Assembly: GCF_003130705.1 (NCBI RefSeq)
Contig: NZ_CP021356.1
Span: 235,210-299,209 of the forward strand
Length of the DNA: 64,000 bases
Direction: 5' to 3'
Source of the DNA: Rhodococcus oxybenzonivorans
GTDB taxonomy: Bacteria; Actinomycetota; Actinomycetes; Mycobacteriales; Mycobacteriaceae
Of the stretch, positions 1 through 64,000 are shown piece by piece. The position numbers and the translations under genes are program-made. Below the pieces are notes generated by a model. That model ran no database searches. It saw only the letters and a list, made by a program, of their open reading frames with translations, and was not told the origin of the DNA. Each line of letters opens with the position of its first letter. The first letter of the stretch is position 1.

Positions 1-34
1 CGACAGATGATCACTGCGTTGCCCTGCCGCATTT

Positions 35-316
35 TCAGCACCGACGGCCGGCGATTGTGGCTCCTCGCTGGGACCACTGCCCGCCAGTTCCGACGTCGGT
101 TCGGTCATCTTGGGCACTCCTCCGCAACTGTGCGACAGACATAAGGGATAGATCGACACTAGCCGTCCACCTGGACAGTCTCAGCACCACCGAACCGATG
201 CGGGAGCCCGCCCACTGGAAGGGCCCTTCGAGAAACCGCAGCTTGACCCGCTGGTGCGGCGGTGGTCCGCCGGGCGTCGTTTTGTCCAGGTCATCACATA
301 TCACTGGGCTCGACAT
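35..316 (-). CDS. Small hypothetical protein, 93 aa
   Basis: I do not recognise this protein. The reason to call it is its start: on the minus strand the ATG at 316 is preceded by GGGAGG with a five-base spacer, a strong ribosome site for a high-GC actinobacterium. Third codon positions are GC-rich over the first half. It reads away from the lipoprotein gene at 356, so the 40 bp between them would be a divergent promoter region. The C-terminal half is arginine-rich and without evident structure, and a plus-strand ORF overlaps it completely. It could therefore be spurious. Confidence 0.35.
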   Translation of the reverse strand: MSSPVICDDLDKTTPGGPPPHQRVKLRFLEGPFQWAGSRIGSVVLRLSRWTASVDLSLMSVAQLRRSAQDDRTDVGTGGQWSQRGATIAGRRC

Positions 317-355
317 TGCGTCCTCCCTGTCGGACTGGAATAGAAGCGAGTACTC

Positions 356-883
356 GTGAATCGACGAACCACCACGGAAATTGCTGCACTGTCCCTCATC
401 ACGGCCGCCATCCTCACCGGGTGCAGCAGCACAGAAGCCGAGACCGTATCCCCGTCAGCCGAACCAGCTGCTGCTGCCACACACGTCGAGTGGTCGACGA
501 ACCCCACCGTTGATCAAGGTCAGCCCGGCGTGACCGACGCTCAGACCCGGCTATCCGAGACACAGCCGGCGACGACTGCTGCGCAGGCCACCGCTGCCGC
601 CGCATTGCCGCCCACGAGCGCTCAGTGCGGAATCGTCACGAACAACCTGAACGGTGCGACTGCACCTGTAATCATCATCGCCGGAACTCCGAGCTGCCCA
701 GCAGCACTGAGCATCAGTGATCGGTACCTCAACGACCGCACGGTCGCCGCACAAGGACAAGGGCGATTCGCTGTCATCGACGGTTGGAACTGCAGCTGGC
801 CCTACCTTCCGGACCGATCACACGCCGACTCCTATCTGCAATGCGTCGACTCGACCGGCAATGCCGTCAAGATCGGCGACTGA
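356..883 (+). CDS. Secreted lipoprotein, 175 aa
   Basis: The GTG start gives an N-terminus with two arginines, a hydrophobic stretch and the lipobox ILTGC near residue 23. It should be exported, lipidated by Lgt and cut by LspA before that cysteine. A low-complexity Ala/Thr/Glu/Ser linker of about 70 residues follows, typical of a tether that lifts a small domain off the membrane. The C-terminal 80 residues hold four cysteines (CGIV, SCP, NCSW, LQCV) that could form disulfides in the envelope. Motifs such as IAGTPSCPAAL and RFAVIDGWNCSWP suggest a compact secreted domain of the kind often seen beside actinobacterial secretion or prophage loci. The function is unknown. Confidence 0.85.
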   Translation: MNRRTTTEIAALSLITAAILTGCSSTEAETVSPSAEPAAAATHVEWSTNPTVDQGQPGVTDAQTRLSETQPATTAAQATAAAALPPTSAQCGIVTNNLNGATAPVIIIAGTPSCPAALSISDRYLNDRTVAAQGQGRFAVIDGWNCSWPYLPDRSHADSYLQCVDSTGNAVKIGD

Positions 884-995
884 CACAGAACACCGCGGCA
901 CACCGGACCTCGTGTAGTCCACGCGCGACGCGCCGACATCGGCGCTCGCTCGAGCGACACCAGACGAAGGCATTATTGATTCCATGGGGGCACCA

Positions 996-1574
996 GTGAA
1001 GAAATCCACGCGCAACTCACGTCGGCCGCATCGTGGCCGCTCCACATCGCCGGTCCGCAGCTTTGCGGAATACACCAAGCGCCTGGCCACTGGAGCGAAA
1101 AGCGTCGTCATCGACGCCGACCCGGAGAACTGGCTGGACCTTGGTCACATCCCCAGCCAAGTCGAGGTGAAAATTGTCGGGCAAACCTGCGCGGGAATCG
1201 CCGGCGGATCCATCGCAGCTTCTGGCCGGTGCTTCGTCCAAGCGTCCAACCACGCCAGGGTCACTGCCTACGAACATGCTCACATCGAAGCGTTCGACGA
1301 CAGCACCGTCGATGCCCGCGGTAAGAGTCATATCGTCGGCACTGACAACGCCTGGATCCGCGCAGAAGACAGCGCCATTGTTTTCGCGCACAGTCATTGC
1401 CACGTCCAAGCCAACGGTCAAGCTATTGTCGCCGCCACCGATACCACCACGGTCCGTATCGATGGCGAAGCCCACGTCCGAGTGAGCGATAGCGTGCGCA
1501 TCATCGGGCCCCGTCGACCCGCGATTGTCGAAACCCATCCGATCGGCCGTCTCGCACGCCACCTGAATTTCTGA
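996..1574 (+). CDS. Beta-helix repeat protein, about 192 aa
   Basis: After a basic N-terminal tail (about 30 residues) and a linker, residues 60-170 are built of short alternating repeats such as GSIAASGRCFVQASNHARVTA and DSTVDARGKSHIVG. Small and beta-branched residues recur every 5-6 positions. This is the hallmark of a left- or right-handed beta-helix of the polymer-forming-cytoskeletal type, and no enzyme motif is visible. Such solenoids act as scaffolds or adhesive surfaces; there is no signal peptide, so it is probably cytoplasmic. GTG 996 is preferred over the in-frame ATG at 984 because GGGGG lies five bases before it, but the ATG remains possible. Confidence 0.7.
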   Translation: MKKSTRNSRRPHRGRSTSPVRSFAEYTKRLATGAKSVVIDADPENWLDLGHIPSQVEVKIVGQTCAGIAGGSIAASGRCFVQASNHARVTAYEHAHIEAFDDSTVDARGKSHIVGTDNAWIRAEDSAIVFAHSHCHVQANGQAIVAATDTTTVRIDGEAHVRVSDSVRIIGPRRPAIVETHPIGRLARHLNF

Positions 1575-1732
1575 ACGAAACGATCTCCGCTGTCCTGGTG
1601 TGCCGCGGGACAAAACTGTCGAGCTGGGCAGCTCATCCACGTCCCCACTGCCCTCATCAGCTGGCTACTGCGCACGTTGCACAGAATGCAGCAGACTTTC
1701 TGCACCAACGCATTTACTGGAAAGGTCTCTCG

Positions 1733-2474
1733 TTGTCCAACGACAAGCCTCGAACATCAATGGGTGACCTACTCATAGTAAGTACAACTCCACGACGGCT
1801 CGCCACACTCGAAACCGGCACACAGAGATTGTTATTGGCGCTTTCATTGGGGTCCTTCCTCATATTCTTTATAGGCGTACCGGCCACATCTGCTCAAGAA
1901 GGGAACACGGTCGGACTCGGGCTTCTTGTTGTTGCCCTCCTCTGGGGCGTCTTCCTGCTTTGCATGCTTGCTCGGTTGGGGTGCTCCCACGGCGTCCGGG
2001 CCACGATCGCCCGGACACGCTGGGCGGCACGCAGCATCGGCTGCACACTCCCACAGCCTCGGACTGCCGCGATGCTCCTTGCTGTCACAATTGCCACCCT
2101 GGCAGTCACAGCACTGCTGAGAGGCCCGATTTTCGACCTCGTGGTCGAGGCAGTGGGAACGGACCAATCACCCGCACAACGTGCCGCGGACGATGATAGG
2201 TCCACCTGGTTAACATCGGGCTGGGCCGGCCACATTCCTGGTCTGACGCTGGTGTCCGGGGTCGTCACTGAGGAACTCATGTTTCGAGGACCACTCGTCG
2301 CCGCGGTCGTCTTTGCCCGCAGATACTTTCGCAGCGGCTGGCCAAAATGGGCAGCTCGCATCCTGATGGCCTGTCTCTGGATTTTCCTTGGCTATGAATT
2401 CGGCATCGGACACGACACTTTCTCCTCTTTGAACGCAGCGCTCATGGTGGTCGCCGGCCTTCTATGGGGAGCCC
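1733..2474 (+). pseudogene. CPBP-family intramembrane protease, 5' part, interrupted by IS21
   Basis: The fragment encodes several membrane helices and the CPBP (type II CAAX-prenyl endopeptidase/bacteriocin-processing) signature EELMFRGP, whose glutamates and arginine are active-site residues of this glutamic/metal-type membrane protease family. TTG 1733 is taken as start because GGAAAGG lies seven bases upstream. The IS21-family element enters after codon GCC at 2471-2473 plus one base. As it stands the frame runs 40 bases into the IS and stops at 2515, which removes the last helix and the final histidine/asparagine motif. Joining base 2474 to base 6593 (one AGCCC copy removed) restores an uninterrupted frame of about 271 codons. 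The host gene was therefore intact before insertion. Confidence 0.85.
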
Positions 2475-2523
2475 TGTCAATGGCCAGTTTGATGTCCCCG
2501 ATTTTGGCCAGGTGAAAGTCCCC
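2475..2523. repeat. IS21 left terminal inverted repeat with two TGGCCA/GTCCCC blocks
   Basis: Two blocks, each TGGCCA followed after a short spacer by GTCCCC, start right at the TGTCA terminus. They match the blocks at the opposite end in inverted orientation and are the expected multiple IstA binding sites. Confidence 0.9.
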
Positions 2524-2548
2524 GCTCCTTGCGGGTGATGCGGATGGT

Positions 2549-3352
2549 TCAGGGGCGGTCACCTCGGCTCTGGTGGGCTTCACGCATCCGGTAGGACTCG
2601 CCGTCGGTGATGACGACGGTTGCTTGGTGCAGGAGCCTGTCGAGGATGCTGACGGCGGTGGTGTGTTCGGGCAGGAACCGCCCCCACTGCTCGAACGGCC
2701 AGTGCGAGGCGATGGCTAGCGATCGTCGTTCGTAGGCGCCGGCGACGAGCCGGAACAGCAGTTGAGTGCCGGTGTCGTCGAGGGGCGCGAATCCGACCTC
2801 GTCGACGATGATCAGATCGGCCCGCAGGAGGGTGTCGATGACCTTACCGACGGTGTTGTCGGCAAGACCTCGGTAGAGGGTCTCGACGAGGTCGGCGGCA
2901 GTGAAGTAGCGGACCCTGTGGCCGGCGTGGACCGCGGCGATCCCCAACCCGATCAGGGTGTGCGACTTGCCGGTTCCGGGTGGCCCGATAACCGTGAGAT
3001 TGGCTCGGGATCGGACCCATTCGAGGCTGGCGAGGTAATCGAATGTGGCCTGAGGGATCGACGAGGCGGGCACGTCGAAACTGTCGAGGGTTTTGGCGAC
3101 GGGGAACGCAGCGATCTTGAGTCTGGTCGCCGTGTTGGAGGCGTCGCGGGCCGCAATCTCCGCCTCGACGAGGGTTCGCAGCACCTCTTCGGGGGTCCAT
3201 CGTTGGGTCTTCGCGGTGAGCAGCACCTCCGGTGCGGTGCGACGGATCGCGGCGAGCTTCAACCTGCGCAACCCCCGGTCGAGATCAGCAGAGAGGTCCG
3301 GAACAGGTTGCGGCGCCACCGCATCTGTCGTGTTGGTGGGTGTGCTGGTCAT
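2549..3352 (-). CDS. istB: IS21-family helper ATPase IstB
   Basis: This 267-residue AAA+ ATPase helps the IstA transposase choose and commit to a target. The sequence shows Walker A GPPGTGKSH near residue 124, Walker B LIIVDEVGF near residue 187, and the conserved SHWPFEQWG stretch followed by a sensor region (ILDRLLHQATVV). The N-terminal helical part (about residues 1-110) is the IstB-specific domain. The length is normal for the family. Its start codon overlaps the istA stop by four bases (ATGA), so the two are translationally coupled. The gene appears intact, and the element may still be active if the nested IS110 has not disturbed the istA promoter. Confidence 0.95.
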   Translation of the reverse strand: MTSTPTNTTDAVAPQPVPDLSADLDRGLRRLKLAAIRRTAPEVLLTAKTQRWTPEEVLRTLVEAEIAARDASNTATRLKIAAFPVAKTLDSFDVPASSIPQATFDYLASLEWVRSRANLTVIGPPGTGKSHTLIGLGIAAVHAGHRVRYFTAADLVETLYRGLADNTVGKVIDTLLRADLIIVDEVGFAPLDDTGTQLLFRLVAGAYERRSLAIASHWPFEQWGRFLPEHTTAVSILDRLLHQATVVITDGESYRMREAHQSRGDRP

Positions 3353-4839
3353 GGTGTGCCCCCGGGTCGGTCGGTGCGGGCCGGGACCGCGTAGGCGTCG
3401 AGGGAACGAGTCGGGGCGGTCGGCAGGTCGATCACCAATGCGTCCCCGGCCGGGGTGGGCTGCGGGGTCCCGGTGCCGGCGGCGAGAATCGAGCGGATGT
3501 CGGCGGCGCGGAACCGCTTGAACGCGACAGCCCGGGTCAACGCCGCGACCAGTGCGTCGGTGCCATGCGCCGCGCCGAGCGCGAGCAGCACCTCGAGTTC
3601 GGAGCCCAATCGGGTGTTTCCGGCGGCGGCGGACCCGACCAAGAACGCCTCAGCCGCCGATCCGAGGTCACAGAACTGTTGTTCGACAGTTGTTTTCGGT
3701 CTCGGACCACGGCTGGGTGCTGACCTGGGTCCGTCGTAGTGGGCGTCGTGGACCGACGCGGTGCCCGGCGCGGCGAGTGCGTGGTCGGCGACGACCTCCC
3801 CGCCCGACGGGTCGACGATCAACAGGCGGCCACTGTCCTGGGCGAGGGTGACGGTGGTGCCGATCAGTCGGGTGGGCACCGAGTAGCGGGCGGAGCCGAA
3901 CCGGACGCAGGACAGACGGTCGACCTTGCGAGTAACCGGCGGCGGGCCGATCTGCAGGCGCAGCGACGGCAGCGGTCCGAGCACCGCCCGCTCCTCGACG
4001 ATCCGCTGGTCGGGGATCGCGCAGATCTCCGAATGGGTGGCGGCGTTGACCTCGAGACACCACACCCTGGCGGCAGTGTTCGCTGCGTGCACATCCACCG
4101 GTCTGCCGGCGAGGTTCGCCTCGGTGAGCAGCGGAACGACCAGGTCACGTTGGGCGTAACCGACGAGGTTTTCCACGATCCCCTTCGACTGTGGGTCGTT
4201 CGCGTGGCAGAAGTCCGGCCGGAAGCCATAGTGGATGGCGAAGCGGACGTAGTCCGGGGTCGGAACGACAACGTTCGCGACGACGCCACCCTTGAGGCAG
4301 GCCATCCGGTCGGCGAGGACCTTGATCGGGACCCCGCCGATCGCGGCCAACGCTTCGGCGATCAACGCCAGCGTGGTGGTGGCACGTTCGTCGGCGGCGA
4401 AGGCGACGAACCGCCAGCGGGAGAACGCGAGGACCGCGCAGAACAGATGCAGGCCCTGCCCGACGTCCGCCCAGTCGATGACCAGGTACTCGCCCGGCGA
4501 CCACACCGCCGGGCGTCGGCTGCGGTGATTGTCCCTGCGCCACTCGGCTTTCGCGTCAGCGACCAGGCGCCGGAAGTTGCGGTCCGACCCTTCGTAACCG
4601 GCAGCCCTCGCGATCGGGAGCAACCGTTTCGCGGAGATCCTGCCCTGCGACTTCGCAACCCGTTCAGAGACCAGGTCCGAGACCGCGTCGTAGTTGTGGG
4701 TGCGTTCAACCGGTTCGGGTGTAGTGTCGCCGACCTCGAACTTCTCGACGACCCGTTTGACGGTCTTGTGGGTGGTCCCGCACAGGTCGGCGGCACCTCG
4801 ATATGTTCCGACCTCTCGATACGCGGAAATGATGTCCAT
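3349..4839 (-). CDS. istA: IS21-family transposase IstA
   Basis: This 496-residue DDE transposase binds the terminal repeats and does the strand cleavage and joining. An N-terminal HTH is visible (residues 1-35, YRGAADLCGTTHKTVKRVVE). The rve-type catalytic core carries its acidic residues in VIDWADVG, VLADRM and GIVENLVGY, spaced as expected, and a C-terminal beta-rich IstA domain follows. The gene is complete. Upstream of its ATG only about 90 bp separate it from the inserted IS110 gene, so its native promoter region may have been displaced. Confidence 0.95.
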   Translation of the reverse strand: MDIISAYREVGTYRGAADLCGTTHKTVKRVVEKFEVGDTTPEPVERTHNYDAVSDLVSERVAKSQGRISAKRLLPIARAAGYEGSDRNFRRLVADAKAEWRRDNHRSRRPAVWSPGEYLVIDWADVGQGLHLFCAVLAFSRWRFVAFAADERATTTLALIAEALAAIGGVPIKVLADRMACLKGGVVANVVVPTPDYVRFAIHYGFRPDFCHANDPQSKGIVENLVGYAQRDLVVPLLTEANLAGRPVDVHAANTAARVWCLEVNAATHSEICAIPDQRIVEERAVLGPLPSLRLQIGPPPVTRKVDRLSCVRFGSARYSVPTRLIGTTVTLAQDSGRLLIVDPSGGEVVADHALAAPGTASVHDAHYDGPRSAPSRGPRPKTTVEQQFCDLGSAAEAFLVGSAAAGNTRLGSELEVLLALGAAHGTDALVAALTRAVAFKRFRAADIRSILAAGTGTPQPTPAGDALVIDLPTAPTRSLDAYAVPARTDRPGGTP

Positions 4840-4929
4840 ACGGTCCCTCGCAGACTCAGACGAAACTCAGACGAAACTGCCAGGTGAGAAGACAACGTGA
4901 CTGTCTGACCGCCGGTCCTTTTCGCCGTG

Positions 4930-6186
4930 TCAGGCCGCTGGACTGATCTCGACGCGGTAGCCCAGTCCTTCGAGCTGGCGCAGAAGCCGCCTCTTTCGCA
5001 CTTCAGGATTATCGCGTTGGGTGTAGTAATCGGCACCGAGGTCGGTGTAGTCCACCTCGTCGTGCAGGATGTGCCAAACGATGACCAGGATCGTGTGCGC
5101 AATCGCGACAGCGGCCTTCTTTCCGCCCGCTTTACCGAAACGACGATGCAGGCGCCGAAACCGTGCCCCGAGGCGGGTCTGTGTCCGTGCGACCGCCCAT
5201 GCCGCCTCGACCAGCACGCTGCAGAGCTGCGCGTTGCCGTTGCGCGTGGAGGTTTTCTTCCGCTTCCCGGCGGACTCGTTGTTGCCCGGACACAACCCCG
5301 CCCACGACGCGAGATGATCGGCAGTCGGGAAGCGGGACATGTCCACGCCGATCTCGGCGATGATCGTCTGGGCGGCTCGCTTTCCGATCCCGGGGACGGT
5401 CATCAGGCGATCCCGTTGCCGGGCGAACGGCGCGATCGCCGCATCGATACGGACCTCCAACGCGCCGATCATCTCGTTGAGGTGGTCGATATGGGCCAAA
5501 TGCAAACCGGCCAGTAACGCATGATGCGCGGCGAAGCGCCCGGCCAGGGCCATCGTCAGGTCCGGGATCTTCTTACGCATCACCCCGCGGGCCAGATCGG
5601 CCAACACCGCCGGATCCCGCTCACCTGCGATCAACGCGGTGATCATCGCTCGACCCGAGACCCCAAGTGAATCGGAAGCCACCGAGTCCAGCTTGATCCC
5701 GCCGTCCTCGAGCACCTTGTGCAGCCGCTGGGTCTCCCGAGTGCGCTCCTCGGTCAACTTGCGCCGGTATCGGGTCAGCTCCCGGACCGCAGCGATTTCC
5801 GCCGGCGGAATGAAGCTGCCCCGAAGCAGCCCCACCTCGCACAACTGCGCCAACCAGACCGCATCGTTGGCATCGGTCTTGCGCCCCGGCACGTTCTTCA
5901 CGTGATGGGCATTGCACAACACAATCTCCAACCCCTCGGCCTCGGCCAAGGCGTGGAACACCGGCCGCCAATAGACACCGGTCGCCTCCATCGCCACATG
6001 CGTAACCTGTTCGGCGCGAAGCCACGACGCCATCTCGAGCAACGCCCCGTAGAACGTCGCAAACCGGCGCACGCGCTGAGCGCGCACTTCGTCATCACCG
6101 GACTGATCGCTCGGGACGCGCACCGCGACCGTCACCTGGCGCTTGTGCACATCGATGCCGGCAACCCTCGAAAATACGATCTCCAC
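4930..6186 (-). CDS. IS110-family DEDD transposase/recombinase
   Basis: This 418-residue bridge-RNA-type recombinase has an N-terminal RuvC-like DEDD domain: GIDVHKRQV (first Asp), MEATGVYW (Glu) and KTDANDAVWLAQL (the Asp pair). The C-terminal Transposase_20 domain shows VPGIGKRAAQTIIAEIG (helix-hairpin-helix) and SWAGLCPGNNESAGKR with the serine region used by this family. GTG 6186 is chosen because the DEDD domain starts right there and GGAGG sits nine bases upstream; a longer reading upstream has no family similarity. It lies inside the IS21 element between the istA start and the right end, and shares orientation with istA. Confidence 0.93.
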   Translation of the reverse strand: MEIVFSRVAGIDVHKRQVTVAVRVPSDQSGDDEVRAQRVRRFATFYGALLEMASWLRAEQVTHVAMEATGVYWRPVFHALAEAEGLEIVLCNAHHVKNVPGRKTDANDAVWLAQLCEVGLLRGSFIPPAEIAAVRELTRYRRKLTEERTRETQRLHKVLEDGGIKLDSVASDSLGVSGRAMITALIAGERDPAVLADLARGVMRKKIPDLTMALAGRFAAHHALLAGLHLAHIDHLNEMIGALEVRIDAAIAPFARQRDRLMTVPGIGKRAAQTIIAEIGVDMSRFPTADHLASWAGLCPGNNESAGKRKKTSTRNGNAQLCSVLVEAAWAVARTQTRLGARFRRLHRRFGKAGGKKAAVAIAHTILVIVWHILHDEVDYTDLGADYYTQRDNPEVRKRRLLRQLEGLGYRVEISPAA

Positions 6187-6189
6187 GAC

Positions 6190-6505
6190 GCACCGCCTCC
6201 ACGTTTCGGCAAACCAAACGCGCGCCACCCGCGGAGCCCGCTGATAAACCAGAAACTCAGACACGCGCTCATAGCGGCAACCCGGAGTACCTCCAGGTGC
6301 GGACTCCACCGTCACTCTTCAATTCGGACTCGAAGATGCCAATCTGCACCGACGTCAGCGGATGACGCACCACCAAGTTTCAACCACCCGCGAGCGTCCC
6401 GACAGGGGCATCACCCCCTTCAATGGAACTCCCTGGGCGGTGTGGTGACTGGTTGGCACCTTCACCGTCACCGCCCAGGCCTAAAGTTCCTGATCGACAC
6501 GACGA
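6190..6505 (-). ncRNA. IS110 5' non-coding region, candidate bridge RNA
   Basis: About 300 bases between the transposase start and the IS21 terminal blocks have no convincing gene. IS110-group elements encode a bridge RNA in the non-coding end upstream of the recombinase. Several foldable segments are visible, including CCTGGGCGGTG (6432-6442) paired with CACCGCCCAGG (6469-6479), and a CCTGGAG/CTCCGGG hairpin nearer the gene. The exact ends of the IS110 element, and how much of this DNA belongs to IS21, could not be fixed by eye. The RNA is inferred from the family, not seen. Confidence 0.3.
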
Positions 6506-6514
6506 GCAAGGGGT

Positions 6515-6587
6515 GGGGACTTTTACCTGGCCACCACCGGGGACCTCAACCTGGCCACCAGTGGGGACTTTTCCATGGCCACGGACA
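6515..6587. repeat. IS21 right terminal inverted repeat with three TGGCCA/GTCCCC blocks
   Basis: Read inwards from 6587 on the minus strand, this end has three copies of the TGGCCA...GTCCCC block, against two at the other end. Such an asymmetry between left and right ends is usual in IS21-family elements. Confidence 0.88.
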
Positions 6588-6666
6588 AGCCCTCGCTATC
6601 TGGACAAAGTCGCTGCTCCCCTCAATTGCGAGCCATGCGCTGTACAACCTACTGGCGGTCTGGTGA
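6588..6666 (+). pseudogene. CPBP-family protease, 3' part
   Basis: After the AGCCC duplication the frame continues with a last hydrophobic helix containing PSIASHALYNL and ends at TGA 6666. The histidine and asparagine are the conserved fourth motif of CPBP proteases. This is the missing C-terminus of the gene starting at 1733, in frame once the insertion and one target-site copy are removed. Confidence 0.85.
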
Positions 6667-6798
6667 CCAACACCCCTGTGTGGGTCGAAAGCCTGGCCAG
6701 CCGACGGCAGCTTCACGGTCGACTGCGAGGAGAGTTCCAATCATGAGAGGACCGGCACCGCGGGTTGACTTACCGTCAGGAACTGATGACTGGAGTGA

Positions 6799-7629
6799 TC
6801 AGTCCGGCTGCGTGCGGCGCCGCGCCCGACGACGGACGTGGCGGGCCATGAGATGCGCTCTGTTCTTCTCGCTGCGGAAGATCTCGTGGTTCACCGCCTG
6901 CTCGATCATTCCGGGGGCCTCGAGCACACGCTGAGCGGCCAGCCGCATCAACTCGGCACGATCGGACCCAACTTGTGCGGCCAAGGCGTCGAGCTTGTCC
7001 CGCAGCGGGGCGTCGAAGTGCACATTGACCCTGGCGGAAAAGATATCGGGCCGAAGATCGCGCAACGGTGCGATGGCCTCCAGGTCTGCGGAGAGATCAC
7101 CCGGCTTGTCGAGCAGGCGCCGAAGCGCAACCCGAAGAAGCGCGGTGCCCAAGCTTGTCCCGTGCCGGCCGGCGAGGCGCCAGACCTGTTGCTTCGCTGA
7201 GGGGTTGACCATGACCTCGACCTTGTCGGACAGTCCGGTCCGCTCGGCCTCGCGGAGCATCGGATGTTTGTAGCGGCCGGGGGTTTCCAGGAATCGGTGC
7301 AGGGCAATCCGCATGAGTGCGCTGATCGTGGTGTCGTACTGGGCGGCCAGCGCCGTGAACTTCTGCGCGGTGTCCGGTTCCAGTTTGAGCGTGAGCATGA
7401 CCAGCGGGATCGCCCGCCGGACTGCCGAGAGTCGCCGCGCTTCCTCGAGACGGTTGCGGACGGCTTTGGGCTGGGTGACCAGTCGTCGGCAGGCGACGCG
7501 GATCAGCGCCCCGAACCGGCGAGGTCCGATGCCCTCGGCCATCTCGTCGAGTCGGTGTTTCGTCTCTGGGTCGAAGCGCAGCGCGATGGGATCACCCACC
7601 GGGATCCGACCTGGCCTCGACTCCGTCAT
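6799..7629 (-). CDS. Protein of four tandem ribbon-helix-helix-like units, 276 aa
   Basis: The chain contains four similar segments at about residues 15-50, 77-116, 137-176 and 199-239. Each has a short strand (such as IALRFDPETK, LTLKLEPDT, VEVMVNPSAK, VNVHFDAP), a helix, a turn, and a second helix ending in an R-L/F-L-E/D-x-P pattern. That is the MetJ/Arc RHH layout, normally one unit per chain and dimeric. One chain could thus form two RHH dimers and bind extended or repeated DNA. A basic tail RRRARRRT closes it. The internal ATG 7629 is preferred because the first repeat follows directly. Probably a plasmid DNA-binding or partition-type protein; related multi-RHH genes lie at 52.3 and 56.0 kb. 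Confidence 0.75.
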   Translation of the reverse strand: MTESRPGRIPVGDPIALRFDPETKHRLDEMAEGIGPRRFGALIRVACRRLVTQPKAVRNRLEEARRLSAVRRAIPLVMLTLKLEPDTAQKFTALAAQYDTTISALMRIALHRFLETPGRYKHPMLREAERTGLSDKVEVMVNPSAKQQVWRLAGRHGTSLGTALLRVALRRLLDKPGDLSADLEAIAPLRDLRPDIFSARVNVHFDAPLRDKLDALAAQVGSDRAELMRLAAQRVLEAPGMIEQAVNHEIFRSEKNRAHLMARHVRRRARRRTQPD

Positions 7630-7674
7630 CCCTCGCTCTTCTCGTCCGCCGGTGCGCATATTGTGCCCCGGCAT

Positions 7675-8130
7675 CGGGGAACCCTGGGACGCGGCTTCGA
7701 AGCAATCCGGTATGGCCTCCTCACCTCACCGGACCAAACCATCGTACCGACCGCACCCCTGGTACCCCGTGCTGTGAGTATTTCTGGTCGTGCACGACCC
7801 CCGTACACGGGCAAGCCGATTGGCGTGGAGAACTTCGCTCCGGCCTACCTGCGCCGCTCTCACCTTCGCGAGATTGACCGAACCTCGACGAGAAGCCCGC
7901 CACCAAAGGACTGGTGGCGGGCTTCTGTGTCTTTCATCCGCGCAAGTCGCGACGTGACTCCCCCCCGAGTGAAATGCCGCGGGCCTGTCGTCAGTTCCGC
8001 GCCCTTAGAACTGATTGAATCCGCTCAAGGTAGTTCTGGCCGCATGAGCACTTGGCTGCCAACTTGATTCGAGCCGCGTCGAGAATGGATTACGGGCCAC
8101 CAGAGTCGGGTCAGCCTTCCCCAACGTCGA
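7675..8130. other. Non-coding interval with palindrome and terminator
   Basis: No supported gene. It holds a 14-base palindrome GGTCGTGCACGACC at 7786-7799, upstream of the four-RHH gene and a plausible operator. It also holds the hairpin annotated separately at 7891-7926. Confidence 0.5.
7891..7926. terminator. Bidirectional-type hairpin, 14-bp perfect stem
   Basis: AGAAGCCCGCCACC (7891-7904) pairs perfectly with GGTGGCGGGCTTCT (7913-7926) around an eight-base loop, and is followed by a pyrimidine-rich stretch on the plus strand. It sits downstream of the Tad operon (minus strand) and upstream of the RHH gene, where it would stop transcription leaving the pilus operon. Confidence 0.7.
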
Positions 8131-9081
8131 TCAATTGGGCGTCACCAGCACCTGCAGCTCACCGATTCGCTGTTGATAGTTGGAGGTCAAGGGAACAGGC
8201 ACAACTCCACCTGCGCCTCCACCTGGCCATACTGCCGTCCAGTTCACTATCCAGGCCGACGTCGCCGATACGTTGTTCACGCCGCCGGGCTGCGTGATCG
8301 ATGTCTTCTCGATGTGGTGACCGCATGTCGGGGATGGCAATCCACTCGGTGGGGTGAGTGGACTGGCGTCGATCAGGTCGTTGTAGGGGGTGAACGGCAG
8401 AAGCGCGCCCGGGCAGATTGTCGGGAGGGACCCGTCCCCCCAGTTGATCGTGACACTTGAGTTGACAGCTGTGGCGGTCACCACGACGCCCCCCGGACCA
8501 GGGACGACTCGTGTCACGGGGCCGACGGTGCTCTCCCGGATCTGATCCGGGCAAACCCACGCCCATGCGTTCTTTCCGACCAAACCGGTTCTCCCGCCAG
8601 GGAAGTTGGCGGGTTCGGGGGTCCAGCACATCGGGGGTTCCTCGAGTTGCATGCCGGTCACGGCTGTTCCCACCACGTTCATGACCTGCGCCATGCTTAC
8701 CGGGGTGGCTGGCATACCCACGTCCGGGCTCAGCGGAACGCAGTCCGCGAATCGGCCGCATGCCTTCAGCTGCTCCCTAATCGGAGGTCCTGTGGGGGCT
8801 GATACGACGTCACTGCCACCACCGCTGTATCCAGACCCGCCGCCGCCCGTCCCGGCTGCACTCGCCCCTGGGGAACCGCCGGTGCCAGGTGACGCTGAAG
8901 GTACCTGGACGTAGCTGCCTTGAACGACGATGTTCGCACCCAGATTTGCGGAACCGGGAGCGACGTCTATTCCTCCAGAACCGAAGCCGGGTTGTCCAAG
9001 CGCTGAGTGTGGCGACGCAACCAGGCTCCCCAGAACGAGCGCGCCGATCACGGCCGCATGGAAACGACGACGATTTGGCAT
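8131..9081 (-). CDS. Secreted protein of the pilus locus, 316 aa
   Basis: ATG 9081 follows AAGGAG at eight bases. A signal peptide (MPNRRRFHAAVIGALVLG, cut probably after HSALG) leads to a Gly/Ser-rich linker of about 50 residues and then a domain with several cysteines. The motif VTINWGDGS resembles PKD/Ig-like beta-sandwich surface domains. It is the last gene of the minus-strand Tad/Flp operon, 13 bp after the lipoprotein gene at 9095. It is likely a cell-surface or pilus-associated protein. No enzyme motif is visible and the exact role is unknown. Confidence 0.82.
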   Translation of the reverse strand: MPNRRRFHAAVIGALVLGSLVASPHSALGQPGFGSGGIDVAPGSANLGANIVVQGSYVQVPSASPGTGGSPGASAAGTGGGGSGYSGGGSDVVSAPTGPPIREQLKACGRFADCVPLSPDVGMPATPVSMAQVMNVVGTAVTGMQLEEPPMCWTPEPANFPGGRTGLVGKNAWAWVCPDQIRESTVGPVTRVVPGPGGVVVTATAVNSSVTINWGDGSLPTICPGALLPFTPYNDLIDASPLTPPSGLPSPTCGHHIEKTSITQPGGVNNVSATSAWIVNWTAVWPGGGAGGVVPVPLTSNYQQRIGELQVLVTPN

Positions 9082-9094
9082 GTGTTCTCCTTGG

Positions 9095-9733
9095 TTATGG
9101 TGCATCGCATGGTGCGTATCGGGCTGCTGCATCGCTGGTGACTCGCCAGCCGTTTGCATCGGGCCAATCCGCATTCCGGACGGTCAACTGGGCGAGCACA
9201 AACTGCGGCCGGTTGACGTCGTAGGCGGGACTACCGTCTGACTTCGTCCAGGTCATACCGGAGATGTCGGTGCAGGCGCGCACGTGGACCCAGGCGGGCC
9301 CGGAGATAGCCTTGCCGTCGTCGCCTACAGGTATGCCGGCGTCGGTGATCTTCGCATCGACAACCTTGACGTCGCCCGCTCCGACCACGTTCTGCGAGCG
9401 GCGCAGGGTGATATCTCCCCGCCAGCTATCCAGCACGGGACCACCGGCAACGGTGTCGAGCTGCTCGATCGGCGCAGCGGCATCGCCATCAAGCTTGCCC
9501 ACGACAGCGTAGAAGTCGTTGACCTTCGCAAGCGCCTGTTCCCGTGCCAACTCGTCAGGAGTCTTGTTCGACGTGTCCGCCCCGTCGGGACCCTCGAACG
9601 CCGGGTCGCCGGTGGCAGTGAGCTCTACCGCCGGATCCGCCGCGTCGGTGTCGGAGCAGGCGGTCACGCCGACCAATAGGGTCGTCGCAGCCAAGGCGGC
9701 GACGGCGGTTCGGCGGATGGTGTTGTGTGCCAT
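9095..9733 (-). CDS. Lipoprotein of the pilus locus (paralogue A), 212 aa
   Basis: ATG 9733 has AGGAG eight bases upstream. Signal peptide and lipobox GVTAC place it on the outer face of the membrane. The mature protein resembles the neighbouring product at 9745: both have a KVNDFYAVVGKL/KVNEYYTMLARL segment, a DxVAGG/DNVAAG turn, a GDVKVVDAKIT/GEVKVLKNTIT strand and a C-terminal GWRVTxDxxxxYxPC-like end. The overall pattern resembles NTF2-like, VirB8/Mce-accessory type lipoproteins, though that is an inference. The tandem pair arose by duplication. Confidence 0.83.
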   Translation of the reverse strand: MAHNTIRRTAVAALAATTLLVGVTACSDTDAADPAVELTATGDPAFEGPDGADTSNKTPDELAREQALAKVNDFYAVVGKLDGDAAAPIEQLDTVAGGPVLDSWRGDITLRRSQNVVGAGDVKVVDAKITDAGIPVGDDGKAISGPAWVHVRACTDISGMTWTKSDGSPAYDVNRPQFVLAQLTVRNADWPDANGWRVTSDAAARYAPCDAP

Positions 9734-9744
9734 AGTCGTATCTC

Positions 9745-10305
9745 CTAGAAAAGTCCGGCATTGCAGGGCGTACCGGGCAGTGTGTAGTCGGCTGTGACTC
9801 TCCATCCTGCTGGGTCGGGCCAAGCGGTGTTCGTCAGGATCGGCTTCCCCAGCTCGAGAACGTCGGTAGCGCGGGCGAGGCAGACGTCCATCTCGATGGT
9901 CGCGGTGCCGGGCGTAGGGATGCCGTTTTCGTCGATCGGGATGTTGTGGCGGGTGATGGTGTTCTTGAGAACCTTGACCTCGCCTGCGTCCGCCTCGATG
10001 CGATGCGCGGTGATGTCCCGCTTCGTCGATTGAAGGAAGTTGCCGGCCGCGACATTGTCGAGATCTGCGGGGTTGGCGGCGGGATCGGCACTCAGTCGCG
10101 CGAGCATCGTGTAGTACTCGTTGACCTTCACCAGTGCGGCTTCACCGGCCTGTTGCTCGGGGGACTTTCCGGAGCCGGGCGGTCCGGTGAACGTGGGTCC
10201 GGTGTTGGTTTCGAGGGTGACCGGTTCTGGGGTCAGGATGCTGCAGCTGGCTGTCAGGCACATCGCAGCAGTGAGTGTCGCCAGTGCGGCGATGCGGCGC
10301 GTCAT
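9745..10305 (-). CDS. Lipoprotein of the pilus locus (paralogue B), 186 aa
   Basis: The signal peptide ends in lipobox LTASC. The mature chain is the shorter sister of the product at 9095. Its start codon overlaps the stop of the LysM-BTAD gene (10302) by four bases, so it is translated as part of the Tad operon. There is no catalytic motif. An alpha/beta sheet fold of the NTF2 type would fit the length and strand pattern but cannot be proved by eye. Confidence 0.83.
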   Translation of the reverse strand: MTRRIAALATLTAAMCLTASCSILTPEPVTLETNTGPTFTGPPGSGKSPEQQAGEAALVKVNEYYTMLARLSADPAANPADLDNVAAGNFLQSTKRDITAHRIEADAGEVKVLKNTITRHNIPIDENGIPTPGTATIEMDVCLARATDVLELGKPILTNTAWPDPAGWRVTADYTLPGTPCNAGLF

Positions 10306-13300
10306 GATGCTGCTCCGATCCGGTAGTGGCTCCCGTAGGTGGAGTCGAGCTGACTCAAGAGCATCTTGGTTTCGTGTTCGGGCTCTTCTTCAAGGGCGTC
10401 GAGCTCGGTGATCATGCGATCGATCAACCTTTGGGTGGTCTCGGTGTCACCCGAGAAGTGGGTGGCGATGATCGCCGCACGCCAGCACCCTTCGTGGACG
10501 ATGTCGACCTTGAGGCCCCTCTCCGCGGCGGCGTGTGCAGCCGCGAGGTCCTGGCGAACTTGTTGGCCGCGGATGTAGCGGGTGGCGAGCTCCTCGGCGA
10601 CGTCGGTAACGGCGGAGATCATGTCTTGCTTGGTGTGGTCGGCCCACCCATAGGCGGTGGGGTCATCGCTACTGAAAGGTTGACCGGTGACCAGGGCCAG
10701 TGCGGCGGATAGCCGGGCGGTGTCGACGTCAGCGGGATGGGAATTGACGAGTTCCTGCCAGTAGTCCCAGTCGGTCGTGACGGCGTCGTGGAGCCGTTGC
10801 GGGGTCCGGCCAGTTCGATCTCCGGACTTGGTGAGGGCGGGTTCACCGGTCTCGGTGTCACCGAGCCACTTACGCAGGCGAGAGAGCGCTTCGTTGCGGC
10901 GCCGGCGGAGCCGGGCCTTCGCTTCTTTCTCCTGCTCGGCTGTGCCGGTTCTGGCGGCTTCGACGTCATGGGGCCAGATTTTGCTGTCGATGTCCGCGGC
11001 GAGGACTCCGCCATCAGTGGTGATGAGAAGCGCGGCGATTTCGGTCAGGCTCTTCTCTCGGCCTTCGGCTGGCCCTGGTGACGGGGGTGTGACGGCGGGT
11101 TCGCCGAGCAGCCTGATCCAGATGTGATCCGCCTCGGGCAGCTCGCGTTCTGCGGTGATCTCGTCTGAATCGGACGGCTCTGGTCGGTCGACGGCGTGGT
11201 CGAGGTCCTCGTTCCCGACCACGCTGAAGGTTGCGGGATCGGAGCTGGTGATGAACTCGTCGGTCGAGATGTCGTTGTCGAGACGGGCTGCTTCCCATCG
11301 AGTGTCAGGGTTATCGCCCGTGTGGGCGATGCGAGGTTCGCGTGAGGTGGTGGTCAGTAGGTCTAGGACGGACGCGTAGCTCTCCTCGTTGAGGGTGGTC
11401 ACTGTGATGTCGGCCGACGCGGCTCCTGGACGAGCAAGGACGGCCGAGCCGTTGTCGTTGACCTCGAGGGTCCATTTGGCGTTGGTATGTGCGCTCTCGG
11501 TGGTCACTGCGGCGAACGCGATTCGGGGTGCGTGCCGTGCGATGCCGGCGAGTAGCCCGGCCTGTGCCTCGGTCACCGGATCGGCGATCAGAACGATCTC
11601 GGGTGCGGTCAGCTCGCTGGTGGTGTACGACGTGCGTGCCTGCGCGATTGACTCGAAGTCGTTGTCCGCGAGGATTTCGGAGTCGAGTTCGAGGTGATTG
11701 GCGAGTGTCGTCAGTACCGTGTCGGCGTACTTGGAGTGGGTGATGCGGCCGTTGTCGATTGCCTCCGGCAGGTCGGCGCAGTATCCGACGAGGTTGAGGT
11801 GGAGGCTGTCGGCGATGGGCGAGACTGCGAGCTCGACGGCGAGCGCACGCAGCACCCCGGCTGTTGCAGTCGGGGTGCCGCTGATGGCGAGGTGGCCGAT
11901 CTGTTCGAGGTTGAGCAAGAGGTCGCGACCGTCGTCGCTGGTTCCGACTGCCGTCAGCGCCGGGTACGGACTGATCTCGGCCTCGGGAACGCTGCGCGGA
12001 AACGCTCTCGGATCTACTGACCAGGTCGTGTCGTCGATCTGTGTCCAAGGCGCGGGGAGTGAGACCTGTTCGACAAGTCCGAGCTCGATGTCGTTGTCAC
12101 CGACGAAGACCGCCAGCAGGCCCGGCAGAGCGATACCCGTGGACCTGCAGTGGTGCGCGAGGTGTCGCAATGCGATGTCGACATGGGTGGTGGTGAGCGG
12201 ATCAGCGGCGGCCGTGAGTGCTTGCTCCGCCTGGATCGCGGTTTCGGCGGGAAGGGCGATGCGCTCGCCGCGGCGGCGGCGATGTTGTTGCTTGCGGCGA
12301 CGAAGAGCGAGATGCCCGGTGAGTCCAGCTGCAGCAACCGCTGAGATTCCGAGACCGATGAACACGACGTCGGATGAGCCGTCTGCGGTATCGGTCTCTG
12401 CCGGCGCGTCATTGGTGACGAGGTCGGCAGGCATTTGAGGCTCGACGGGGTCGAGTTGCCAGTTGGGGGCGACATCCACAGGCGCGGGCGCCGGAGCGGG
12501 AGCCGGAACAGCTTCCGGAGCCGGCGCGGGAGCCGGAGCCGGAGCCGGAACAGCATCAGCCGGCGGCACCAAGGCCGGCGCCGGCGTAGCGTCAGCCGCC
12601 GCGGAGGCGGCGGTGGGCATGATCAATTGCTGACCGACCGTGATCAGCTCGCCAGCCGGGGTGCCGTCGGGAGTCGTGATCTCCATGAAACGCAAAGGAT
12701 CGCCGAGCTCTCGCTCGGCGATATCCCACAGGGTGTCGCCCTGCTTGACCGTATAGGCGCCGCGTACCACCTCGGGCTGGGATGCGGGCAGCTGCAGGGT
12801 CAACCCTTCGGCCAGAAACCCTGGCTCGGGGACAGCAGTCCGGTTGAGGTCCAGGATCTCGGTGTAGCGGCGGCCCTCTCCGAGATGCTGCTGGGCTAAT
12901 CCCCACAGGGTGTCTCCGCGCACGGTCGTCACTGTCGGCCCCGCCGGTTGTACCGCCACCGGGGTAGCCCGCGGATCCACCTGGGTCTGCGGTGACGCGC
13001 TCGGATCTTCCTGCTGCGAGTGCGGCGCGTACGGAGAGGTGCTTCCCACGTCCGCAGGCTGGGTCAGGACGGGTGCGGCGGTGGCGGTTCCGGCGGTCAG
13101 GAGCAAGAGGGCGCCGCTGACGAGGAACGTCGCCGTCCGCTGTTGTGAGCGAAGAAGGCGCAGCTTCGGCGCTTTGACGCCACGCAGTGTCGCCGCGAGT
13201 TCGAGCAGAATCGGGACGGTGAAGGTGGCCCAAGCAGCCCAGCCAACAAGGGGAAGAAGGGCGATGAGAAGACTGCCGTCATCTGGACTCGCGAGCAAAC

Positions 13301-13439
13301 CTTCGAAATCCGACCACGGTATGTCGAGCGGATTGCCGCGCAGCGCCCAGAGCGCGGCCGGGATCCCGGCGACAAGCATCACCAGGATCAGGAGGTAGCC
13401 GAGTCCGGCAAGGCGGGACCGCGCGGCGTTTGCGCTCAC
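10302..13439 (-). CDS. LysM / BTAD-domain membrane protein of the Tad locus, 1045 aa
   Basis: Two membrane helices lie near residues 11-33 and 56-80, with a third hydrophobic region near 105-122. Two LysM peptidoglycan-binding repeats follow (about 170-218 and 229-275, each with GDTLW), then a Pro-Ala repeat linker (about 285-325) and a further membrane helix (about 355-378). A large cytoplasmic region ends in a bacterial transcriptional activator domain (BTAD-like, about 930-1035). Proteins of this layout accompany actinobacterial Tad loci and may couple wall anchoring of the machine to a cytoplasmic response. The GTG start overlaps the TadG-like stop by four bases. Confidence 0.88.
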   Translation of the reverse strand: MSANAARSRLAGLGYLLILVMLVAGIPAALWALRGNPLDIPWSDFEGLLASPDDGSLLIALLPLVGWAAWATFTVPILLELAATLRGVKAPKLRLLRSQQRTATFLVSGALLLLTAGTATAAPVLTQPADVGSTSPYAPHSQQEDPSASPQTQVDPRATPVAVQPAGPTVTTVRGDTLWGLAQQHLGEGRRYTEILDLNRTAVPEPGFLAEGLTLQLPASQPEVVRGAYTVKQGDTLWDIAERELGDPLRFMEITTPDGTPAGELITVGQQLIMPTAASAAADATPAPALVPPADAVPAPAPAPAPAPEAVPAPAPAPAPVDVAPNWQLDPVEPQMPADLVTNDAPAETDTADGSSDVVFIGLGISAVAAAGLTGHLALRRRKQQHRRRRGERIALPAETAIQAEQALTAAADPLTTTHVDIALRHLAHHCRSTGIALPGLLAVFVGDNDIELGLVEQVSLPAPWTQIDDTTWSVDPRAFPRSVPEAEISPYPALTAVGTSDDGRDLLLNLEQIGHLAISGTPTATAGVLRALAVELAVSPIADSLHLNLVGYCADLPEAIDNGRITHSKYADTVLTTLANHLELDSEILADNDFESIAQARTSYTTSELTAPEIVLIADPVTEAQAGLLAGIARHAPRIAFAAVTTESAHTNAKWTLEVNDNGSAVLARPGAASADITVTTLNEESYASVLDLLTTTSREPRIAHTGDNPDTRWEAARLDNDISTDEFITSSDPATFSVVGNEDLDHAVDRPEPSDSDEITAERELPEADHIWIRLLGEPAVTPPSPGPAEGREKSLTEIAALLITTDGGVLAADIDSKIWPHDVEAARTGTAEQEKEAKARLRRRRNEALSRLRKWLGDTETGEPALTKSGDRTGRTPQRLHDAVTTDWDYWQELVNSHPADVDTARLSAALALVTGQPFSSDDPTAYGWADHTKQDMISAVTDVAEELATRYIRGQQVRQDLAAAHAAAERGLKVDIVHEGCWRAAIIATHFSGDTETTQRLIDRMITELDALEEEPEHETKMLLSQLDSTYGSHYRIGAAS

Positions 13440-13897
13440 GGAATGTACACCTCCCCGGCGTTGGTGCGGTTGAGATTCACAGCGGCCGTACCGACGAGCA
13501 GTTTCGTTCTGGGGTATGGCAGAAGTTTCGAGTTGTAGACGATGCGGGTCGTGATCAGGAGGGTGCGCGGGCCGGTGGGGATCACGTCGCCGTCGACGCC
13601 GGCCTCGAACAGGTATCTCTTGGCGGCTGCCGTCGCGCGGACCGGGTCGACGACCGTGTCGATGCCGCGGGCGCTCACCGATCCAATGATCTGCTGACCG
13701 GCTGCTCGGGCAGCATCCTCGGCGACGTTGTCGGCTCGCTGGTCGGCGGTGAGCATGCCGCCACCGTCGACGATCAGTCCCCAGACGAAAAAGATCAAGA
13801 CAGGGGCGAAGACCACCGTCATCTGGGTGACGGCACCCTTGTCGCGGTGCTCCTCCGGCAGTCGGGAGGCGAGTCGCTTACGCAGGGCGTTGGTCAT
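13436..13897 (-). CDS. TadE/TadG-like pseudopilin, 153 aa
   Basis: ATG 13897 follows GGGAG at nine bases. A short basic leader ends in KGAVTQMTVVFAPV, a class IVb-like prepilin cleavage context (Gly, then a hydrophobic helix) but without the +5 glutamate. The motif DGGGMLTADQRADNVAEDAARAAGQ is typical of TadE/TadG-like actinobacterial proteins. It is likely a minor pilus or periplasmic assembly protein. It overlaps its neighbours on both sides by four bases. Confidence 0.85.
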   Translation of the reverse strand: MTNALRKRLASRLPEEHRDKGAVTQMTVVFAPVLIFFVWGLIVDGGGMLTADQRADNVAEDAARAAGQQIIGSVSARGIDTVVDPVRATAAAKRYLFEAGVDGDVIPTGPRTLLITTRIVYNSKLLPYPRTKLLVGTAAVNLNRTNAGEVYIP

Positions 13898-14346
13898 CGT
13901 GTGCGCTCCCGGTAGGTATCGATCGGCGAGATTGCGGTAGCGGTGACGGTGCGGGCACCATTGACTCCGGGCCATCCAAGAGCGTCGAAGGAGACCTGGC
14001 AGGTCACGGTGACCTCGACCGTGGCGGGGACACCAGGTCTGGTGCGGAATCCGCTGGTATCGGCGTTGACGTTCATGGTGGCGCACTTGAGACCTTGTCC
14101 GTCCATGCTGCCGGCCGCTGCTTGGTACGCCAAAGGAGTGGCCGTGGCGATGGTGCGGGCGAGTGAGGCTGCACGGGCACCCTCGGTGGCGGCGTGTTCA
14201 ACCTTCTGGTGCGCCTGTCGGTTGACGCCGTACGCATACATCCAGCCCAGGAGCAAGATCAGGATGACGGTTGCGAGGCACAGCTCGATCGTGACGTCGC
14301 CCCGGTCATCTCGGCGGGCGCGGGATATCCATCGGGTGAGTCTCAT
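13894..14346 (-). CDS. TadE-like pseudopilin, 150 aa
   Basis: The leader RRDDRG is followed by DVTIELCLATVILILLL, which keeps the glutamate at +5 after the glycine, as needed for prepilin peptidase recognition and pilin-helix packing. Next comes a helix with EHAATEGARAASLART typical of TadE proteins. Start and stop overlap the flanking genes (ATGA). Predicted minor pilin of the Flp/Tad pilus. Confidence 0.88.
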   Translation of the reverse strand: MRLTRWISRARRDDRGDVTIELCLATVILILLLGWMYAYGVNRQAHQKVEHAATEGARAASLARTIATATPLAYQAAAGSMDGQGLKCATMNVNADTSGFRTRPGVPATVEVTVTCQVSFDALGWPGVNGARTVTATAISPIDTYRERTR

Positions 14347-14759
14347 CCGATTCCTCCCGGGTTGGTGACGCGTTCAGTCGGTTTGGTGTGGTTGACGACG
14401 ATGGGGAATTCGAGACCCGGGACGAGGGAAGGGGCCTTTCCGGTGATGTTGACGGTTGTTTCGCGGATGTTCTTGCTGACGAGGACAACCGGGATCTGCA
14501 GGTCACCGGTGCCTGCCTGGGTGATGCAGGCATAAGCGGCAGCTGTTCCGAGCGCTTGGTTGCCGTACTGGGATCTTGTGTTCTTCAGTGCCTTTTCGGC
14601 GCAGCTGTTGGCGACGTCGCGGCCGTGGAAGAACAGAGCGGTTTGCAGCAGGACCGAAAAGATCAGAAGGAATGCGACCATCGCGATGACCGTCACGAGC
14701 GTCGCCGGGCCTCGGTCATCGCGGCGCCATCGGTCGATCAACTGTTCCAGTGTGACCAT
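14343..14759 (-). CDS. TadE-like pseudopilin, 138 aa
   Basis: The leader RRDDRG is followed by PATLVTVIAMVAFLLIFSVL; the +5 position is valine, not glutamate. A second half with RDVANSCAEKALKNTRSQYG follows. It is the third TadE/G-like gene of the row and could be a non-processed or initiator pseudopilin. The stop overlaps the start of the next gene by four bases. Confidence 0.85.
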   Translation of the reverse strand: MVTLEQLIDRWRRDDRGPATLVTVIAMVAFLLIFSVLLQTALFFHGRDVANSCAEKALKNTRSQYGNQALGTAAAYACITQAGTGDLQIPVVLVSKNIRETTVNITGKAPSLVPGLEFPIVVNHTKPTERVTNPGGIG

Positions 14760-14795
14760 GGTCTGCTTTCCGATAGTTGTTGGACGGCTGGCTTT

Positions 14796-14909
14796 TCAGG
14801 ACGGAATGGGGATATACGGCCACGGCCAGGAGTCGATTCCGAGCTGCACAAGTACCGCAGCGACCGCCACCATCGCAGCGGCCTGGAAGACCCTCACGAG
14901 GTATGTCAC
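14796..14909 (-). CDS. 37-residue membrane microprotein of the Tad locus
   Basis: Between the third TadE-like gene and the Flp-like pilin the minus strand encodes a GTG-started peptide. It begins MTYLVRVFQAAAMVAVAAVL, continues with QLGIDSWPWPYIPIPS, and stops at TGA 14796. It has one basic residue, a single membrane helix and a Trp/Pro-rich tail. GGAGAG lies about eleven bases upstream, slightly far but usable. The tight operon spacing and the clean helix make it more likely real than chance. A minor pilin-like or assembly micropeptide is possible; the function is unknown. Confidence 0.5.
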   Translation of the reverse strand: MTYLVRVFQAAAMVAVAAVLVQLGIDSWPWPYIPIPS

Positions 14910-14949
14910 GTACTCACCGTCTCTCCAATCGATGCAGCGCTGTCTGATT

Positions 14950-15207
14950 TCAGTCGGGGATCGCGTTTGCGCGGGACATGATCTTGCGGACGATAATCGC
15001 TCCGGCTGCGGCGGCGGCGCCGACGACCAAGACGGCGAGGAAGACGTACTCGAGGGTGGAGGGTCCGCGGTCTGAGTCTTTGCCGCCGGCGCGGTGGAGG
15101 AGGGTGCCGACCAGTGCGGCGACGAACATCATCGTGAGGGTGATGTAGGAGGTCACGGCCTCGCGGGCGGTGCGCCGGGTGGCGGTAGCGACGGTGGTGA
15201 TGCTCAT
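14950..15207 (-). CDS. Flp-type pilin, 85 aa
   Basis: ATG 15207 has AAGGAG six bases upstream. The sequence DRGPSTLEYVFLAVLVVG carries the class IVb prepilin signature: glycine, then Glu-Tyr at +5/+6, then a hydrophobic helix. It is therefore the probable major subunit of the Tad pilus. It is odd in having a second membrane-like helix (YITLTMMFVAALVGTLL) in front of the cleavage site, giving a leader of over 50 residues. The gene precedes the TadE-like genes and follows tadC with a 126-bp gap, which would allow separate high expression. Confidence 0.82.
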   Translation of the reverse strand: MSITTVATATRRTAREAVTSYITLTMMFVAALVGTLLHRAGGKDSDRGPSTLEYVFLAVLVVGAAAAAGAIIVRKIMSRANAIPD

Positions 15208-15333
15208 GGTGGGCTCCTTGTGTTTGGTCGATGTGTAGCAGGTGAGCTGGACTGGATGATCGTGACCGGCCAGGCTCGGCGGTCTGGGCGTCTCGCTCCT
15301 TTCGCGGCGCCGGCGGCGCACCATCGAATCGGA

Positions 15334-16233
15334 CTAGCCGGTGATGATGGTCAGTGCCGGGATGAGCAGCAGCATGATGAACAAGCCGGCGAGTCCGGCC
15401 AGCGGCATAGCCAGCTTTTCGGTGGCCTCGGCGGCTGCACCCTGTTCTGCGCTGGCCTGAGCGGATCGCAGGCCCGCGGCCTTTGCCCGCAGTGATGCGT
15501 AGACGGATGCGCCTTTGTCTCCGGTCATGTTCATGATGTCGGCCAGGTCGCCCAGCTCGGTAAGGCCGAGCTCATGGGAGACGCGTGTCAGGGCATTCCA
15601 CGGGGCTTCGCCGGAGCGCCCGGCTTCGTACAGTTCCTCGTCGAGGCGCAGGAACACCCATGAATCTCCCACCTGCGCAGCGCGCTCGAGGCTCTGGGTG
15701 GTGCCGATGCCACCGCGTCGGCACAACGCGACGAGATCGATGTAGGAGCTCAGTGCCTGCGCGAATTCCGCTCGTGCCGCGGTTGCCCGGCGTCGGATCT
15801 CGATGTCGGGGATGAGGAAGAGCAGGAAGGCGGTCGCAATCGACAGGATGGCCGGGATGGACCATCCCAGGCCGACCCCGAATGCAGTCAGGACGAGGTT
15901 GAGGAAGGGGAAGATGAGCAGTCCGAGCAGTGCTGCGACGAGCTTTTCCCCGAGTACGTGGGCGGGATCTCGGTGCAGCAGGGCGAGATCGGCGTTGGGG
16001 AGCGTGAAGAATTTGCTGTCCTGCAGGTAGGGGTGGACCCGGATGCCGAGTTTGTTCGCCATCCCGTCGATCAGGGAGGTTCCGGCTGTCGACGTGCGCT
16101 CCGGGGCCGGTCCGGACAGGCGCGACATGGCATCGCTGAGTGCGGGTTGTGCGCGCATGAAGTAGAGGGCGACCAGGTAGATGCCGATTGTTCCGACGCT
16201 CGTGTAGAGGATGACTGTCATCTGAATGCTCAT
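15334..16233 (-). CDS. tadC: TadC-like inner-membrane platform protein
   Basis: The 299 residues contain a T2SSF (GspF-like) domain: a cytoplasmic helical bundle around IDLVALCRRGGIGTTQSLERAA, with membrane helices near residues 10-26, about 95-145 and at the C-terminus (MPLAGLAGLFIMLLLIPALTI). Together with TadB it forms the platform that transmits the force of the TadA ATPase to pilin assembly. Its start overlaps the tadB stop by four bases. Confidence 0.9.
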   Translation of the reverse strand: MSIQMTVILYTSVGTIGIYLVALYFMRAQPALSDAMSRLSGPAPERTSTAGTSLIDGMANKLGIRVHPYLQDSKFFTLPNADLALLHRDPAHVLGEKLVAALLGLLIFPFLNLVLTAFGVGLGWSIPAILSIATAFLLFLIPDIEIRRRATAARAEFAQALSSYIDLVALCRRGGIGTTQSLERAAQVGDSWVFLRLDEELYEAGRSGEAPWNALTRVSHELGLTELGDLADIMNMTGDKGASVYASLRAKAAGLRSAQASAEQGAAAEATEKLAMPLAGLAGLFIMLLLIPALTIITG

Positions 16234-17108
16234 CGCTGCGCTCCTACGAGGTCGGTGCGGTTGACGCGATCATTGGTGCCGATAAAGCGGGGGTAGGTCG
16301 GCGGTTTGGTGGCCTGCTTCATCCAGTACAGGTCGGCCGCGAACAGGGTCAGCAGGATCAGTAGCACGATCTGCATTCCGCCCGACTTGTACGGTTCCAT
16401 GAAGTTGGTGAACAGGAACGCTGCCGCGAGTGTTGTGATCGCGATGATGGTGACCCATTTCGCCTGTGTACGGCTGGATTTGCGGTCGGCCTCGGTGCGG
16501 CGACGGCGCGCGACCATGTCACCGACGTCTTCGGCGAGGCCTTCGAGCACGGCTGCAAGTCCCACGCCCCGCAGTTGCATGCTCAGTAGCAAGGCGCCGC
16601 AGATCTTGTCGCCGACACTGTCGTTGAGGTCCGAAGCGAAACGTGTGATCGCATCCACCGGAGGGACGTTGTTGCGCAGGCGGCTGATGAACGCCGTGAT
16701 CTCCTCCCGTAGCGCCTCCGGGATCGGAGTGGAGATGATGGTGTGCTCGATTCCCGAACCAGCCTTCATGCTGCTGGACAGGTTGCGGGCCCACTCATCC
16801 ATGGCCGCCAGCCGACTGATCTGCTGCTCTGCTTCGGGACGGCCGAGCAGGTACGGCAAGCCGACCAGCAGCGCCGGGACCAGAAAGAGGGTGAAGAGCC
16901 AACCCGAGAGGGACGATACGACGATGCCAGCGGCGAAGCCCACGACGAGCAGGATCTGGGTGCTACGCGGGATCTTCGACGAGCTGCGGCGCCGGCGCTG
17001 ACGCGTGGGCGCGGTGGGATCGCGGCGGTCTTTCCATCCCATGATGATGCAGGCGACCCCGGCGCACAGCAGCAGTACCAGGAAGATGCCGATTTGCTGA
17101 TACATCAC
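16230..17108 (-). CDS. tadB: TadB-like inner-membrane platform protein
   Basis: The 292-residue T2SSF protein has an N-terminal membrane helix, a second pair near residues 50-85, the cytoplasmic domain with RLAAMDEWARNLSSSMKAG and AVLEGLAEDVGDMVARRRR, and two C-terminal helices. It is the partner of TadC, and the coding frames of tadA, tadB and tadC overlap by four bases each. It is the expected Tad order ATPase-TadB-TadC. Confidence 0.9.
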   Translation of the reverse strand: MMYQQIGIFLVLLLCAGVACIIMGWKDRRDPTAPTRQRRRRSSSKIPRSTQILLVVGFAAGIVVSSLSGWLFTLFLVPALLVGLPYLLGRPEAEQQISRLAAMDEWARNLSSSMKAGSGIEHTIISTPIPEALREEITAFISRLRNNVPPVDAITRFASDLNDSVGDKICGALLLSMQLRGVGLAAVLEGLAEDVGDMVARRRRTEADRKSSRTQAKWVTIIAITTLAAAFLFTNFMEPYKSGGMQIVLLILLTLFAADLYWMKQATKPPTYPRFIGTNDRVNRTDLVGAQR

Positions 17109-18751
17109 GCCACCTCTTCATCGTCGTAGAGGTCGCGTTCTTCGTCGAAGTGGCGAAGGCTGTCGCTGGGGAGGTTGATTCGCTTGAATCCGCCGGCGAG
17201 CAGCTTGCGGAGCAGAGGTTGTGGAATGGATCCGAATTCTCCTGTGCCGTCCGAGTATCCCCGGTAGATCGTGGAGAAGGACGGCTTCTTGTCGTCGCCG
17301 GGCTCGACGTAGACGACTTCGTCGACGTAGCGGACCGAGGTGCGCGACCCTTCGCCATCGACGCGGACCTTCGTGCCGAGTTGGACGATCAGGTCGATGT
17401 GCTCTGCGAGCTGGCGTTCGACGTAGTCCACCGTCGCGTTCATCGGGGGTTCGGTCGCCAGGTTCACCAGACGGTCGACTACACCGCGAGCGGTGTAAGC
17501 GTGGGTTGTGGATAGCCCTCCTCTGGCCGTCTGCAGTGCCTTGAGAAGAGCGAGGATCTCGTGACCGGCGACCTCACCGACGATCATGTAGTCGAGCTGC
17601 TGTCGCACGAACTCGTACAGGATGTCCGAGAGGGTGTAGCTGCCGGCGAGCTCGCCGTCTGCACCGCGTTCTCCGCCGCCCAGGATTGTCTCGGCGTCGA
17701 CCACGAAATCCTCGCGGCCGGGGAGTTCGTCGATGAAGAGTTCCCGTTCGGTTTCCGCGATTCCGATTCGCGTCTGCAGAGGAAGCGCATTGGCCAGTGC
17801 ACGCGTGAAGGTCGTTTTTCCGAAGCCCATTCCGCCGCCGGTGACCACCGAGGCACCGCCACGGACCGCGCACGAGAGGATGGTCGCGAGCTCGATCGGC
17901 ATCATCCGATGTTCGACGGCGAGCTGATCGAGGGCGATGTTCTTGAGGCGGTGGATGCGGATTGCCACCGAGGGCCGTTTGACCGAGTAGCCCATGACCG
18001 ACAGTCGGTGGCCTCCGCGCATTGTCAGACGCAGTGACGGATTGAGCCGGGAGAATGGCCGGCCGCCGTTGTCGGCGCGTGAGGCAAGCAGTCCCATCCA
18101 CTCGAGGAGTTCCTCGGGGGTGTCGACCACTGGGTCGCGGTGTTCATAGTGTCCGTCGGGGAACTTGACGTAGACGGCCGCGCCGTTGAGGAAGATGTCG
18201 GTGACGTGCGGCTCTTCGACGAGTTCCTGCAGCGGGCCCAGGTTGAACTGCGCGTCGAAGATGGCCTTGATCAGGGCTTCTTCTTCGACGATTGTGAAGG
18301 CTTCGCCGCCGGAGTTGATGGTCTTCTGGACGTGGTTCTTGACCAGGCCGGTGATCGTCTCACGGCCGAACTCGCGTTCTTCTTCCTCGGTGAACGGGGC
18401 GAAATATTTGCCGGCGTTCTTCGGGTCGTGGCGCTCACGGTCGCGCGCTGACCGGTAGTCACGCAACAGTTCCGCAGCTTCTTTCTGCAGAGCGCGGACC
18501 AGGGCGCGATCGACCTTGACCTTCGCGGGCGGCGGCACGGACCGGCGCGCAGTGTCGGTGTGCCCGTTGGTGCTGGCCGGTGGCAGTTCGTGTAGGCGAA
18601 GCGATCGAAACGGATCGGTGTCGGGGAGGGTGATTTCCGATACCGATCTGCGGCCCCCACCTGCGAGGTCGGTGTCGGGGATCGGAGCTGAGAAGAAGGG
18701 AAGATCCATCATCTTGCTCTGCCGAGATTGTGTCGAGTCGTCGGAGCTCAC
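17105..18751 (-). CDS. tadA: TadA/CpaF secretion ATPase
   Basis: This 548-residue GspE/CpaF-type hexameric ATPase powers Flp pilus assembly. An N-terminal region of about 150 residues precedes the CpaF domain. Walker A is GGMGFGKTT near residue 306, and the Walker B/His-box region reads DYMIVGEVAGHE near residue 400. Conserved arginine-finger-like stretches (SRLNPSLRLTMRGGHRLS) are present. GTG 18751 is used as start. Upstream, the related cpaE-like gene is separated from it by the tnpB insertion on the opposite strand. Confidence 0.93.
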   Translation of the reverse strand: MSSDDSTQSRQSKMMDLPFFSAPIPDTDLAGGGRRSVSEITLPDTDPFRSLRLHELPPASTNGHTDTARRSVPPPAKVKVDRALVRALQKEAAELLRDYRSARDRERHDPKNAGKYFAPFTEEEEREFGRETITGLVKNHVQKTINSGGEAFTIVEEEALIKAIFDAQFNLGPLQELVEEPHVTDIFLNGAAVYVKFPDGHYEHRDPVVDTPEELLEWMGLLASRADNGGRPFSRLNPSLRLTMRGGHRLSVMGYSVKRPSVAIRIHRLKNIALDQLAVEHRMMPIELATILSCAVRGGASVVTGGGMGFGKTTFTRALANALPLQTRIGIAETERELFIDELPGREDFVVDAETILGGGERGADGELAGSYTLSDILYEFVRQQLDYMIVGEVAGHEILALLKALQTARGGLSTTHAYTARGVVDRLVNLATEPPMNATVDYVERQLAEHIDLIVQLGTKVRVDGEGSRTSVRYVDEVVYVEPGDDKKPSFSTIYRGYSDGTGEFGSIPQPLLRKLLAGGFKRINLPSDSLRHFDEERDLYDDEEVA

Positions 18752-18855
18752 CGGGCACCGCCGCCTCGGTGGTCATGACCCGGCGTCTCGGCGAGGTCAC
18801 GGTGTGCAGACTGTGAGTTCGGATGCATGTCAGTGCTCCTGGATAGGCTTTCGGT

Positions 18856-20007
18856 GTGAAAGAGACGGTGCGGTACAACTACCGGCTTCGGCCTGGAATC
18901 AATGCCGAACGCGCACTCATGTCTGAGTGGCACCGATGCCGCTTCTTGTGGAATGAAGCTGTTCACCAACAGAAGTCGGGCGAGAAGCCGACGTTCGGCA
19001 AGCTCGGAAAGCTCCTCACTGAGGTGCGGGGTCGAAACGCGTGGCTGCGCGGCGGATCGCAGGTTCCTCAGCAGCAGATGCTCCGCACCTACGCCCGGGC
19101 ACTCACGCAGTCGTTTGAGGTGAAAGGTCGAGGCCGACCCGCGTTCAAGTCTCGGAAAAAGAGTTTGCCGTCGCTGGAGTACACACTGCGCGGATTCACG
19201 ATCAAGAACCGGCGGCTGGTTCTGCCGAAAGGCGTCACCATCCCGGTGGTATGGTCCCGAGACTTGCCGTCCGAACCGTCCAGCGTTCGCATTACCCGGG
19301 ACTCTGTCGGACATTGGTACGCCTCGTTCGTCGTCCGACGCGACATGGTCGCAGCACCAGCAGTTGAGGGCGGCGTCGGAATCGACTGGGGCGTAAGCAC
19401 CACAGCCACGGCCAGTGACTCCGCATTCGACTTCCCCCACCTCGGACACCGGAGACGGTGTGCCGCCGAATTGGGAAAAGCGCAACGACGTATGTCGCGG
19501 AGACGCAGCGGTCGACGCGGAGCCCAGTCGAAGGGATACCGTAAAGCCAAGATATCTGCGGCGAAAATTCACAAGAAGGCGTGCCGCCAAAACCAACACG
19601 ATTCCCGGGTGTGGGCCAAGCGCATCGTCGACAACAACGCGCTGATCGCAGTCGAGGACTTTACACCGAAGTTCCTGGCCCGCTCCTCGATGGCACGCAA
19701 AGCCGGCGACGCTGCTATTGGTGCCGCCAAACGAGAACTGATCGACCGTGGTGTGCGGGCTGGCCGGAAGGTGGTGTTGATTCAGTCCGCGTACACGACG
19801 ATGACGTGTTCCCGCTGCTTTGCAAGAGCCACGCACCGGCTGGGTCTCGCCGAACGTACCTTCCTGTGCCACCACTGTGGTCACACCGACAGTAGGGACA
19901 GGAACGCCGCCAGGACGATCTTGGCTGTGGCAGAACGGGGCCACACTCGCGTTGACGATGTGAGACATTTGCAGCCCTCCTTCGGGTCGGTTGTCAGTGC
20001 AGTCTGA
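18856..20007 (+). CDS. tnpB: TnpB RNA-guided nuclease, IS200/IS605 (IS1341-type)
   Basis: The 383-residue TnpB/OrfB protein has an N-terminal HTH_OrfB-like part (YNYRLRPGINAERALMSEWHRCRFLWNEAVH) and a RuvC nuclease with all three acidic residues (GIDWG Asp177, AVEDF Glu267, DSRDRNAAR Asp348). The intervening zinc finger uses Cys318, Cys321, Cys338 and Cys341. It is complete and probably active. No TnpA is nearby, so this is a solo-TnpB element that needs a partner in trans. It lies head-on against the Tad operon, between cpaE-like and tadA. Confidence 0.94.
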   Translation: MKETVRYNYRLRPGINAERALMSEWHRCRFLWNEAVHQQKSGEKPTFGKLGKLLTEVRGRNAWLRGGSQVPQQQMLRTYARALTQSFEVKGRGRPAFKSRKKSLPSLEYTLRGFTIKNRRLVLPKGVTIPVVWSRDLPSEPSSVRITRDSVGHWYASFVVRRDMVAAPAVEGGVGIDWGVSTTATASDSAFDFPHLGHRRRCAAELGKAQRRMSRRRSGRRGAQSKGYRKAKISAAKIHKKACRQNQHDSRVWAKRIVDNNALIAVEDFTPKFLARSSMARKAGDAAIGAAKRELIDRGVRAGRKVVLIQSAYTTMTCSRCFARATHRLGLAERTFLCHHCGHTDSRDRNAARTILAVAERGHTRVDDVRHLQPSFGSVVSAV

Positions 20008-20035
20008 GCTTGAAATCCTCGGCTCACGCCGAGGA
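19880..20035 (+). ncRNA. Candidate omega RNA / right end of the TnpB element
   Basis: TnpB elements make a guide RNA from the 3' end of tnpB through the right end. Just after the stop is the hairpin TCCTCGGC (20016-20023), loop TCAC, GCCGAGGA (20028-20035), the structure expected at the right end. The bases directly after it (from 20036, ACCGTTAACGACG) would be the guide and lie over the cpaE stop codon. The 5' limit given here is only a guess. Confidence 0.4.
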
Positions 20036-20039
20036 ACCG

Positions 20040-20858
20040 TTAACGACGTTCTCCTGTCAGTGTCGGCAGCGCAGCATTGAGCGCGGGACCGGACTTCCAG
20101 TCCGCCTGATGGCTCACCGCGAATTTGGTGATCTTCGGCCAGGTACTGCGGTGCAGGGTGTGCAGGTAGATCGAACGGTGACGCCGCCATTTGCTGATGG
20201 ACAACCCGTCCGAGAAGACCTTGGCGTCATCGGAGTCGGGCAGGACCGCGATCACGTCAAGTCCGGTGACTTTCGTGACTTCCTCTGCGTTGTAGGGGGA
20301 CTCACCGATCAGAATCAACCCCAGACTTGCCCGTGATTGCACCGCGGAGAGCTGCTGTCGCAGGGCGTTCTGCGAGGCGCGTAACGCTGCGATTGCCGTT
20401 CGCTCAGTGCGGGTGACGATTGCGATCGTTGTCGCGTTGACGATCAGTTCGATCGGAGCGCCTCGTTGCCCGATCCGGCCGGCGTCGACGATCACGTTGG
20501 TGTCGTCGACGCTCAATCCGGCCAGGTGGACACCCAACGGTCCCCACACTGGCCGCATCGCATCTGCCTGGGCGGAGTGGATCAGCCCCGGGAGCAATGA
20601 CACCGACGATTCCGGGATCTGGATGAGTTGCTCGGTCAGAGCAGCCTTGAGGCGCCCGTGACGATTCGCGTCGACGAGATTGATCAAGGAACGATCGTGA
20701 TAGTGGTTTCCGAGCATGTATCCGGCCAGGACCGGCGAGGACCCGATGGCATCCGCTTCTACGAGCAGAGTCCGGTCGGTCGGTGAGTTCAGGGCCAGGG
20801 CGAGCGCCGTGGTGCTCACACCGGGTGAGCGTGAGGCGGATGTCAGTGCGAGAAACAT
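20040..20858 (-). CDS. CpaE/TadZ-like P-loop protein of the Tad locus
   Basis: This 272-residue MinD/ParA-like protein is of the CpaE/TadZ (Ssd) type that localises the pilus machine. The N-terminal P-loop is degenerate: SRSPGVSTTALALAL has no Gly-Lys-Thr, as is common for TadZ proteins that bind nucleotide weakly or not at all. VIVDAGRIGQ corresponds to the switch region. Its stop lies four bases beyond the TnpB right-end hairpin, so the insertion went in at, or created, the end of the gene. The C-terminus may be altered. Confidence 0.82.
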   Translation of the reverse strand: MFLALTSASRSPGVSTTALALALNSPTDRTLLVEADAIGSSPVLAGYMLGNHYHDRSLINLVDANRHGRLKAALTEQLIQIPESSVSLLPGLIHSAQADAMRPVWGPLGVHLAGLSVDDTNVIVDAGRIGQRGAPIELIVNATTIAIVTRTERTAIAALRASQNALRQQLSAVQSRASLGLILIGESPYNAEEVTKVTGLDVIAVLPDSDDAKVFSDGLSISKWRRHRSIYLHTLHRSTWPKITKFAVSHQADWKSGPALNAALPTLTGERR

Positions 20859-20864
20859 CGCCGA

Positions 20865-21572
20865 TCACCGCACTCGGTTGTCGAGGACGATCGCGACACG
20901 CTTGGTTGCGCCGCGGGCGGCGACCCAGTTGGCCTCTGCCTCGGGCACGAGCAGGTTGAGCGTTGTCTCGCCGGCTTCGGGGATCTCCTTGGTCGAGTAC
21001 ACCTGCGCCTTCGTGTTGATCGGGCCCTGTACGGGCGGGTCGTCCTGGTCGCGTGGTGTGTCCACGACACGGACCATGTCACCGGGGACGATCGGCTCGG
21101 AGGGGAGGTGGCTGTAGCTCACCGTGATGCCGACCATCGTGAGGCCTTCCCCGGGAACAACCTGATCGGTGATCGCGGACGGGAGCAGGACGGTGCCGGC
21201 CGGCAACCGGGTGCTGGCACTCATTCCTACGACGCGGCCGCGTTCGCTGGCGGGCAGCGCCCCGAGATCGGCATCGACGTTGACCGATTTGGCGGCCAAG
21301 TCCTTGGACTCGATGGTCTCGCCTTGCTGCACCTCGTTCGTCAGGACGAGCACATCGGTGGTTGCGCGCATGGCGTTGACCGCGGTGAGCATGCCGATCA
21401 CTGCCACCACGACGAGTGCTACACCGATCGCCAGGTAGATGGGGCGTCGACGGACGCGCGCGCGGGTATTCAGATCGGGTGGGTCGTCCTGATCTGCGCC
21501 GTTGTGCGCCGGGGGCAGGTCATCCCCGGACGAGCGGAGCTTGTCGATTTTCTTGGTCAGCAGGGATGCCAT
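20865..21572 (-). CDS. CpaB/RcpC-like SAF-domain protein
   Basis: ATG 21572 is preceded by AAGGA at seven bases. A charged N-terminal cytoplasmic tail (about 60 residues) is followed by one membrane helix (YLAIGVALVVVAVIGML). A SAF domain follows (VLVLTNEVQQGETIESKDLAAKSV, RVVGMSASTRLPAGTVLLPSAI), as in CpaB/RcpC pilus assembly proteins. It is the first gene of the minus-strand Tad operon; cpaE follows after six bases. Confidence 0.85.
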   Translation of the reverse strand: MASLLTKKIDKLRSSGDDLPPAHNGADQDDPPDLNTRARVRRRPIYLAIGVALVVVAVIGMLTAVNAMRATTDVLVLTNEVQQGETIESKDLAAKSVNVDADLGALPASERGRVVGMSASTRLPAGTVLLPSAITDQVVPGEGLTMVGITVSYSHLPSEPIVPGDMVRVVDTPRDQDDPPVQGPINTKAQVYSTKEIPEAGETTLNLLVPEAEANWVAARGATKRVAIVLDNRVR

Positions 21573-22289
21573 GTGGTGGTCCTTCACAGTGGACGTGTGG
21601 ACATGTCGGACACTTTCGTACGGCGAACAGTAGAGAGCGACCTGGACAAGTTCGCTGCGACCACGTCACCTGCAAAGCTCCGACGGACTGGTGACGCCAT
21701 CCGGTGCGACTGGTCCGGTGCGTGTGACGGCGCCGTGGGCGCGTGAACCAGCTGCGTTGCGTGGCGGATTTCGGTGGGGCGGCGACCGTGTTGCTCGCCA
21801 TGGCAGTTGTGCACGCCGCTACGTTTTCGCCGATATGTACATGAAAACCTGTGCGTCCAGCGATATCCCGACCTCGGGTGCCGGAAACGACGGTTCCAAC
21901 CATCCGGCGTTGGGCAAACTGCGCGGCATGCCGTTGACCGACTACTTCTATTGCCCCGTATGGACAGTCGGGTTCGAAATGGTCCTTGTAAACATTCCTG
22001 CGGCCCGTTTCGGGAGTCGCTGCTTGGGCCGACCATCGCCTCAGCACGACTAGCGATCCGTGCCGTGCCACGTCGAGCACGAGGAGCCGAACGCCGAGCA
22101 CCGTCCCCGTCGATCGCACATGCGAACCCCATTGTGCTGCACGTGGCATAAACGCTTTCCCCTCCGCAACCCGCCTGGGCCCTCCCCCTCGGCGCGACTG
22201 TCGACCCGCACTCGTCTGCCTGCCACGCAGCTGTGAGCCTTCTGGGAAAACATTCCATCAGGTCGGGAACTGCGTTGTCCAGCAGGGGG
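21573..22289. other. 717-bp interval without a supported gene
   Basis: It lies between the Tad operon start and the divergent regulator gene, so it should contain the Tad promoter. Open frames exist on both strands, one on the plus strand beginning MKTCASSDIP at about 21839, but none has a convincing ribosome site or recognisable features. I see no repeat here. Confidence 0.4.
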
Positions 22290-22309
22290 GTAACACTCAA
22301 GAGTGTTAC
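22290..22309. promoter_or_regulatory. 20-bp perfect palindrome, likely operator
   Basis: GTAACACTCAAGAGTGTTAC, with nine-base arms around a central AA, lies just upstream of a TTGACA-like box and 68 bp before the XRE regulator start. It is a good candidate for autoregulation by that protein. Confidence 0.65.
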
Positions 22310-22318
22310 CTACAAGGC

Positions 22319-22346
22319 TTGACATTCCCCGGGAGTAGGGTAGTGC
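22319..22346 (+). promoter_or_regulatory. Putative sigma70-type promoter of the XRE gene
   Basis: TTGACA (22319-22324), a 16-base spacer and TAGTGC (22341-22346). The palindrome ends nine bases before the -35 box, so a bound protein would touch the polymerase. Confidence 0.45.
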
Positions 22347-22376
22347 CGCTGTATTCGCTATCGGAAAGGCCAACCA

Positions 22377-23159
22377 ATGGACTCGATCAGTCCGCCGAGT
22401 CTCGGTGATTTCATCCGTGCTCGGCGCACCCGGGCAACGCCGACGCACCCGGATGGTATGACTCGGGCCCAACTGGGCGAAGAGAACTATTTGAGTGTCA
22501 GCTACATCGCGCGGCTGGAAGGAAACGTTAAGGACGCGAGTCCTTCTCCGCAGGTTCTCGACGCCACCGCCAACGCACTCTGTCTCGATGATGCAGAACG
22601 TCGGCACCTATTCAATCTGGCACGGCGAACACAGACTGAGCGTGAGGACACCACGACACCCTGGACGATCGCCGACTATCGGACACTGATTACACCGGAC
22701 ATGAAGACCGCCATCGCGGCGCTGAACCCGCATCTGGTGGCGTACCTCGACGAACGCTGGAATGTCATCGACTGTAACTCGGCGTACGACAAGGCGTTCC
22801 CTGGACTGGTCGACGAGGGAAACGTGTTGCGCTGGTTCTTCTCGACTCCGGCATCAATGAAGGTCATGGTGGAGTGGGAGGCGGAAGCCGCCTTGACCGT
22901 CAGCTGGTTCCGAGCGTTGATGGGTCGCTATTACAACCCCGACTGGGCGGTGGAAACCCTCGAAGAGTTGAGCGCGTTCCCTCTCTTCCGCGAATTGTGG
23001 TCACGCGAAGAAGTCCGGTTCGGCCGGCACCAGCCGTTCATGCACCTCCGCGACGCCGAGACTGGTGAGCAATACAGCGTGCACGTGCAGGTCCACGCGG
23101 AGATGCGGGGCAAGTATCCGCTGCAGATGTACCTCGGAGTGCGCCTCCCCGCCTCCTGA
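22377..23159 (+). CDS. XRE-family regulator with MmyB-like sensor domain, 260 aa
   Basis: The N-terminal HTH (about residues 8-70: LGDFIRARRTRA...MTRAQLGEENYLSVSYIARLEG) is followed by the PAS-like MmyB ligand-binding domain (PHLVAYLDERWNVIDCNSAYDKAFPG, then WFRALMGRY and HPLQMYLGVRLP-type end). Members of this actinobacterial family bind small hydrophobic ligands and usually control a neighbouring enzyme gene. Here the convergent hydrolase ends one base after this gene, so the target may instead be its own promoter through the palindrome at 22290. Confidence 0.88.
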   Translation: MDSISPPSLGDFIRARRTRATPTHPDGMTRAQLGEENYLSVSYIARLEGNVKDASPSPQVLDATANALCLDDAERRHLFNLARRTQTEREDTTTPWTIADYRTLITPDMKTAIAALNPHLVAYLDERWNVIDCNSAYDKAFPGLVDEGNVLRWFFSTPASMKVMVEWEAEAALTVSWFRALMGRYYNPDWAVETLEELSAFPLFRELWSREEVRFGRHQPFMHLRDAETGEQYSVHVQVHAEMRGKYPLQMYLGVRLPAS

Positions 23160-23160
23160 A

Positions 23161-23949
23161 TTAGCCGAGCGCCTTGACGAACGCAGTGATCGCCGCGTTG
23201 ACCGGCTCGGGGTGTGTCCAGTTTGCGGCATGGCCGGCCACCGGGATCGTGACAACTGGCGCAGCACCGGGAAGACCTGCTTTGAGCTCGTCCGCCTTCT
23301 CTGCGGGCGCTGACAGGTCATTTTCCCCACGGATGATCAACGCCGGAACGTCAATGTCGGAGAGTCGGTCCACGACGTCGTCGCGTTCGATAAGGCACTC
23401 CGCGGCTGGCCGGACAGCCATGCGATCGCTGCTGTTCCATTTGCTGATCCACGACGTCCAATCCGCAGGTTCTCCACCGATCAGTTGGGGGGCAAGTGCG
23501 CTGGTGAGCGGTTCGAGTGGCTCTGTGCTGCACCACTGATCGAACAGGACGCGGTATCCGGACTTCTGCTCGGGTGTACAGGCTGAGGCTTCCGTGTCGA
23601 GCAAGATCAGAGCCGTCGTGCGCTCCGGTGCGAGGAGTGCTGTGCGCAGCGCGGTATAGCCGCCCTGGGACATTCCCCCGATGATTGCCTTCTCGACGCC
23701 GAGGTCGTCGAGGACGGCGAGGGCGTCGCGTGCGAGGTCCCAGTATGTGAACGGCATACCCGCATCGGTGGTCTTTCCGTGGCGGCGCGCATCCCAGGTC
23801 ACAACCCGGAGGTCCGGGGATAGATCGCGCACCTGGGGCGTGAACATGGATGAGTCCATGAAGAACCCGTGCCCGAGTAGAAGTACGGGCCCCTCTCCCC
23901 CACTGTCGGTGTAAAAAATGTCGGCGTCGGGCGTTGTCACTGTCGGCAC
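23161..23949 (-). CDS. Alpha/beta hydrolase, 262 aa
   Basis: Typical alpha/beta-hydrolase fold: the oxyanion HGF motif (LLLGHGFFMD), nucleophile elbow GMSQGG (serine near residue 94), the acid in IRGENDLSAP and the histidine in VAGHAANWTHPE. The length is normal and no signal peptide is present. It resembles 3-oxoadipate enol-lactonase or haloperoxidase-like esterases, but the substrate cannot be told. Its stop is one base from the stop of the XRE gene. Confidence 0.88.
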   Translation of the reverse strand: MPTVTTPDADIFYTDSGGEGPVLLLGHGFFMDSSMFTPQVRDLSPDLRVVTWDARRHGKTTDAGMPFTYWDLARDALAVLDDLGVEKAIIGGMSQGGYTALRTALLAPERTTALILLDTEASACTPEQKSGYRVLFDQWCSTEPLEPLTSALAPQLIGGEPADWTSWISKWNSSDRMAVRPAAECLIERDDVVDRLSDIDVPALIIRGENDLSAPAEKADELKAGLPGAAPVVTIPVAGHAANWTHPEPVNAAITAFVKALG

Positions 23950-24377
23950 GTAGCCGATCCTAGGGTGAGGTGACTATCCCCGGTCCAGGCGAGCCTCGAG
24001 GAACGCGGTCGCCAGTCTGCGACCAGCGTTACAAAGAACATCCCGCGTAGCGAGCGGCTGCGCACCCCGTCTGGGAGAAGAAGGACGCGACGGGGCAAGC
24101 GTCAAGATCCTCGGCTCGGTCATCGAGATGGTGCGTCCCCTGCCGTACCCCGAAGGGGCGTGACCACCACGCTGACACGCTTCAGGGCAGAGATCACCCC
24201 GACGACGAGTACCAGTCGCGGAAGCTGGGGAGCTCGACGTTCTGGAGGCGATCTCATCCGCCTTCCGGGCACCCGCGAGATAAAACGGTGCGTCACGCTG
24301 GGAGTTGATCAACCGATCGCCGTCGGCCATGCTGTCCCAGTGACAGCCATAGAGACCTACACACTCTGGACGGTGTG
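23950..24377. other. 428-bp interval without a supported gene
   Basis: It separates the hydrolase start from the accessory segment. A minus-strand frame ending at 23974 is open, but its ribosome site is too far from any ATG. Base composition becomes less GC-rich toward the right edge, where the accessory genes begin. Confidence 0.4.
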
Positions 24378-24734
24378 ATGGCGTCCAATCTCGGCCAACC
24401 GGCCCAGCAGATGCTAAATAAGTGCGTCGACCAGTTCAAGACGGATCTGTTGAATGAAGCGGACCGCCTTGAGGCCGCAGGAAATAGTGCGAGCGGCGTA
24501 CCTGAGGTGACAGCTTCTCACGTCCACGACGCAAACATAATGCTTCGTCGGAAACTAACTAAACCTCGAAGATCGAAATTAACGCTAGCCCTGCAATTAA
24601 TTACCGTTGTGGCCGCGGCGTTGACAGGATGGTCATCGAACAATATGGATAAGAACTGGGGAATCGCTCTCTTCGTGGCCAGCGTCATGATAACAGTCCT
24701 TGTTGGCGCGATTGTCTGGGTGAGGAACGAATGA
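24378..24734 (+). CDS. Small two-helix membrane protein with histone-fold-like N-terminus, 118 aa
   Basis: Residues 1-55 form two amphipathic helices joined by a loop ending VTASHVHDANIMLRRKL. The pattern (long helix, loop, D/H-V-x-x-A helix) resembles the alpha2-loop-alpha3 part of a histone fold. Two membrane helices follow (about 68-85 and 93-114) with a short tail. The stop overlaps the start of the next gene (ATGA), and the partner protein has the same N-terminal pattern and the same two-helix membrane hairpin. The two probably form a membrane hetero-complex. Codon use is clearly more AT-rich than in the flanks, suggesting transfer. Confidence 0.72.
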   Translation: MASNLGQPAQQMLNKCVDQFKTDLLNEADRLEAAGNSASGVPEVTASHVHDANIMLRRKLTKPRRSKLTLALQLITVVAAALTGWSSNNMDKNWGIALFVASVMITVLVGAIVWVRNE

Positions 24735-25486
24735 TGTCGGATAATCCTGAAAAATATCTCACCCCGGCGGCGAAAAATGCCCTAAACGCGTATCTCGCGG
24801 ACGTGAAAGACCAGGTTTTGAACCGGGCTCTTTCGCAGTCTCAGGGCGGGCGAGACGCTCGCGAAATTGGAGTTTCTGATCTTACGGAGGCTATCGACGA
24901 TAGGGAACGTCCCCAGGCTGTACGAGCCAGTAAGCGTACGTTGAGGTTACGCCAACTAGCAGTGCTGTACGTCGCAACCGGGCTTCTCGGGCTGCTCACC
25001 GTCCTAATATTTTTTTCGCCAGAAGCTACATTCTCGGGTGCGCAATCAATACAAACGGTTATCTTGATTGCCTCTGTCATCACAAGCTTCGTAGGTCTAG
25101 TGATGAGTATCGCCATCTATTCAGCTTCGCGGCGCCAAGAACGGATCCCAGCTCATGGGAAAACAGGAAGCCCAACGCCTCAAGATTTAGAGGCATTCTT
25201 CCTCCGCGAGTGGGGGCTACTGGAGTCAACACTAAGGCGAGTGATCGCAAATCAGCTCGGTGATTCACGAGCTGGTAATTCTGCTTTACGCGAACTGCTG
25301 GATATTGCCGAATCAAACAGAATCTTGGACGAACAATCCACCGCCGATTTCAATGAACTTCTACGTTTGCGAAATCGCATCGCCCACGGACGGCCCTCAA
25401 AGGGGCCAGAGCTCGACGTCGAAGACGCAATCGGGCGAGCCAAGAAACTTCAACGAAAACTGGAAGCCATTGATGACAAGTCCTGA
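24731..25486 (+). CDS. Membrane protein with histone-fold-like N-terminus and HEPN-like C-terminal domain, 251 aa
   Basis: Residues 8-58 (AAKNALNAYLADVKDQVLNRA, then REIGVSDLTEAIDDRE) repeat the histone-fold-like pattern of the upstream partner. Membrane helices span about 75-96 and 107-131. The C-terminal part (about 150-250) is all-helical and carries R214-N-R-I-A-H219-G, the R-x4-H signature of HEPN RNase domains. HEPN proteins of this kind act as RNA-cleaving toxins or effectors in phage defence and toxin-antitoxin systems. The membrane anchor and paired partner suggest a sensor-effector unit. The call rests on motif reading, not on a database match. Confidence 0.72.
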   Translation: MMSDNPEKYLTPAAKNALNAYLADVKDQVLNRALSQSQGGRDAREIGVSDLTEAIDDRERPQAVRASKRTLRLRQLAVLYVATGLLGLLTVLIFFSPEATFSGAQSIQTVILIASVITSFVGLVMSIAIYSASRRQERIPAHGKTGSPTPQDLEAFFLREWGLLESTLRRVIANQLGDSRAGNSALRELLDIAESNRILDEQSTADFNELLRLRNRIAHGRPSKGPELDVEDAIGRAKKLQRKLEAIDDKS

Positions 25487-25491
25487 CGGAC

Positions 25492-25537
25492 GGGCCGACA
25501 ACCAACTCCCCTCGCGAGGGCAGTTGGTTGTCGGCCC
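25492..25537. terminator. Strong hairpin between the two HEPN-type units
   Basis: GGGCCGACAACCAACT (25492-25507) pairs with AGTTGGTTGTCGGCCC (25522-25537), and the loop contains a further CCCT/AGGG stem. There is no U-run. It ends 20 bases before the next start codon, so it could also influence translation of the following gene. Confidence 0.6.
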
Positions 25538-25557
25538 CGAGACCTACCCTCGTGTCC

Positions 25558-26478
25558 ATGACGGCAAAAGAGGCCGTTCACGTCGATAACGCAGCCACTG
25601 ACAGCTACGGTGCATTGCTGTTTCGCAAGGACCCGACGGGAAAGACGGCTGGCGTTATGGAGCGGGTCTGCGACCTGGCTCCCGAAGATTACGAACGCTA
25701 CTCGGGCGCCTACAAGGTCATGTTCGACATCATGGTCGCGAACATGTTCACCTATGTCAAGCAGTCTTCGATCGATCTCTTCGAAACAATCAAGAAGGCG
25801 TCCGACGCCATGCGTGACGGGGAGATCTCGCCGATGCAGCCTGATGGCATGGTCGAATGGGGAACTCGCCTTCGCACGGCAATCCTGGCTGTCTGCTCGT
25901 CGATCCATCATCACCAGGACCAGAGTTACATCGAGGTCAAGCGCAAGTTCGGGAAGGATTCGCCGGAGCACCGCAAAGTGAAGGCTGCGTTCGCCGAAAT
26001 CTACGACGACTGCTTCGGCTATCGGTACCTGTACAAGCTGCGCAATACGATGGTGCATTACACGATGGAGGCCGCCGCCATGAGGGGAGAAGCCCAGCTG
26101 TACAAGGGCGAAAAGATTGCCTTCGTCGACATGCAGATGGATCGCTCCGCGTTGCTGGATATGAAGGACCACCTGAACGCGCCCCTTAAGGAGGAACTCA
26201 GGAGTCTCCCTGGCGACCCCAGCATTCACGAAATGGTCGGCGAGGCAGTGCCGCGCCTGGCTAAGACGAATCGAGAGCTGCTGGCAATCCTCTATCCCGA
26301 GATTGACGACTTGTGCGCAATTGTAAGGGAGTTCGACGCGCTATTCGACGGCCAGAAGGGGGTTCGAGCTGTCATCCATCAGCAGTCACCTGAGTTGCGC
26401 CCGCCCTTCAGGACAGGGCTCACCTCCTGGGCTGACAACGTGATCGCCAATGCACACGCCGCGAAAGAACGCAGCTGA
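25558..26478 (+). CDS. HEPN-like all-helical protein, 306 aa
   Basis: The protein is helical throughout and has the segment YLYKLRNTMVHY (about residues 157-168) with R162-N-x3-H167. This is the same R-x4-H spacing as in the preceding membrane protein and in HEPN-family helical hairpins. No signal peptide or membrane helix is present. ATG 25558 is used; a TTG 30 bases upstream lies within the hairpin. No clear ribosome site precedes the ATG, so a leaderless transcript is possible (TACCCT at 25545). It may act with the upstream pair or be a separate module. Confidence 0.7.
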   Translation: MTAKEAVHVDNAATDSYGALLFRKDPTGKTAGVMERVCDLAPEDYERYSGAYKVMFDIMVANMFTYVKQSSIDLFETIKKASDAMRDGEISPMQPDGMVEWGTRLRTAILAVCSSIHHHQDQSYIEVKRKFGKDSPEHRKVKAAFAEIYDDCFGYRYLYKLRNTMVHYTMEAAAMRGEAQLYKGEKIAFVDMQMDRSALLDMKDHLNAPLKEELRSLPGDPSIHEMVGEAVPRLAKTNRELLAILYPEIDDLCAIVREFDALFDGQKGVRAVIHQQSPELRPPFRTGLTSWADNVIANAHAAKERS

Positions 26479-26533
26479 CGCATTGGATTCCTAGCGCCGG
26501 GCAGGCTGCGTAGTAGGAACTTCTGCATGCCCC

Positions 26534-27274
26534 TCACTCGCTCGGTCGACATGGAGCGGACATCGCTATTGGGCTTACGGAACGCAGCATCACTGCCACC
26601 AAGTACCACAGTCGGTAGCAGAGAAGTCCATCGCCACAACCTGCGGAGACTATCGACGCGGTCTGCCGAGTGTCCGTCATCGGTGGGGCTTCTCCCGTTC
26701 GAGGGCCGCCCGCGACTGGGTGCGTTCGGTTCGTCCATTCGGTCAGAGCGCGGGCGATCCAGCATCGCACTACCGCGGAGTCCGCCGCACAGGCGGCGAG
26801 GGACTCGAATGCCAGCGCTATCGCGACTGTGAACTCGGGGTGCGTTTCGTCGATGCATTCGAGTGCGATGTCGTTCGCCGCCGAAAGTGCCAGATAGGCG
26901 GCCTCTGAACTGGTTACAGCCGAGCTGTGGGCCAATCTCTCCGTGGCCTCGTACGCCGCGCGCCACGCGTCAGGGCTGAGCGCCTTCGTTTCCGATGTTC
27001 GGCACATACCGGCAACGCGCTCGAGTTCGTGGAGTACATCGTCGCCGGCGGCCGGGAGCCGGCCGGTCAAGCCCCAGTCTGAGTCGAGCACGTCGGCGAA
27101 CCAGCACCAGCGAGCGAACTCGGGCGCGTCTTCGAGCGCGAGTTCAACGTGTCCCGTGAGTGGGACGTGAGGATCAAGCGCAGGGTTGGAACCTGGTGTG
27201 GTAATTGCCAAACGCCGCACTGCGGAGCGTGCACGACCGAGTCCGACCGAGGTCAGAGCGTTGTCAACCAGCAC
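26534..27274 (-). CDS. Hypothetical helical protein, about 246 aa
   Basis: Unrecognised. The middle (about residues 50-180) reads like a real helical protein, with segments such as FARWCWFADVLDSDWGLTGR, AWRAAYEATERLAHSS and VRCWIARALTEWTN. The last 40 residues look out of character, as if the end were altered or the true stop lay earlier. The GTG start lies 22 bases inside the upstream gene (27253-27633), so the two are probably coupled. The gene may have a damaged 3' end. Confidence 0.5.
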   Translation of the reverse strand: MLVDNALTSVGLGRARSAVRRLAITTPGSNPALDPHVPLTGHVELALEDAPEFARWCWFADVLDSDWGLTGRLPAAGDDVLHELERVAGMCRTSETKALSPDAWRAAYEATERLAHSSAVTSSEAAYLALSAANDIALECIDETHPEFTVAIALAFESLAACAADSAVVRCWIARALTEWTNRTHPVAGGPRTGEAPPMTDTRQTASIVSAGCGDGLLCYRLWYLVAVMLRSVSPIAMSAPCRPSE

Positions 27275-27633
27275 TCGACGGCGCGCCTGGCAGCGTCGGT
27301 TGGATCGGCGAGGTCGACCGCAGTGGTGGCATCGACCCCCTCGGTGCGCTCCCAGCTGCCGTCGTCTCGTTGGTGGTCCACGATGGACCAGATTTCGACC
27401 GTGGCTTCATGCTCACCGCGGGTGATGAGCCGAAGAGCCGGGACGAATCCGGGGCAGAGGTTGCTGAGGGCGATGTATGTGCGGTCCTCGTCAACGGCGA
27501 GGTCAAGGTCGTTGTGATCGTTCGCGTCGTGGGCGGCCGCAATGAACGCCGTGTGGAAGTCCTCGGGGATTTCTATGAGGCCATCGGGTCTGGTCTCCTT
27601 CAAAAGGGTCGTGATCTCTGGGGTGCACAGCAA
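27253..27633 (-). CDS. Hypothetical acidic protein, 126 aa
   Basis: Unrecognised acidic protein (many Asp and Glu), with strands and helices such as FHTAFIAAAHDANDHNDLDL and YIALSNLCPGFVPALRLITRG. The TTG start is the only one that covers the clearly coding part and has no strong ribosome site, so the 5' end is uncertain. It lies between the long gene at 27655 and the overlapping gene at 26534, all on the minus strand, probably one operon. Confidence 0.55.
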   Translation of the reverse strand: MLCTPEITTLLKETRPDGLIEIPEDFHTAFIAAAHDANDHNDLDLAVDEDRTYIALSNLCPGFVPALRLITRGEHEATVEIWSIVDHQRDDGSWERTEGVDATTAVDLADPTDAARRAVECWLTTL

Positions 27634-27654
27634 TGCCTCACACGGTCGCCGGCG

Positions 27655-29154
27655 TCAACAGGTATCAGCGAACTGGAACAAGGCCTGCCTGGTCGACCGG
27701 GTCGGGGTGCCGATGCCTGTTCGGCGAGGCGATGCCATCGTTGACGCGAAGAGGGGCAACCCCGACGACAGCCGCCATCGCTCATCTGAGTCAGGCCAAT
27801 TCTGCTCGGCACCTACGGCTCTCGTTGAACCCGACCGGCAGGCCGGCCGCCATAGCTTCGAGCGCCGGGCGATCGGCCAGCTCCCTGGCACCCCACCTTC
27901 CGGCGCTGAACGAGCACAGTCGATCGTTGCATCGTGGAACTGTGCGCTTGCCGTGAAGGCGCCGGTCCAGCGGCGCCTGATCGCACTCACTCGGTTGGCG
28001 GAAGCCCGCGCCGGCGCGTTCACCCTGGAGCCGACGGGCGACTGTGACTCGGCGGCATCCGACGTAGCTGCTGCTTCTCGCGGAGAGTCAGAATCGGGTG
28101 CGTCTGTCAGATCGGCCGCGGCAGCGACTGCGGCAGTCTCGCCCTTTCCACGCTCCCCCGTAGGCGCGTCGGTCGGGGTCGACGTCTCCGCCGTGGAATC
28201 GGAACCGGCGACGTCCGTCTGGACGAGAGCTCGGCGGTACCGGCTCAGCTCCGTCACGGCCGAGTCGTACTTGATGGCGAGCTTGTCCGCGAGGAGGCTC
28301 GGTGACCAGCGCTGCTCGTAGGCCATCCGAATGATTTCTCGTCGTTCGCAGTTGCGCATGGGGACTTGTTCGCCGCTCAGGCGACGAACGATGACGACCT
28401 CGTCGGCCGCAACCGTTCCCGTGGCCCGCTCGCGCTCGTGACTACGCGCCTTAGGATTGTCGATCTCGTCGTCGTCCCATCCGAGAGGCGGCACCAGTCC
28501 TTCTGCGCGTGCTTGCTCACGGAGGTCGGCGTCGGGTCCGGGACGCATGGAAAGCTCGTCGTAGATCTCGTCGACCGCTTCCCACAGCTCGCTCGGGATG
28601 AGACCTTTTTCCGGCATCGAGGTGACAACGTCGACCTCGACGTTCAACCGGTGAGCGAGGCTCGGATCGCCGTAGCCCATGGCGTTGAGTGCACGCAGTC
28701 GGCGGCGAGCCCCCACTGCTGGGGTCAGATCACGCCCACGGCTCGGGTGAAAAGTGATCGAGAGGATCGCGTCCGCGATGGCGGAGGTGGTCGTGCGCGT
28801 CGAAGTGCTCCTCAGCGACCGGATTGTCGCGACCGGCACAGAGGCCAGGTCAGCGATCAGAGCGGTCGTCATCCCGGCGCACATCAGGGCGTTGATGTGG
28901 TAGCGCACATCAACCGTATCGACAGATGTATCGACGTGACGGGCAGGTGTCCAAGCCTGCCCGTCACGTCCCCCTAAACCCGACTGTCGCGATGTCTGGA
29001 ACCACCCGTCGTCGCGACTGGGCAAAGCAGACCGGGCGGGGAATCCGGCTGCATTCAGTCTAGCTAGCTGAGCGGCGCATACGGACGAGCGTGCGCCGCG
29101 TCGATGCGCAGAAGTCTGACACAAGGGTGGGGCAGCTGAAACGGTAGTCGTCAT
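27655..29154 (-). CDS. Hypothetical DNA-binding-type protein, about 499 aa
   Basis: The part from about residue 80 to 310 looks genuine: IADLASVPVATIRSLRS is HTH-like, GARRRLRALNAMGYGDPSLAHRLNVE and YEQRWSPSLLADKLAIKYDSAV suggest further small helical DNA-binding elements. Such segments occur in actinophage and plasmid regulators. ATG 29154 is taken as start. The last 110 residues are Ser/Arg/Pro-rich without pattern and may reflect a frameshift or an accidental extension. The function is unknown. Confidence 0.6.
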   Translation of the reverse strand: MTTTVSAAPPLCQTSAHRRGARSSVCAAQLARLNAAGFPARSALPSRDDGWFQTSRQSGLGGRDGQAWTPARHVDTSVDTVDVRYHINALMCAGMTTALIADLASVPVATIRSLRSTSTRTTTSAIADAILSITFHPSRGRDLTPAVGARRRLRALNAMGYGDPSLAHRLNVEVDVVTSMPEKGLIPSELWEAVDEIYDELSMRPGPDADLREQARAEGLVPPLGWDDDEIDNPKARSHERERATGTVAADEVVIVRRLSGEQVPMRNCERREIIRMAYEQRWSPSLLADKLAIKYDSAVTELSRYRRALVQTDVAGSDSTAETSTPTDAPTGERGKGETAAVAAAADLTDAPDSDSPREAAATSDAAESQSPVGSRVNAPARASANRVSAIRRRWTGAFTASAQFHDATIDCARSAPEGGVPGSWPIARRSKLWRPACRSGSTRAVGAEQNWPDSDERWRLSSGLPLFASTMASPRRTGIGTPTRSTRQALFQFADTC

Positions 29155-29326
29155 CGGATGCTCTTTTCCGTTTAGCGGCTGGTCAGGCCGCATGTACGTG
29201 GGAACTGTTCGTACTCGAGCGCACCGGGTTCGAGTTCAGCAAGTGATCGTCAGCGCTGCACCGCTTCGCATTCATCACTGGAATTTAAACCCGGTATGCA
29301 ACGATGGTATCTACATCTTCAATAGG

Positions 29327-29794
29327 ATGTCCAGCGATGAACGGAAAATCGCAGTGAGAGCGCCCCTGAACGGCTTCAAGCCCCAGGCCCTCGAAGACGC
29401 GCGCACTACTGCCGGAATCACGCGCGGCGACCTGTCCCGCGCAATAGGTGTCGACCCGACCACCATCCACAACTGGGAAACCTCGCGAACGCACCCTCAG
29501 CCCGACCATCTCGCCCGGGCCGCCGAGAAGCTGGGAATACCCCTCGACCGTCTCGTCGTCGTCCCGGAGGACAGTCGGACCATCGCCGACCTGCGGAATC
29601 TCGCGGGATTGACGCAGAAACACGTCGCAAACCGAACCGGACTCAGCACCACCACCATCGGCCGAATCGAACGGGGCGAAGGAAGCCTGTCCGATCGACA
29701 CGCCACAGCACTCGCTGAGGCTCTGCACCTGGAAGAACGCACAATCCGTGACGCATTCATCCGCGCACGAAATCGACCGCTTCCTACTCGCTAG
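29327..29794 (+). CDS. Regulator with two tandem HTH_XRE domains, about 155 aa
   Basis: Two successive Cro/C1-type HTH motifs are visible. The first is about residues 20-65 (LEDARTTAGITRGDLSRAIGVDPTTIHNWE). The second is about residues 85-135 (ADLRNLAGLTQKHVANRTGLSTTTIGRIERGEG). The linker VPEDSR between them is short, so the chain could behave as an internal dimer. ATG 29327 fits the beginning of the first domain; no clear ribosome site is seen. It is divergent from the gene at 27655 and may regulate it. Confidence 0.82.
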   Translation: MSSDERKIAVRAPLNGFKPQALEDARTTAGITRGDLSRAIGVDPTTIHNWETSRTHPQPDHLARAAEKLGIPLDRLVVVPEDSRTIADLRNLAGLTQKHVANRTGLSTTTIGRIERGEGSLSDRHATALAEALHLEERTIRDAFIRARNRPLPTR

Positions 29795-29817
29795 CTCGGC
29801 AACAATCACCGCCGCGC

Positions 29818-30177
29818 TCACACACTGTCCCCGCGGCGCAACCGCTGCTGGCGGCGACGATCGATGGAGCGCCACACTCCGCTGAGAGCCAGAGTCGCAG
29901 CGAGCGCGAGAACTGCCACGACGATGATCAGCCGCCGAAGATCGAGGCCGGCACCTTCCGTGCCAGGGATAGTCACCAACGGTGATGCCGAAGCCCCAAC
30001 GATGAGATCGTGAGCGAGCAGCCACGCAGCTGCCTTGGTCGACATCACTGGAAGTGCCGCGACAAGGAGGCCCAGAATCAATGGGGCCGCCATCAACAGA
30101 GACAGTTGGTCCTCGTCGGACAGGCCTGCTGCATTCTGCGCGGGTTGGATGGGCCGCTGAGGTTGACTGGGGTGCAT
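29818..30177 (-). CDS. Small two-helix membrane protein, 119 aa
   Basis: ATG 30177 has the strong ribosome site AGGAGG. A Pro/Gln-rich cytoplasmic N-terminus (MHPSQPQRPIQPAQN) is followed by membrane helices near residues 28-48 and 78-100 and a basic tail (RRRQQRLRRGD). The gene lies 29 bases downstream of one copy of the 34-bp motif that also precedes the FtsK and T4SS operons, so it is likely co-regulated with transfer. The function is unknown. Confidence 0.78.
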   Translation of the reverse strand: MHPSQPQRPIQPAQNAAGLSDEDQLSLLMAAPLILGLLVAALPVMSTKAAAWLLAHDLIVGASASPLVTIPGTEGAGLDLRRLIIVVAVLALAATLALSGVWRSIDRRRQQRLRRGDSV

Positions 30178-30206
30178 GGGATCTCCTCCTGAAGTGGGCT
30201 CTATCT

Positions 30207-30240
30207 GGAGGAAGATCCGTTCGAAGAGGCTTGTGTGACA
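30207..30240 (-). promoter_or_regulatory. 34-bp motif, copy A
   Basis: On the plus strand: GGAGGAAGATCC, 11 variable bases, CTTGTGTGACA. In gene orientation TGTCACACAAG lies upstream and GGATCTTCC lies 29 bases before the ATG at 30177. The same blocks with the same 11-base gap occur at 37380, 48212 and 57081. Confidence 0.85.
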
Positions 30241-30356
30241 GACGTCCGCATCTTTTTCGTAAGGCTCCAGAGCCTTTGAGTCCCCTGCCACTCAGATTGC
30301 GAAGACTCGGAGCCGGGGTCAGACGAACGCCTGCGCAGCCTGGCCACGCGGCATAG

Positions 30357-30791
30357 ATGCACATATCCGGTCCATGCCCAGCGGCACTGCATTCCGCCGC
30401 CCAAGGCGTGGCAGCCTCGACGCTTGCAAGGGAGATGCGACGTCAGTAGTGGCAGCAGGCCACCCACACAGCCCCGAACGAACAGAAGAACACCGAACTG
30501 CGCGATACCGCGGCGCGGCCGGACGACTCGGCCGAGCACCGCGCCGCCTTCGCCCAAGACATGACTGCCGCCGGCGTTGACAGTGAAGCCGTCGGCGCCC
30601 GCATGTCCGCCGACCTCGACCAGGTCCCATCCCGCGGAGCCGTCCGGGCACCGAAGAAGGCACCAGTCCCCCGGAAGGGCAAGCCGTGGCAGTCCCACAC
30701 AAAGCGCAATGAAGGAGCTATCCGGTTCGGAGTCACGAAGCCCGGCCGGACACTCGACAAACGAAAAACGGAAGGGCATCCGACCAGGTGA
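30357..30791 (+). pseudogene. Gene of 144 codons with an in-frame amber codon at 30447
   Basis: One plus-strand frame is open from ATG 30357 to TGA 30791 except for a TAG at codon 31. After it the frame has strongly coding character (GC-rich third positions; NEQKNTELRDTAARPDD, then a basic tail with VRAPKKAPVPRKGKPW). The TAG sits in CGT CAG TAG TGG CAG CAG, so a single base change (CAG to TAG) would explain it. It is either a recent pseudogene, a sequencing error, or a suppressed amber. The product is unknown, small and basic at the C-terminus. Confidence 0.42.
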
Positions 30792-30884
30792 TGGCAACTC
30801 ACCCGCTAATGTGAATCAGCCAACGTGCGCTTGCATCCGTACCTGCACGGGGCGTGACCTGAACGACCAGCAGTAAGGCGGAGC

Positions 30885-33773
30885 ATGGGCCGGCGTGGAA
30901 GCGAGACCGAACAAACCGGAAATATCGGCGAAACCGCAGTAACGCTTGAGTTCCAGCAGCTGCAGTGGCACGTGGCGCCCAACCCAGCTGGTGAGGTCGG
31001 CACTGATCTGTTGCTTCAAGCGCGCGATGCGCGCCGGTTCGATCTCGGCGCAATTGTCGGTGCTCAGGTCAAGTCGGGCCCATCCTTCTTCGATACGCCA
31101 GAGAGCGATGACGCTGGGGACGTAGTCGGTTGGTGGTTCCGAGATCCGAACGGCGAGTATCTCAAATACTGGCGGGACCACACCGTGCCTCACATCGTGG
31201 TACTACACGATGCATCAGAAAAGAAGTCGTACTGGGTTCACGTAACGGCCGAAAGGATTAAATCGACGGGGAAAGGTGCGAAGATTCTTGTTCCCAAGGC
31301 TTCTGTCGTCGATGCGGAACATGCCGACGAACTTTTCAAGGTAGCTACCGTCGGCCGTGTCGGCCCCCGATGGGAGGGCAGCGCATGGGACGAAGGCGGG
31401 TCAATTCTCTCGCCCGACCAGCTCCGCTACGCCCTGCTGACGCCTCGGTTGATCGCTCCACATCCCAATCGACCAGTAGACGAATTACGTCCAGACCAGG
31501 CCATCGCACTACTGGTGAAGATGAGATTGCACGAGCTCGACCCGACACCACTCCATAAGAAGAAGGGTGCCGTACCGGATCTCGCGGAGTGCCGCACTTC
31601 GAAGGCCTGGCGATGGCAGTTCTACGCAGCTCTACACGATGTACTCATCGAGGAGAAGGGGCGTGAAGCGCTCGAAGCGCTGATCGAAACGGCGAGCAAG
31701 CCTCATGAGAGCGCCGCCGCCGCCGTCTTCGCATGCGCGATGCGAGTCGAGAGTCAGGATCCATTAGCCGGACTGGCGCTTGTGGATCGTGTGCTCACCG
31801 AGGATAAGTGCGATCCCATCGATCACGACTGGCTGCTTCTGCACAAATCGCGGTGCCTCGTCGAACTCGGCGAGTTGGAGGAGGCTCGGCGACTCGCCTT
31901 CGAAGTCCAGCGTCTGCGGACGATCGCTCCCCAGGATCCCACCGCCATGGCAATTGCCGGCTCTGGAGCCGACATCATCTTCACCGCAGGCAAATGGAGT
32001 AGCGATCTGTCTCAAGTGATCACAGGCCGAGACACGCTCGCAGCATGGTGGCGAGGTCAAGAAGTTGCATGGGGCCTTCAAAACCACTTCGACGATCACT
32101 TCAATGCATGGGCGCAGGGGTCAACTCCGACTGGCGATGCCGGTGATGACACCTGGCTGAAGCTGCGGACTGCGTCCTTGCTCGCCAGCACGGCAGCTGA
32201 TCATTCTTCGTGGCGACATACGTCGGGTCTCCGCGCACAACATATCCTTACTTTCACCGCGGGGGATCAGGACGACATCATCGGTGCCCTGACCCTTTTG
32301 CGCCGTGTCGGCGATAGCAAGACCCTGAAGAAGGCCTGCCATCGGTTGCTGCAATCTGGACCTGCCGCTGCCGTCCGGGCGGCCGCATCCCTCGTCAATC
32401 TCGAAGCCGCCTCGACAACGTCGATCCGTGCCGATCTCCAGTTGATTGCCGACGCCGCTGACGTCCTCGAAACCGAAACAGCCGATGTCCACGCCCGGTG
32501 GATCCTGTCGACGCTGGCCGACGTAGCTAAATTCAAGATGCGGTTCAAGCCCAACTTCTACGCGACAAACATGTTGCTGGAGACGCTTAGGGTCCTCGTG
32601 CAGGTGGTCTCGCCCACCGTGCGGCGAGAGCTAATTGACACCGTTCTGGCTCTCCCACCACAAACCAACAAGAGCACAGCACACGACTGGGCAAATGTGG
32701 TGGCACAAATCCCGGACGATGCATGGACCGACGACGACAGACGCGCAATATTCGAACGCCGCAGTTCAGTGGACGTCGACTCAGCGGAACATCCAGACGC
32801 CCCGGAAAATCCAGATGTCCCTGATTCTCGAGACGCCCCGGACCTTCGAAATGTATTCGATAGGGTCCTCGCAGATAGGGACCAGCAAAACCGCGAAGCG
32901 CTAGAAGCTCGTATCCGAGAAGGAGACTTGGGAGCGCTACGCGCCTTTGGCGACATCCGTGATCTGGACCAGACCACCGTACAAAAGCTGCTGGAAAACC
33001 TTTCTGCTCAACTCGATCAGCAGATCGAGGAACTCCAAGGCCTTGAGAGCCCTGGGCATGAAGACTTCTTCGCGACGAGCACCGACCACGAAGGTTACGT
33101 CGCAGGGACACTGGTCATGATCAATGCGTGGCACCCGTCGGCCGCTTGTTGGGCGCCTATCGTCCGGCTCCTCTCGCTCGATTGCCCATTCGCTGACCAC
33201 CTCCGAAATCCTCTGAAAAAGCTGCGCCAAGTCAGTAGACGCCTTCCCCCCGAAATTGCAGATACACTCATCGAGCCGCTTCGACTGCTGATGCTGAACG
33301 GTGTTCGCAACCAGTACTTCTTCGGCATCGAGGATGTCCGCGGCGAAGCTGCGGCCGCCCTGGTGGCGATCCGACCCAGTGCAATTTCTGATCAAGAGCT
33401 TTGGGATCTGATGACCGCGGACACTAGCGAACAACGTCAAGCCGCCGTACGCCTTATCGCTGCCCGAGGGGTCAGCCAAGGGTGCGACACGCTCTGGGCG
33501 ATGTCCAGAGACAGTGATCCGTGGGTGCGGGCTGCGATCGCCAATCAGGTCGCCGTCGCCGCGTCTCAGGCCGATACAGACGACCGCTTCTTGCCTCTCC
33601 TGATGCGTCTACTGTCGAGTGAAGGAACTCTGGTGGCGCGCCTGGTCGCTGTCGACCTCAAAAGACTTGCAAGGTCGGATAATGCGGACAAGCTTGCCGA
33701 AGTCCTCCGTGACAATATCTCCAGTGAAGTGCGCCGTGCGGTGGCTTCCTACGACAGAGCGATCACAGCCTAA
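30885..33773 (+). CDS. DUF4365-like nuclease domain fused to HEAT/TPR-like repeats, 962 aa
   Basis: The N-terminal 130 residues match the DUF4365 pattern, a PD-(D/E)XK-type fold: E16 in TGNIGETA, D41 in VGTDLLLQ and Q61-V-K63 in VGAQVKSG are the expected active-site positions. The following 800 residues are helical repeats of TPR/HEAT type (CRLVELGELEEARRLAFEVQRL; late repeats with VRGEAAAALVAIRP, RQAAVRLIAARG, WVRAAIANQVAVAA). Large nuclease-repeat proteins of this layout are typical of single-gene anti-phage systems, where the repeats sense and the nuclease cuts. The gene stands alone and is bracketed by a terminator hairpin downstream. Confidence 0.8.
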   Translation: MGRRGSETEQTGNIGETAVTLEFQQLQWHVAPNPAGEVGTDLLLQARDARRFDLGAIVGAQVKSGPSFFDTPESDDAGDVVGWWFRDPNGEYLKYWRDHTVPHIVVLHDASEKKSYWVHVTAERIKSTGKGAKILVPKASVVDAEHADELFKVATVGRVGPRWEGSAWDEGGSILSPDQLRYALLTPRLIAPHPNRPVDELRPDQAIALLVKMRLHELDPTPLHKKKGAVPDLAECRTSKAWRWQFYAALHDVLIEEKGREALEALIETASKPHESAAAAVFACAMRVESQDPLAGLALVDRVLTEDKCDPIDHDWLLLHKSRCLVELGELEEARRLAFEVQRLRTIAPQDPTAMAIAGSGADIIFTAGKWSSDLSQVITGRDTLAAWWRGQEVAWGLQNHFDDHFNAWAQGSTPTGDAGDDTWLKLRTASLLASTAADHSSWRHTSGLRAQHILTFTAGDQDDIIGALTLLRRVGDSKTLKKACHRLLQSGPAAAVRAAASLVNLEAASTTSIRADLQLIADAADVLETETADVHARWILSTLADVAKFKMRFKPNFYATNMLLETLRVLVQVVSPTVRRELIDTVLALPPQTNKSTAHDWANVVAQIPDDAWTDDDRRAIFERRSSVDVDSAEHPDAPENPDVPDSRDAPDLRNVFDRVLADRDQQNREALEARIREGDLGALRAFGDIRDLDQTTVQKLLENLSAQLDQQIEELQGLESPGHEDFFATSTDHEGYVAGTLVMINAWHPSAACWAPIVRLLSLDCPFADHLRNPLKKLRQVSRRLPPEIADTLIEPLRLLMLNGVRNQYFFGIEDVRGEAAAALVAIRPSAISDQELWDLMTADTSEQRQAAVRLIAARGVSQGCDTLWAMSRDSDPWVRAAIANQVAVAASQADTDDRFLPLLMRLLSSEGTLVARLVAVDLKRLARSDNADKLAEVLRDNISSEVRRAVASYDRAITA

Positions 33774-33889
33774 TGGGTACGACGACCGCCGACCGTTTAG
33801 CGTTCGTTCCCCTCAAGCTCGATCGTGCCGCCTCGGTTCCGCCGCCCGATACGCAGGAATCAACTTCGACTGCAGTGGCGAACGGCGTC

Positions 33890-33924
33890 TTTTGCTGGGC
33901 CTGGGTGCATCCAGCCCAGCAAAA
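33890..33924. terminator. Hairpin terminator after the DUF4365 gene
   Basis: TTTTGCTGGGC (33890-33900) pairs with GCCCAGCAAAA (33914-33924); the loop adds a CTGG/CCAG step. Flanking A and T runs let it work in both directions, serving the plus-strand gene before it and the minus-strand gene after it. Confidence 0.75.
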
Positions 33925-33962
33925 GTCGTCGTGCCTCGTACGCGTCTGCCAGTGACCGCGAT

Positions 33963-34631
33963 TTAGGGCCCCTCCCGAATGGGATTTCGACTCACGATTC
34001 TGCCCCACAGGCGCACTAACCGACTCCGGGATGCGCCCCACAGTCGCCGGATCCTGCGGGGGTGTTGGTCGGGGTCGAGATCTCGTCGTCCCTGTTGTTG
34101 AAAGTCGCGGAGGAAGGTCTCCAGGGTGGGGATAAGCCCGCCGAGCTCTGCCACCAATGTGGGGCTATCTCGCACCATTGCCTCGCACACGCCAGTTCCT
34201 GGATATTCACTCTCACCGGGTCCAGTCGGTGGGAAGTGCCTATGCTGGAACGGGTCCAGGTGGTCGTTCTTGAACTCATTGAACTTGTTGATTGGGTCAT
34301 CGAGAATCGGGAGCATTTCCGGACTTCCGACCAGGTAGATCAACGTCATCGCCTGACCGGCAAATCCCACCTTCACGTCGATGTCTGAGATCCTTGAGTG
34401 GACGTCCTCGCGATCCGGCTGAGGCTTCAACAACGCCGTTTTGAGTCGAAGAAGTGCTTGTACAACGTCATTCAGTACGTGAAGACCGTTTGCATATGCC
34501 TCCTGTCGACTTTCGCGCAGGAACTGCTTTGCGTCGGCGCTCTCCTTGCGTTTGTTGACGCTGTGCGCCGTCCATGCAGACAAGACGGCTGCCAGAATTG
34601 CGGCATACGCTGCAACAGTCGCTGAATCCAT
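33963..34631 (-). CDS. Membrane-anchored hypothetical protein, about 222 aa
   Basis: One N-terminal membrane helix (VAAYAAILAAVLSAWTAH) is followed by a long cytoplasmic helical region with SVNKRKESADAKQFLRESRQEAYANGLHVL and a later helix LVAELGGLIPTLETFLRDF. The tail is very basic (RIRRLWGASRSRLVRLWGR). ATG 34631 fits the helix position. It lies between the accessory gene and the FtsK operon. The function is unknown; a role at the membrane in transfer or defence is possible. Confidence 0.65.
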   Translation of the reverse strand: MDSATVAAYAAILAAVLSAWTAHSVNKRKESADAKQFLRESRQEAYANGLHVLNDVVQALLRLKTALLKPQPDREDVHSRISDIDVKVGFAGQAMTLIYLVGSPEMLPILDDPINKFNEFKNDHLDPFQHRHFPPTGPGESEYPGTGVCEAMVRDSPTLVAELGGLIPTLETFLRDFQQQGRRDLDPDQHPRRIRRLWGASRSRLVRLWGRIVSRNPIREGP

Positions 34632-34798
34632 CGGTTCCACCGATCCCCGTTCTGTCACTCTGCTGGCGTGTATGTCCAGTGTCTTCGAGTGAGCGGTCCC
34701 GGCACAGAGTATTGAGCTACTCGCAATGAGCTGTCCGAGCAGAACGAGATCTGCGGGGGATCTTCGCACTGGCTCAGACAGGCGTTCTCTGCCAAGTT

Positions 34799-37156
34799 TC
34801 AGCCCGACACCTGGATGGGTTTGCGAATCGATACGTAGGAACTGTCAGGTAAGGCAAGATCGCCGAACTCATCGGTGTCGCTGCGCCAGGTCAGTGACAG
34901 CAATGAGTCTTCGATGATGTCCGGTTCGGGATCGGTGTCTACGACGACCCACTCGTCAATGTCCTCCATCAGCAACAGGTCCCCGAGTGCTACATCGGCA
35001 GCGCGAACATCGCGGACCGGCCCGTACTGGTCCTCGTAGGTGTCGGGTGAATCGTCCGGTATGTCGAAGACCTCGGCTCCGCCGTCCGCCGGTATCTCTG
35101 GTTCGGTTGCTGCTGCTGGTTCTTTGACCAGGGCTAGTCGAGCGCGTGAGGACTCCCCTCGCGCAGCGGAGGATTCACCGAGTTGTGGAGCAGAGAGCTG
35201 ATCGAGGAACGAGGCGGCATCGGTGGCACCGGCGGCCGTCGGGGTGCGGTAGTCGTCGAGCTCTACCGCCGCTTCGTTGGTGGGCTCGGCGCGGCCCCCG
35301 AGTAGCCCGAGGAGCGCAGTCGGTGACGCGAGACGACGATCGGTTTCGTGGGTCATCTTCGCTCTTCTGAGTACCGGATCGAGGTCGGGTCGGTCGCTGG
35401 CCAGTACCCATTCGGCTTCGATGTAGTCGAAGTATGTCAGGGGCGCCGGTTCTGACGTGTCGTCGGTGGCGTCGATGTCCGGAAGTTCGTCCGGTGGGAC
35501 GATCAGCAATCGTGGATGGCGTGTTATCGGGGGGCGGAGGGTGTCGAGCAGATCGGACTCGAAGGTGCCGGCGTGCGTCTTGCGTGGGTCGGGTACGCGG
35601 TAGCACTGGATCTCGATGGGCTGATAGTTGTCGGTGACGGTGGTGCCGCGGCCGCGGCACTTGCGGGGCACGCTGGTACCGATCGTCGGTGATTGCCACA
35701 TCATGAGCGCCCCTTGTGGTGAGAGCCGGCCCATGGAGATGCGCATGGCGAAGTTGTCACGCATGTCGCCGAGGAAGTACTGCGCGTCGGGACGCTGAGT
35801 TCCGAAGACTAGATGCACTCGCGAGGTTCGGGCCTTGCGTGCCATCGACGCGAGCATGCTGAGCACCGGTGGCTGTCGGGCGCCGCCTTTCGGTTTGGCC
35901 CTGGAGTACCAATCTTCGACGTTGCCGCGGAACTCCGCCCATTCGTCGAGAAAGACGAGTACTGGTTCGAAGTCCGCTTCTGTCGCCTCGCCGGTAACGA
36001 TCTTCTGGTATCGGAACTCCATGAGATCGCGGGCGCGGTGGACCAACGCCACTTGCTGCTCGATGGTTGTAGCGACGACTTGTACGTTGGGCCAGTCCTG
36101 GAATCCCAGGAATTCGACGTACTTGCCGTCGAGGACCCAGATCGGCCATCCACGTCGCGAGAAGTTGACCAACAGATTGTGTGCGGTCACGGTCTTACCG
36201 CTTCCGGGTGGGCCGATCAGCATCAGGTTCGGGTCGATCGCCGGCCGCCACACAACCTCGTTGCCGTCTTCGTCGATTCCGTAGGGAATTTCCACCGAGT
36301 CGTAACTGGCCAGGAGATCGGCACCGGGGTCGAGGTCCGGTGCCGGCAACCAGACGCTGTCCGGGAATGCTGTGCGTTGCTCGAATCGAACCCAATCCGT
36401 TTCGAGGTTCCACCGTGCTCTCCAGCGACCGGGCAACGTCGCGCTCATTCCTCGTTCGACGCGGGTCCGGTAGCCATCCGATTCCAGTTTCGGACCAAGT
36501 TCGTGACGTACTTCCATTGAGGTCACTTCGCCGGTTTCGGCGGCGACGTCGATCGCGGTTACGGTCGCGGTCGGGCCCAACAGTTGGGCGATGATCCGCT
36601 TCGCGCGCACAACCTGGTCGCTGTCGGAGACTTCTCGTTCCGGCTCGGCAGCGGGCGTGAAGATCAGGCGCCGGCGGGCGGGGTCGTGCTTGTCGAGTTC
36701 GAAGAAACCCCACCCTTGATCTTCGAAGACCCCGCAGATATCAGCGAGCCACGTCTCGTCATTCAGTGCCTGTGTCGAGTCGTAGTGCACGGTGAGTTTC
36801 CCCGGAAGTCCCGGCCATCCACGGCTCCATTTCGACGTCGACAGCACCGCCCGGGTGGCCTCCGGCAGCCCCACGATCGGGCACAGCCTATCGATCACCT
36901 CGTCGATGTCGACATCGCGAAGCTGCTTACGTTTGCCGGCTACTCCGGCGTAGACGGCAGCGATCGACAAGCCCGCCGCGGCGGGCATCGCGAGGGCGCT
37001 GTATCCGAACAGCGGAGCGGCGGCGCTGGCACCGACCGCGGTGGTACCCAAGCAGAAACTGTCGCGAAGCCAGGTGTGCGGCCGCGGCGGCAAGGAACTG
37101 ATTCGGGGAGAGCGTGCGAACCGCGCACCACTTTGCTGCGGAGGTGTGGTTGTCAT
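34799..37156 (-). CDS. FtsK/SpoIIIE-type DNA translocase (TraB/coupling-protein-like)
   Basis: The 785 residues include two or more N-terminal membrane helices (about 38-70), a middle part, and an FtsK/HerA-type ATPase with Walker A GPPGSGKT near residue 314 and Walker B VLVFLDEWAEF near residue 398. An RxxxD-like region (GTQRPDAQYFLGDMRDNFAMRISMG) follows. The C-terminal 250 residues are acidic. In actinobacterial transfer systems such proteins act as the coupling protein or as a TraB-like pump for double-stranded DNA. Its ATG overlaps the stop of a 55-codon upstream ORF by four bases. Confidence 0.88.
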   Translation of the reverse strand: MTTTPPQQSGARFARSPRISSLPPRPHTWLRDSFCLGTTAVGASAAAPLFGYSALAMPAAAGLSIAAVYAGVAGKRKQLRDVDIDEVIDRLCPIVGLPEATRAVLSTSKWSRGWPGLPGKLTVHYDSTQALNDETWLADICGVFEDQGWGFFELDKHDPARRRLIFTPAAEPEREVSDSDQVVRAKRIIAQLLGPTATVTAIDVAAETGEVTSMEVRHELGPKLESDGYRTRVERGMSATLPGRWRARWNLETDWVRFEQRTAFPDSVWLPAPDLDPGADLLASYDSVEIPYGIDEDGNEVVWRPAIDPNLMLIGPPGSGKTVTAHNLLVNFSRRGWPIWVLDGKYVEFLGFQDWPNVQVVATTIEQQVALVHRARDLMEFRYQKIVTGEATEADFEPVLVFLDEWAEFRGNVEDWYSRAKPKGGARQPPVLSMLASMARKARTSRVHLVFGTQRPDAQYFLGDMRDNFAMRISMGRLSPQGALMMWQSPTIGTSVPRKCRGRGTTVTDNYQPIEIQCYRVPDPRKTHAGTFESDLLDTLRPPITRHPRLLIVPPDELPDIDATDDTSEPAPLTYFDYIEAEWVLASDRPDLDPVLRRAKMTHETDRRLASPTALLGLLGGRAEPTNEAAVELDDYRTPTAAGATDAASFLDQLSAPQLGESSAARGESSRARLALVKEPAAATEPEIPADGGAEVFDIPDDSPDTYEDQYGPVRDVRAADVALGDLLLMEDIDEWVVVDTDPEPDIIEDSLLSLTWRSDTDEFGDLALPDSSYVSIRKPIQVSG

Positions 37157-37320
37157 CGCCAGGCCTCGCCTTCACCAGTCGGCGAGGAGAGCACGAGCGT
37201 GCCGGCACTGCGATTGCCTTGCGCTCGCCGATTCGTACTTCCTGACTCGGCGTATCCAACTGCCGATCCGTGCCGCGGCCACCTTGCGTTCGCAGTTCGC
37301 TGATCAGTTCGCATTTTCAC
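37153..37320 (-). CDS. Short coupled ORF upstream of the FtsK gene, 55 aa
   Basis: GTG 37320 (or the ATG two codons later) follows AGGAGGG, a very strong ribosome site, and the ORF ends in an ATGA overlap with the FtsK gene. The peptide (begins VKMRTDQRTANARWPRHG) is basic and has no recognisable fold. It may be a true small protein or mainly a translational coupling device. The 34-bp motif copy B lies 60 bases upstream. Confidence 0.5.
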   Translation of the reverse strand: MKMRTDQRTANARWPRHGSAVGYAESGSTNRRAQGNRSAGTLVLSSPTGEGEAWR

Positions 37321-37379
37321 GCTGCTCCCTCCTGCGCGAGCGAGCACACCACCTCGCCGCTAATTGATCTCTCCTACTC

Positions 37380-37413
37380 GGAGGAAGATCCCGGTAGGGG
37401 AGCTTGTGTGACA
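37380..37413 (-). promoter_or_regulatory. 34-bp motif, copy B
   Basis: GGAGGAAGATCC, 11 bases, CTTGTGTGACA on the plus strand. In gene orientation it precedes the FtsK operon, 60 bases before the short coupled ORF. Both conserved blocks are identical to copy A; the spacer differs. Confidence 0.88.
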
Positions 37414-37513
37414 CGCGCTGGCCAAGTTTCTGGTCCGTACTGGCTCCACAGCGCTCATCGCCTCATGTTGGAGTCCTCTGGGAGGCGTCCCATCCTCATC
37501 CCATTGACCCGTG

Positions 37514-37528
37514 TCCGGTGACACCGGA
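37514..37528. promoter_or_regulatory. Perfect inverted repeat TCCGGTG-A-CACCGGA
   Basis: Seven-base arms around one base, about 100 bp upstream of motif copy B. It could be an operator. No gene occupies the surrounding 37414-37635. Confidence 0.35.
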
Positions 37529-37635
37529 TTGTCCTCGGTGTGGAGCTGTGACCTGGGCCGAGGAATTTTGACTGGCGGGATTCGGGTGTGCCGGTCAGCG
37601 TTTCGGGGGATGGTGGCATGGACGCCGGGCGCTGG

Positions 37636-37809
37636 TTGCCAGTGAATCTTGCTTGAACCGGCGTGTGTTGCCGTCTGCTCATGCACCATCGGCAGGCTGT
37701 GGTGATTCGCATCGGCCCCTGCGAACTGCCTGCCGCCCAGACTGGGGCGATCTCGAACCGAGCAAACTTCAGTGGCGAGACACGCCGGGTACGCAAGATT
37801 CACTGGCAA
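37636..37809. repeat. 174-bp segment bounded by a perfect 17-bp inverted repeat
   Basis: TTGCCAGTGAATCTTGC (37636-37652) and its exact complement (37793-37809) flank the segment. The core CAGTGAATCT is the same as in the subterminal repeats of the two elements further right, so this looks like a third, degenerate member. No target duplication is visible. Confidence 0.6.
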
Positions 37810-37876
37810 AAAGGAAGATCAACTGTCACAGGACAACCCGACCTTGCGACACCGCCATGCCGGTACGGCAATCCCC

Positions 37877-38116
37877 GTCCTGGCTCAGTGGATCTGGCGA
37901 GATCACAGAGGCTGCACCTGCTGTTCGCCAGGTCTATTGAGTCGCCGCGGCAACTTCGGGCTCAAAGAGTCTGGCGAGCATGGAACTCGGTGCCTCGATT
38001 CATCCCGATCGCGGGTGACCACCTCGGATTCGCCAGGTTCGCTGAGCCGTCCGCCAGATAGACCGCCACACTCGCCAGATTCACTGAGTCGTCGCCACCT
38101 TCACTGAGTCAGGACA
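37877..38116. mobile_element. 240-bp MITE-like element with CTCAGTG(G/A)A-type ends
   Basis: The left end GTCCTGGCTCAGTGGATCTG matches the right end, read inwards as GTCCTGACTCAGTGAAGGTG, at about 20 of 24 positions (counting the next bases TGGCGA/GCGA). Inside are further copies of CGCCAG(A/G)T...TGAGTC in both orientations. There is no coding frame. No clear target duplication is seen, only a shared CCC, so this copy may be older than the one at 38421. Confidence 0.6.
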
Positions 38117-38420
38117 CCCCGATTTACACCCACCACCCCCTTGACACGTGGGTTACGCTCCGATCAGCGCAACGAAGAGAGCATGGATCGGAGCGAAGCC
38201 CCCGCGTAGGGGTATATTTCCGCTCAGGCAACAACCCATCTCACGCGTGTTGATCGTTCCTTGAGGCTCGCTTGCGTACCTGTCCTCGGCGCGATGCCAC
38301 TGATCTCGCTGGTCTCGCACACCGATCGCGAACCCGTCCCAACGCCGTCCCGCCACCGTCGCATCCGGTACGGGTTCAGCCGACAGAGCTCCTCTGAACG
38401 AACAGCTCGACGTTGCCGCT

Positions 38421-38688
38421 TGTCCTGGCTCAATGAATCTGATGCCGGCGACCTGCGGTGCATCAGATTGTCTGAGTCGCAATGTTCGACTTCGACTCAT
38501 TGAATCTGATGCGCGTGGAATCTGCTGGCGTGCCGCCCGACCAATGCCACTCGGTCGGCAGGTCCGACGCACGAGGGCGTCGGCCGTGACCTGGGTGACC
38601 TCGAATCAGATTCGCTGAGCCAGGCACAGATAGACCACCGCTGGCATCAGATCCATCGAGACAGCATCAGGTTCATTGAGTCAGGACA
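38421..38688. mobile_element. 268-bp MITE with 5-bp target duplication CCGCT
   Basis: The left end TGTCCTGGCTCAATGAATCT and the right end, read inwards TGTCCTGACTCAATGAACCT, match at 23 of the first 25 positions. CCGCT occurs directly before (38416-38420) and directly after (38689-38693). Subterminal copies of GCATCAGATT lie inside. No ORF is present, so a transposase must act in trans. The repeated subterminal sites and 5-bp duplication resemble the IS21-like end plan, but the sequence differs from the IS21 element at 2475. Confidence 0.82.
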
Positions 38689-38693
38689 CCGCT

Positions 38694-39111
38694 CGCTCGC
38701 GGCAGGGGCGGAAGAAATGGTTGCTCCTCCAGTCCGAGTAACGCTGCTGGCCCGGCAGCAGTCAGTTACCCTGGGCCTGGGATGCAGTACGAGTTTCAGA
38801 AAGCGCCAACTTTCGACACTCACCTCAGAGAAAAGTGACGGCCCGGCCAAAGCCATAAGCGGAGGACCTGCCAAGTCCTCCTCGCGAAAACACCCCCGCC
38901 AGGGGGTTTTCGTGTCTCTGAACGTCTGCGCTGATCCCGAGGCGGGACCGCTTACCTCTTATATTGCCAAGGGGTCGGACGTCACCCGGGACCGGCATGA
39001 ATTCGCCTCACCCTACCCGAGTGCGCACATTCCACTATCACCGCGCGGTGGAAAGGCCGGCCTTTATGCCAGGCGCCGATCTTCGGTGTGGCAATAACGT
39101 CCGAGCGAGTG
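38694..39111. other. Non-coding interval after the MITE
   Basis: No supported gene. It contains the double hairpin at 38859-38912 and a 14-base palindrome AAAGGCCGGCCTTT at 39052-39065, close to the stop of the M23-transglycosylase gene. Confidence 0.4.
38859..38912 (+). terminator. Tandem hairpins with terminator-like second stem
   Basis: First stem GCGGAGGAC (38859-38867) with GTCCTCC(T)CGC (38875-38885). Second stem CGAAAA..CCCCC (38885-38897) with GGGGGTTTTCG (38902-38912), which has the GC-core and T-run of an intrinsic terminator. It may end a short RNA or stop transcription toward the M23-transglycosylase gene. Confidence 0.6.
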
Positions 39112-40767
39112 TCAGGCCGCCAACTTCTTCATGTGCCCACGCACGGCCGGCACGTATGCCTGGGTCTGGCCGAATGGCGGAATCCCGCCGTAGGTGACGA
39201 CGGCACCCTCCCCGCCGTTGTAAGCGGCGATGATCAGATCGGTGAAGTCGCCCTTCACGGCTCCACTGTCGTGATGCGGTCGAAGGTAGTCGGCGATGTG
39301 GCAGAGATAGCGCCCTTCCGAGGCGATCGCGTCATACGGATTGAACGGGTCGGCAGCGTTAGGCGGTTCCGCTTTTCCGCTTCGATCTAGACCGGAATCC
39401 GTACCGAAAGCCTTCCAGGTCTCCGGCATGAACTGACTCATTCCTTCGGCGCCGCCCTGGTTTACGCCATCGCCCTTGCTGACGGCCTTTTCGTTGAACC
39501 CGGACTCTTGTTGAACGATGCCGGCAACCAGAACCGGGCTCACCTCGGGGCACAGAGACCCAGCGGCCGAGACTGCGTTGGTGTATTGCGGCGGGATGCT
39601 GCCAGGGGCGAACTCGGTCTGATCACCGTCTTCTGGCGGGCACGGCCCGGTGGTGGTCGTTGCGCCCGGAGCGCTGCCGTAGTGGGAGTCGGTGGTCGGC
39701 ATGCCGCCGCCCTTGAGTGTGACGTGTACGTGGTCGAAGTGGTTTGCGGTGTAGCCGTGACGGTCCTCCATCAGTGACCAGTCACCGGTGCCATCCCAGT
39801 AACGCTGTTGCCAGATCAAGTACTCGACGTTGAGGGCCACTTTGTTCTGTTGGAGGTACAGGGCGAGCTTGTCGCCGAGCGCCTTCCCTTGGGCGCTCGC
39901 GGAGTCGGGAATCATGATGTCGACCGCGCGGCCGTCGGGGTGGTCCTGGGCGACGTCGCCGGTGGGGCGCCATCCGCCGATGGTTGTGATCTCGGGGAAG
40001 GCCGCCGCGATTGTGCGCATGACGCGGATGGAGTCGACCTGCATGTGCGCTTCGCTGCCTTTGTCGGCGGGCAGCGGTGGTAGATCGCCACCGGTGGAAT
40101 CGGTATGTGCGACCAGCTCTGCTGGTCCTTCATTGGGCGAGATGGTTCCTTGTTGTTTGAGCCACGGAATGGGATCTACTCCCCCGCCCAGTGACCAGCC
40201 TCCGGGGTAGATGCCGAAGTGAAGATGCGGTCCACTCGACTGTCCTTCGCTGCCCACCTTGCCGATCAGTTGGCCCGCTTTGACCTTGTCTCCGGTGTGG
40301 ACGAGGACCCCGGACGCCTGCATGTGCCCGTACAGGGATTCGACGATCTGGCCCTCGATGGTGTGCCGGATCCGAATCCAGTGTCCGTAGCCGGCGGCGG
40401 GCTCTGCGGCGATGACTTCGCCGTCACCGGCGGCGTAGAACGGGGTGTCCAGTGGTGCTGCGTAGTCCTGGCCGTCGTGCATGCCTCCCTCGCGCATACC
40501 GAAGGGCGAGCTGATTGTGTAGGTGCCTTCGGCCATCGGGACCGCGAGGGATCCGGGCTTGATTCCCATGAGGCTGCCGCCCCCGGCGTCTGGCACAGGT
40601 TGACCGCAGTTCGTGTCACTACCGGTCGTCGCGAGGATGACCAGTATCGGAGCCATCATGATGACCATGGCGAAGACGGGTATGCCGGCGAGCAGCCACC
40701 ACCACCACTTTTTCGAGCTGCCTTCCTGTGTGTCCGGGGTCGACGGTGGTGTGTCGAGGAGCGTCAT
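39112..40767 (-). CDS. Bifunctional wall hydrolase of the T4SS: M23 peptidase + lytic transglycosylase, 551 aa
   Basis: One N-terminal membrane helix (WWWWLLAGIPVFAMVIMMAP) is followed by an M23 LytM domain with its zinc ligands (H97 and D101 in HDGQD, then H181 in HLHFG). Next is a middle domain with DHPDGRAVDIMIPD, a VanY/ARB-07466-like pattern with possible zinc ligands. A C-terminal SLT lytic transglycosylase domain has the catalytic glutamate in VQQESGFNE, plus GMSQFMPETW and AAYNGG. It is the VirB1-like protein that opens the wall for the transfer channel. The start overlaps the VirB6-like stop by one base. Confidence 0.92.
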   Translation of the reverse strand: MTLLDTPPSTPDTQEGSSKKWWWWLLAGIPVFAMVIMMAPILVILATTGSDTNCGQPVPDAGGGSLMGIKPGSLAVPMAEGTYTISSPFGMREGGMHDGQDYAAPLDTPFYAAGDGEVIAAEPAAGYGHWIRIRHTIEGQIVESLYGHMQASGVLVHTGDKVKAGQLIGKVGSEGQSSGPHLHFGIYPGGWSLGGGVDPIPWLKQQGTISPNEGPAELVAHTDSTGGDLPPLPADKGSEAHMQVDSIRVMRTIAAAFPEITTIGGWRPTGDVAQDHPDGRAVDIMIPDSASAQGKALGDKLALYLQQNKVALNVEYLIWQQRYWDGTGDWSLMEDRHGYTANHFDHVHVTLKGGGMPTTDSHYGSAPGATTTTGPCPPEDGDQTEFAPGSIPPQYTNAVSAAGSLCPEVSPVLVAGIVQQESGFNEKAVSKGDGVNQGGAEGMSQFMPETWKAFGTDSGLDRSGKAEPPNAADPFNPYDAIASEGRYLCHIADYLRPHHDSGAVKGDFTDLIIAAYNGGEGAVVTYGGIPPFGQTQAYVPAVRGHMKKLAA

Positions 40768-43049
40768 CAGCGAGCTCGGTGGGCCAGTGCGCTGGGCTTG
40801 ACTACCGGCGCGGATCCGGACTGCGCGGCGGCAGCGAGCAGCTGAGCAGTCTTCGACGCTGAACCGTTGGGGATCCCTGTTTCAGGAGAGGCGGGTCTGG
40901 CTGGTCGCAGGGGGGTGCGGCTCGGTGTCGTCGGCAACATCACCGGCGCCCCAGACGTGGTGGTGAATTCGCGGAATCGGCGACCGTCAGGGCTACTAGT
41001 TGTCGTGGCCGAGGCGCGGACCTGGCCAGGATTGGCGACCGGCAATGACGGGGCGACCCCGATGGGGTGCTTGATGCCGGCCTTGTCCGACACCGCCGTT
41101 TTCGACAGTCGACTCCGGACAGCGTCGGCAGCAGCGTTCGTAGCGGCGGTTCCACGACTGGTCTGGGCACCGACCGTGCCTGAGGTGGACTTCGGGTAGC
41201 TGTCGGGATCGGCGATCGAGTCGACCTTGTTCTTCGCTCGCTTCGCCGTCGAGGAGAGGACCCGTCCGGCAACCAGCACTGCAGCTGCCCCGCCGGTTGC
41301 TGCGGTCGACGTGGCTCCGGCTGCGACTTTTCCGGTCGTTGCCGCGGCAGTGCCGGACTTCTTCGCTAGTGCTCCTGCCCCCTTCACCGCGGCCTTTCCG
41401 CCCTGGTACATGTGGCGTCCGTTGGCGGCCATCGCAGCGATGTCGCGCGCTGTGGTGGGCGTTGAGCGACTAATGGCGGTCGGTGCGGCGTTGGGCCGTT
41501 TAGCCAGAATTGTTGCCAGGTTGTCCGACATTCGCTTCATTCCCTTTACCGCTCGGCGGAAGAGGAGAAGTGCGGTGACCAGGAAGATGTCGACGAAGAA
41601 CACCGTGCGGATCAGGTTCGATTCGTCTGCAGCGAAGAGATCCTCGACGACCATGACGTATCCCACGAGGAAGACGATGGCGAAGATCATCTGCAGCAAC
41701 GCCATTGCGACGTTGGCAATGGTCCGCCAAAACTGCCCGCGCATCGAGGGGGCGATGGCGAGGACAACTCCTGGTATCGATTTGATGGCATTGCCGATCG
41801 AGACACCTGCGGCGATGATCAATCGGCCGGCGAGGTAGATCGCGAAGGCCATGAGGAGTGCGCCGGCGAAGATCAGGAAAAACAGGCCCATTGCTTGTCC
41901 GGGACCGGGGTTGTCGGCATAGGCCTTCATCGGCCCGTCCTCCCCCTCACATTTGGCGATGGCATCTTTGACGCGGTCTTCCGGTTTCGCGTCGGGATTG
42001 ATCAGGTCAAGGGCTACGCCTGCCCCAGGGGCGATCTCGGAGACGACGTCCTGCGCTTTGGCCGCGAGTCCAGGCTCCTTTGGCTTCGCGAGGTACGCGG
42101 CGTCGAACTCTTTGACGCATTTCCCGTTGTTTTCCGGGGCATCGAGAACGACTCCGAAGTTGATCAGTTGCGTTGGTTGGCGGATGAACGTGTCGATGAG
42201 TTTCGATTCGATTGTCTCGATCTCTGTCTGCGGGTTTCCGCTGGTATCACCGCCGTTCGCGAGCCCTGAGGCGACTTCCAGGCCGGCATCTCGCGCCGAC
42301 AGCACCAGTCCGTCGTCACCGAGGACTCGATCGACCGGGTTCGAGAGAACGCCCACGGCCGCGGCCGCGATGACGCAGGACATGAGGAGCTCGTAGATTC
42401 CGGTGGAGAATCGGCCGCGGATGATCCAGATGGCGACGCTGAGTCCGGCGACTGTGAGCATCAGCGGGGTCAGCGCGAACTGGTCGGTGATGGAGGTGAC
42501 CGAGTCGGCGATGGTGCGCACGGGAGTGAGGATCAGGTCGAGCCATTCGAACGAGAGCACCCAGGTGATGAACCAGATGGCCGTTGCCATCAGGAAGCGG
42601 AAGACCTCGAATTCGAGGGTGATGAAGTACGCCCAGATCATGCGCCAGCCGCCGCCCACCGAGGCGTTGCCTTTGTCGATGGACAGGAAGTAGCCCCACG
42701 CGTCGATGCCGTGCGAGTCTTTCAGATTCATCCAGGCGAAGAACGGGCTCGCACCGCCGCCGCCGGCGGGATCGGCGAGAGCCGGGGTGGCCACGATCAT
42801 CAAGATGGCGCCGGCCGCGTGCCAGCCGGCGATGAGGCGGATGAGTAGCCGGCTCCACCAGCGTGCCCACAGCCAGCGGGTTACTGGGCGGGTCAGGTGT
42901 ATCAGTGCGGTCAGCCAGGATTGCGGAATCCATGCGGTGACAAGCCACAGCAGTGAGCGTTTGGCCGCGGCGCGGACACTGAAGTACTCCCGGGGTTCGG
43001 GGGCGCCGACCACCTCCCGTTCACGGGAGGACGCCGCGGCCGCGGTCAT
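40767..43049 (-). CDS. VirB6/TrbL-like polytopic membrane protein, 760 aa
   Basis: There is an N-terminal cytoplasmic tail and a signal-like helix ending in ALADPAGGG. At least six further membrane helices lie between about residues 130-240 and 395-500, then a C-terminal 250-residue Ala/Thr/Ser/Lys-rich tail. This layout (multi-helix core, low-complexity tail) is that of VirB6/TrbL-type channel proteins in actinobacterial T4SS clusters. It sits between the VirB4-like ATPase and the wall hydrolase, as expected. Confidence 0.85.
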   Translation of the reverse strand: MTAAAASSREREVVGAPEPREYFSVRAAAKRSLLWLVTAWIPQSWLTALIHLTRPVTRWLWARWWSRLLIRLIAGWHAAGAILMIVATPALADPAGGGGASPFFAWMNLKDSHGIDAWGYFLSIDKGNASVGGGWRMIWAYFITLEFEVFRFLMATAIWFITWVLSFEWLDLILTPVRTIADSVTSITDQFALTPLMLTVAGLSVAIWIIRGRFSTGIYELLMSCVIAAAAVGVLSNPVDRVLGDDGLVLSARDAGLEVASGLANGGDTSGNPQTEIETIESKLIDTFIRQPTQLINFGVVLDAPENNGKCVKEFDAAYLAKPKEPGLAAKAQDVVSEIAPGAGVALDLINPDAKPEDRVKDAIAKCEGEDGPMKAYADNPGPGQAMGLFFLIFAGALLMAFAIYLAGRLIIAAGVSIGNAIKSIPGVVLAIAPSMRGQFWRTIANVAMALLQMIFAIVFLVGYVMVVEDLFAADESNLIRTVFFVDIFLVTALLLFRRAVKGMKRMSDNLATILAKRPNAAPTAISRSTPTTARDIAAMAANGRHMYQGGKAAVKGAGALAKKSGTAAATTGKVAAGATSTAATGGAAAVLVAGRVLSSTAKRAKNKVDSIADPDSYPKSTSGTVGAQTSRGTAATNAAADAVRSRLSKTAVSDKAGIKHPIGVAPSLPVANPGQVRASATTTSSPDGRRFREFTTTSGAPVMLPTTPSRTPLRPARPASPETGIPNGSASKTAQLLAAAAQSGSAPVVKPSALAHRAR

Positions 43050-45556
43050 GCTTTCACCAGCTTGTTGTCCTTCGGAGTGGTCGACACTGCAATTCGGCGA
43101 GACTCGGTTGCCGGCAGTAGCGTCTTGATACGACCGACGTTTCCGCTGCCATCGCGCATGTAACCTTCACCGCGGCGGTGCGGTTCGACGTACTTGTCTT
43201 TTCCGGTTACCGGAGCTGTCTGCTCCATGTATTGCTTGACCAGTCCGTAGTCGTCCGGGTCGAGGCCGAGCCATTCAATGGCGCGTTTGGCGAGGGTTTC
43301 GTCTGTATGACGGTGCGCGATGCGGGTCTTGATCAGTCCGCGCAGCTTCGGGGTGCCGAACGCGCAGTCCTGGTCGCCGAGTCCCACGGCGGCAGAGGAC
43401 TTGCGGCCTTGCAGCACGAAGTCCTCGACGATGTCGACTCCGTCGTCGGCGCCCAGGAGGTGGTGTGCCTCGTCGACGAGGAACAACGCCATCTGGTCGG
43501 GGTCGGCGAAGCACTGTCCGCGGGCGACCTTCGCGATCAGGGTGTACACCGCGTGACCGAACCGCTTCTCCAGCGGCAGGTTCTCATAGAGGTGCTGCTT
43601 CTCGGTCTGCAGCTGGGTCGGCAAGTCGACCTTGTGGGTGCGGAAAATGATGCCGGGAGCAGTAATGGGCAGCGGGGGTAGATCTTTGCCGAACAGTGCC
43701 GCGGCGTAGGTGCGGCGGGCGTAGACGTTCATCGCTTCGCCGAGATCTTGGGCGTGGGCGATCGGGCAAGCACCGGACAGGAGGTGTTCGGTCAGCTCGC
43801 CCAAACCTTGGTAGGGGTGCTCTGCGCGGTACTCGGGCTCGAGCACCTTCGCCAATGCGATGCCCAGGTCTGAGGAAGGCTGGATCCGGAGCAGTGTCAA
43901 CAACACGGACTGGGCCATTTCTGCTGCGAGTCCGGCCTCGAAGATCCTTAGTGGATCCATGCTGTATTCGGGTTCGACGAGGTCGACCACGACTGCCTCG
44001 GTGACGGCGCGGGCCCAATTGGCGTACTCGCCGAGATCGCTTTGGTCGATACCGATGACCTGCCCCCCGCAGTCGACGACCTGGCCGGCGATCACCTTCA
44101 TGGTGACCGACTTGCCCGATCCGAGCTCACCGGTGACCGCGAAGGATCCGGACTGGTCGCGCAGGGACTTTCCGGCGACGTCGTGGTGAACCACACCGAT
44201 CCGAGAAGTGGTGATGTTCAGTGCCAACAGCGGACCGCTGCCATCGCCGAGATCGTTGCGAATGAACGGCATGTACGCCGCGAAATGCGTCGATGTGGTG
44301 ATCTGCGCGAACTCGCGGACGATCTTCGAGGTGGGAACGCCAGGCAACATCGCCCACCACAGGTCTTCCTGGTAGCCGACCGGCGCGACCACCTTGTATT
44401 CCTGCTGTTCGAACGCTTTCACCAATGCCTTTGCATCAGCGAGTGCACGCTCCTCGGAATCAGCTCCTACCGCGAACAACGCAGTCCAGGCAACCTCGAC
44501 CTCATCGCGGTTCGTCTCGAGCAACGAGGTGTATTCGGTCAACGCGGCGGCAGCGAGGTCGAGAACACCTTGGCCGCCGGCCAACTCTCCTTCCCGCTGT
44601 TCGTACTGCTCCTTCAGGTTCTCGAGCGCGCGCTTGTTCGCTCGCATGACATCGGCACCGGCGGTGACCTTGAGCCGTACGGCGAAATCGACATCGATAT
44701 CGCCGAAGTCGTCAGCGAGGGTGAAGAACTCCGAGCCGGGGAAATAGACGCCACCGGCGGGGGTGTCAGCGAGCGCGAGGAGCACTTGGTAGGAGGCAGG
44801 TTGGTCGACGAATTCGTATGGCTGGTCGACTTTCAGGACCCGACTGAACGTCGGGACCTTGCCTCGCCAACCCGGCGCCTTCTCTCGATCCGATTGGGCG
44901 CCCTCGTCGATCCGGCATGCGGATAGGGCGGCACCTGACTTTGCTCCTGGCGTCACGGCTGCGTCGGGCAGGTCAGGGTCGACATGCAGTCCGCGCGTCA
45001 TCGCGTGCTGCCACAGCCACACCATCTGAGCGGGAGTGGCAGGTTGCGCATCGAAGACACCGGGGATGTCGGCCATGATCCGGTTGGCCTGCCGGACCCG
45101 GGCCCGGATCTCTTCATCATCAATTGCGGTCCGCGGCAGCCCGATGTAGTCGGAGAGTGTGGTCCAGGCCGAATGAGCCGCGGCCTTGACCTGATCGACG
45201 ACCTTGGGTGTGGTCAGCGGAATGCTCAGCCAGTAGATCCTCTGCCCCGGGCGGTATAGCTCGATCGAGTCGAGAGTCGCTTCGCATTCGGTTGCCCAGT
45301 CCGGGTGTGCATCGAGATCGACGCCTTCGGTCATTCGGGAAACGACGGCTTCGGCGCTCAACGATGCTGCGATGCCCATCAACAGTGACTCGCCCGGAAG
45401 GGCGCGGACGAGCATCGTGTGCAGGGTACGAGCAGTGCGCTTGTCCACGTCGGGGCGGTAACCGTAGTCGATGCCCGTGAGCACGTAGTCCGCCCAGACA
45501 ACGCCGGACTTCGTCCACCGGATGTTCGCGGCCATTGACAGTGTCGGCTGTTCCAT
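43046..45556 (-). CDS. VirB4-like T4SS ATPase, 836 aa
   Basis: ATG 45556 follows GAAAGAG; a longer reading upstream overlaps the PrgI gene in an arginine-rich, non-homologous frame and is rejected. The N-terminal part (about 1-400) is the VirB4 N-domain. The ATPase has Walker A GELGSGKS near residue 475 and Walker B LFLVDEAHHLL near residue 690, with the late GRKSSAAVGLGDQDCAFG region typical of HerA/VirB4 proteins. It energises assembly of the conjugation channel. The start lies 14 bp after the PrgI-like stop. Confidence 0.9.
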   Translation of the reverse strand: MEQPTLSMAANIRWTKSGVVWADYVLTGIDYGYRPDVDKRTARTLHTMLVRALPGESLLMGIAASLSAEAVVSRMTEGVDLDAHPDWATECEATLDSIELYRPGQRIYWLSIPLTTPKVVDQVKAAAHSAWTTLSDYIGLPRTAIDDEEIRARVRQANRIMADIPGVFDAQPATPAQMVWLWQHAMTRGLHVDPDLPDAAVTPGAKSGAALSACRIDEGAQSDREKAPGWRGKVPTFSRVLKVDQPYEFVDQPASYQVLLALADTPAGGVYFPGSEFFTLADDFGDIDVDFAVRLKVTAGADVMRANKRALENLKEQYEQREGELAGGQGVLDLAAAALTEYTSLLETNRDEVEVAWTALFAVGADSEERALADAKALVKAFEQQEYKVVAPVGYQEDLWWAMLPGVPTSKIVREFAQITTSTHFAAYMPFIRNDLGDGSGPLLALNITTSRIGVVHHDVAGKSLRDQSGSFAVTGELGSGKSVTMKVIAGQVVDCGGQVIGIDQSDLGEYANWARAVTEAVVVDLVEPEYSMDPLRIFEAGLAAEMAQSVLLTLLRIQPSSDLGIALAKVLEPEYRAEHPYQGLGELTEHLLSGACPIAHAQDLGEAMNVYARRTYAAALFGKDLPPLPITAPGIIFRTHKVDLPTQLQTEKQHLYENLPLEKRFGHAVYTLIAKVARGQCFADPDQMALFLVDEAHHLLGADDGVDIVEDFVLQGRKSSAAVGLGDQDCAFGTPKLRGLIKTRIAHRHTDETLAKRAIEWLGLDPDDYGLVKQYMEQTAPVTGKDKYVEPHRRGEGYMRDGSGNVGRIKTLLPATESRRIAVSTTPKDNKLVKA

Positions 45557-45570
45557 AGTGGCGGCTCTTT

Positions 45571-46191
45571 CTACTCGGAGGTGCCTGCAGCAGCCAGAGC
45601 GAGGAGTTCCTTGACGCTCGATCGGCCGGCGCGATGGGTGGGCCCGCTTGCCGGTGGGGGCACCGGAGCGGAGGTCTGCGGTCGTGGTGCGACAGGTTCC
45701 GCCGATGCGGTTTCGGTGACCTCGGCGGTGGCGATGTGCACGGCCTGCGGGACGACCATGGCGCTGAGTTCGGCGGCCGTGGGGTCGGCAGTGATGTAGC
45801 CACTCGGACGCACGAGGTGGGGTGGCCGGATGGCCACCCGCCGGCCGTTGATCTGGATCTTGGCACCGGCCGGCGCGAAGGCTACGGCGCAGATTCCCTG
45901 TGCCACTGAGGCGGGGCTCCGGCCGGCAAACCGGAGTTTGCCGACGACAAAGACGGTGCCCAGTGACCAGAAGGCGAAGAAGCCGACGTTCCAGGAAATG
46001 CTGTCCCGAAGCCACAGGGGATGCAGGAGCCACAGGAGCCCACCGACGATTGCGCCGCTCACGGCCTGCGGAACGGTATAGGGACCGAACGGCAGCTTCT
46101 TTCCGTCAGGTGTACGCCCGATCAGCTGCGGCACCTTGCGAGCGCGGGTGAAGTTCTTGATGACTTCCCCGGTGGTGCGCTCGTCGCTCAT
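45571..46191 (-). CDS. PrgI/VirB3-like membrane protein, 206 aa
   Basis: It has a cytoplasmic N-terminus (FTRARKVPQLIGRTPDGKKLPFGPYTVPQAV) and two adjacent membrane helices (about 42-58 and 65-85). A beta-rich segment (KIQINGRRVAIRPPHLV) and a Pro/Ala-rich tail follow. Position directly before the VirB4-like gene and the two-helix hairpin make it the PrgI/VirB3 equivalent of Gram-positive T4SS. It overlaps the stop of a 26-codon leader ORF. Confidence 0.8.
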   Translation of the reverse strand: MSDERTTGEVIKNFTRARKVPQLIGRTPDGKKLPFGPYTVPQAVSGAIVGGLLWLLHPLWLRDSISWNVGFFAFWSLGTVFVVGKLRFAGRSPASVAQGICAVAFAPAGAKIQINGRRVAIRPPHLVRPSGYITADPTAAELSAMVVPQAVHIATAEVTETASAEPVAPRPQTSAPVPPPASGPTHRAGRSSVKELLALAAAGTSE

Positions 46192-46268
46192 CGCAGCACC
46201 GGCCCACTCGTGACTTCATGCCGGCGAAGCCGCGAACCCGCTTCCGCAGTGCTAGCTACATCGAACAT
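46188..46268 (-). CDS. 26-residue leader ORF coupled to the PrgI-like gene
   Basis: ATG 46268 is preceded by AAGGAGG, one of the best ribosome sites in the window. The ORF (begins MFDVASTAEAGSRLRRHEV) ends with an ATGA overlap at the PrgI start. It has no domain. As with the short ORF before the FtsK gene, a coupled leader seems likely. Confidence 0.45.
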   Translation of the reverse strand: MFDVASTAEAGSRLRRHEVTSGPVLR

Positions 46269-46349
46269 TGGAGTCCTCCTTGTAGAGGTCGGTCGCGCAA
46301 TAAGGTCATTGCCGACAAGCGTCTTTCAGCCGGTGCGAACGAGCGGAGA

Positions 46350-46676
46350 TCACACGCGAAGGTCTAGGCCGGAACTCGGTTCGGCCACGAGGTGCACCGC
46401 GGCGGGAGCGCTCTCCAACTCCTCACCTGTCGAGTCCTTCAGGACGTCCATGTTGAAGACGACCCACAGTGCTGCACCGCCGATGAGCGCGGATGTGATG
46501 AGTCGGGCAACTGTGAATGAGGCCATCAGATTCTTGAGAAGGAAGAACAAAACGAGGCAGCCGGCGGCCGACTGGAGGAGCAGCTTGCCGTCGCTGGTGA
46601 ACTCCTGCGCCTTGTCGAAAAGCCCTACGGCGAGGACCGCGTTGTTGGGATCGGTGGCTGCGAGCGCAATGGACAT
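46350..46676 (-). CDS. VirB2-like small membrane protein, 108 aa
   Basis: Two to three membrane helices are visible (about 35-50, 53-72, with a hydrophobic N-terminus around LAVGLFD). The short cytoplasmic tail and the position two genes before the VirB4-like ATPase fit a VirB2/TrbC-type pilin or scaffold. A GGAAGG ribosome site lies before ATG 46676. The evidence is mainly context and topology. Confidence 0.65.
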   Translation of the reverse strand: MSIALAATDPNNAVLAVGLFDKAQEFTSDGKLLLQSAAGCLVLFFLLKNLMASFTVARLITSALIGGAALWVVFNMDVLKDSTGEELESAPAAVHLVAEPSSGLDLRV

Positions 46677-46682
46677 GATGGG

Positions 46683-47891
46683 TTACCTTCCGGATGAATG
46701 AGGATCGGTTCCTGACGGGGAAAACAACGGCACCTCGCCGGCAGTCGGCACTGAAAGTGCGGGAGTCTGCCCTGATTCAGACGATGCGGGAACCTGACCT
46801 GAATCAGACGATGCGGACTCCGGGGCACCCGTACTTGGTGTGATCGAGCTCGGTGCGGTCGTTGAGGAGGATGGTGTTCGGGGTGCCGCCGGCGGGTACA
46901 ACGGCGTTGCGTCAATTGCGCTGACCTCCCACCGGCCGCCGCGGGAGGTCATCGTCAGCGCGTACTGCCCACTAACCGAATCGACCTCGGTGACTTTCTG
47001 CGCTGCCGTCACCAGGAGGCGCACAACATCACCGTCAGGCAGCGGTGCCGATGCACTGGCAGCACTCAGGTCTTCCGACGAATAGACATCGGTGATTGCC
47101 ACGCTGCGATACGGCGCCGGAACAATCGGTGCGATCGAAACCCCCGGCGTGAGATAGCGGGCTACTTCCCCGTTGCCGGTCAACATCGCGGACAGGAACT
47201 CGTGCGCGGACGTGGCGATGGGATGGTTGGCGACCCGGTACTTGTAGCCGAGCTTGACGTCGATCGAGGTCGACGGGCCAGCTACTTCGGCGGGGAGTGC
47301 GGCGGCCCTCACGCCCGCTTCGGTGACCACAACCGGCACCTGAAAGTAGCGACGAACTGTGGCCGCATTCGCATCCGAGGCGGCTCGAACTGACACCGAG
47401 ACCGTCACCGCGTATGTCCGTGACTTCTGCTCGTAGTCGATCGACGCGACGGCCGGATCAGTCGCGGCAAACAACGGCGCGCTCGGAAGGCTCGGTTTTC
47501 CCGAGACGAAATGATCGAGTTCTTGTTCATTCCCACGCGATGCCTGGAGCCAGGCAACGACGAACTGCCGAGCAAGATCTTCGGCTTTCGCTTGACCGAT
47601 TGTGTCGACGTCTGCGGTGTCTTCGGTGGCGTTGTCGGTGAGGCTCCGGGTGGGCGAGGATCCGAAGACGACGAGGATCAGGGCAACTATTCCGGCGCCG
47701 AGCGCGGCGACGATTCCTGCCTTGAGAAGTCGGGTGGTCCACACCTGCCGAAGGCCCCACTGTGCGCGCTCCGCGCGCGCCAACTCCTCGGCTTCGTCGA
47801 CAACGGAGTCGACGCTATTTTCAGTCGCGGGATCGGTCTTGCTCTTGGGGCTGCGGCCGAAGTTGTTGATTTTCGCGAGGTCGATTTTCAT
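46683..47891 (-). CDS. TcpC/VirB8-like conjugation protein, 402 aa
   Basis: A cytoplasmic N-terminus (about 60 residues) and one membrane helix (LLKAGIVAALGAGIVALILVVF) are followed by an extracellular part. That part carries two NTF2-like domains (about 110-220 and 225-340, with RQFVVAWLQ and AHEFLSAMLTG), as in TcpC of Gram-positive conjugation systems. A Ser/Thr/Pro tail follows. ATG 47891 overlaps the stop of the upstream gene by four bases and fits the domain start. Confidence 0.85.
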   Translation of the reverse strand: MKIDLAKINNFGRSPKSKTDPATENSVDSVVDEAEELARAERAQWGLRQVWTTRLLKAGIVAALGAGIVALILVVFGSSPTRSLTDNATEDTADVDTIGQAKAEDLARQFVVAWLQASRGNEQELDHFVSGKPSLPSAPLFAATDPAVASIDYEQKSRTYAVTVSVSVRAASDANAATVRRYFQVPVVVTEAGVRAAALPAEVAGPSTSIDVKLGYKYRVANHPIATSAHEFLSAMLTGNGEVARYLTPGVSIAPIVPAPYRSVAITDVYSSEDLSAASASAPLPDGDVVRLLVTAAQKVTEVDSVSGQYALTMTSRGGRWEVSAIDATPLYPPAAPRTPSSSTTAPSSITPSTGAPESASSDSGQVPASSESGQTPALSVPTAGEVPLFSPSGTDPHSSGR

Positions 47892-48151
47892 CGGATGCCG
47901 GCTTCTGTCGTCGGGTCGGACGTTCTGCAATCGGGGACGGAATCCGCGATGTCGAATGCGGACGCCCGCGACAGCGCGGCGCGCGCGGCTGGCGCTTCGA
48001 CGAACACCAACAGCCACAGCGAAGTGCTCGCCTCTTCATCGAGAGGGTTCACCGCCAGGGCTGCCGCGACTCGGCGGATCTCCTCGGTGACGGCGTGCAC
48101 GTAGCCGAGATCGTGCAGCTGGGCTTGCAGCGAGTTGTCGAGCTCGTGCAT
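47888..48151 (-). CDS. Small hypothetical protein, 87 aa, first gene of the T4SS operon
   Basis: ATG 48151 is preceded by AGGAGG. It is a helical protein (LDNSLQAQLHDLGYVHAVTEEIRRVAAALAVNP) with no membrane helix. It is the first gene after motif copy C and is coupled to the TcpC-like gene. An accessory or regulatory role in transfer is likely, but nothing more can be read. Confidence 0.7.
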   Translation of the reverse strand: MHELDNSLQAQLHDLGYVHAVTEEIRRVAAALAVNPLDEEASTSLWLLVFVEAPAARAALSRASAFDIADSVPDCRTSDPTTEAGIR

Positions 48152-48211
48152 CCGGTCCTCCTGGCGACTGGGGTGTGGAAGAGCGCCACACAGAAAAAGT
48201 GGGCTTCTACT

Positions 48212-48245
48212 TGGAGGAAGATCCGGGTCCGGGGGCTTGAGTGAC
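48212..48245 (-). promoter_or_regulatory. 34-bp motif, copy C
   Basis: GGAGGAAGATCC, 11 bases, CTTGAGTGACA on the plus strand; one base differs from copies A and B. In gene orientation it lies 61 bases before the first T4SS gene. On the other side the sigma-like gene starts 239 bp away. The rest of 48152-48483 has no supported gene. Confidence 0.86.
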
Positions 48246-48483
48246 ATCGCTCGCGAAACTTTTTGAAGTTTTTTCTGCGTCACCAAGGGGTTATTGCCTC
48301 AGCCGAAAGAGCGCACGTGAGGGGCACTCCCTGCCCACCGCCGCACAGCCGGAACCTTCACGGCAACAACGCCCTGGCAATAACGGCACCCCTCCGGCAA
48401 CAACAAACACGCAGGTCAGAGGCAATATCCGGTTGCTGTACTGGGTGCGAGACCACCTCGCCCGCGCCCAGAGGAGACCGATC

Positions 48484-49326
48484 GTGGAAACGTCCACCCA
48501 CGCACCCACCGCCACCACAGCGTCATCGGCAACGCCGGTTCGCAGCACCGCGCAGAGCAATCTGTACAGCCGCTTGAACACCGAGTGGATGTACCTCTGC
48601 GCTCGCCCCGCAGCCGCCGCCGAAGTCTTGACGTGGTCGGTGAGCCAGGACGCGCTCCGGGAGGTGGCGAATCTCAACGATCTCGCCGCGGCGCACCGCC
48701 GAGATCGTGATGGTGTGCTTCTGGCGCTGCTGACACTGCATCAGGAAGGAAGCTCCCTTGCCGGGCGAGCGCTACTGCAGTTGATGCTCGGCAAGCTCAT
48801 CTCCCTGACGCGCCACGCACGGGTCAGTGGGCACGATCGGTATCACGCGTGCGATGAGAGAGCGGCCTCCACTGTGGCCACATTCATGTCTCTGATCGCC
48901 ACCTACAGGCCGTCCGGTGCGAACGTCTACGCGGCGCTCTTCCTGCACACGCTGAAGAAGATCACGCGCGAGGAAACCTTCGCCCAGGAGATCCCCGCCT
49001 CCGATGTCATGGACGAGTCCGACAGTGCTGAGAACGATCCGGAATCGGATATCTCTGCTCCGGTGCTGCTCTCCTGGGCGCTCGAAAAGAAGGTCATCAA
49101 CGACCTCGATCGCACCCTGATTCAGCGGGCATACCTCGAGCAGACCGATTGCGACCTGGCCGTGATTGCCGCGGAGGTTGGGATGACTCCGGCAGCGCTT
49201 CGCCAGCGGCTCTACCGCGCGGTCACACGCATTCGTAAAAGTGTCGTCGCCTCCAACCAGCCGACTTCTCGACCCCGGTTTGCACGTGGTCGTCGTCGGG
49301 CTGCAACGACTACTGCGGCGATCTGA
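48484..49326 (+). CDS. Sigma-70-like factor, 280 aa
   Basis: GTG 48484 has GAGGAG seven bases upstream. The central part (about 75-165) is helical and resembles sigma region 2 (LLQLMLGKLISLTRHAR...DERAASTVATFMSLIATYR). The C-terminus has a region-4-like HTH (LDRTLIQRAYLEQTDCDLAVIAAEVGMTPAALRQRLYRAVTRIRK). It is followed by a basic tail. The gene is divergent from the T4SS operon and lies next to motif copy C, so it is the best candidate for the protein that reads that motif. The ATG of the next gene overlaps its stop. Confidence 0.78.
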   Translation: METSTHAPTATTASSATPVRSTAQSNLYSRLNTEWMYLCARPAAAAEVLTWSVSQDALREVANLNDLAAAHRRDRDGVLLALLTLHQEGSSLAGRALLQLMLGKLISLTRHARVSGHDRYHACDERAASTVATFMSLIATYRPSGANVYAALFLHTLKKITREETFAQEIPASDVMDESDSAENDPESDISAPVLLSWALEKKVINDLDRTLIQRAYLEQTDCDLAVIAAEVGMTPAALRQRLYRAVTRIRKSVVASNQPTSRPRFARGRRRAATTTAAI

Positions 49327-49589
49327 TGACCCGTAGTTTCGCGCCTCTGTTCACCGTCATGGTCTTCATCGCGGCGGCGTTTCTTCTGACCGAAACGTCC
49401 TTGCTCCTCGAAGCGACGCGAGGATTCGATGCTGCACTCACCCACCCCACGATCGCTCGTCCCGGACTGCTCGCCGAGTCCTCGCATGTGATGAGCAGAG
49501 TCGCTCTCACTGTCGCTGACTTTCTGCCCCGCGACATCACCACTCATATCGACAGCGGTCGGGTCCTCGTGCCGGCGCTGTATCGCTGA
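49326..49589 (+). CDS. Small membrane or secreted protein, 87 aa
   Basis: The N-terminal hydrophobic helix (FAPLFTVMVFIAAAFLL) could be a signal peptide or anchor. The rest is moderately hydrophobic without a motif. It is coupled to the sigma-like gene (TGATG) and sits 15 bp before the cutinase gene, so all three are one transcript. The function is unknown. Confidence 0.65.
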   Translation: MTRSFAPLFTVMVFIAAAFLLTETSLLLEATRGFDAALTHPTIARPGLLAESSHVMSRVALTVADFLPRDITTHIDSGRVLVPALYR

Positions 49590-49604
49590 CGAAAGAGAAC
49601 ACTC

Positions 49605-51617
49605 ATGACGAACCTCTACACGCCAACATCTAAGGACGGTCGCGCCAACTACAGCGGCCGGGTTGCCCTGCTCGTCGCCTCCTTGCTCGCTGCACTCCTC
49701 TCCTCGCTCATCGCGGTTGTGTCGCCAAATCAGGCCGGGGCGGCGCCAGCATCCTCGGGCTGCCCGGCAGTGGAAGTGGTGATGATGCCGGGAACGTTCG
49801 AAACGGACTCGACCGCTAATCCTGACGTCGCGAAGGGTCTGCTCAAGCAGGTCACCGATCCTCTTTCCCAGCTGTTCGGCAGCTCCATCACGATCACCTA
49901 TCCGGCGTACGAAGCGTCCGCCTTCAACAAGGGCAAGACCTATGGCACCAGTAAGGCATCTGGCATCGCGGCCGGCGCGCGCGTGATGCAGACTCGTGCA
50001 ACGCAATGCCCGAACACTCTCTTCGCACTCGGCGGCTACAGCCAGGGTGCGGACGTGGCCGGCGACTTGGCATGGTTGATCGGACACGACAAGGGACCGA
50101 TCCCGGCAGAGAAGTTGATCGCTGTCGGTCTTGTCGCCGACCCACGGCAGAGTTCGAATGGCGACAACACTCTCGTCGGTCCTCCCGTCGACGGTGTTGG
50201 GATCGCGGGGGCCAGGCCGGGCGGCTTCGGAAAGACAGCTGCAGTCACGCGTTCGTACTGCGCCCCCGACGACCTCTACTGCTCGACCAACGCCAGCAAG
50301 GATGGATTGCTCGCAGGACTTGGGCGAGTGCTTGCGCAGCCTCCGACTGCTTCCGGTCCGCAGCAGAGCGATGGATCTCAGCCCACCACCGCGGGTCTGC
50401 AGAACGCCTTGGTGTCCGACTACTCGAAGGTCAATCTTCCGGGATTGGCCGGCAACATCGAGACCCTGCAGCAGCAGCTGCAGTCCGGCGCTCCGGACCT
50501 GGAGAGCATGGAATCTGCAGCGACAGATGTAGCCAACACCCTTGTTCCGGTGGCCGATACGACCAGCTGGGTAACCCAGAATCCGGCCGTGGAACAGACG
50601 CTCAAGACTGCGGACGCTTCGACTCCCGAATACACCGCCGGCCAGATCATCGATAAGGTCAAAGGCATCGACCTGAGGAGTGCATTTCAGGCCGCGGACA
50701 CCATCGCGCGGACGGTTCAGAATGCCTCCACGCCGGATCAGGTGCAGCAGCTGCAGACATCGGTGGACACCTTGTCCACTCAGGTCTCCCCCTTGGCCGC
50801 CACTCCGGCTGATGGTCTGTCACTCGCGGCGGACGCACTCTCGATCATCAAGCCGAGCGTGCTCATCAACCAGATCACGCAGATCGGGACGAACGCATTC
50901 GACCTCGCCAACAACATCCCTGCAGTCCTCGACATCTTGTTCAACCGGATCCCGCACATTGTTCTCGATCCGGGTCTCGATCCGATGGCCAAGGTCAAGG
51001 CTGTCCACGTCGAGTTCGACCGCATTAACCTCCTGTTCGAGCCACTCATCAAGCTCGCCGCCGGACTCGACTACAAGACGGCTGCGGCCCTAATCGCGAT
51101 GATTCCCGACCCGTCCGGCGCCGCACAGATCATCTCGATGATCGTCGGCCTCGTCGGGAATCTCGACATCATCGGTCTGGCCAACACCGCCGGCGAACTC
51201 CAAAAGCAGCTCTGGCACGCCATCGAGACCGGCGACATCATCGGAGCCGGCCTCGGCGCACTCCCCCACATCCTCGACTTCGCGAAGATCGCGGTGGGCA
51301 CACTCAGCGGTGGCCAGAAGACCGAGGCGTCCAAGCTCGGTTCGGTGTCTGCGTCTACGACGACCGGACAGCAGATCACTCAGCAGTCACAGGCTGGGGA
51401 CCTTGGAGGCCTCGCCTCGAGCCTCACCACCTTGGCAGCCTCTGACGGTGCAGACGCCCTTTCCCAGATCGGTGCCGAAGGGCTCAAGTTCGCCTCATTC
51501 ATCGGGTCCGGAACTCACCAGAACTACGGGGAGCTCGTCGTCGATGCATCAGGCACTACCGCCCTGCAGGACATGACCAACCACTTCCGCGATCCGATCG
51601 CCAAGGCCGTCGCGTAA
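49605..51617 (+). CDS. Secreted cutinase-family protein with a large helical insertion, 670 aa
   Basis: The N-terminal signal region ends near AGAAPAS. The cutinase alpha/beta-hydrolase core follows, with nucleophile S146 in GGYSQGAD, the acid in CAPDDLYC (about 222) and paired cysteines. The catalytic histidine is probably H637 in GTHQNYGEL, near the C-terminus. About 410 residues of mostly helical, low-complexity sequence lie between the acid and the histidine. Cutinase-like enzymes of actinobacteria attack surface lipids such as mycolyl esters. Being on the plasmid beside the T4SS, it may modify the envelope of the donor or recipient. Confidence 0.85.
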   Translation: MTNLYTPTSKDGRANYSGRVALLVASLLAALLSSLIAVVSPNQAGAAPASSGCPAVEVVMMPGTFETDSTANPDVAKGLLKQVTDPLSQLFGSSITITYPAYEASAFNKGKTYGTSKASGIAAGARVMQTRATQCPNTLFALGGYSQGADVAGDLAWLIGHDKGPIPAEKLIAVGLVADPRQSSNGDNTLVGPPVDGVGIAGARPGGFGKTAAVTRSYCAPDDLYCSTNASKDGLLAGLGRVLAQPPTASGPQQSDGSQPTTAGLQNALVSDYSKVNLPGLAGNIETLQQQLQSGAPDLESMESAATDVANTLVPVADTTSWVTQNPAVEQTLKTADASTPEYTAGQIIDKVKGIDLRSAFQAADTIARTVQNASTPDQVQQLQTSVDTLSTQVSPLAATPADGLSLAADALSIIKPSVLINQITQIGTNAFDLANNIPAVLDILFNRIPHIVLDPGLDPMAKVKAVHVEFDRINLLFEPLIKLAAGLDYKTAAALIAMIPDPSGAAQIISMIVGLVGNLDIIGLANTAGELQKQLWHAIETGDIIGAGLGALPHILDFAKIAVGTLSGGQKTEASKLGSVSASTTTGQQITQQSQAGDLGGLASSLTTLAASDGADALSQIGAEGLKFASFIGSGTHQNYGELVVDASGTTALQDMTNHFRDPIAKAVA

Positions 51618-52114
51618 TGGGGTCGTACCGAATCCGAATGGCCAGAGGAGGGTCTCGCGGTGGTGGCTTTCACCAGGTGCGGGACATCGCTGCCATCGAC
51701 ACGAGCACCGGAAGGTACTGGAACATCACCTCTCCGAGTCACAGCGAGCTCCCAGCAGACGCATGTGCAGTACTCGGTCTCCGGACTCTTGCGAAGAGCA
51801 TGGAGGGGCACATCGCCGGCGGATTCCACCCCGACGCGCATACGCAGTTGCTCACCCGACTGTTCGCCGAGGTCAACCTCTCCCCCACCTGGCATCAGAG
51901 CGCTCATATCAGGCAATTGACAGCTGGCGCTCTAGGGATACCGCCGACTCACACACCCACTGCGGAACAGACAGGCAACCTCTGGGGCGTTTCGGTTAGG
52001 AACGCCCGCCACAGCGCCGCTCAGATGGCAAAGGCGGCCGTCGCTTGCTTCGACGCGCTCGAACATTTCGCAGCTGCGGGTCGGACTGCCAGCGTCGACC
52101 CGCTGACGGACTGA
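51617..52114 (+). CDS. Hypothetical protein, 165 aa
   Basis: Unrecognised. No signal peptide or membrane helix. Segments such as GGFHPDAHTQLLTRLFAEVNL and NARHSAAQMAKAAVACFDALEHF are helical. The ATG overlaps the stop of the cutinase gene by one base, so it is co-translated with it. It may be an accessory of the cutinase-like protein. Confidence 0.7.
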   Translation: MGSYRIRMARGGSRGGGFHQVRDIAAIDTSTGRYWNITSPSHSELPADACAVLGLRTLAKSMEGHIAGGFHPDAHTQLLTRLFAEVNLSPTWHQSAHIRQLTAGALGIPPTHTPTAEQTGNLWGVSVRNARHSAAQMAKAAVACFDALEHFAAAGRTASVDPLTD

Positions 52115-52189
52115 GCGACATGCCCCGACGCGATCTCCAGATCCCACCGCGAAATCTTCCGGCGCCTTCGCGGTCGTCACATTGCAGGG

Positions 52190-52333
52190 TTGTGGGTTCT
52201 TGCGGCTCTTCTCGTCAGTGCGATCGATAGTTTCGCTGCGACCGGGACGACCGTCCACTCACTTGTGGCCGTCCCCGTCGCTGTTGCGCCGATGATTGTT
52301 CTCGCGCTCTGGGTAGTCGCGAACAAGAAGTAG
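52190..52333 (+). CDS. Possible small two-helix membrane protein, 47 aa, uncertain start
   Basis: The same frame as the preceding gene stays open after its TGA (52112). It encodes a basic stretch (SRSHREIFRRLRGR) and two hydrophobic helices (GLWVLAALLVSAIDSFA and VAVPVAVAPMIVLALWVV). No ATG or GTG start lies in it early enough; TTG 52190 is the only reasonable start and has no good ribosome site. Readthrough, a frameshift start or a decayed gene are all possible. Confidence 0.3.
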   Translation: MWVLAALLVSAIDSFAATGTTVHSLVAVPVAVAPMIVLALWVVANKK

Positions 52334-52345
52334 GGCTGGTCGGCG

Positions 52346-52912
52346 CTACTCTGCCGCCTGTGTGCGTCCGTCGTCTCCGAAGAAGTACCCCGTCAGGGCC
52401 GCTGTGATCAGATGCGACCGCGACTTCGCGGCAAGATCGATGACGAGTTGATCGATGACGTCGAAGTCCGCCTTGAAGAGGCGGTATGTCACCTGCGTCT
52501 CGGCATCGTCACGTGACGTTTTGGCGCGAATACCGCGGGGTGCGAAGAGCCCTCCCCCGATTCGGCCACCGGGATACAACAACTCGGGCAGACGGTCGTG
52601 TGTCGCCTCGATCGCGACAATGAAGATCTGACCGTTGGTCATTCCTGTCTGCTCGCGAAGCTGCTCAAGTTTCGCGTGGCACTTTGCCGGCACTCGAACG
52701 CTGGACGACTTCCCTCCGCTGTCCGGATCCGTCACCACGGGCCCTCGTTCGGGTGGCGTTTCTCGAGACGGCTCGTCAACTCCCGAATCCTCCCCACCCT
52801 CAATGAACCGCGATGCGATGTGTTCGACCGATCGAGCAGCCGGTGACCGAAAGGTCGAAGCTAACGGACGGTGTCCCCCGGTGGCTTGAGGTTGACCATG
52901 TTCCTGCGTCAC
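52346..52912 (-). CDS. Two-RHH DNA-binding protein, 188 aa (ParB-like paralogue)
   Basis: GTG 52912 follows GGAG at nine bases. The N-terminal 65 residues are low-complexity. Two RHH-like units follow (about 68-112: SSVRVPAKCHAKLEQL...FIVAIEATHDRL; about 140-182: VTYRLFKADFDVIDQL...KSRSHLITAALTGYFF). The KSRS(H/R)L helix-turn is shared with the partition protein at 56012. It is probably a paralogue of that ParB-type protein, convergent with the cutinase operon and 1.2 kb from the centromere-like array. Confidence 0.75.
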   Translation of the reverse strand: MTQEHGQPQATGGHRPLASTFRSPAARSVEHIASRFIEGGEDSGVDEPSRETPPERGPVVTDPDSGGKSSSVRVPAKCHAKLEQLREQTGMTNGQIFIVAIEATHDRLPELLYPGGRIGGGLFAPRGIRAKTSRDDAETQVTYRLFKADFDVIDQLVIDLAAKSRSHLITAALTGYFFGDDGRTQAAE

Positions 52913-53464
52913 GACGATGTACTCCGATGCTGAACAGGGAGCGAGGCGCGCGCTCGCTCGAACCCAAATGATCTTGATGTGCTTTGTACAGCCCGCCCTG
53001 GACTACTCCGACCAACAGTGCATACGACCAACAGTGCATGAAGGGCGCGCTTTCAACGGTAAACGTGACGTTGTAAGAAGAACATAGACCAACACTGACA
53101 TACGCCGAAGAGAGTAGCGCAACTTCGCGTGAGAGGTATCGACAGATGCTGTGCAATCTGTCTCAATGGCGTCCCAGTCGCGTCCCATAGCCGGCTCAGT
53201 GTTGTCTGCGAATAATTTTGCTGGGGTTATGGGACGAGTTGCACTTACGTTGACATGTATTAATAGTCGATTGTGGGACGCTGTTGGGATGATCTTTCGA
53301 CGCTACAGGGAGCGATATGTAGCACTATTTGCACGCTTCTTTAGATGCTTTGATTGTCATGCTCAGTATCTATGTGTTGTGCGCTAGAGCTACGCCTTAG
53401 AAACGTTTGGGACGATTGCATAACTATGGATGACACACCTATCGCCCGATGTCATCATGTTCGT
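52913..53464. other. 552-bp AT-richer interval without a supported gene
   Basis: The base composition is clearly lower in GC than the flanks. A TTGACA box lies near 53246. There is no convincing ORF. It would carry the promoters of both divergent genes. Confidence 0.4.
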
Positions 53465-54133
53465 ATGACGGTGCCGAACGGTGAGGGCCTCGAGCTTGGC
53501 CGCCCGTGGATCGAAGATCTGCGCTGGCACCGCGATCAATACAGACAGTCTCGCTTTCAATGGAGTGGCAGTGAGGCGCTCCTCGCGGCTACAGAATTCA
53601 CCCACGGGCGCCAGGACTTCACCTCACTGATGGATCTACGCGAGCTGAATCAGGGCCGGCGCGCTGCCACTGAGTACGCCGCAGTCTGCCAACGCGCGTT
53701 CGGAGAGGCTGTAAGGCAGGCCCGTCGGTCCATCTGCCCAACTTCCTGGGTCCCCGTTTCCATCGAACTAGACTCGACAGTCGACGACTGTTCGGCCAGC
53801 TCTCACTTCGCGACCTGGTCGAGCCCTGCAGATAGAACAAACACCCAGGTGGATCGGGTTCAACGGATTGTCGACGGCCTCTACTTCTCGAACCCATTGA
53901 TCCGGGCCTGGGAGCTCAAGCAGCTCTGGGACCTGTACACGGCCGCCGAGAACATTCTCGAGGACACCTTGATCGACCTCGTTGTCGAGCTCGACGGACA
54001 TCGTCGAGCTCAGGACATTGCCGATGCGATCGGCGTCTTCACCGCGGCGGGCCTCAGTCATCGGATAGACCTCCAACGAAGCCAGCGCGGCGTCGTCGGT
54101 GATCCCCGCAGAACACCGCATCAGTACAGGTAG
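53465..54133 (+). CDS. Hypothetical protein, about 222 aa
   Basis: Unrecognised, mainly helical (LLAATEFTHGRQDFTSLMDLRELNQGRRAATEYAAVCQ; AENILEDTLIDLVVELDGHRRAQDIADAIGVF). No signal peptide. ATG 53465 (or the upstream ATG at 53426) has no clear ribosome site. It sits directly before the centromere-like array, so it may belong to the maintenance region. Confidence 0.55.
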   Translation: MTVPNGEGLELGRPWIEDLRWHRDQYRQSRFQWSGSEALLAATEFTHGRQDFTSLMDLRELNQGRRAATEYAAVCQRAFGEAVRQARRSICPTSWVPVSIELDSTVDDCSASSHFATWSSPADRTNTQVDRVQRIVDGLYFSNPLIRAWELKQLWDLYTAAENILEDTLIDLVVELDGHRRAQDIADAIGVFTAAGLSHRIDLQRSQRGVVGDPRRTPHQYR

Positions 54134-54140
54134 AGGCCCT

Positions 54141-54985
54141 CTTCACGCAGGTGTTCACGCAAAGGATTCCCCATACATTCACGCGCGTAGACCATCCCTA
54201 CGGGACATTTGCCCTGTGCCGCACTCGACGTTCGATCCGCAGAATTTTCCGCTCGGGTGCCGGTGCGCTCTCACGCACTGTGCCTAGCAGCGAATTACGG
54301 CACCCTGTCACGCATCTGATTCGGTGCACCCCCTCGCGCTCGAACCAGCAGCGGCGCACGTAACTGCTCACGTCTTACAACCACTGGTGTTGCCCGCATT
54401 GACGACATGGTCAAGTTCACGCGCACGTACCGGCATTGCCTCCCGTGTCTGATCACTCACTCCAACACGCGTTGTTACCGGCATGCAGTCACGTGCAATC
54501 CGTCGCGGTTAATCACGCCCACTTCCACGTAGGTTGTCCCGCTTCGCATCCTGCGTGACATCATGCGTGGCTTCACGCAGTTCTTCACGCATGATGTCCC
54601 GTTGCTATTCCTGCTGCTTCACACGCGTTATCCACTGCATACCGTCACGTTATGTCTCCCGCTTGTCGCCAGGCGAGTTCACACGCGTGAAGACCCGTGT
54701 TTCTATATGCAGTTAGGTCCGCATGTTTTCCCACCTGCCTGCACGCCTGGTGCTACGCCAGTTCACATGCTTGTTCTCACGCTGATTGCCATGCCTGTTT
54801 ACGCGCTTGTTTTCACACCGGTAGCAATGCGTGTTAACACACCTACGAGCACGCCAGTCATCACGCTTAACTCCACGCTTGACCACCCGCCTTGCCTCAT
54901 ACGGTTGACCCCGTCGCATCTCACGCGTTTGCTCACGCAGATCTACCTACGGTTCACCCCGCGTGGCATACAGCAAGTTGTCCAG
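54141..54985. repeat. Centromere-like array of CACGC repeats upstream of parA
   Basis: About 850 bp are filled with TCACGC and close variants (TCACGT, CCACGC, GCACGC, TCACAC), most in one orientation. Where dense, spacing is 12 bp or a multiple: 54143/54155/54179, 54514/54526, 54850/54862/54874. No frame here looks coding. Position directly before parA and an RHH-type ParB makes this the likely partition site (parS). RHH partition proteins such as omega of pSM19035 bind heptads with a TCAC core in the same phased fashion. Confidence 0.82.
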
Positions 54986-55046
54986 GAATCCTGCTAGCTT
55001 CACTGGGAACCACTCGTCACAACCAAAGTCCAATGGGAGAACTGCC

Positions 55047-56015
55047 ATGTCCATGCATGTCGTCGAGACCTCAACTGCGGAGCAGCAGGAACTGCCGGTG
55101 TCGTTCGGATTCTTCAACGGCAAGGGGGGAGTGGGAAAGACAAGCTGTGCCGCCAACTGCGGCGGACTCCTTGCCGCCGCCGGATACCGAGTTCTGATCG
55201 GTGACTTCGACCCCCAGGGGAACCTGTGCCGCGATCTGGGCTACGACAAGCGAGACGGATCTGAACTGTTCACCGCGCTCCTGCAAGGGTCCGCGCCTCC
55301 GATCGTCCACAATGTCGGGGGCCGCGAGAATCTCGATGTGGTGCCGGGTGGTCCCGCGATGTTCGACCTGGCGGCCGTCATGGTTTCCCGGCAGCAGCGT
55401 CAGGGTGGTAAGCGGCTCGGACAGCTCGTTCGCGCCATGCTCCTGCAGGTTGCGCACAACTATGACGTGATCATCTTCGACACTCCGCCCGGTGATTTGA
55501 CCATCATGGAGGCACTGATGGAGGTCGTCCAGGCTGTGGTCATCCCGGTCAGGGCGGACGACGCAAGCCTCGACGGGTTGGAAACTATTGCCGGCCAGTT
55601 CTCGGCGACACGGGATGGTGATCCAGACCGTAATCTGCCGGCTGTCAACCCGCGGCTGCAGTTGGCAGGTATTTGCTTGTTCGGTGTGGGCTCGCGTTCA
55701 ACCAAGCTCACGGCGAAGATCCGTCAATCCGTCAACGAGATGATCGGGGATGCCGCCCCGATCTTCGAATCCCGGATCCGGACGATGGAATCTACCGCCT
55801 ATGATGCCCGCCGGGAGGGCTTGTTGGTCCATGAGCTGGAACAGCAGACCGAAGTCGCCAAAGTCGCACGTTTCGCCGCTTTGAAGAAGGGCGCCAAACC
55901 GACGGATCAGATACTTTCGCGCAATGCGTCCGGGTTGGCCGAGGACTACGCAGAACTGACACGCGAAATCCTCGTGCGCCTGTCGACCATCAGCGAGGAG
56001 GTGGCTTCGGCATGA
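55047..56015 (+). CDS. parA: Partition ATPase ParA, 322 aa
   Basis: ATG 55047 follows GGGAG at nine bases. Deviant Walker A is KGGVGKT (26-32), switch I is DFDPQGN near residue 62 and Walker B is IIFDTPPG near 149. There is no N-terminal HTH, so DNA recognition is left to the partner. Such ParA proteins with RHH partners belong to the type Ib-like group. The stop overlaps the partner gene by four bases. It ensures plasmid segregation by moving the partition complex over the nucleoid. Confidence 0.93.
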   Translation: MSMHVVETSTAEQQELPVSFGFFNGKGGVGKTSCAANCGGLLAAAGYRVLIGDFDPQGNLCRDLGYDKRDGSELFTALLQGSAPPIVHNVGGRENLDVVPGGPAMFDLAAVMVSRQQRQGGKRLGQLVRAMLLQVAHNYDVIIFDTPPGDLTIMEALMEVVQAVVIPVRADDASLDGLETIAGQFSATRDGDPDRNLPAVNPRLQLAGICLFGVGSRSTKLTAKIRQSVNEMIGDAAPIFESRIRTMESTAYDARREGLLVHELEQQTEVAKVARFAALKKGAKPTDQILSRNASGLAEDYAELTREILVRLSTISEEVASA

Positions 56016-56752
56016 CCGAAACCAGCACTCCTCGTCGCAAGAGCCTTGCCAGTGCTTTCGCTCCGAAAGGTAACCGAGCGGAGGGTTTGGCCGGCCTCCT
56101 TCCGACTGCTGGCAGCCCCACCCAGCCGCGGCGCTCTACCCCGGTCACCGAGGTAGAACCAGCCGCGGAGGAGTCTCGGCCTGTCGAGAAGGCGCCTGCA
56201 GCGCAGGAGCCGCCACAAGCTCAGGCCGAATCACCCGCGCCTACTACTACGGTGCCCGTGCCCGTTCGCTCCGAGCCGGTCAGTAAGCCAGAACCAACCC
56301 CACCACCCGCACCCACACCCACCGAGAAGCAGGCTCCCATTTATGAGCCGGCCCCGGACCCGACCCCGGTCACCGACGATGATGTCGAACCTCCGACGGA
56401 AATTGGGAAGGTGACCGTGACGGCCTACCTGGATCGCGCCACGCGTGATGCACTGCAAAGCCGCGCGGCCGAGCGTAGATGTGATCACGCTGATGTCGTT
56501 ATCGAGGCCTTCGATTCTGTGGGGATCGCGGGACTTCGTAGCCTGTTCCAGCCGGTGGCCGGGCGATCCGCAGCCGGGATCCCCGTGCATCAGGAGCCAT
56601 TTGCGGTCAAGGGTCCCGTTGAGACGTGGTTCCGGTTCACGACGGCTCAGCGGGACTGGCTTGACGCTCAGGTGAAGGTGGTCGGGTCGAAGTCCAGGAG
56701 CCGGCTTCTTGCTGGTGTCTTGTCGCTACATCTTCGGACGGTGTCTCGCTAG
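56012..56752 (+). CDS. RHH-type partition protein (ParB function), 246 aa
   Basis: The N-terminus has a basic segment (RRKSLASAFAPKGNRAEGLAG) that may be the ParA-stimulating arginine finger region. A Pro/Glu-rich linker (about 45-125) follows, then two RHH-like units (about 132-170 and 206-243; the second contains KSRSRLLAGVLSLHL). It is coupled to parA (ATGA). It should bind the CACGC array and link it to ParA. It is larger than classical RHH partners (under 100 residues) because of the linker and the second unit. Confidence 0.82.
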   Translation: MTETSTPRRKSLASAFAPKGNRAEGLAGLLPTAGSPTQPRRSTPVTEVEPAAEESRPVEKAPAAQEPPQAQAESPAPTTTVPVPVRSEPVSKPEPTPPPAPTPTEKQAPIYEPAPDPTPVTDDDVEPPTEIGKVTVTAYLDRATRDALQSRAAERRCDHADVVIEAFDSVGIAGLRSLFQPVAGRSAAGIPVHQEPFAVKGPVETWFRFTTAQRDWLDAQVKVVGSKSRSRLLAGVLSLHLRTVSR

Positions 56753-56860
56753 TGACGATGGGGTAGGGCGACGGGGGAGTAGAACCTCGCCGCCTACCTC
56801 TCAGTCGATTCCCGACAGCTCATCGGTGGTGCACGCGAAGGCACTTCGGGTGTCTTTGAA

Positions 56861-56911
56861 CCCACTCCCCACCCCACTCCCCACCCCACTCCCCACCGCC
56901 GTGGGGAGTGG
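56861..56911. repeat. Three tandem 12-bp C-rich repeats and an 11-bp hairpin
   Basis: CCCACTCCCCAC occurs three times head to tail (56861-56896). The last copy forms a perfect hairpin with GTGGGGAGTGG (56901-56911, loop CGCC). Two more partial copies lie at 56940-56959. Between the partition genes and the replication gene, iterons of a replication origin or a terminator are both possible. The remaining 56753-57222 has no supported gene. Confidence 0.7.
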
Positions 56912-57080
56912 ATTTTACCGTTTGATCAGGTATTTCTTCCCACTCCCCCCACTCCCCACCGATTGGCCCCGCAGGTCACACGTAGGGGTAGTTGTTCATC
57001 TGAAACCGCGGTCGGGCGAGTTTGGTGAAACAGTCCATGCTCCGCGGCATGATGCGGCGACGAAGATCTTGTTTCCCATC

Positions 57081-57114
57081 TGTCACACAGCGTTGGGCCG
57101 AAGGATCTTCCTCT
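57081..57114 (+). promoter_or_regulatory. 34-bp motif, copy D
   Basis: TGTCACACAGC, 11 bases, GGATCTTCCTC: the reverse complement of copies A to C, with two changes in the first block and one at the last base of the 34-bp unit. Here the downstream gene is the RHH-like gene at 57223, on the plus strand. Orientation relative to the gene is therefore the same in all four copies. Confidence 0.82.
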
Positions 57115-57222
57115 AACCAGAAGCGGATTTTTGGTGAAGGTGAGGGGATGCACGATGAACGGCGACACACCGACAACACGACCTTCGACGTTTCCGAAGC
57201 AGTTTCTGTCTAGGCTCATCGC

Positions 57223-57480
57223 ATGGGACGGCCACACAAGGGAACGCGCAAGTGCATATCAGTTCGTGCACCCCTTCAACAGCACAGCTTCTACGAAGCA
57301 CGCGCCGAAGAGCTCGGACTTGAGCTCGGCGACTACGCCCTGCTCGTCATGGCCCGTGCGTACAACCTGGATGTCCCCGACTACATCCTTAAGAAGTTGG
57401 ACCCGGAAAAACTACGGGCCCACGACGAGCGCTATGCGGTCTGCGATTCGTCCGACAACGAACTTTCAATCTCGGCATGA
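57223..57480 (+). CDS. Small RHH-like DNA-binding protein, 85 aa
   Basis: The segment CISVRAPLQQHSFYEARAEE then LGLELGDYALLVMARAYNL fits one RHH unit (strand, helix, turn, helix). The C-terminal tail is short. The length and place, directly before the replication gene and after motif D, suit a plasmid copy-number or transcription regulator. It is followed by a terminator hairpin, so it forms its own transcript. Confidence 0.72.
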   Translation: MGRPHKGTRKCISVRAPLQQHSFYEARAEELGLELGDYALLVMARAYNLDVPDYILKKLDPEKLRAHDERYAVCDSSDNELSISA

Positions 57481-57495
57481 CCTGGCCATAAATAG

Positions 57496-57536
57496 CGAAA
57501 GACCCCCACTGCTTGGCGGCCTGCGGGGGTCCTTCG
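57496..57536 (+). terminator. Hairpin terminator after the small RHH gene
   Basis: CGAAAGACCCCC (57496-57507) pairs with GGGGGTCCTTCG (57525-57536) with one mismatch. It lies between the RHH gene and the replication gene. Confidence 0.7.
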
Positions 57537-57554
57537 ATCCGTTGATTACGAACT

Positions 57555-57603
57555 GAGTCCTGGAGGGGACCTAGTTCATAAATACGAGTCCTGGAGGGGA
57601 CCT
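57555..57603. repeat. Two exact 18-bp direct repeats 31 bp apart
   Basis: GAGTCCTGGAGGGGACCT at 57555-57572 and 57586-57603, three helical turns apart, 70 bp before the replication gene. Likely binding sites for its regulator or for the replication protein itself. Confidence 0.7.
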
Positions 57604-57671
57604 GTGCCCATACTAACCCGGGCCGCACCGCGCCTGCCAGATCTCCTGGCGCGTGTGTCTGAGGCGGCTTC

Positions 57672-60600
57672 GTGACTGCTATCACTGCTGGAGCTATTGA
57701 GAACGGCCGGATGTCGTCATTCGACCGGGTTCGTGCTGCTGCCGAACGCAATGGCGGGGTGACCGAACGCGGCTCTACCCAACTGATGGCACGGTGCCCG
57801 ATACATGGCGACCGTCACGCGTCAATGTCAGTGACCTGGGTCGATGGGCATCGGGGAGGAATGGTGCTGCTTCACTGCCACGGCTGTGAAGCTCCCGTCT
57901 CGGAGATCGCCGACGGCCTGGGGTTGTCGATGACCGATCTCTTCGACGAACCGCTGTTTGGTCGCGACGCGCTCACACGCGTAGGCCGATCTCCGCACCA
58001 ACGTGGTGCTGGGCGGCGTAGGCCGAAGGGAGGACGACTGCCCGCCCGAATCGCGTTTCCAGACGTAACACCGGACGCGCAACACCGGTGGGATCGGGTC
58101 AAGGTCTACCCGTACGTATCAGCCGACGGTGCCTTGGTGCAGGAAGTGATCCGAGAGGAATGCACGAGCTGTGAAGCTGGCCGGCACAAGCAGTTCCGAC
58201 AGGTTTTCGTGGATGCCGCAGGGACCCGGCGCAAGCGTAAGCCGGAGGGTTTTGAACCGGTCTTGTATCGACTACCGGAACTGCTGTCGGCAATCTCGAG
58301 CCATTCGCCTGTGTGGTTACTCGAGGGGGAGAAGGATGTCGAGACAGCCGAGTCGCTTGGACTGGTTGCCACGACCAATGCTCAAGGCGGACTGAACTTC
58401 CCTCTCTCGTGTGCTGACCTTTTCGAAGGCGCTGAGGTTCGCGTAGTGCTTGATCGCGACTCCGTCGGATGGAAGCGGGGTATCGAACTCGCATCTCTAT
58501 TGGGTGGCAGTGGTGCCCAGGTCCAGCTCTTGCTGTCCGCACCGGCGGCACCTAAATCTGATTTCACTGACCACGTCGATGGCGGCCAATGGTTGACCGA
58601 CTCGACGTGGGGTGGTCTCATCCCTGTTCGGCCTGGGGAGGTCGCTGCCCACGGCTTTGCTGCCGACGTAATCGAGAAGCAAGCACTAATCGAACTTGCG
58701 CTGGCAGAGGCGACCGCCAGAGCTGATCGTGCAGATGGGCGGGACGGAGACGAAGAGTTCCGACGCGCACAACGTTGGGCGCTCGAATCGGAGCGACGTT
58801 TCGAAGATCTGACTGAACTTCTGGACAAAGTTCGACAGCAGGCCGCGGCTGAAGGCACCGATTGGGCGGGAGAAGCGGTCGAGAATGCCATGACCGCATG
58901 GCGTGCTGCGCGTGTTGCAGCGCGAGCGGCACACGATGTCGCGCGAGTTCCCATTCCGCCGATTCTGCAAGATCCCGAGCTTGAGCCCGTACCGGGTGCG
59001 GTTCAGGACTCGCTCAGCCCAGTTGATTCACAGTCGGTCCGGTCTGGCTCGGAAAGCCTCGTTACGCCGCTGAACACGATCCGGGGGCGCAATGTTATCG
59101 CTCCGGTGTATCGGATCATTGACGGGAACTTGGTCGAAATCGTCACGACCAAGAGCGGTGATCAACAGGCGAAACTCGTACTGGACCTCGATGCCCGGAT
59201 CGTTGAGATGGAATATCTCGAAATTGCCGAAGCGGGTATTGACGTCGACGAGCCGGAGTTGATGGGCCGAGCGGCGATGGCCGGTCAGAGTGAAGTCAAC
59301 CCCGCCGCACCTCAAGAACTCACCGCAGTGGTTATCGGCTACACCCATCCGGAGAGCCGAGAGTTTCTGCGGATTCGGATCCCGGCGAAGGAGTACCGGG
59401 ATTGCGGCTGGGTCGATACCTTGCCAGGTCCGCCTGCCTACGACTCTCGCCCCAGCGGAGTGGCGAAGCTGCGAGATGCACTCAAGGGCGCAGGTGGGCG
59501 CGAAATCCAACGGGTGGTGCGTTACCGCTCCACCGGGTGGCGCCGCGATGATCAGGGAAAGTGGTTCTTCGTTCATGCTGGGGGAGCCATCGACGAGAAC
59601 GGCGGACGGGTAGCCCCCGTTCTGCTGACCGGCCCCCTGAAGATGTATGACCTTCCCGCACCGACGCCCGACCCAATAAGGATCCGAGAAGCATTCCTTC
59701 TTCATTCCGGCTCGATGCTCGAACGCACCCCGACGCGGGTTTCGGCCGCTCTACTTGGGCAGGTATTCAGGTCCGCATTGGGTCCGAACCCGTGGGTTCT
59801 TACGTTGGTCGGATCGCCTAACAGCTACAAGACATCACTCGCGTCATTGGCGATGCACCACTGGGGAGAGAAATGGGATCGCCGGCGACCGGCGACATCG
59901 ATGTCGGGCAACGGCGACACATTGAATGCATTGCGTATCAAGCTTAACGCCGCAAAAGATGCTCTGTACTGGGCGGACGATGTCGCACCAACCCGAGACT
60001 TCGGGACTGCGCAGAAGGCGCTCGAAGAGTTCGCTCGCATGGTGCACAACGGTGAGCAACGCTCGAGAAGCACACGTGATGGTCTCGGTGTTCTGGACGG
60101 AACCCCACCCCGCGCGTCTGCTTTGGTCACCTCCGAGATCATGCCGCGGCCAGGATCTGCAGCTCAGCGGATGCTCGTGGTGCCGTTGCAGGCGCGGGAA
60201 ATCGAACTGAACGTTTTGAAGGAACTCGATACTGCGCATTCCCGTCATGGCCGTGCCTTGTTGATGGCCACGTACCTGCAGTGGTTATGTCCTCGGTTGG
60301 ACAGTGTCCGCGCTGAGGCGTTTGCCGAAGGTGAGCGGTATAGCGAGCGTTTGCGCACGAGTGGCGAGAGTGTTCGTCAGGCAGACGCTTTGGGGTCTCT
60401 GTGGGCGGGCTGGCATGCGATGTCACGTTTCCTTGTTGATGTCGGGGCGTTAACAGAGAACGAAGTCGCGCAGGTCGGGGACCTGGTCACGATGGGCTTG
60501 TCTGATGCCGCTGCTGCGGCGACTGACCCAGATCTGCCCATGCGGACCGGTGCGCGAGTACGGGAGTTGTTGGTACACGCACTGAGAAATGGTCACGCCT

Positions 60601-63014
60601 ACGTGGAAGACGTCGACACCGGGCAAGCTCCAGCGGATTGGTCGATGGCTGCATGTCTTGGATGGCGGCGCAGTGTGGTGGGTGAAACATCCGACGGCAC
60701 CCCTCGATGGCGTGCGGAAGGTCGAGGCGTTCGGTTGGGATATGTCGTCGCCAACCCGCGGCCGTGCGATGGTCAACCACAAGTCTTGTTGGACCCGATG
60801 GCCCTCGAACAGGTGTTGAAGGCCACTGGTCAGACGATGACCGATACCTTGCAGATCGATCGTGGTACCGCCTTGAGGGCTCTCTATGACGAGGGCGTGC
60901 TGATCGCGGAGGAACGAAAAGGCCGGATGCCGCGGTACACGGTGCAACGGATGGTCAAGTGCGAAAACCGCAGGCAGCGCATGGTTGCACTGCGGCTACA
61001 CAAGTTACTCGGTAGCGATGATCCGGAAGACCAAGTAACCAGCGATGCAGGATCAAGTGACCCGACACCCGGCGGCGATTCCAGCGACTCTTCCACGCCT
61101 GATATACCCGGTGGTCCGGCTCTGTTCGACGGTTGGCTCGCCGATCTGAACAGTCCAGGGCCCGGCGTAGCTTCGGGTGATTCGTCCAACGAAGTCATGA
61201 GCCTGACCAGCTCTCATTCCGAACAGGAGCCTGAGATGGCTATCGAGACCGATGCCGAGGGGCATTCCGCTGATGGAGTGCAGATTTCACCGGTTTCCAC
61301 CTGCGCCCTGTGCGGCGGCGAGGACGCCGGATGGCAGATCGACGGCTTGGTGATGCACCTTCCCTGCTGGTGGCAGAGCACCGCCGCCACCCGATCTGCA
61401 GCTGCAGCAACCGGCGACACAGTCGGACAGGCTTCGCCAATGGTTGTGGACGAGCTGGAGTCGGCTCCCGTCGAAACGACGTCTCCTGACACTGCTGCAG
61501 CAACGCCGACCACGACGACCCCGGCGCCGAATCCTGCAGCAGGAGAAGCACCGACCACCTTCACCGCACCCGCGGCAGTACTCGACGTCGATGGCGCATG
61601 GCTACCCGATGGCACCCGTCACGACCTTGCCGCGCCGATCACCCATGTCGGCGATGTCGCGGAGCTCGTAGCGACGTTGAACCTCGGCACGTGGACGTCA
61701 GACAAATGGTCGGTGCCTGGGCAGATCTGGATCACCGACGCGATGGCGCAGCACGTGGGAATCGACACCAGCAGTTTGGGCAAGCGCAATCGAAACGACC
61801 GGATCAAGGAACTGACCGCACAATCTCCGTTCGTCACAGAGGCTCTCTCCGAGGGCTGGCAGCTCGGCGGCAAGGAGGGGGACCGGCTCGGCACTTGGAC
61901 CCGCGTGTGGAAGGGCGAGACGCGTGGTGTCTGGGTGGCACTAGTCTCCGGCATGAGCCAAGACCCCAAGGAGATGCCCATTCTTGGCGACTCGCCGGCA
62001 CCCGCCACTCTGGCGCGGCGCCTGTCACTGCTTGCAGGTGCTCTGCGGTTCCCCTGGGCTGTGAGCCCGGCATCGACGGGCATCGACCTGATGATCGCCG
62101 CCCGGCCGAAGGAGTGGAAGCGCGTATTCGCATCGTCGGACGCGGAGTTCGCGAAGAAGTTCCAGATCTTCGAAGCGGATATCGACTGGTCACGGACCTT
62201 GTCTGACGAGGAAGCGAAGTGCCGTTACGTCCATGCCTTCGACCGTGGCGGTTCGTACGCGGCAGGAATCGCCGGTCTCGAACTTCCGATCGGCGAACCT
62301 GTGCATCATTCGAACGGACTGCCGTTCGATCGCAAGCTCCCCGGGTACTGGCTCGTGGAGATTCCCGAGTGCGCGGACTGGCGGCTTCCGAATCCTCTCA
62401 ACCCGATGGGTTTGTCGATTTCTGAGCCGAAGTGGGTGACTACACCCACCCTCGAACGTGCCAGCAGTCTCGGGTACGAACCAGAGATTCTGGAGGCCTA
62501 CGTGTGGCCTGATCACGGACGGGTCCTCGTCCCGTGGTACGAACGGATCCGGGATGCGCGCACCGCTTTGGATGTCAAGGACGATCTCGACGCGCAGTTG
62601 GCTCGCGAACAGAACAAAGTCATCTATACGCACACGATCGGCATTCTCAATTCCGATTTGCACTTGGCAGGACGGCCAGGATATTCACCGGAGCGTCACC
62701 ACCACATCGTCGCCAAGTCGCGGGCCAACATCATGTACCGAATTGCTCAGATCGGCGAAGACACCGGACAATGGCCCGTCGCAGTCACCAAGGACACCGT
62801 GCTCTACGTGTCGGATGAATCCGATCCCCAGCTGGCGTGGCCTGGAGGACCGAAGCAATTCGGACGTGGTTTCGGCCAGTACAAGCCGGAAGGATCCGCA
62901 CTCCTCGCTGAACATCAGCAGTACCTGGACGGCAAGGGCTACCGGGGCAAGTCGGATCTGATCGCACCGGCTGAGTGGATGTCCGCCGATATCAGCGAGG
63001 GAAGTGATTCGTGA
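57672..63014 (+). CDS. Primase/helicase fused to a Tap-like C-terminal domain, 1780 aa
   Basis: The GTG start has GAGG upstream. Domains: CHC2 zinc finger (C42, H45, C69, C72; RCPIHGDRHASMSV, LLHCHGC); TOPRIM domain of DnaG type (EGEKD near 218-222, DRDS near 261-264); a long helical linker; and a helicase-like P-loop (LTLVGSPNSYKTSLASLA near 714) with ALYWADDVAP as Walker B near 765. A low-complexity region with a CALCGGED...PCWW zinc-like pair follows (about 1210-1235). The C-terminal domain (about 1300-1760) has FDRGGSYAAG followed by LELPIGEP, which resembles the telomere-associated protein Tap of linear Streptomyces replicons. It is the likely replication initiator, with a Tap module built in. 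Confidence 0.8.
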   Translation: MTAITAGAIENGRMSSFDRVRAAAERNGGVTERGSTQLMARCPIHGDRHASMSVTWVDGHRGGMVLLHCHGCEAPVSEIADGLGLSMTDLFDEPLFGRDALTRVGRSPHQRGAGRRRPKGGRLPARIAFPDVTPDAQHRWDRVKVYPYVSADGALVQEVIREECTSCEAGRHKQFRQVFVDAAGTRRKRKPEGFEPVLYRLPELLSAISSHSPVWLLEGEKDVETAESLGLVATTNAQGGLNFPLSCADLFEGAEVRVVLDRDSVGWKRGIELASLLGGSGAQVQLLLSAPAAPKSDFTDHVDGGQWLTDSTWGGLIPVRPGEVAAHGFAADVIEKQALIELALAEATARADRADGRDGDEEFRRAQRWALESERRFEDLTELLDKVRQQAAAEGTDWAGEAVENAMTAWRAARVAARAAHDVARVPIPPILQDPELEPVPGAVQDSLSPVDSQSVRSGSESLVTPLNTIRGRNVIAPVYRIIDGNLVEIVTTKSGDQQAKLVLDLDARIVEMEYLEIAEAGIDVDEPELMGRAAMAGQSEVNPAAPQELTAVVIGYTHPESREFLRIRIPAKEYRDCGWVDTLPGPPAYDSRPSGVAKLRDALKGAGGREIQRVVRYRSTGWRRDDQGKWFFVHAGGAIDENGGRVAPVLLTGPLKMYDLPAPTPDPIRIREAFLLHSGSMLERTPTRVSAALLGQVFRSALGPNPWVLTLVGSPNSYKTSLASLAMHHWGEKWDRRRPATSMSGNGDTLNALRIKLNAAKDALYWADDVAPTRDFGTAQKALEEFARMVHNGEQRSRSTRDGLGVLDGTPPRASALVTSEIMPRPGSAAQRMLVVPLQAREIELNVLKELDTAHSRHGRALLMATYLQWLCPRLDSVRAEAFAEGERYSERLRTSGESVRQADALGSLWAGWHAMSRFLVDVGALTENEVAQVGDLVTMGLSDAAAAATDPDLPMRTGARVRELLVHALRNGHAYVEDVDTGQAPADWSMAACLGWRRSVVGETSDGTPRWRAEGRGVRLGYVVANPRPCDGQPQVLLDPMALEQVLKATGQTMTDTLQIDRGTALRALYDEGVLIAEERKGRMPRYTVQRMVKCENRRQRMVALRLHKLLGSDDPEDQVTSDAGSSDPTPGGDSSDSSTPDIPGGPALFDGWLADLNSPGPGVASGDSSNEVMSLTSSHSEQEPEMAIETDAEGHSADGVQISPVSTCALCGGEDAGWQIDGLVMHLPCWWQSTAATRSAAAATGDTVGQASPMVVDELESAPVETTSPDTAAATPTTTTPAPNPAAGEAPTTFTAPAAVLDVDGAWLPDGTRHDLAAPITHVGDVAELVATLNLGTWTSDKWSVPGQIWITDAMAQHVGIDTSSLGKRNRNDRIKELTAQSPFVTEALSEGWQLGGKEGDRLGTWTRVWKGETRGVWVALVSGMSQDPKEMPILGDSPAPATLARRLSLLAGALRFPWAVSPASTGIDLMIAARPKEWKRVFASSDAEFAKKFQIFEADIDWSRTLSDEEAKCRYVHAFDRGGSYAAGIAGLELPIGEPVHHSNGLPFDRKLPGYWLVEIPECADWRLPNPLNPMGLSISEPKWVTTPTLERASSLGYEPEILEAYVWPDHGRVLVPWYERIRDARTALDVKDDLDAQLAREQNKVIYTHTIGILNSDLHLAGRPGYSPERHHHIVAKSRANIMYRIAQIGEDTGQWPVAVTKDTVLYVSDESDPQLAWPGGPKQFGRGFGQYKPEGSALLAEHQQYLDGKGYRGKSDLIAPAEWMSADISEGSDS

Positions 63015-63745
63015 TGGCACGGAAGCCCCTCAGCCGCACTGCCTATTCGCGGATCGCCGACAGTCTGGCGGACTACGGCTCTGTGGTGGACAACCAGATC
63101 AATATCGTAAGAGCCGCCAAGGAACTTCGTGTTGCCCAGACAGTGGTGCGTGAAGTGCTGCGCGCTGAGCGCGGAAAGATGCAATCAGAATTCTTCGGCA
63201 AGCTGACTGGACGCCGAGGCGCCGACACTTCCGGTCGACCTGGATCCGCCAACCTCAAGGGTCAGCTGCTTGCCGCTTACGGGCCCGGCAAACGGAGCGA
63301 GATCAACACTGCCGCCGCAGCACGCGATCTTGGGGTCTCTCGACGCACCGTGGAACGCTGGCTGGCCCCGGAAGGTCGGCAGCGAATCGCTAAACCACGA
63401 GCAGAGACCCTCAAAGCCCTAGCCCACAAGGCCAAACGCGCGGCATCTACGCAGAGCGCACGTCGCGCCGCGATGTCGACTATGCGAAGCAGCAAGCAAG
63501 GTAAGGCGCTGGCCAAATACGGCGGCAAGATCAGGATCGATGCTGTTCAGGGTCCGGGACCGCGCGAGTATGCCCGCGATCGGCTGATCACCTTGGCGCT
63601 GACGCCCGACCAGGTCGAGGCGATGTGGAGTGCGTATGAACGCGGTGGCGACAAGGGAATGACCGACTGGATGAACACGCGAGCGCAGGACTACGTCGGT
63701 GGGTGGGAGTTCTTTCAAATTAACAGCTTCGACGTGGAACGGTAG
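63014..63745 (+). CDS. Tpg-like terminal protein candidate, 243 aa
   Basis: It overlaps the preceding stop; ATG 63014 is used, and GTG 63011 is possible. An N-terminal extension holds an HTH-like part (IVRAAKELRVAQTVVREVLRAER). Then comes the core ARDLGVSRRTVERWLAPEGR...KPRAETLKALAHKAKR and a C-terminal part with DQVEAMWSAYERGGDKGMTDW and GWEFFQINSFDVER. The order (HTH with R-T-V-E-R, basic region, late alpha/beta segment ending in a hydrophobic f-x-i-x-x-f-x-v-e strand) resembles Tpg terminal proteins, which cap linear plasmid ends together with Tap. It is larger than the classical Tpg (about 185 residues). Confidence 0.65.
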   Translation: MARKPLSRTAYSRIADSLADYGSVVDNQINIVRAAKELRVAQTVVREVLRAERGKMQSEFFGKLTGRRGADTSGRPGSANLKGQLLAAYGPGKRSEINTAAAARDLGVSRRTVERWLAPEGRQRIAKPRAETLKALAHKAKRAASTQSARRAAMSTMRSSKQGKALAKYGGKIRIDAVQGPGPREYARDRLITLALTPDQVEAMWSAYERGGDKGMTDWMNTRAQDYVGGWEFFQINSFDVER

Positions 63746-63747
63746 TT

Positions 63748-64000
63748 GTGGTCGACCATCGAGGGCCTCGCTGGACACGCAAACGTCTCGAGGCGATGCT
63801 CCGGACCTGTTACGGCGAAACTGCGCGTGGAAGTGTTGACGTGCAGGCGGTCGCGGACGCTATGCATGTCTCGTCGCGCACCGTTAGGCGATGGTTGGCC
63901 GGCTCCAACCGACAGTTGGCGGCCGTCCCACATCGTCGACTCGAGCAGCTGCGTCTGCCGGCCGCCGAGTCTGAGTTGCGGGGCCGGCAGCAGGCCGACT
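63748..64000 (+). CDS. Partial HTH-domain protein, truncated by the window end
   Basis: GTG 63748 opens a frame that reaches base 64000 without a stop: begins VVDHRGPRWTRKRLEAMLRT and contains VQAVADAMHVSSRTVRRWLA, an HTH of the same type as in the Tpg-like gene before it. The start is two bases after the previous stop, so it is the same operon. Only the first 84 residues are visible. Confidence 0.65.
   Translation, partial: MVDHRGPRWTRKRLEAMLRTCYGETARGSVDVQAVADAMHVSSRTVRRWLAGSNRQLAAVPHRRLEQLRLPAAESELRGRQQAD

Follow-up and report, generated by a model that had tools for sequence, protein, structure and literature searches.

To our knowledge, little is known about how conjugation of the T4SS type is activated in actinobacteria. 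The stretch of Rhodococcus oxybenzonivorans DNA analysed here (64,000 nucleotides, hereafter the window) raises this question in a concrete form: its transfer genes share a two-block upstream motif. From the comparisons below, the motif is most likely a promoter for a plasmid-encoded sigma factor sited beside the DNA-transfer genes. Among the titles and abstract openings listed in searches of the open-licence PMC library, none describes the motif or such a sigma factor as a conjugation regulator.

The motif and the genes that follow it

On the strand of the genes that follow, the motif reads TGTCAC[A/T]CA-N13-GGATCTTCCTC; an earlier note on this DNA had written it as the reverse complement. 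Allowing up to three mismatches, the window contains four matches against 0.00 expected by chance (100 dinucleotide shuffles), so that the four copies described in that note are real. Its positions 30207, 37380 and 57081 stand, and the third copy lies at 48213 instead of 48212. Mismatches are absent at 30207-30240 and 37380-37413, number one at 48213-48246 and three at 57081-57114. With distances of 29, 59, 61 and 108 bp to start codons, the proposed placement 30-110 bp upstream in a constant orientation holds. Nor is the motif found dispersed over coding sequence.

The first putative promoter (30207..30240, minus strand; -35 TGTCACACA at 30240-30232, -10-like GGATCTTCCTCC at 30218-30207) is located 29 bp before the ATG at 30177 of a 119-aa small protein with hydrophobic stretches (29818..30177, minus; no Pfam match), equal in length to pRHL2 40163-40522, which occupies the matching site on that plasmid. 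The second (37380..37413, minus; -35 37413-37405, -10-like 37391-37380) precedes by 59 bp a predicted 55-aa gene with a GTG start (37153..37320, minus), whose stop overlaps the ATG of an FtsK/SpoIIIE-type ATPase, a probable coupling protein (34799..37156, minus; PF01580, 1.3e-9). The third (48213..48246, minus; -35 TGTCACTCA at 48246-48238, -10-like 48224-48213) lies 61 bp before the 87-aa ORF1 (47888..48151, minus) of the T4SS operon. This operon (39112..48017, minus), recognized through Pfam, encodes a TcpC/VirB8-like protein (46683-48017), a VirB4-type ATPase (43046-46033), a 760-aa protein with no Pfam match (40767-43049) and an M23/SLT peptidoglycan hydrolase (39112-40767), all on the minus strand.

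The fourth putative promoter (57081..57114, plus strand; -35 TGTCACACA at 57081-57089, -10-like GGATCTTCCTCT at 57103-57114) stands 108 bp before the ATG at 57223 of an 85-aa protein (57223..57480, plus) with no family match. The label of RHH regulator formerly given to this protein found no confirmation, either in Pfam at 0.001 or in NCBIfam at 10. Possibly co-transcribed with it is the gene of a 1780-aa protein (57672..63014, plus) with a Tap-like C-terminal part (NCBIfam Tap, 1.2e-41, under cut-off); its tblastn relatives carry the names telomere-binding, CHC2 or toprim, and it has no match among PDB chains at E 0.1.

The whole genome holds seven copies, all on the same plasmid-like contig and all with the -10 GATC; the three outside the window (C3:219172, 221971 and 231076) precede a WhiB gene, a RAMP-domain operon and an alpha/beta hydrolase region. 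Across 251 genomes of the family, the sense-strand pattern gave 25 matches with at most one mismatch, 22 of them on Rhodococcus plasmid-type contigs; the other three are single one-mismatch copies, one on contig C1 of the window's own genome. An exact-pattern scan of further genome contigs added at least one contig, from R. koreensis, with four copies.

A candidate sigma factor beside the transfer genes

Divergent from the T4SS operon lies the gene of a 280-aa sigma-like protein (48484..49326, plus), followed by those of an 87-aa protein (49326..49589, plus) and a cutinase-family protein (49605..51617, plus; PF01083, 2.1e-14). Between the third promoter and this gene are five GGCAA repeats, mostly GGCAAYAAC (48291..48430, plus), as many as are held by 0.5% of equal-sized window pieces; they could possibly provide a separate control of the sigma gene.

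The sigma-like protein appears to be the likeliest reader of the motif. Over residues 78-257 it resembles TIGR02937 (6.6e-5) and ShbA (9.5e-4), both under the NCBIfam cut-off, and a sigma4 domain is present according to a profile comparison with the sigma4 of the ECF factor SigL (E 1.9e-4). Used as a single sequence against the PDB, the protein retrieved no sigma factor (one unrelated match, E 0.84); the profile alone matched one. The best 50 of 219 Foldseek matches (E up to 10) are, by their descriptions, sigma factors or complexes containing them. The predicted model superposes on the sigma4 fold of 3vep at 2.6 Å across 70 residues and on the sigma2 of 4lup at 3.4 Å across 91, the two parts being separated by a low-confidence linker (residues 167-188). 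It also displays an N-terminal helical extension and, after the last helix, about 23 residues, mostly of low confidence and with no Pfam match.

The motif itself has the layout of a promoter, TGTCACA-N16-GATC, where the -35 is TGTCAC[A/T]. Among 22 sites with distinct spacers, some of them orthologous to each other, the bins that precede the -35 by 11-20 bp are A/T-rich, and all sites that were placed against genes share one orientation. Judged by sequence comparison, it is very probable that the motif is a promoter read by RNA polymerase together with the plasmid's ECF-like sigma, which would co-activate the transfer genes. The earlier note's suggestion of an alternative-sigma -35/-10 pair is thus supported, as is its proposal of one regulon to which the FtsK and T4SS operons belong, and both extend to other actinobacterial plasmids.

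Under the proposed mechanism, RNA polymerase carrying this sigma would recognize in each copy the -35 TGTCAC[A/T]CA, 13 variable bases and a -10 within GGATCTTCC, in an upstream context tending to be A/T-rich. Once the sigma is made or released, presumably through some inducer and during mating, the T4SS operon and the operon of the FtsK-like coupling protein would be switched on together. The same switch would act on the gene of the small membrane protein and on that of the 85-aa protein, together with the neighbouring gene for 1780 aa; beyond the window it would extend to the WhiB regulator, the RAMP-domain operon and the alpha/beta hydrolase region.

Conserved arrangement and plasmid-specific dialects

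Sigma homologues are divergent from the T4SS operon in 12 of 12 plasmids opened, a set selected by sigma presence, so that the presence of sigma in all twelve follows from the choice. A related promoter precedes the T4SS operon in ten of them, in a plasmid-specific spelling; loss of the motif from related plasmids, which would have spoken against its function, is therefore not the rule. The -10 dialects are GGATCTTCC, which holds the -10 element of the window group, GGATCTACC, GATCTACC, GAACCTCC, GCACCTTCC and GCACCTACC. When a matrix was built from 12 sites of the window group alone, its best match fell 36-61 bp before the T4SS start in eight of ten other plasmids; CP070614, where this start is unannotated, also scores well. 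In pXCEL01, ten of 12 sites precede a start by 29-66 bp (binomial ~1e-14 against a background of 2.6%); the exceptions are 24239, whose distance to an annotated start is 616 bp, and 14786, where it is only 6 bp. Matches on pKRAD01 include 16012 and 99424, as well as 162622, for which the next annotated start is some 450 bp away, and pN9T4-1 has one at 137921. Dialects can even coexist: in genome G010, the exact pattern occurs at seven sites on contig C2, all TTCC, and at three on C1, all TACC, each contig possessing a sigma and a dialect of its own, apart from one imperfect exception.

Other one-mismatch matches, some apparently unrelated, occur for example on pRHL2 (204110, 319766), pN9T4-1 (three), CP070614 (four) and pBD2 (one). 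Pattern scans and the matrix found no motif or dialect sites on Mycobacterium avium p1-JPH1, and pattern scans no dialect sites on Curtobacterium pCFF113; 14 of 14 further paralogue loci of family f21 are without dialect sites, and dialect and one-mismatch scans gave no site near the WhiB gene of pREL1 (85327). At the first 21 distant sigma loci (L083-L103), a motif before the divergent gene was read in eight (L083, 085, 088, 089, 091, 092, 093 and 094), a weak support because seven were judged by eye from a GTCAC listing and one by a stricter regular expression. L094 has a TcpC-like gene next (3.6e-8), whereas the one in L083 is doubtful (0.028).

As several related plasmids are organized alike, each spelling the switch in its own way, one plasmid protein may activate a whole conjugation programme. 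We lean towards the broader view that a mobile-element sigma family is a dedicated switch of T4SS conjugation across Actinomycetota, keeping the GTCAC -35 and varying the -10 by plasmid lineage in largely private sigma-promoter pairs. If these predicted pairs are indeed private, co-resident plasmids in one cell would control their transfer independently. A candidate master regulator of T4SS conjugation and its promoter can thus be named, with targets spanning plasmids of several genera, and the presence of this promoter makes the RAMP-domain operon, the 1780-aa protein and genes preceding Tad-type pilus and prepilin peptidase genes probable members of the transfer programme.

Other possible readers and known systems

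A dimer operator, bound by a plasmid repressor or activator while the housekeeping sigma reads the promoters, would likewise suit the constant spacing and a separation of the two blocks by about two helical turns. In Rhodococcus a downstream TAGAAG does resemble the housekeeping -10 consensus, but in pXCEL01, pCPRO01 and pKRAD01 this third block is GTGR-like, not TANNNT. The blocks are asymmetric, with neither dyad nor direct repeat (3 pairs match, whereas permuting the letters within each block gives 3.7 on average), which argues against the dimer site that the earlier note had offered as an option; the single orientation of all gene-placed sites likewise makes an operator unlikely. WhiB7 is known to activate at A/T-rich -35 regions, and the A/T-rich bins upstream of the -35 would suit activation by the plasmid WhiB with the housekeeping sigma. 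WhiB occurs on nine of the 12 plasmids and is itself a target on the window's contig, pRHL2, pXCEL01 and pKRAD01. Yet pBD2 and pR09L01 have three and four dialect sites and no WhiB gene, an absence that covers the plasmids and leaves room for a chromosomal WhiB of the host, and WhiB is not adjacent to the T4SS operon; we rejected the plasmid WhiB as reader and regard this reading as very unlikely. The 85-aa protein was also discarded as a general reader: records of plasmids bearing its homologues are from Rhodococcus in 56 of 56 cases, a count limited by the sensitivity of tblastn with so short a query, and homologues detectable on Rhodococcus plasmids alone make it target-like. Both pFiD188 and pCPRO01 carry a small gene at the corresponding place that could be its diverged counterpart.

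The plasmid-encoded ECF-like sigma, which we favour as the reader, can be compared with ECF41, whose C-terminal regulatory domain is SnoaL-like. According to Wecke et al. 2012 (PMC3426412), ECF41 promoters have the form TGTCACA-n16-CGTC upstream of their targets; with its TGTCAC[A/T] and spacer of 16, the motif shares the -35 and the spacing (16 +/-1) of this group. A host ECF41-type sigma might accordingly read these promoters, leaving another task to the plasmid protein, but the -10 is GATC rather than CGTC and the dialect differs among plasmids, and even a single genome has two contigs with different ones, so that this is the most improbable reading. Membership of the plasmid sigma itself in ECF41 fails on the -10 and on the fused C-terminal regulatory domain, which it lacks; moreover, ECF41 targets neighbouring COE genes, whereas the targets here are conjugation genes.

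By sequence, the sigma4 part is closest to SigL of Mycobacterium tuberculosis (3hug, 6dv9), although this match covers only about 80 residues and the plasmid protein bears the N-terminal helical extension. The conjugative element Tn916 also combines a sigma-like regulator, orf7, with a TcpC-type transfer protein, in a different phylum. SigN, encoded by plasmid pBS32 of Bacillus subtilis, is likewise a plasmid-borne sigma factor; its host belongs to another phylum, and its reported role is cell death after DNA damage (PMC6751061).

Copies of the motif and the operons they precede

All four copies of the 34-bp two-block motif that the earlier note had placed at 30207, 37380, 48212 and 57081 were recovered, the third in fact starting at 48213, against a chance expectation of none. 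Throughout the genome (8.0 Mb, 4 contigs), seven copies were found at ≤3 mismatches, all within 219-292 kb of contig C3, of which the window is the right-hand end. A search of 251 family genomes with the sense pattern (≤1 mismatch) returned 25 matches in 6 genomes: 22 lie on Rhodococcus plasmid-type contigs, and the other 3 are lone copies with 1 mismatch, including one on C1 of the window's own genome. Within the genus, 7 of 28 genomes carry the motif; six of these have between five and eight copies, the seventh has one.

The T4SS operon is preceded by a site on 10 of 12 plasmids, and the FtsK-like operon on 9 of the ten that have a T4SS-operon site, with an ambiguous result on the tenth, CP070614. 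Sites also stand before homologues of the 1780-aa protein (57672-63014), with a small gene between, on pRHL2, pREL1, pFiD188, CP070614, pBD2, pR09L01 and pCPRO01, and probably before the homologue on pXCEL01, which has no annotated small gene there. This protein has a Tap-like C-terminal part and relatives named CHC2 or toprim; because homologues also occur on the circular plasmids pXCEL01 and pCPRO01, it is probably not only a telomere protein. Other sites precede a WhiB gene (own contig, pRHL2, pXCEL01, pKRAD01) and a RAMP-domain operon (own contig, pRHL2, pREL1), the latter located on our contig at L045:3948-6630, about 219-222 kb of C3 (PF03787, 1.8e-5), with the same promoter as the window copies. 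Operons similar to it were seen on pRHL2 and pREL1. On pXCEL01 and pCPRO01, sites precede an operon whose last gene is PAPS-reductase-like, and which may or may not be the RAMP-domain operon, as well as short genes that lie ahead of Tad-type pilus genes and of a prepilin peptidase gene.

Conservation and dialects on other plasmids

A tblastn search with the plasmid sigma-like protein gave homologues in 43 plasmid records, of which 28 are from Rhodococcus. In the 12 plasmids opened, the homologue is always divergent from the T4SS operon, at identities to the window protein down to 24% (whole alignment). Ten other plasmids were scanned in their intergenic region with a matrix trained only on 12 window-group sites, and in eight of them the best match falls 36-61 bp upstream of the T4SS operon. 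By 300 shuffles per plasmid, the p values for these eight were 0.0033 for pREL1 and pFiD188, 0.0066 for pKRAD01, 0.010 for pCPRO01, 0.017 for pXCEL01, 0.050 for pBD2, 0.063 for pR09L01 and 0.27 for Curtobacterium. The value for CP070614, where the first gene lacks annotation, was 0.0033. The matrix found no motif in the M. avium intergenic region (p 0.31); the R-[QK]-R residues common to the other ten aligned sequences are missing from the sigma4 helix of M. avium, which, as a single case, may fit the absent motif. Genomes of family f21 have up to five sigma homologues each, with the motif at some loci only (L083-L103, distant sigma loci, and L118-L131).

GTCAC of the first block is kept in nearly all plasmids, and the second block has plasmid-specific spellings: GGATCTTCC in the window group, pREL1 and pN9T4-1; GGATCTACC in pFiD188; GATCTACC, with the spacer shortened by one base, in CP070614; GAACCTCC or GGACCTCC in pBD2 and pR09L01; GCACCTTCC or near forms in pCPRO01 and pXCEL01; and GCACCTACC or near forms in pKRAD01. 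Whole-plasmid scans gave 3 to 12 own-dialect sites per plasmid on 10 of 12 records, many with one mismatch to the general pattern (11 of 12 on pXCEL01), and a reversed control pattern gave 0 or 1 matches per strand. The 12 pXCEL01 sites lie 35, 36, 37, 29, 33, 34, 66, 54, 42, 6, 39 and 616 bp upstream of the next same-strand CDS; ten are 25-70 bp upstream, against 2.6% of positions (binomial about 1e-14).

The candidate reader

The sigma-like protein (280 aa) is encoded at 48484-49326 on the forward strand, divergently from the T4SS operon, and downstream of its gene come an 87-aa gene and a gene of the cutinase family. Sequence support for its sigma identity is moderate: the TIGR02937 match (6.6e-5) is below its cut-off, and the family profile matches SigL sigma4 at 1.9e-4. 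In an AlphaFold2 model (mean pLDDT 74), one part superposes on sigma2 domains and the other on sigma4 domains. Among Foldseek matches to the model (219 at E up to 10), the 50 listed are all described as sigma factors or their complexes, the best at E 4.4e-3 and none reaching 0.001.

The sigma gene is present in 7/7 motif-bearing genomes of the genus and, as a fragment, in an eighth genome (74% complete), and the motif was found in 0/20 genus genomes without it. Genes that share a plasmid would be expected to co-occur in this way; elimination of other plasmid-encoded readers is more telling. No WhiB gene was found on pBD2 or pR09L01, though both carry sites. For the 85-aa protein (gene at 57223), detectable homologues are confined to Rhodococcus records, and sites occur also on plasmids without them. 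This elimination does not reach a host-encoded protein, which could still be the reader. The dialects can be compared within one genome, G010, which has one sigma gene on each of two contigs: by exact pattern, all seven C2 sites are TTCC and all three C1 sites TACC, but C1 also has one imperfect TTCC-type site (2 mismatches). This site and the possible host-encoded readers slightly lower our confidence in two readings: that the plasmid sigma reads the motif copies as promoters, which on sequence and model we consider very probable, and that this mobile-element sigma family would be a dedicated T4SS conjugation switch with largely private sigma-promoter pairs, towards which we lean only modestly.

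In the stretch that separates the sigma gene from the T4SS promoter, GGCAA repeats (mostly GGCAAYAAC in Rhodococcus) lie at 48291-48430 of the window and in the intergenic regions of loci L072, L075, L076, L077, L078 and L080. Five or six copies occur in 7 of 10 intergenic regions counted, a number reached in 0.1-0.7% of same-size pieces. The pFiD188 region has 1 copy, and none was found in the M. avium and Curtobacterium regions. The repeats suggest a separate control layer, possibly as an operator for sigma.

Proposed promoter form and likeness to ECF41

The earlier note had written the reverse complement; in gene sense the motif is TGTCAC[A/T]CA-N13-GGATCTTCCTC. Among the genome's seven copies, none orthologous to another, nineteen columns (8 in the first block, 11 in the second) are invariant and the spacer is not conserved; neither a dyad nor a direct repeat was found in the motif. 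The window copies stand 29, 59, 61 and 108 bp before a start codon. Outside the window the distance is 154 bp to the WhiB gene and 41 bp to the RAMP-domain operon. Among 22 sites with distinct spacers, some mutually orthologous, A+T reaches 54-67% in bins 11-20 bp upstream of the first block, against 29-47% in bins -70 to -21 and -10 to -1. By eye and uncounted, a third short block was seen directly 3' of the -10; it resembles TAGAAG at several sites in Rhodococcus, TGTGGYRG in pXCEL01 and GTGA in pCPRO01 and pKRAD01.

By two membership tests the sigma-like protein falls outside ECF41, a group of sigma factors with a similar promoter. ECF41 factors recognise TGTCACA-n16-CGTC (spacer 16 ± 1; PMC3426412). 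Set beside that promoter, the motif, as TGTCAC[A/T]-N16-GATC, has an identical -35 and spacing and another -10; as judged from sequence, the likeness is one of form.
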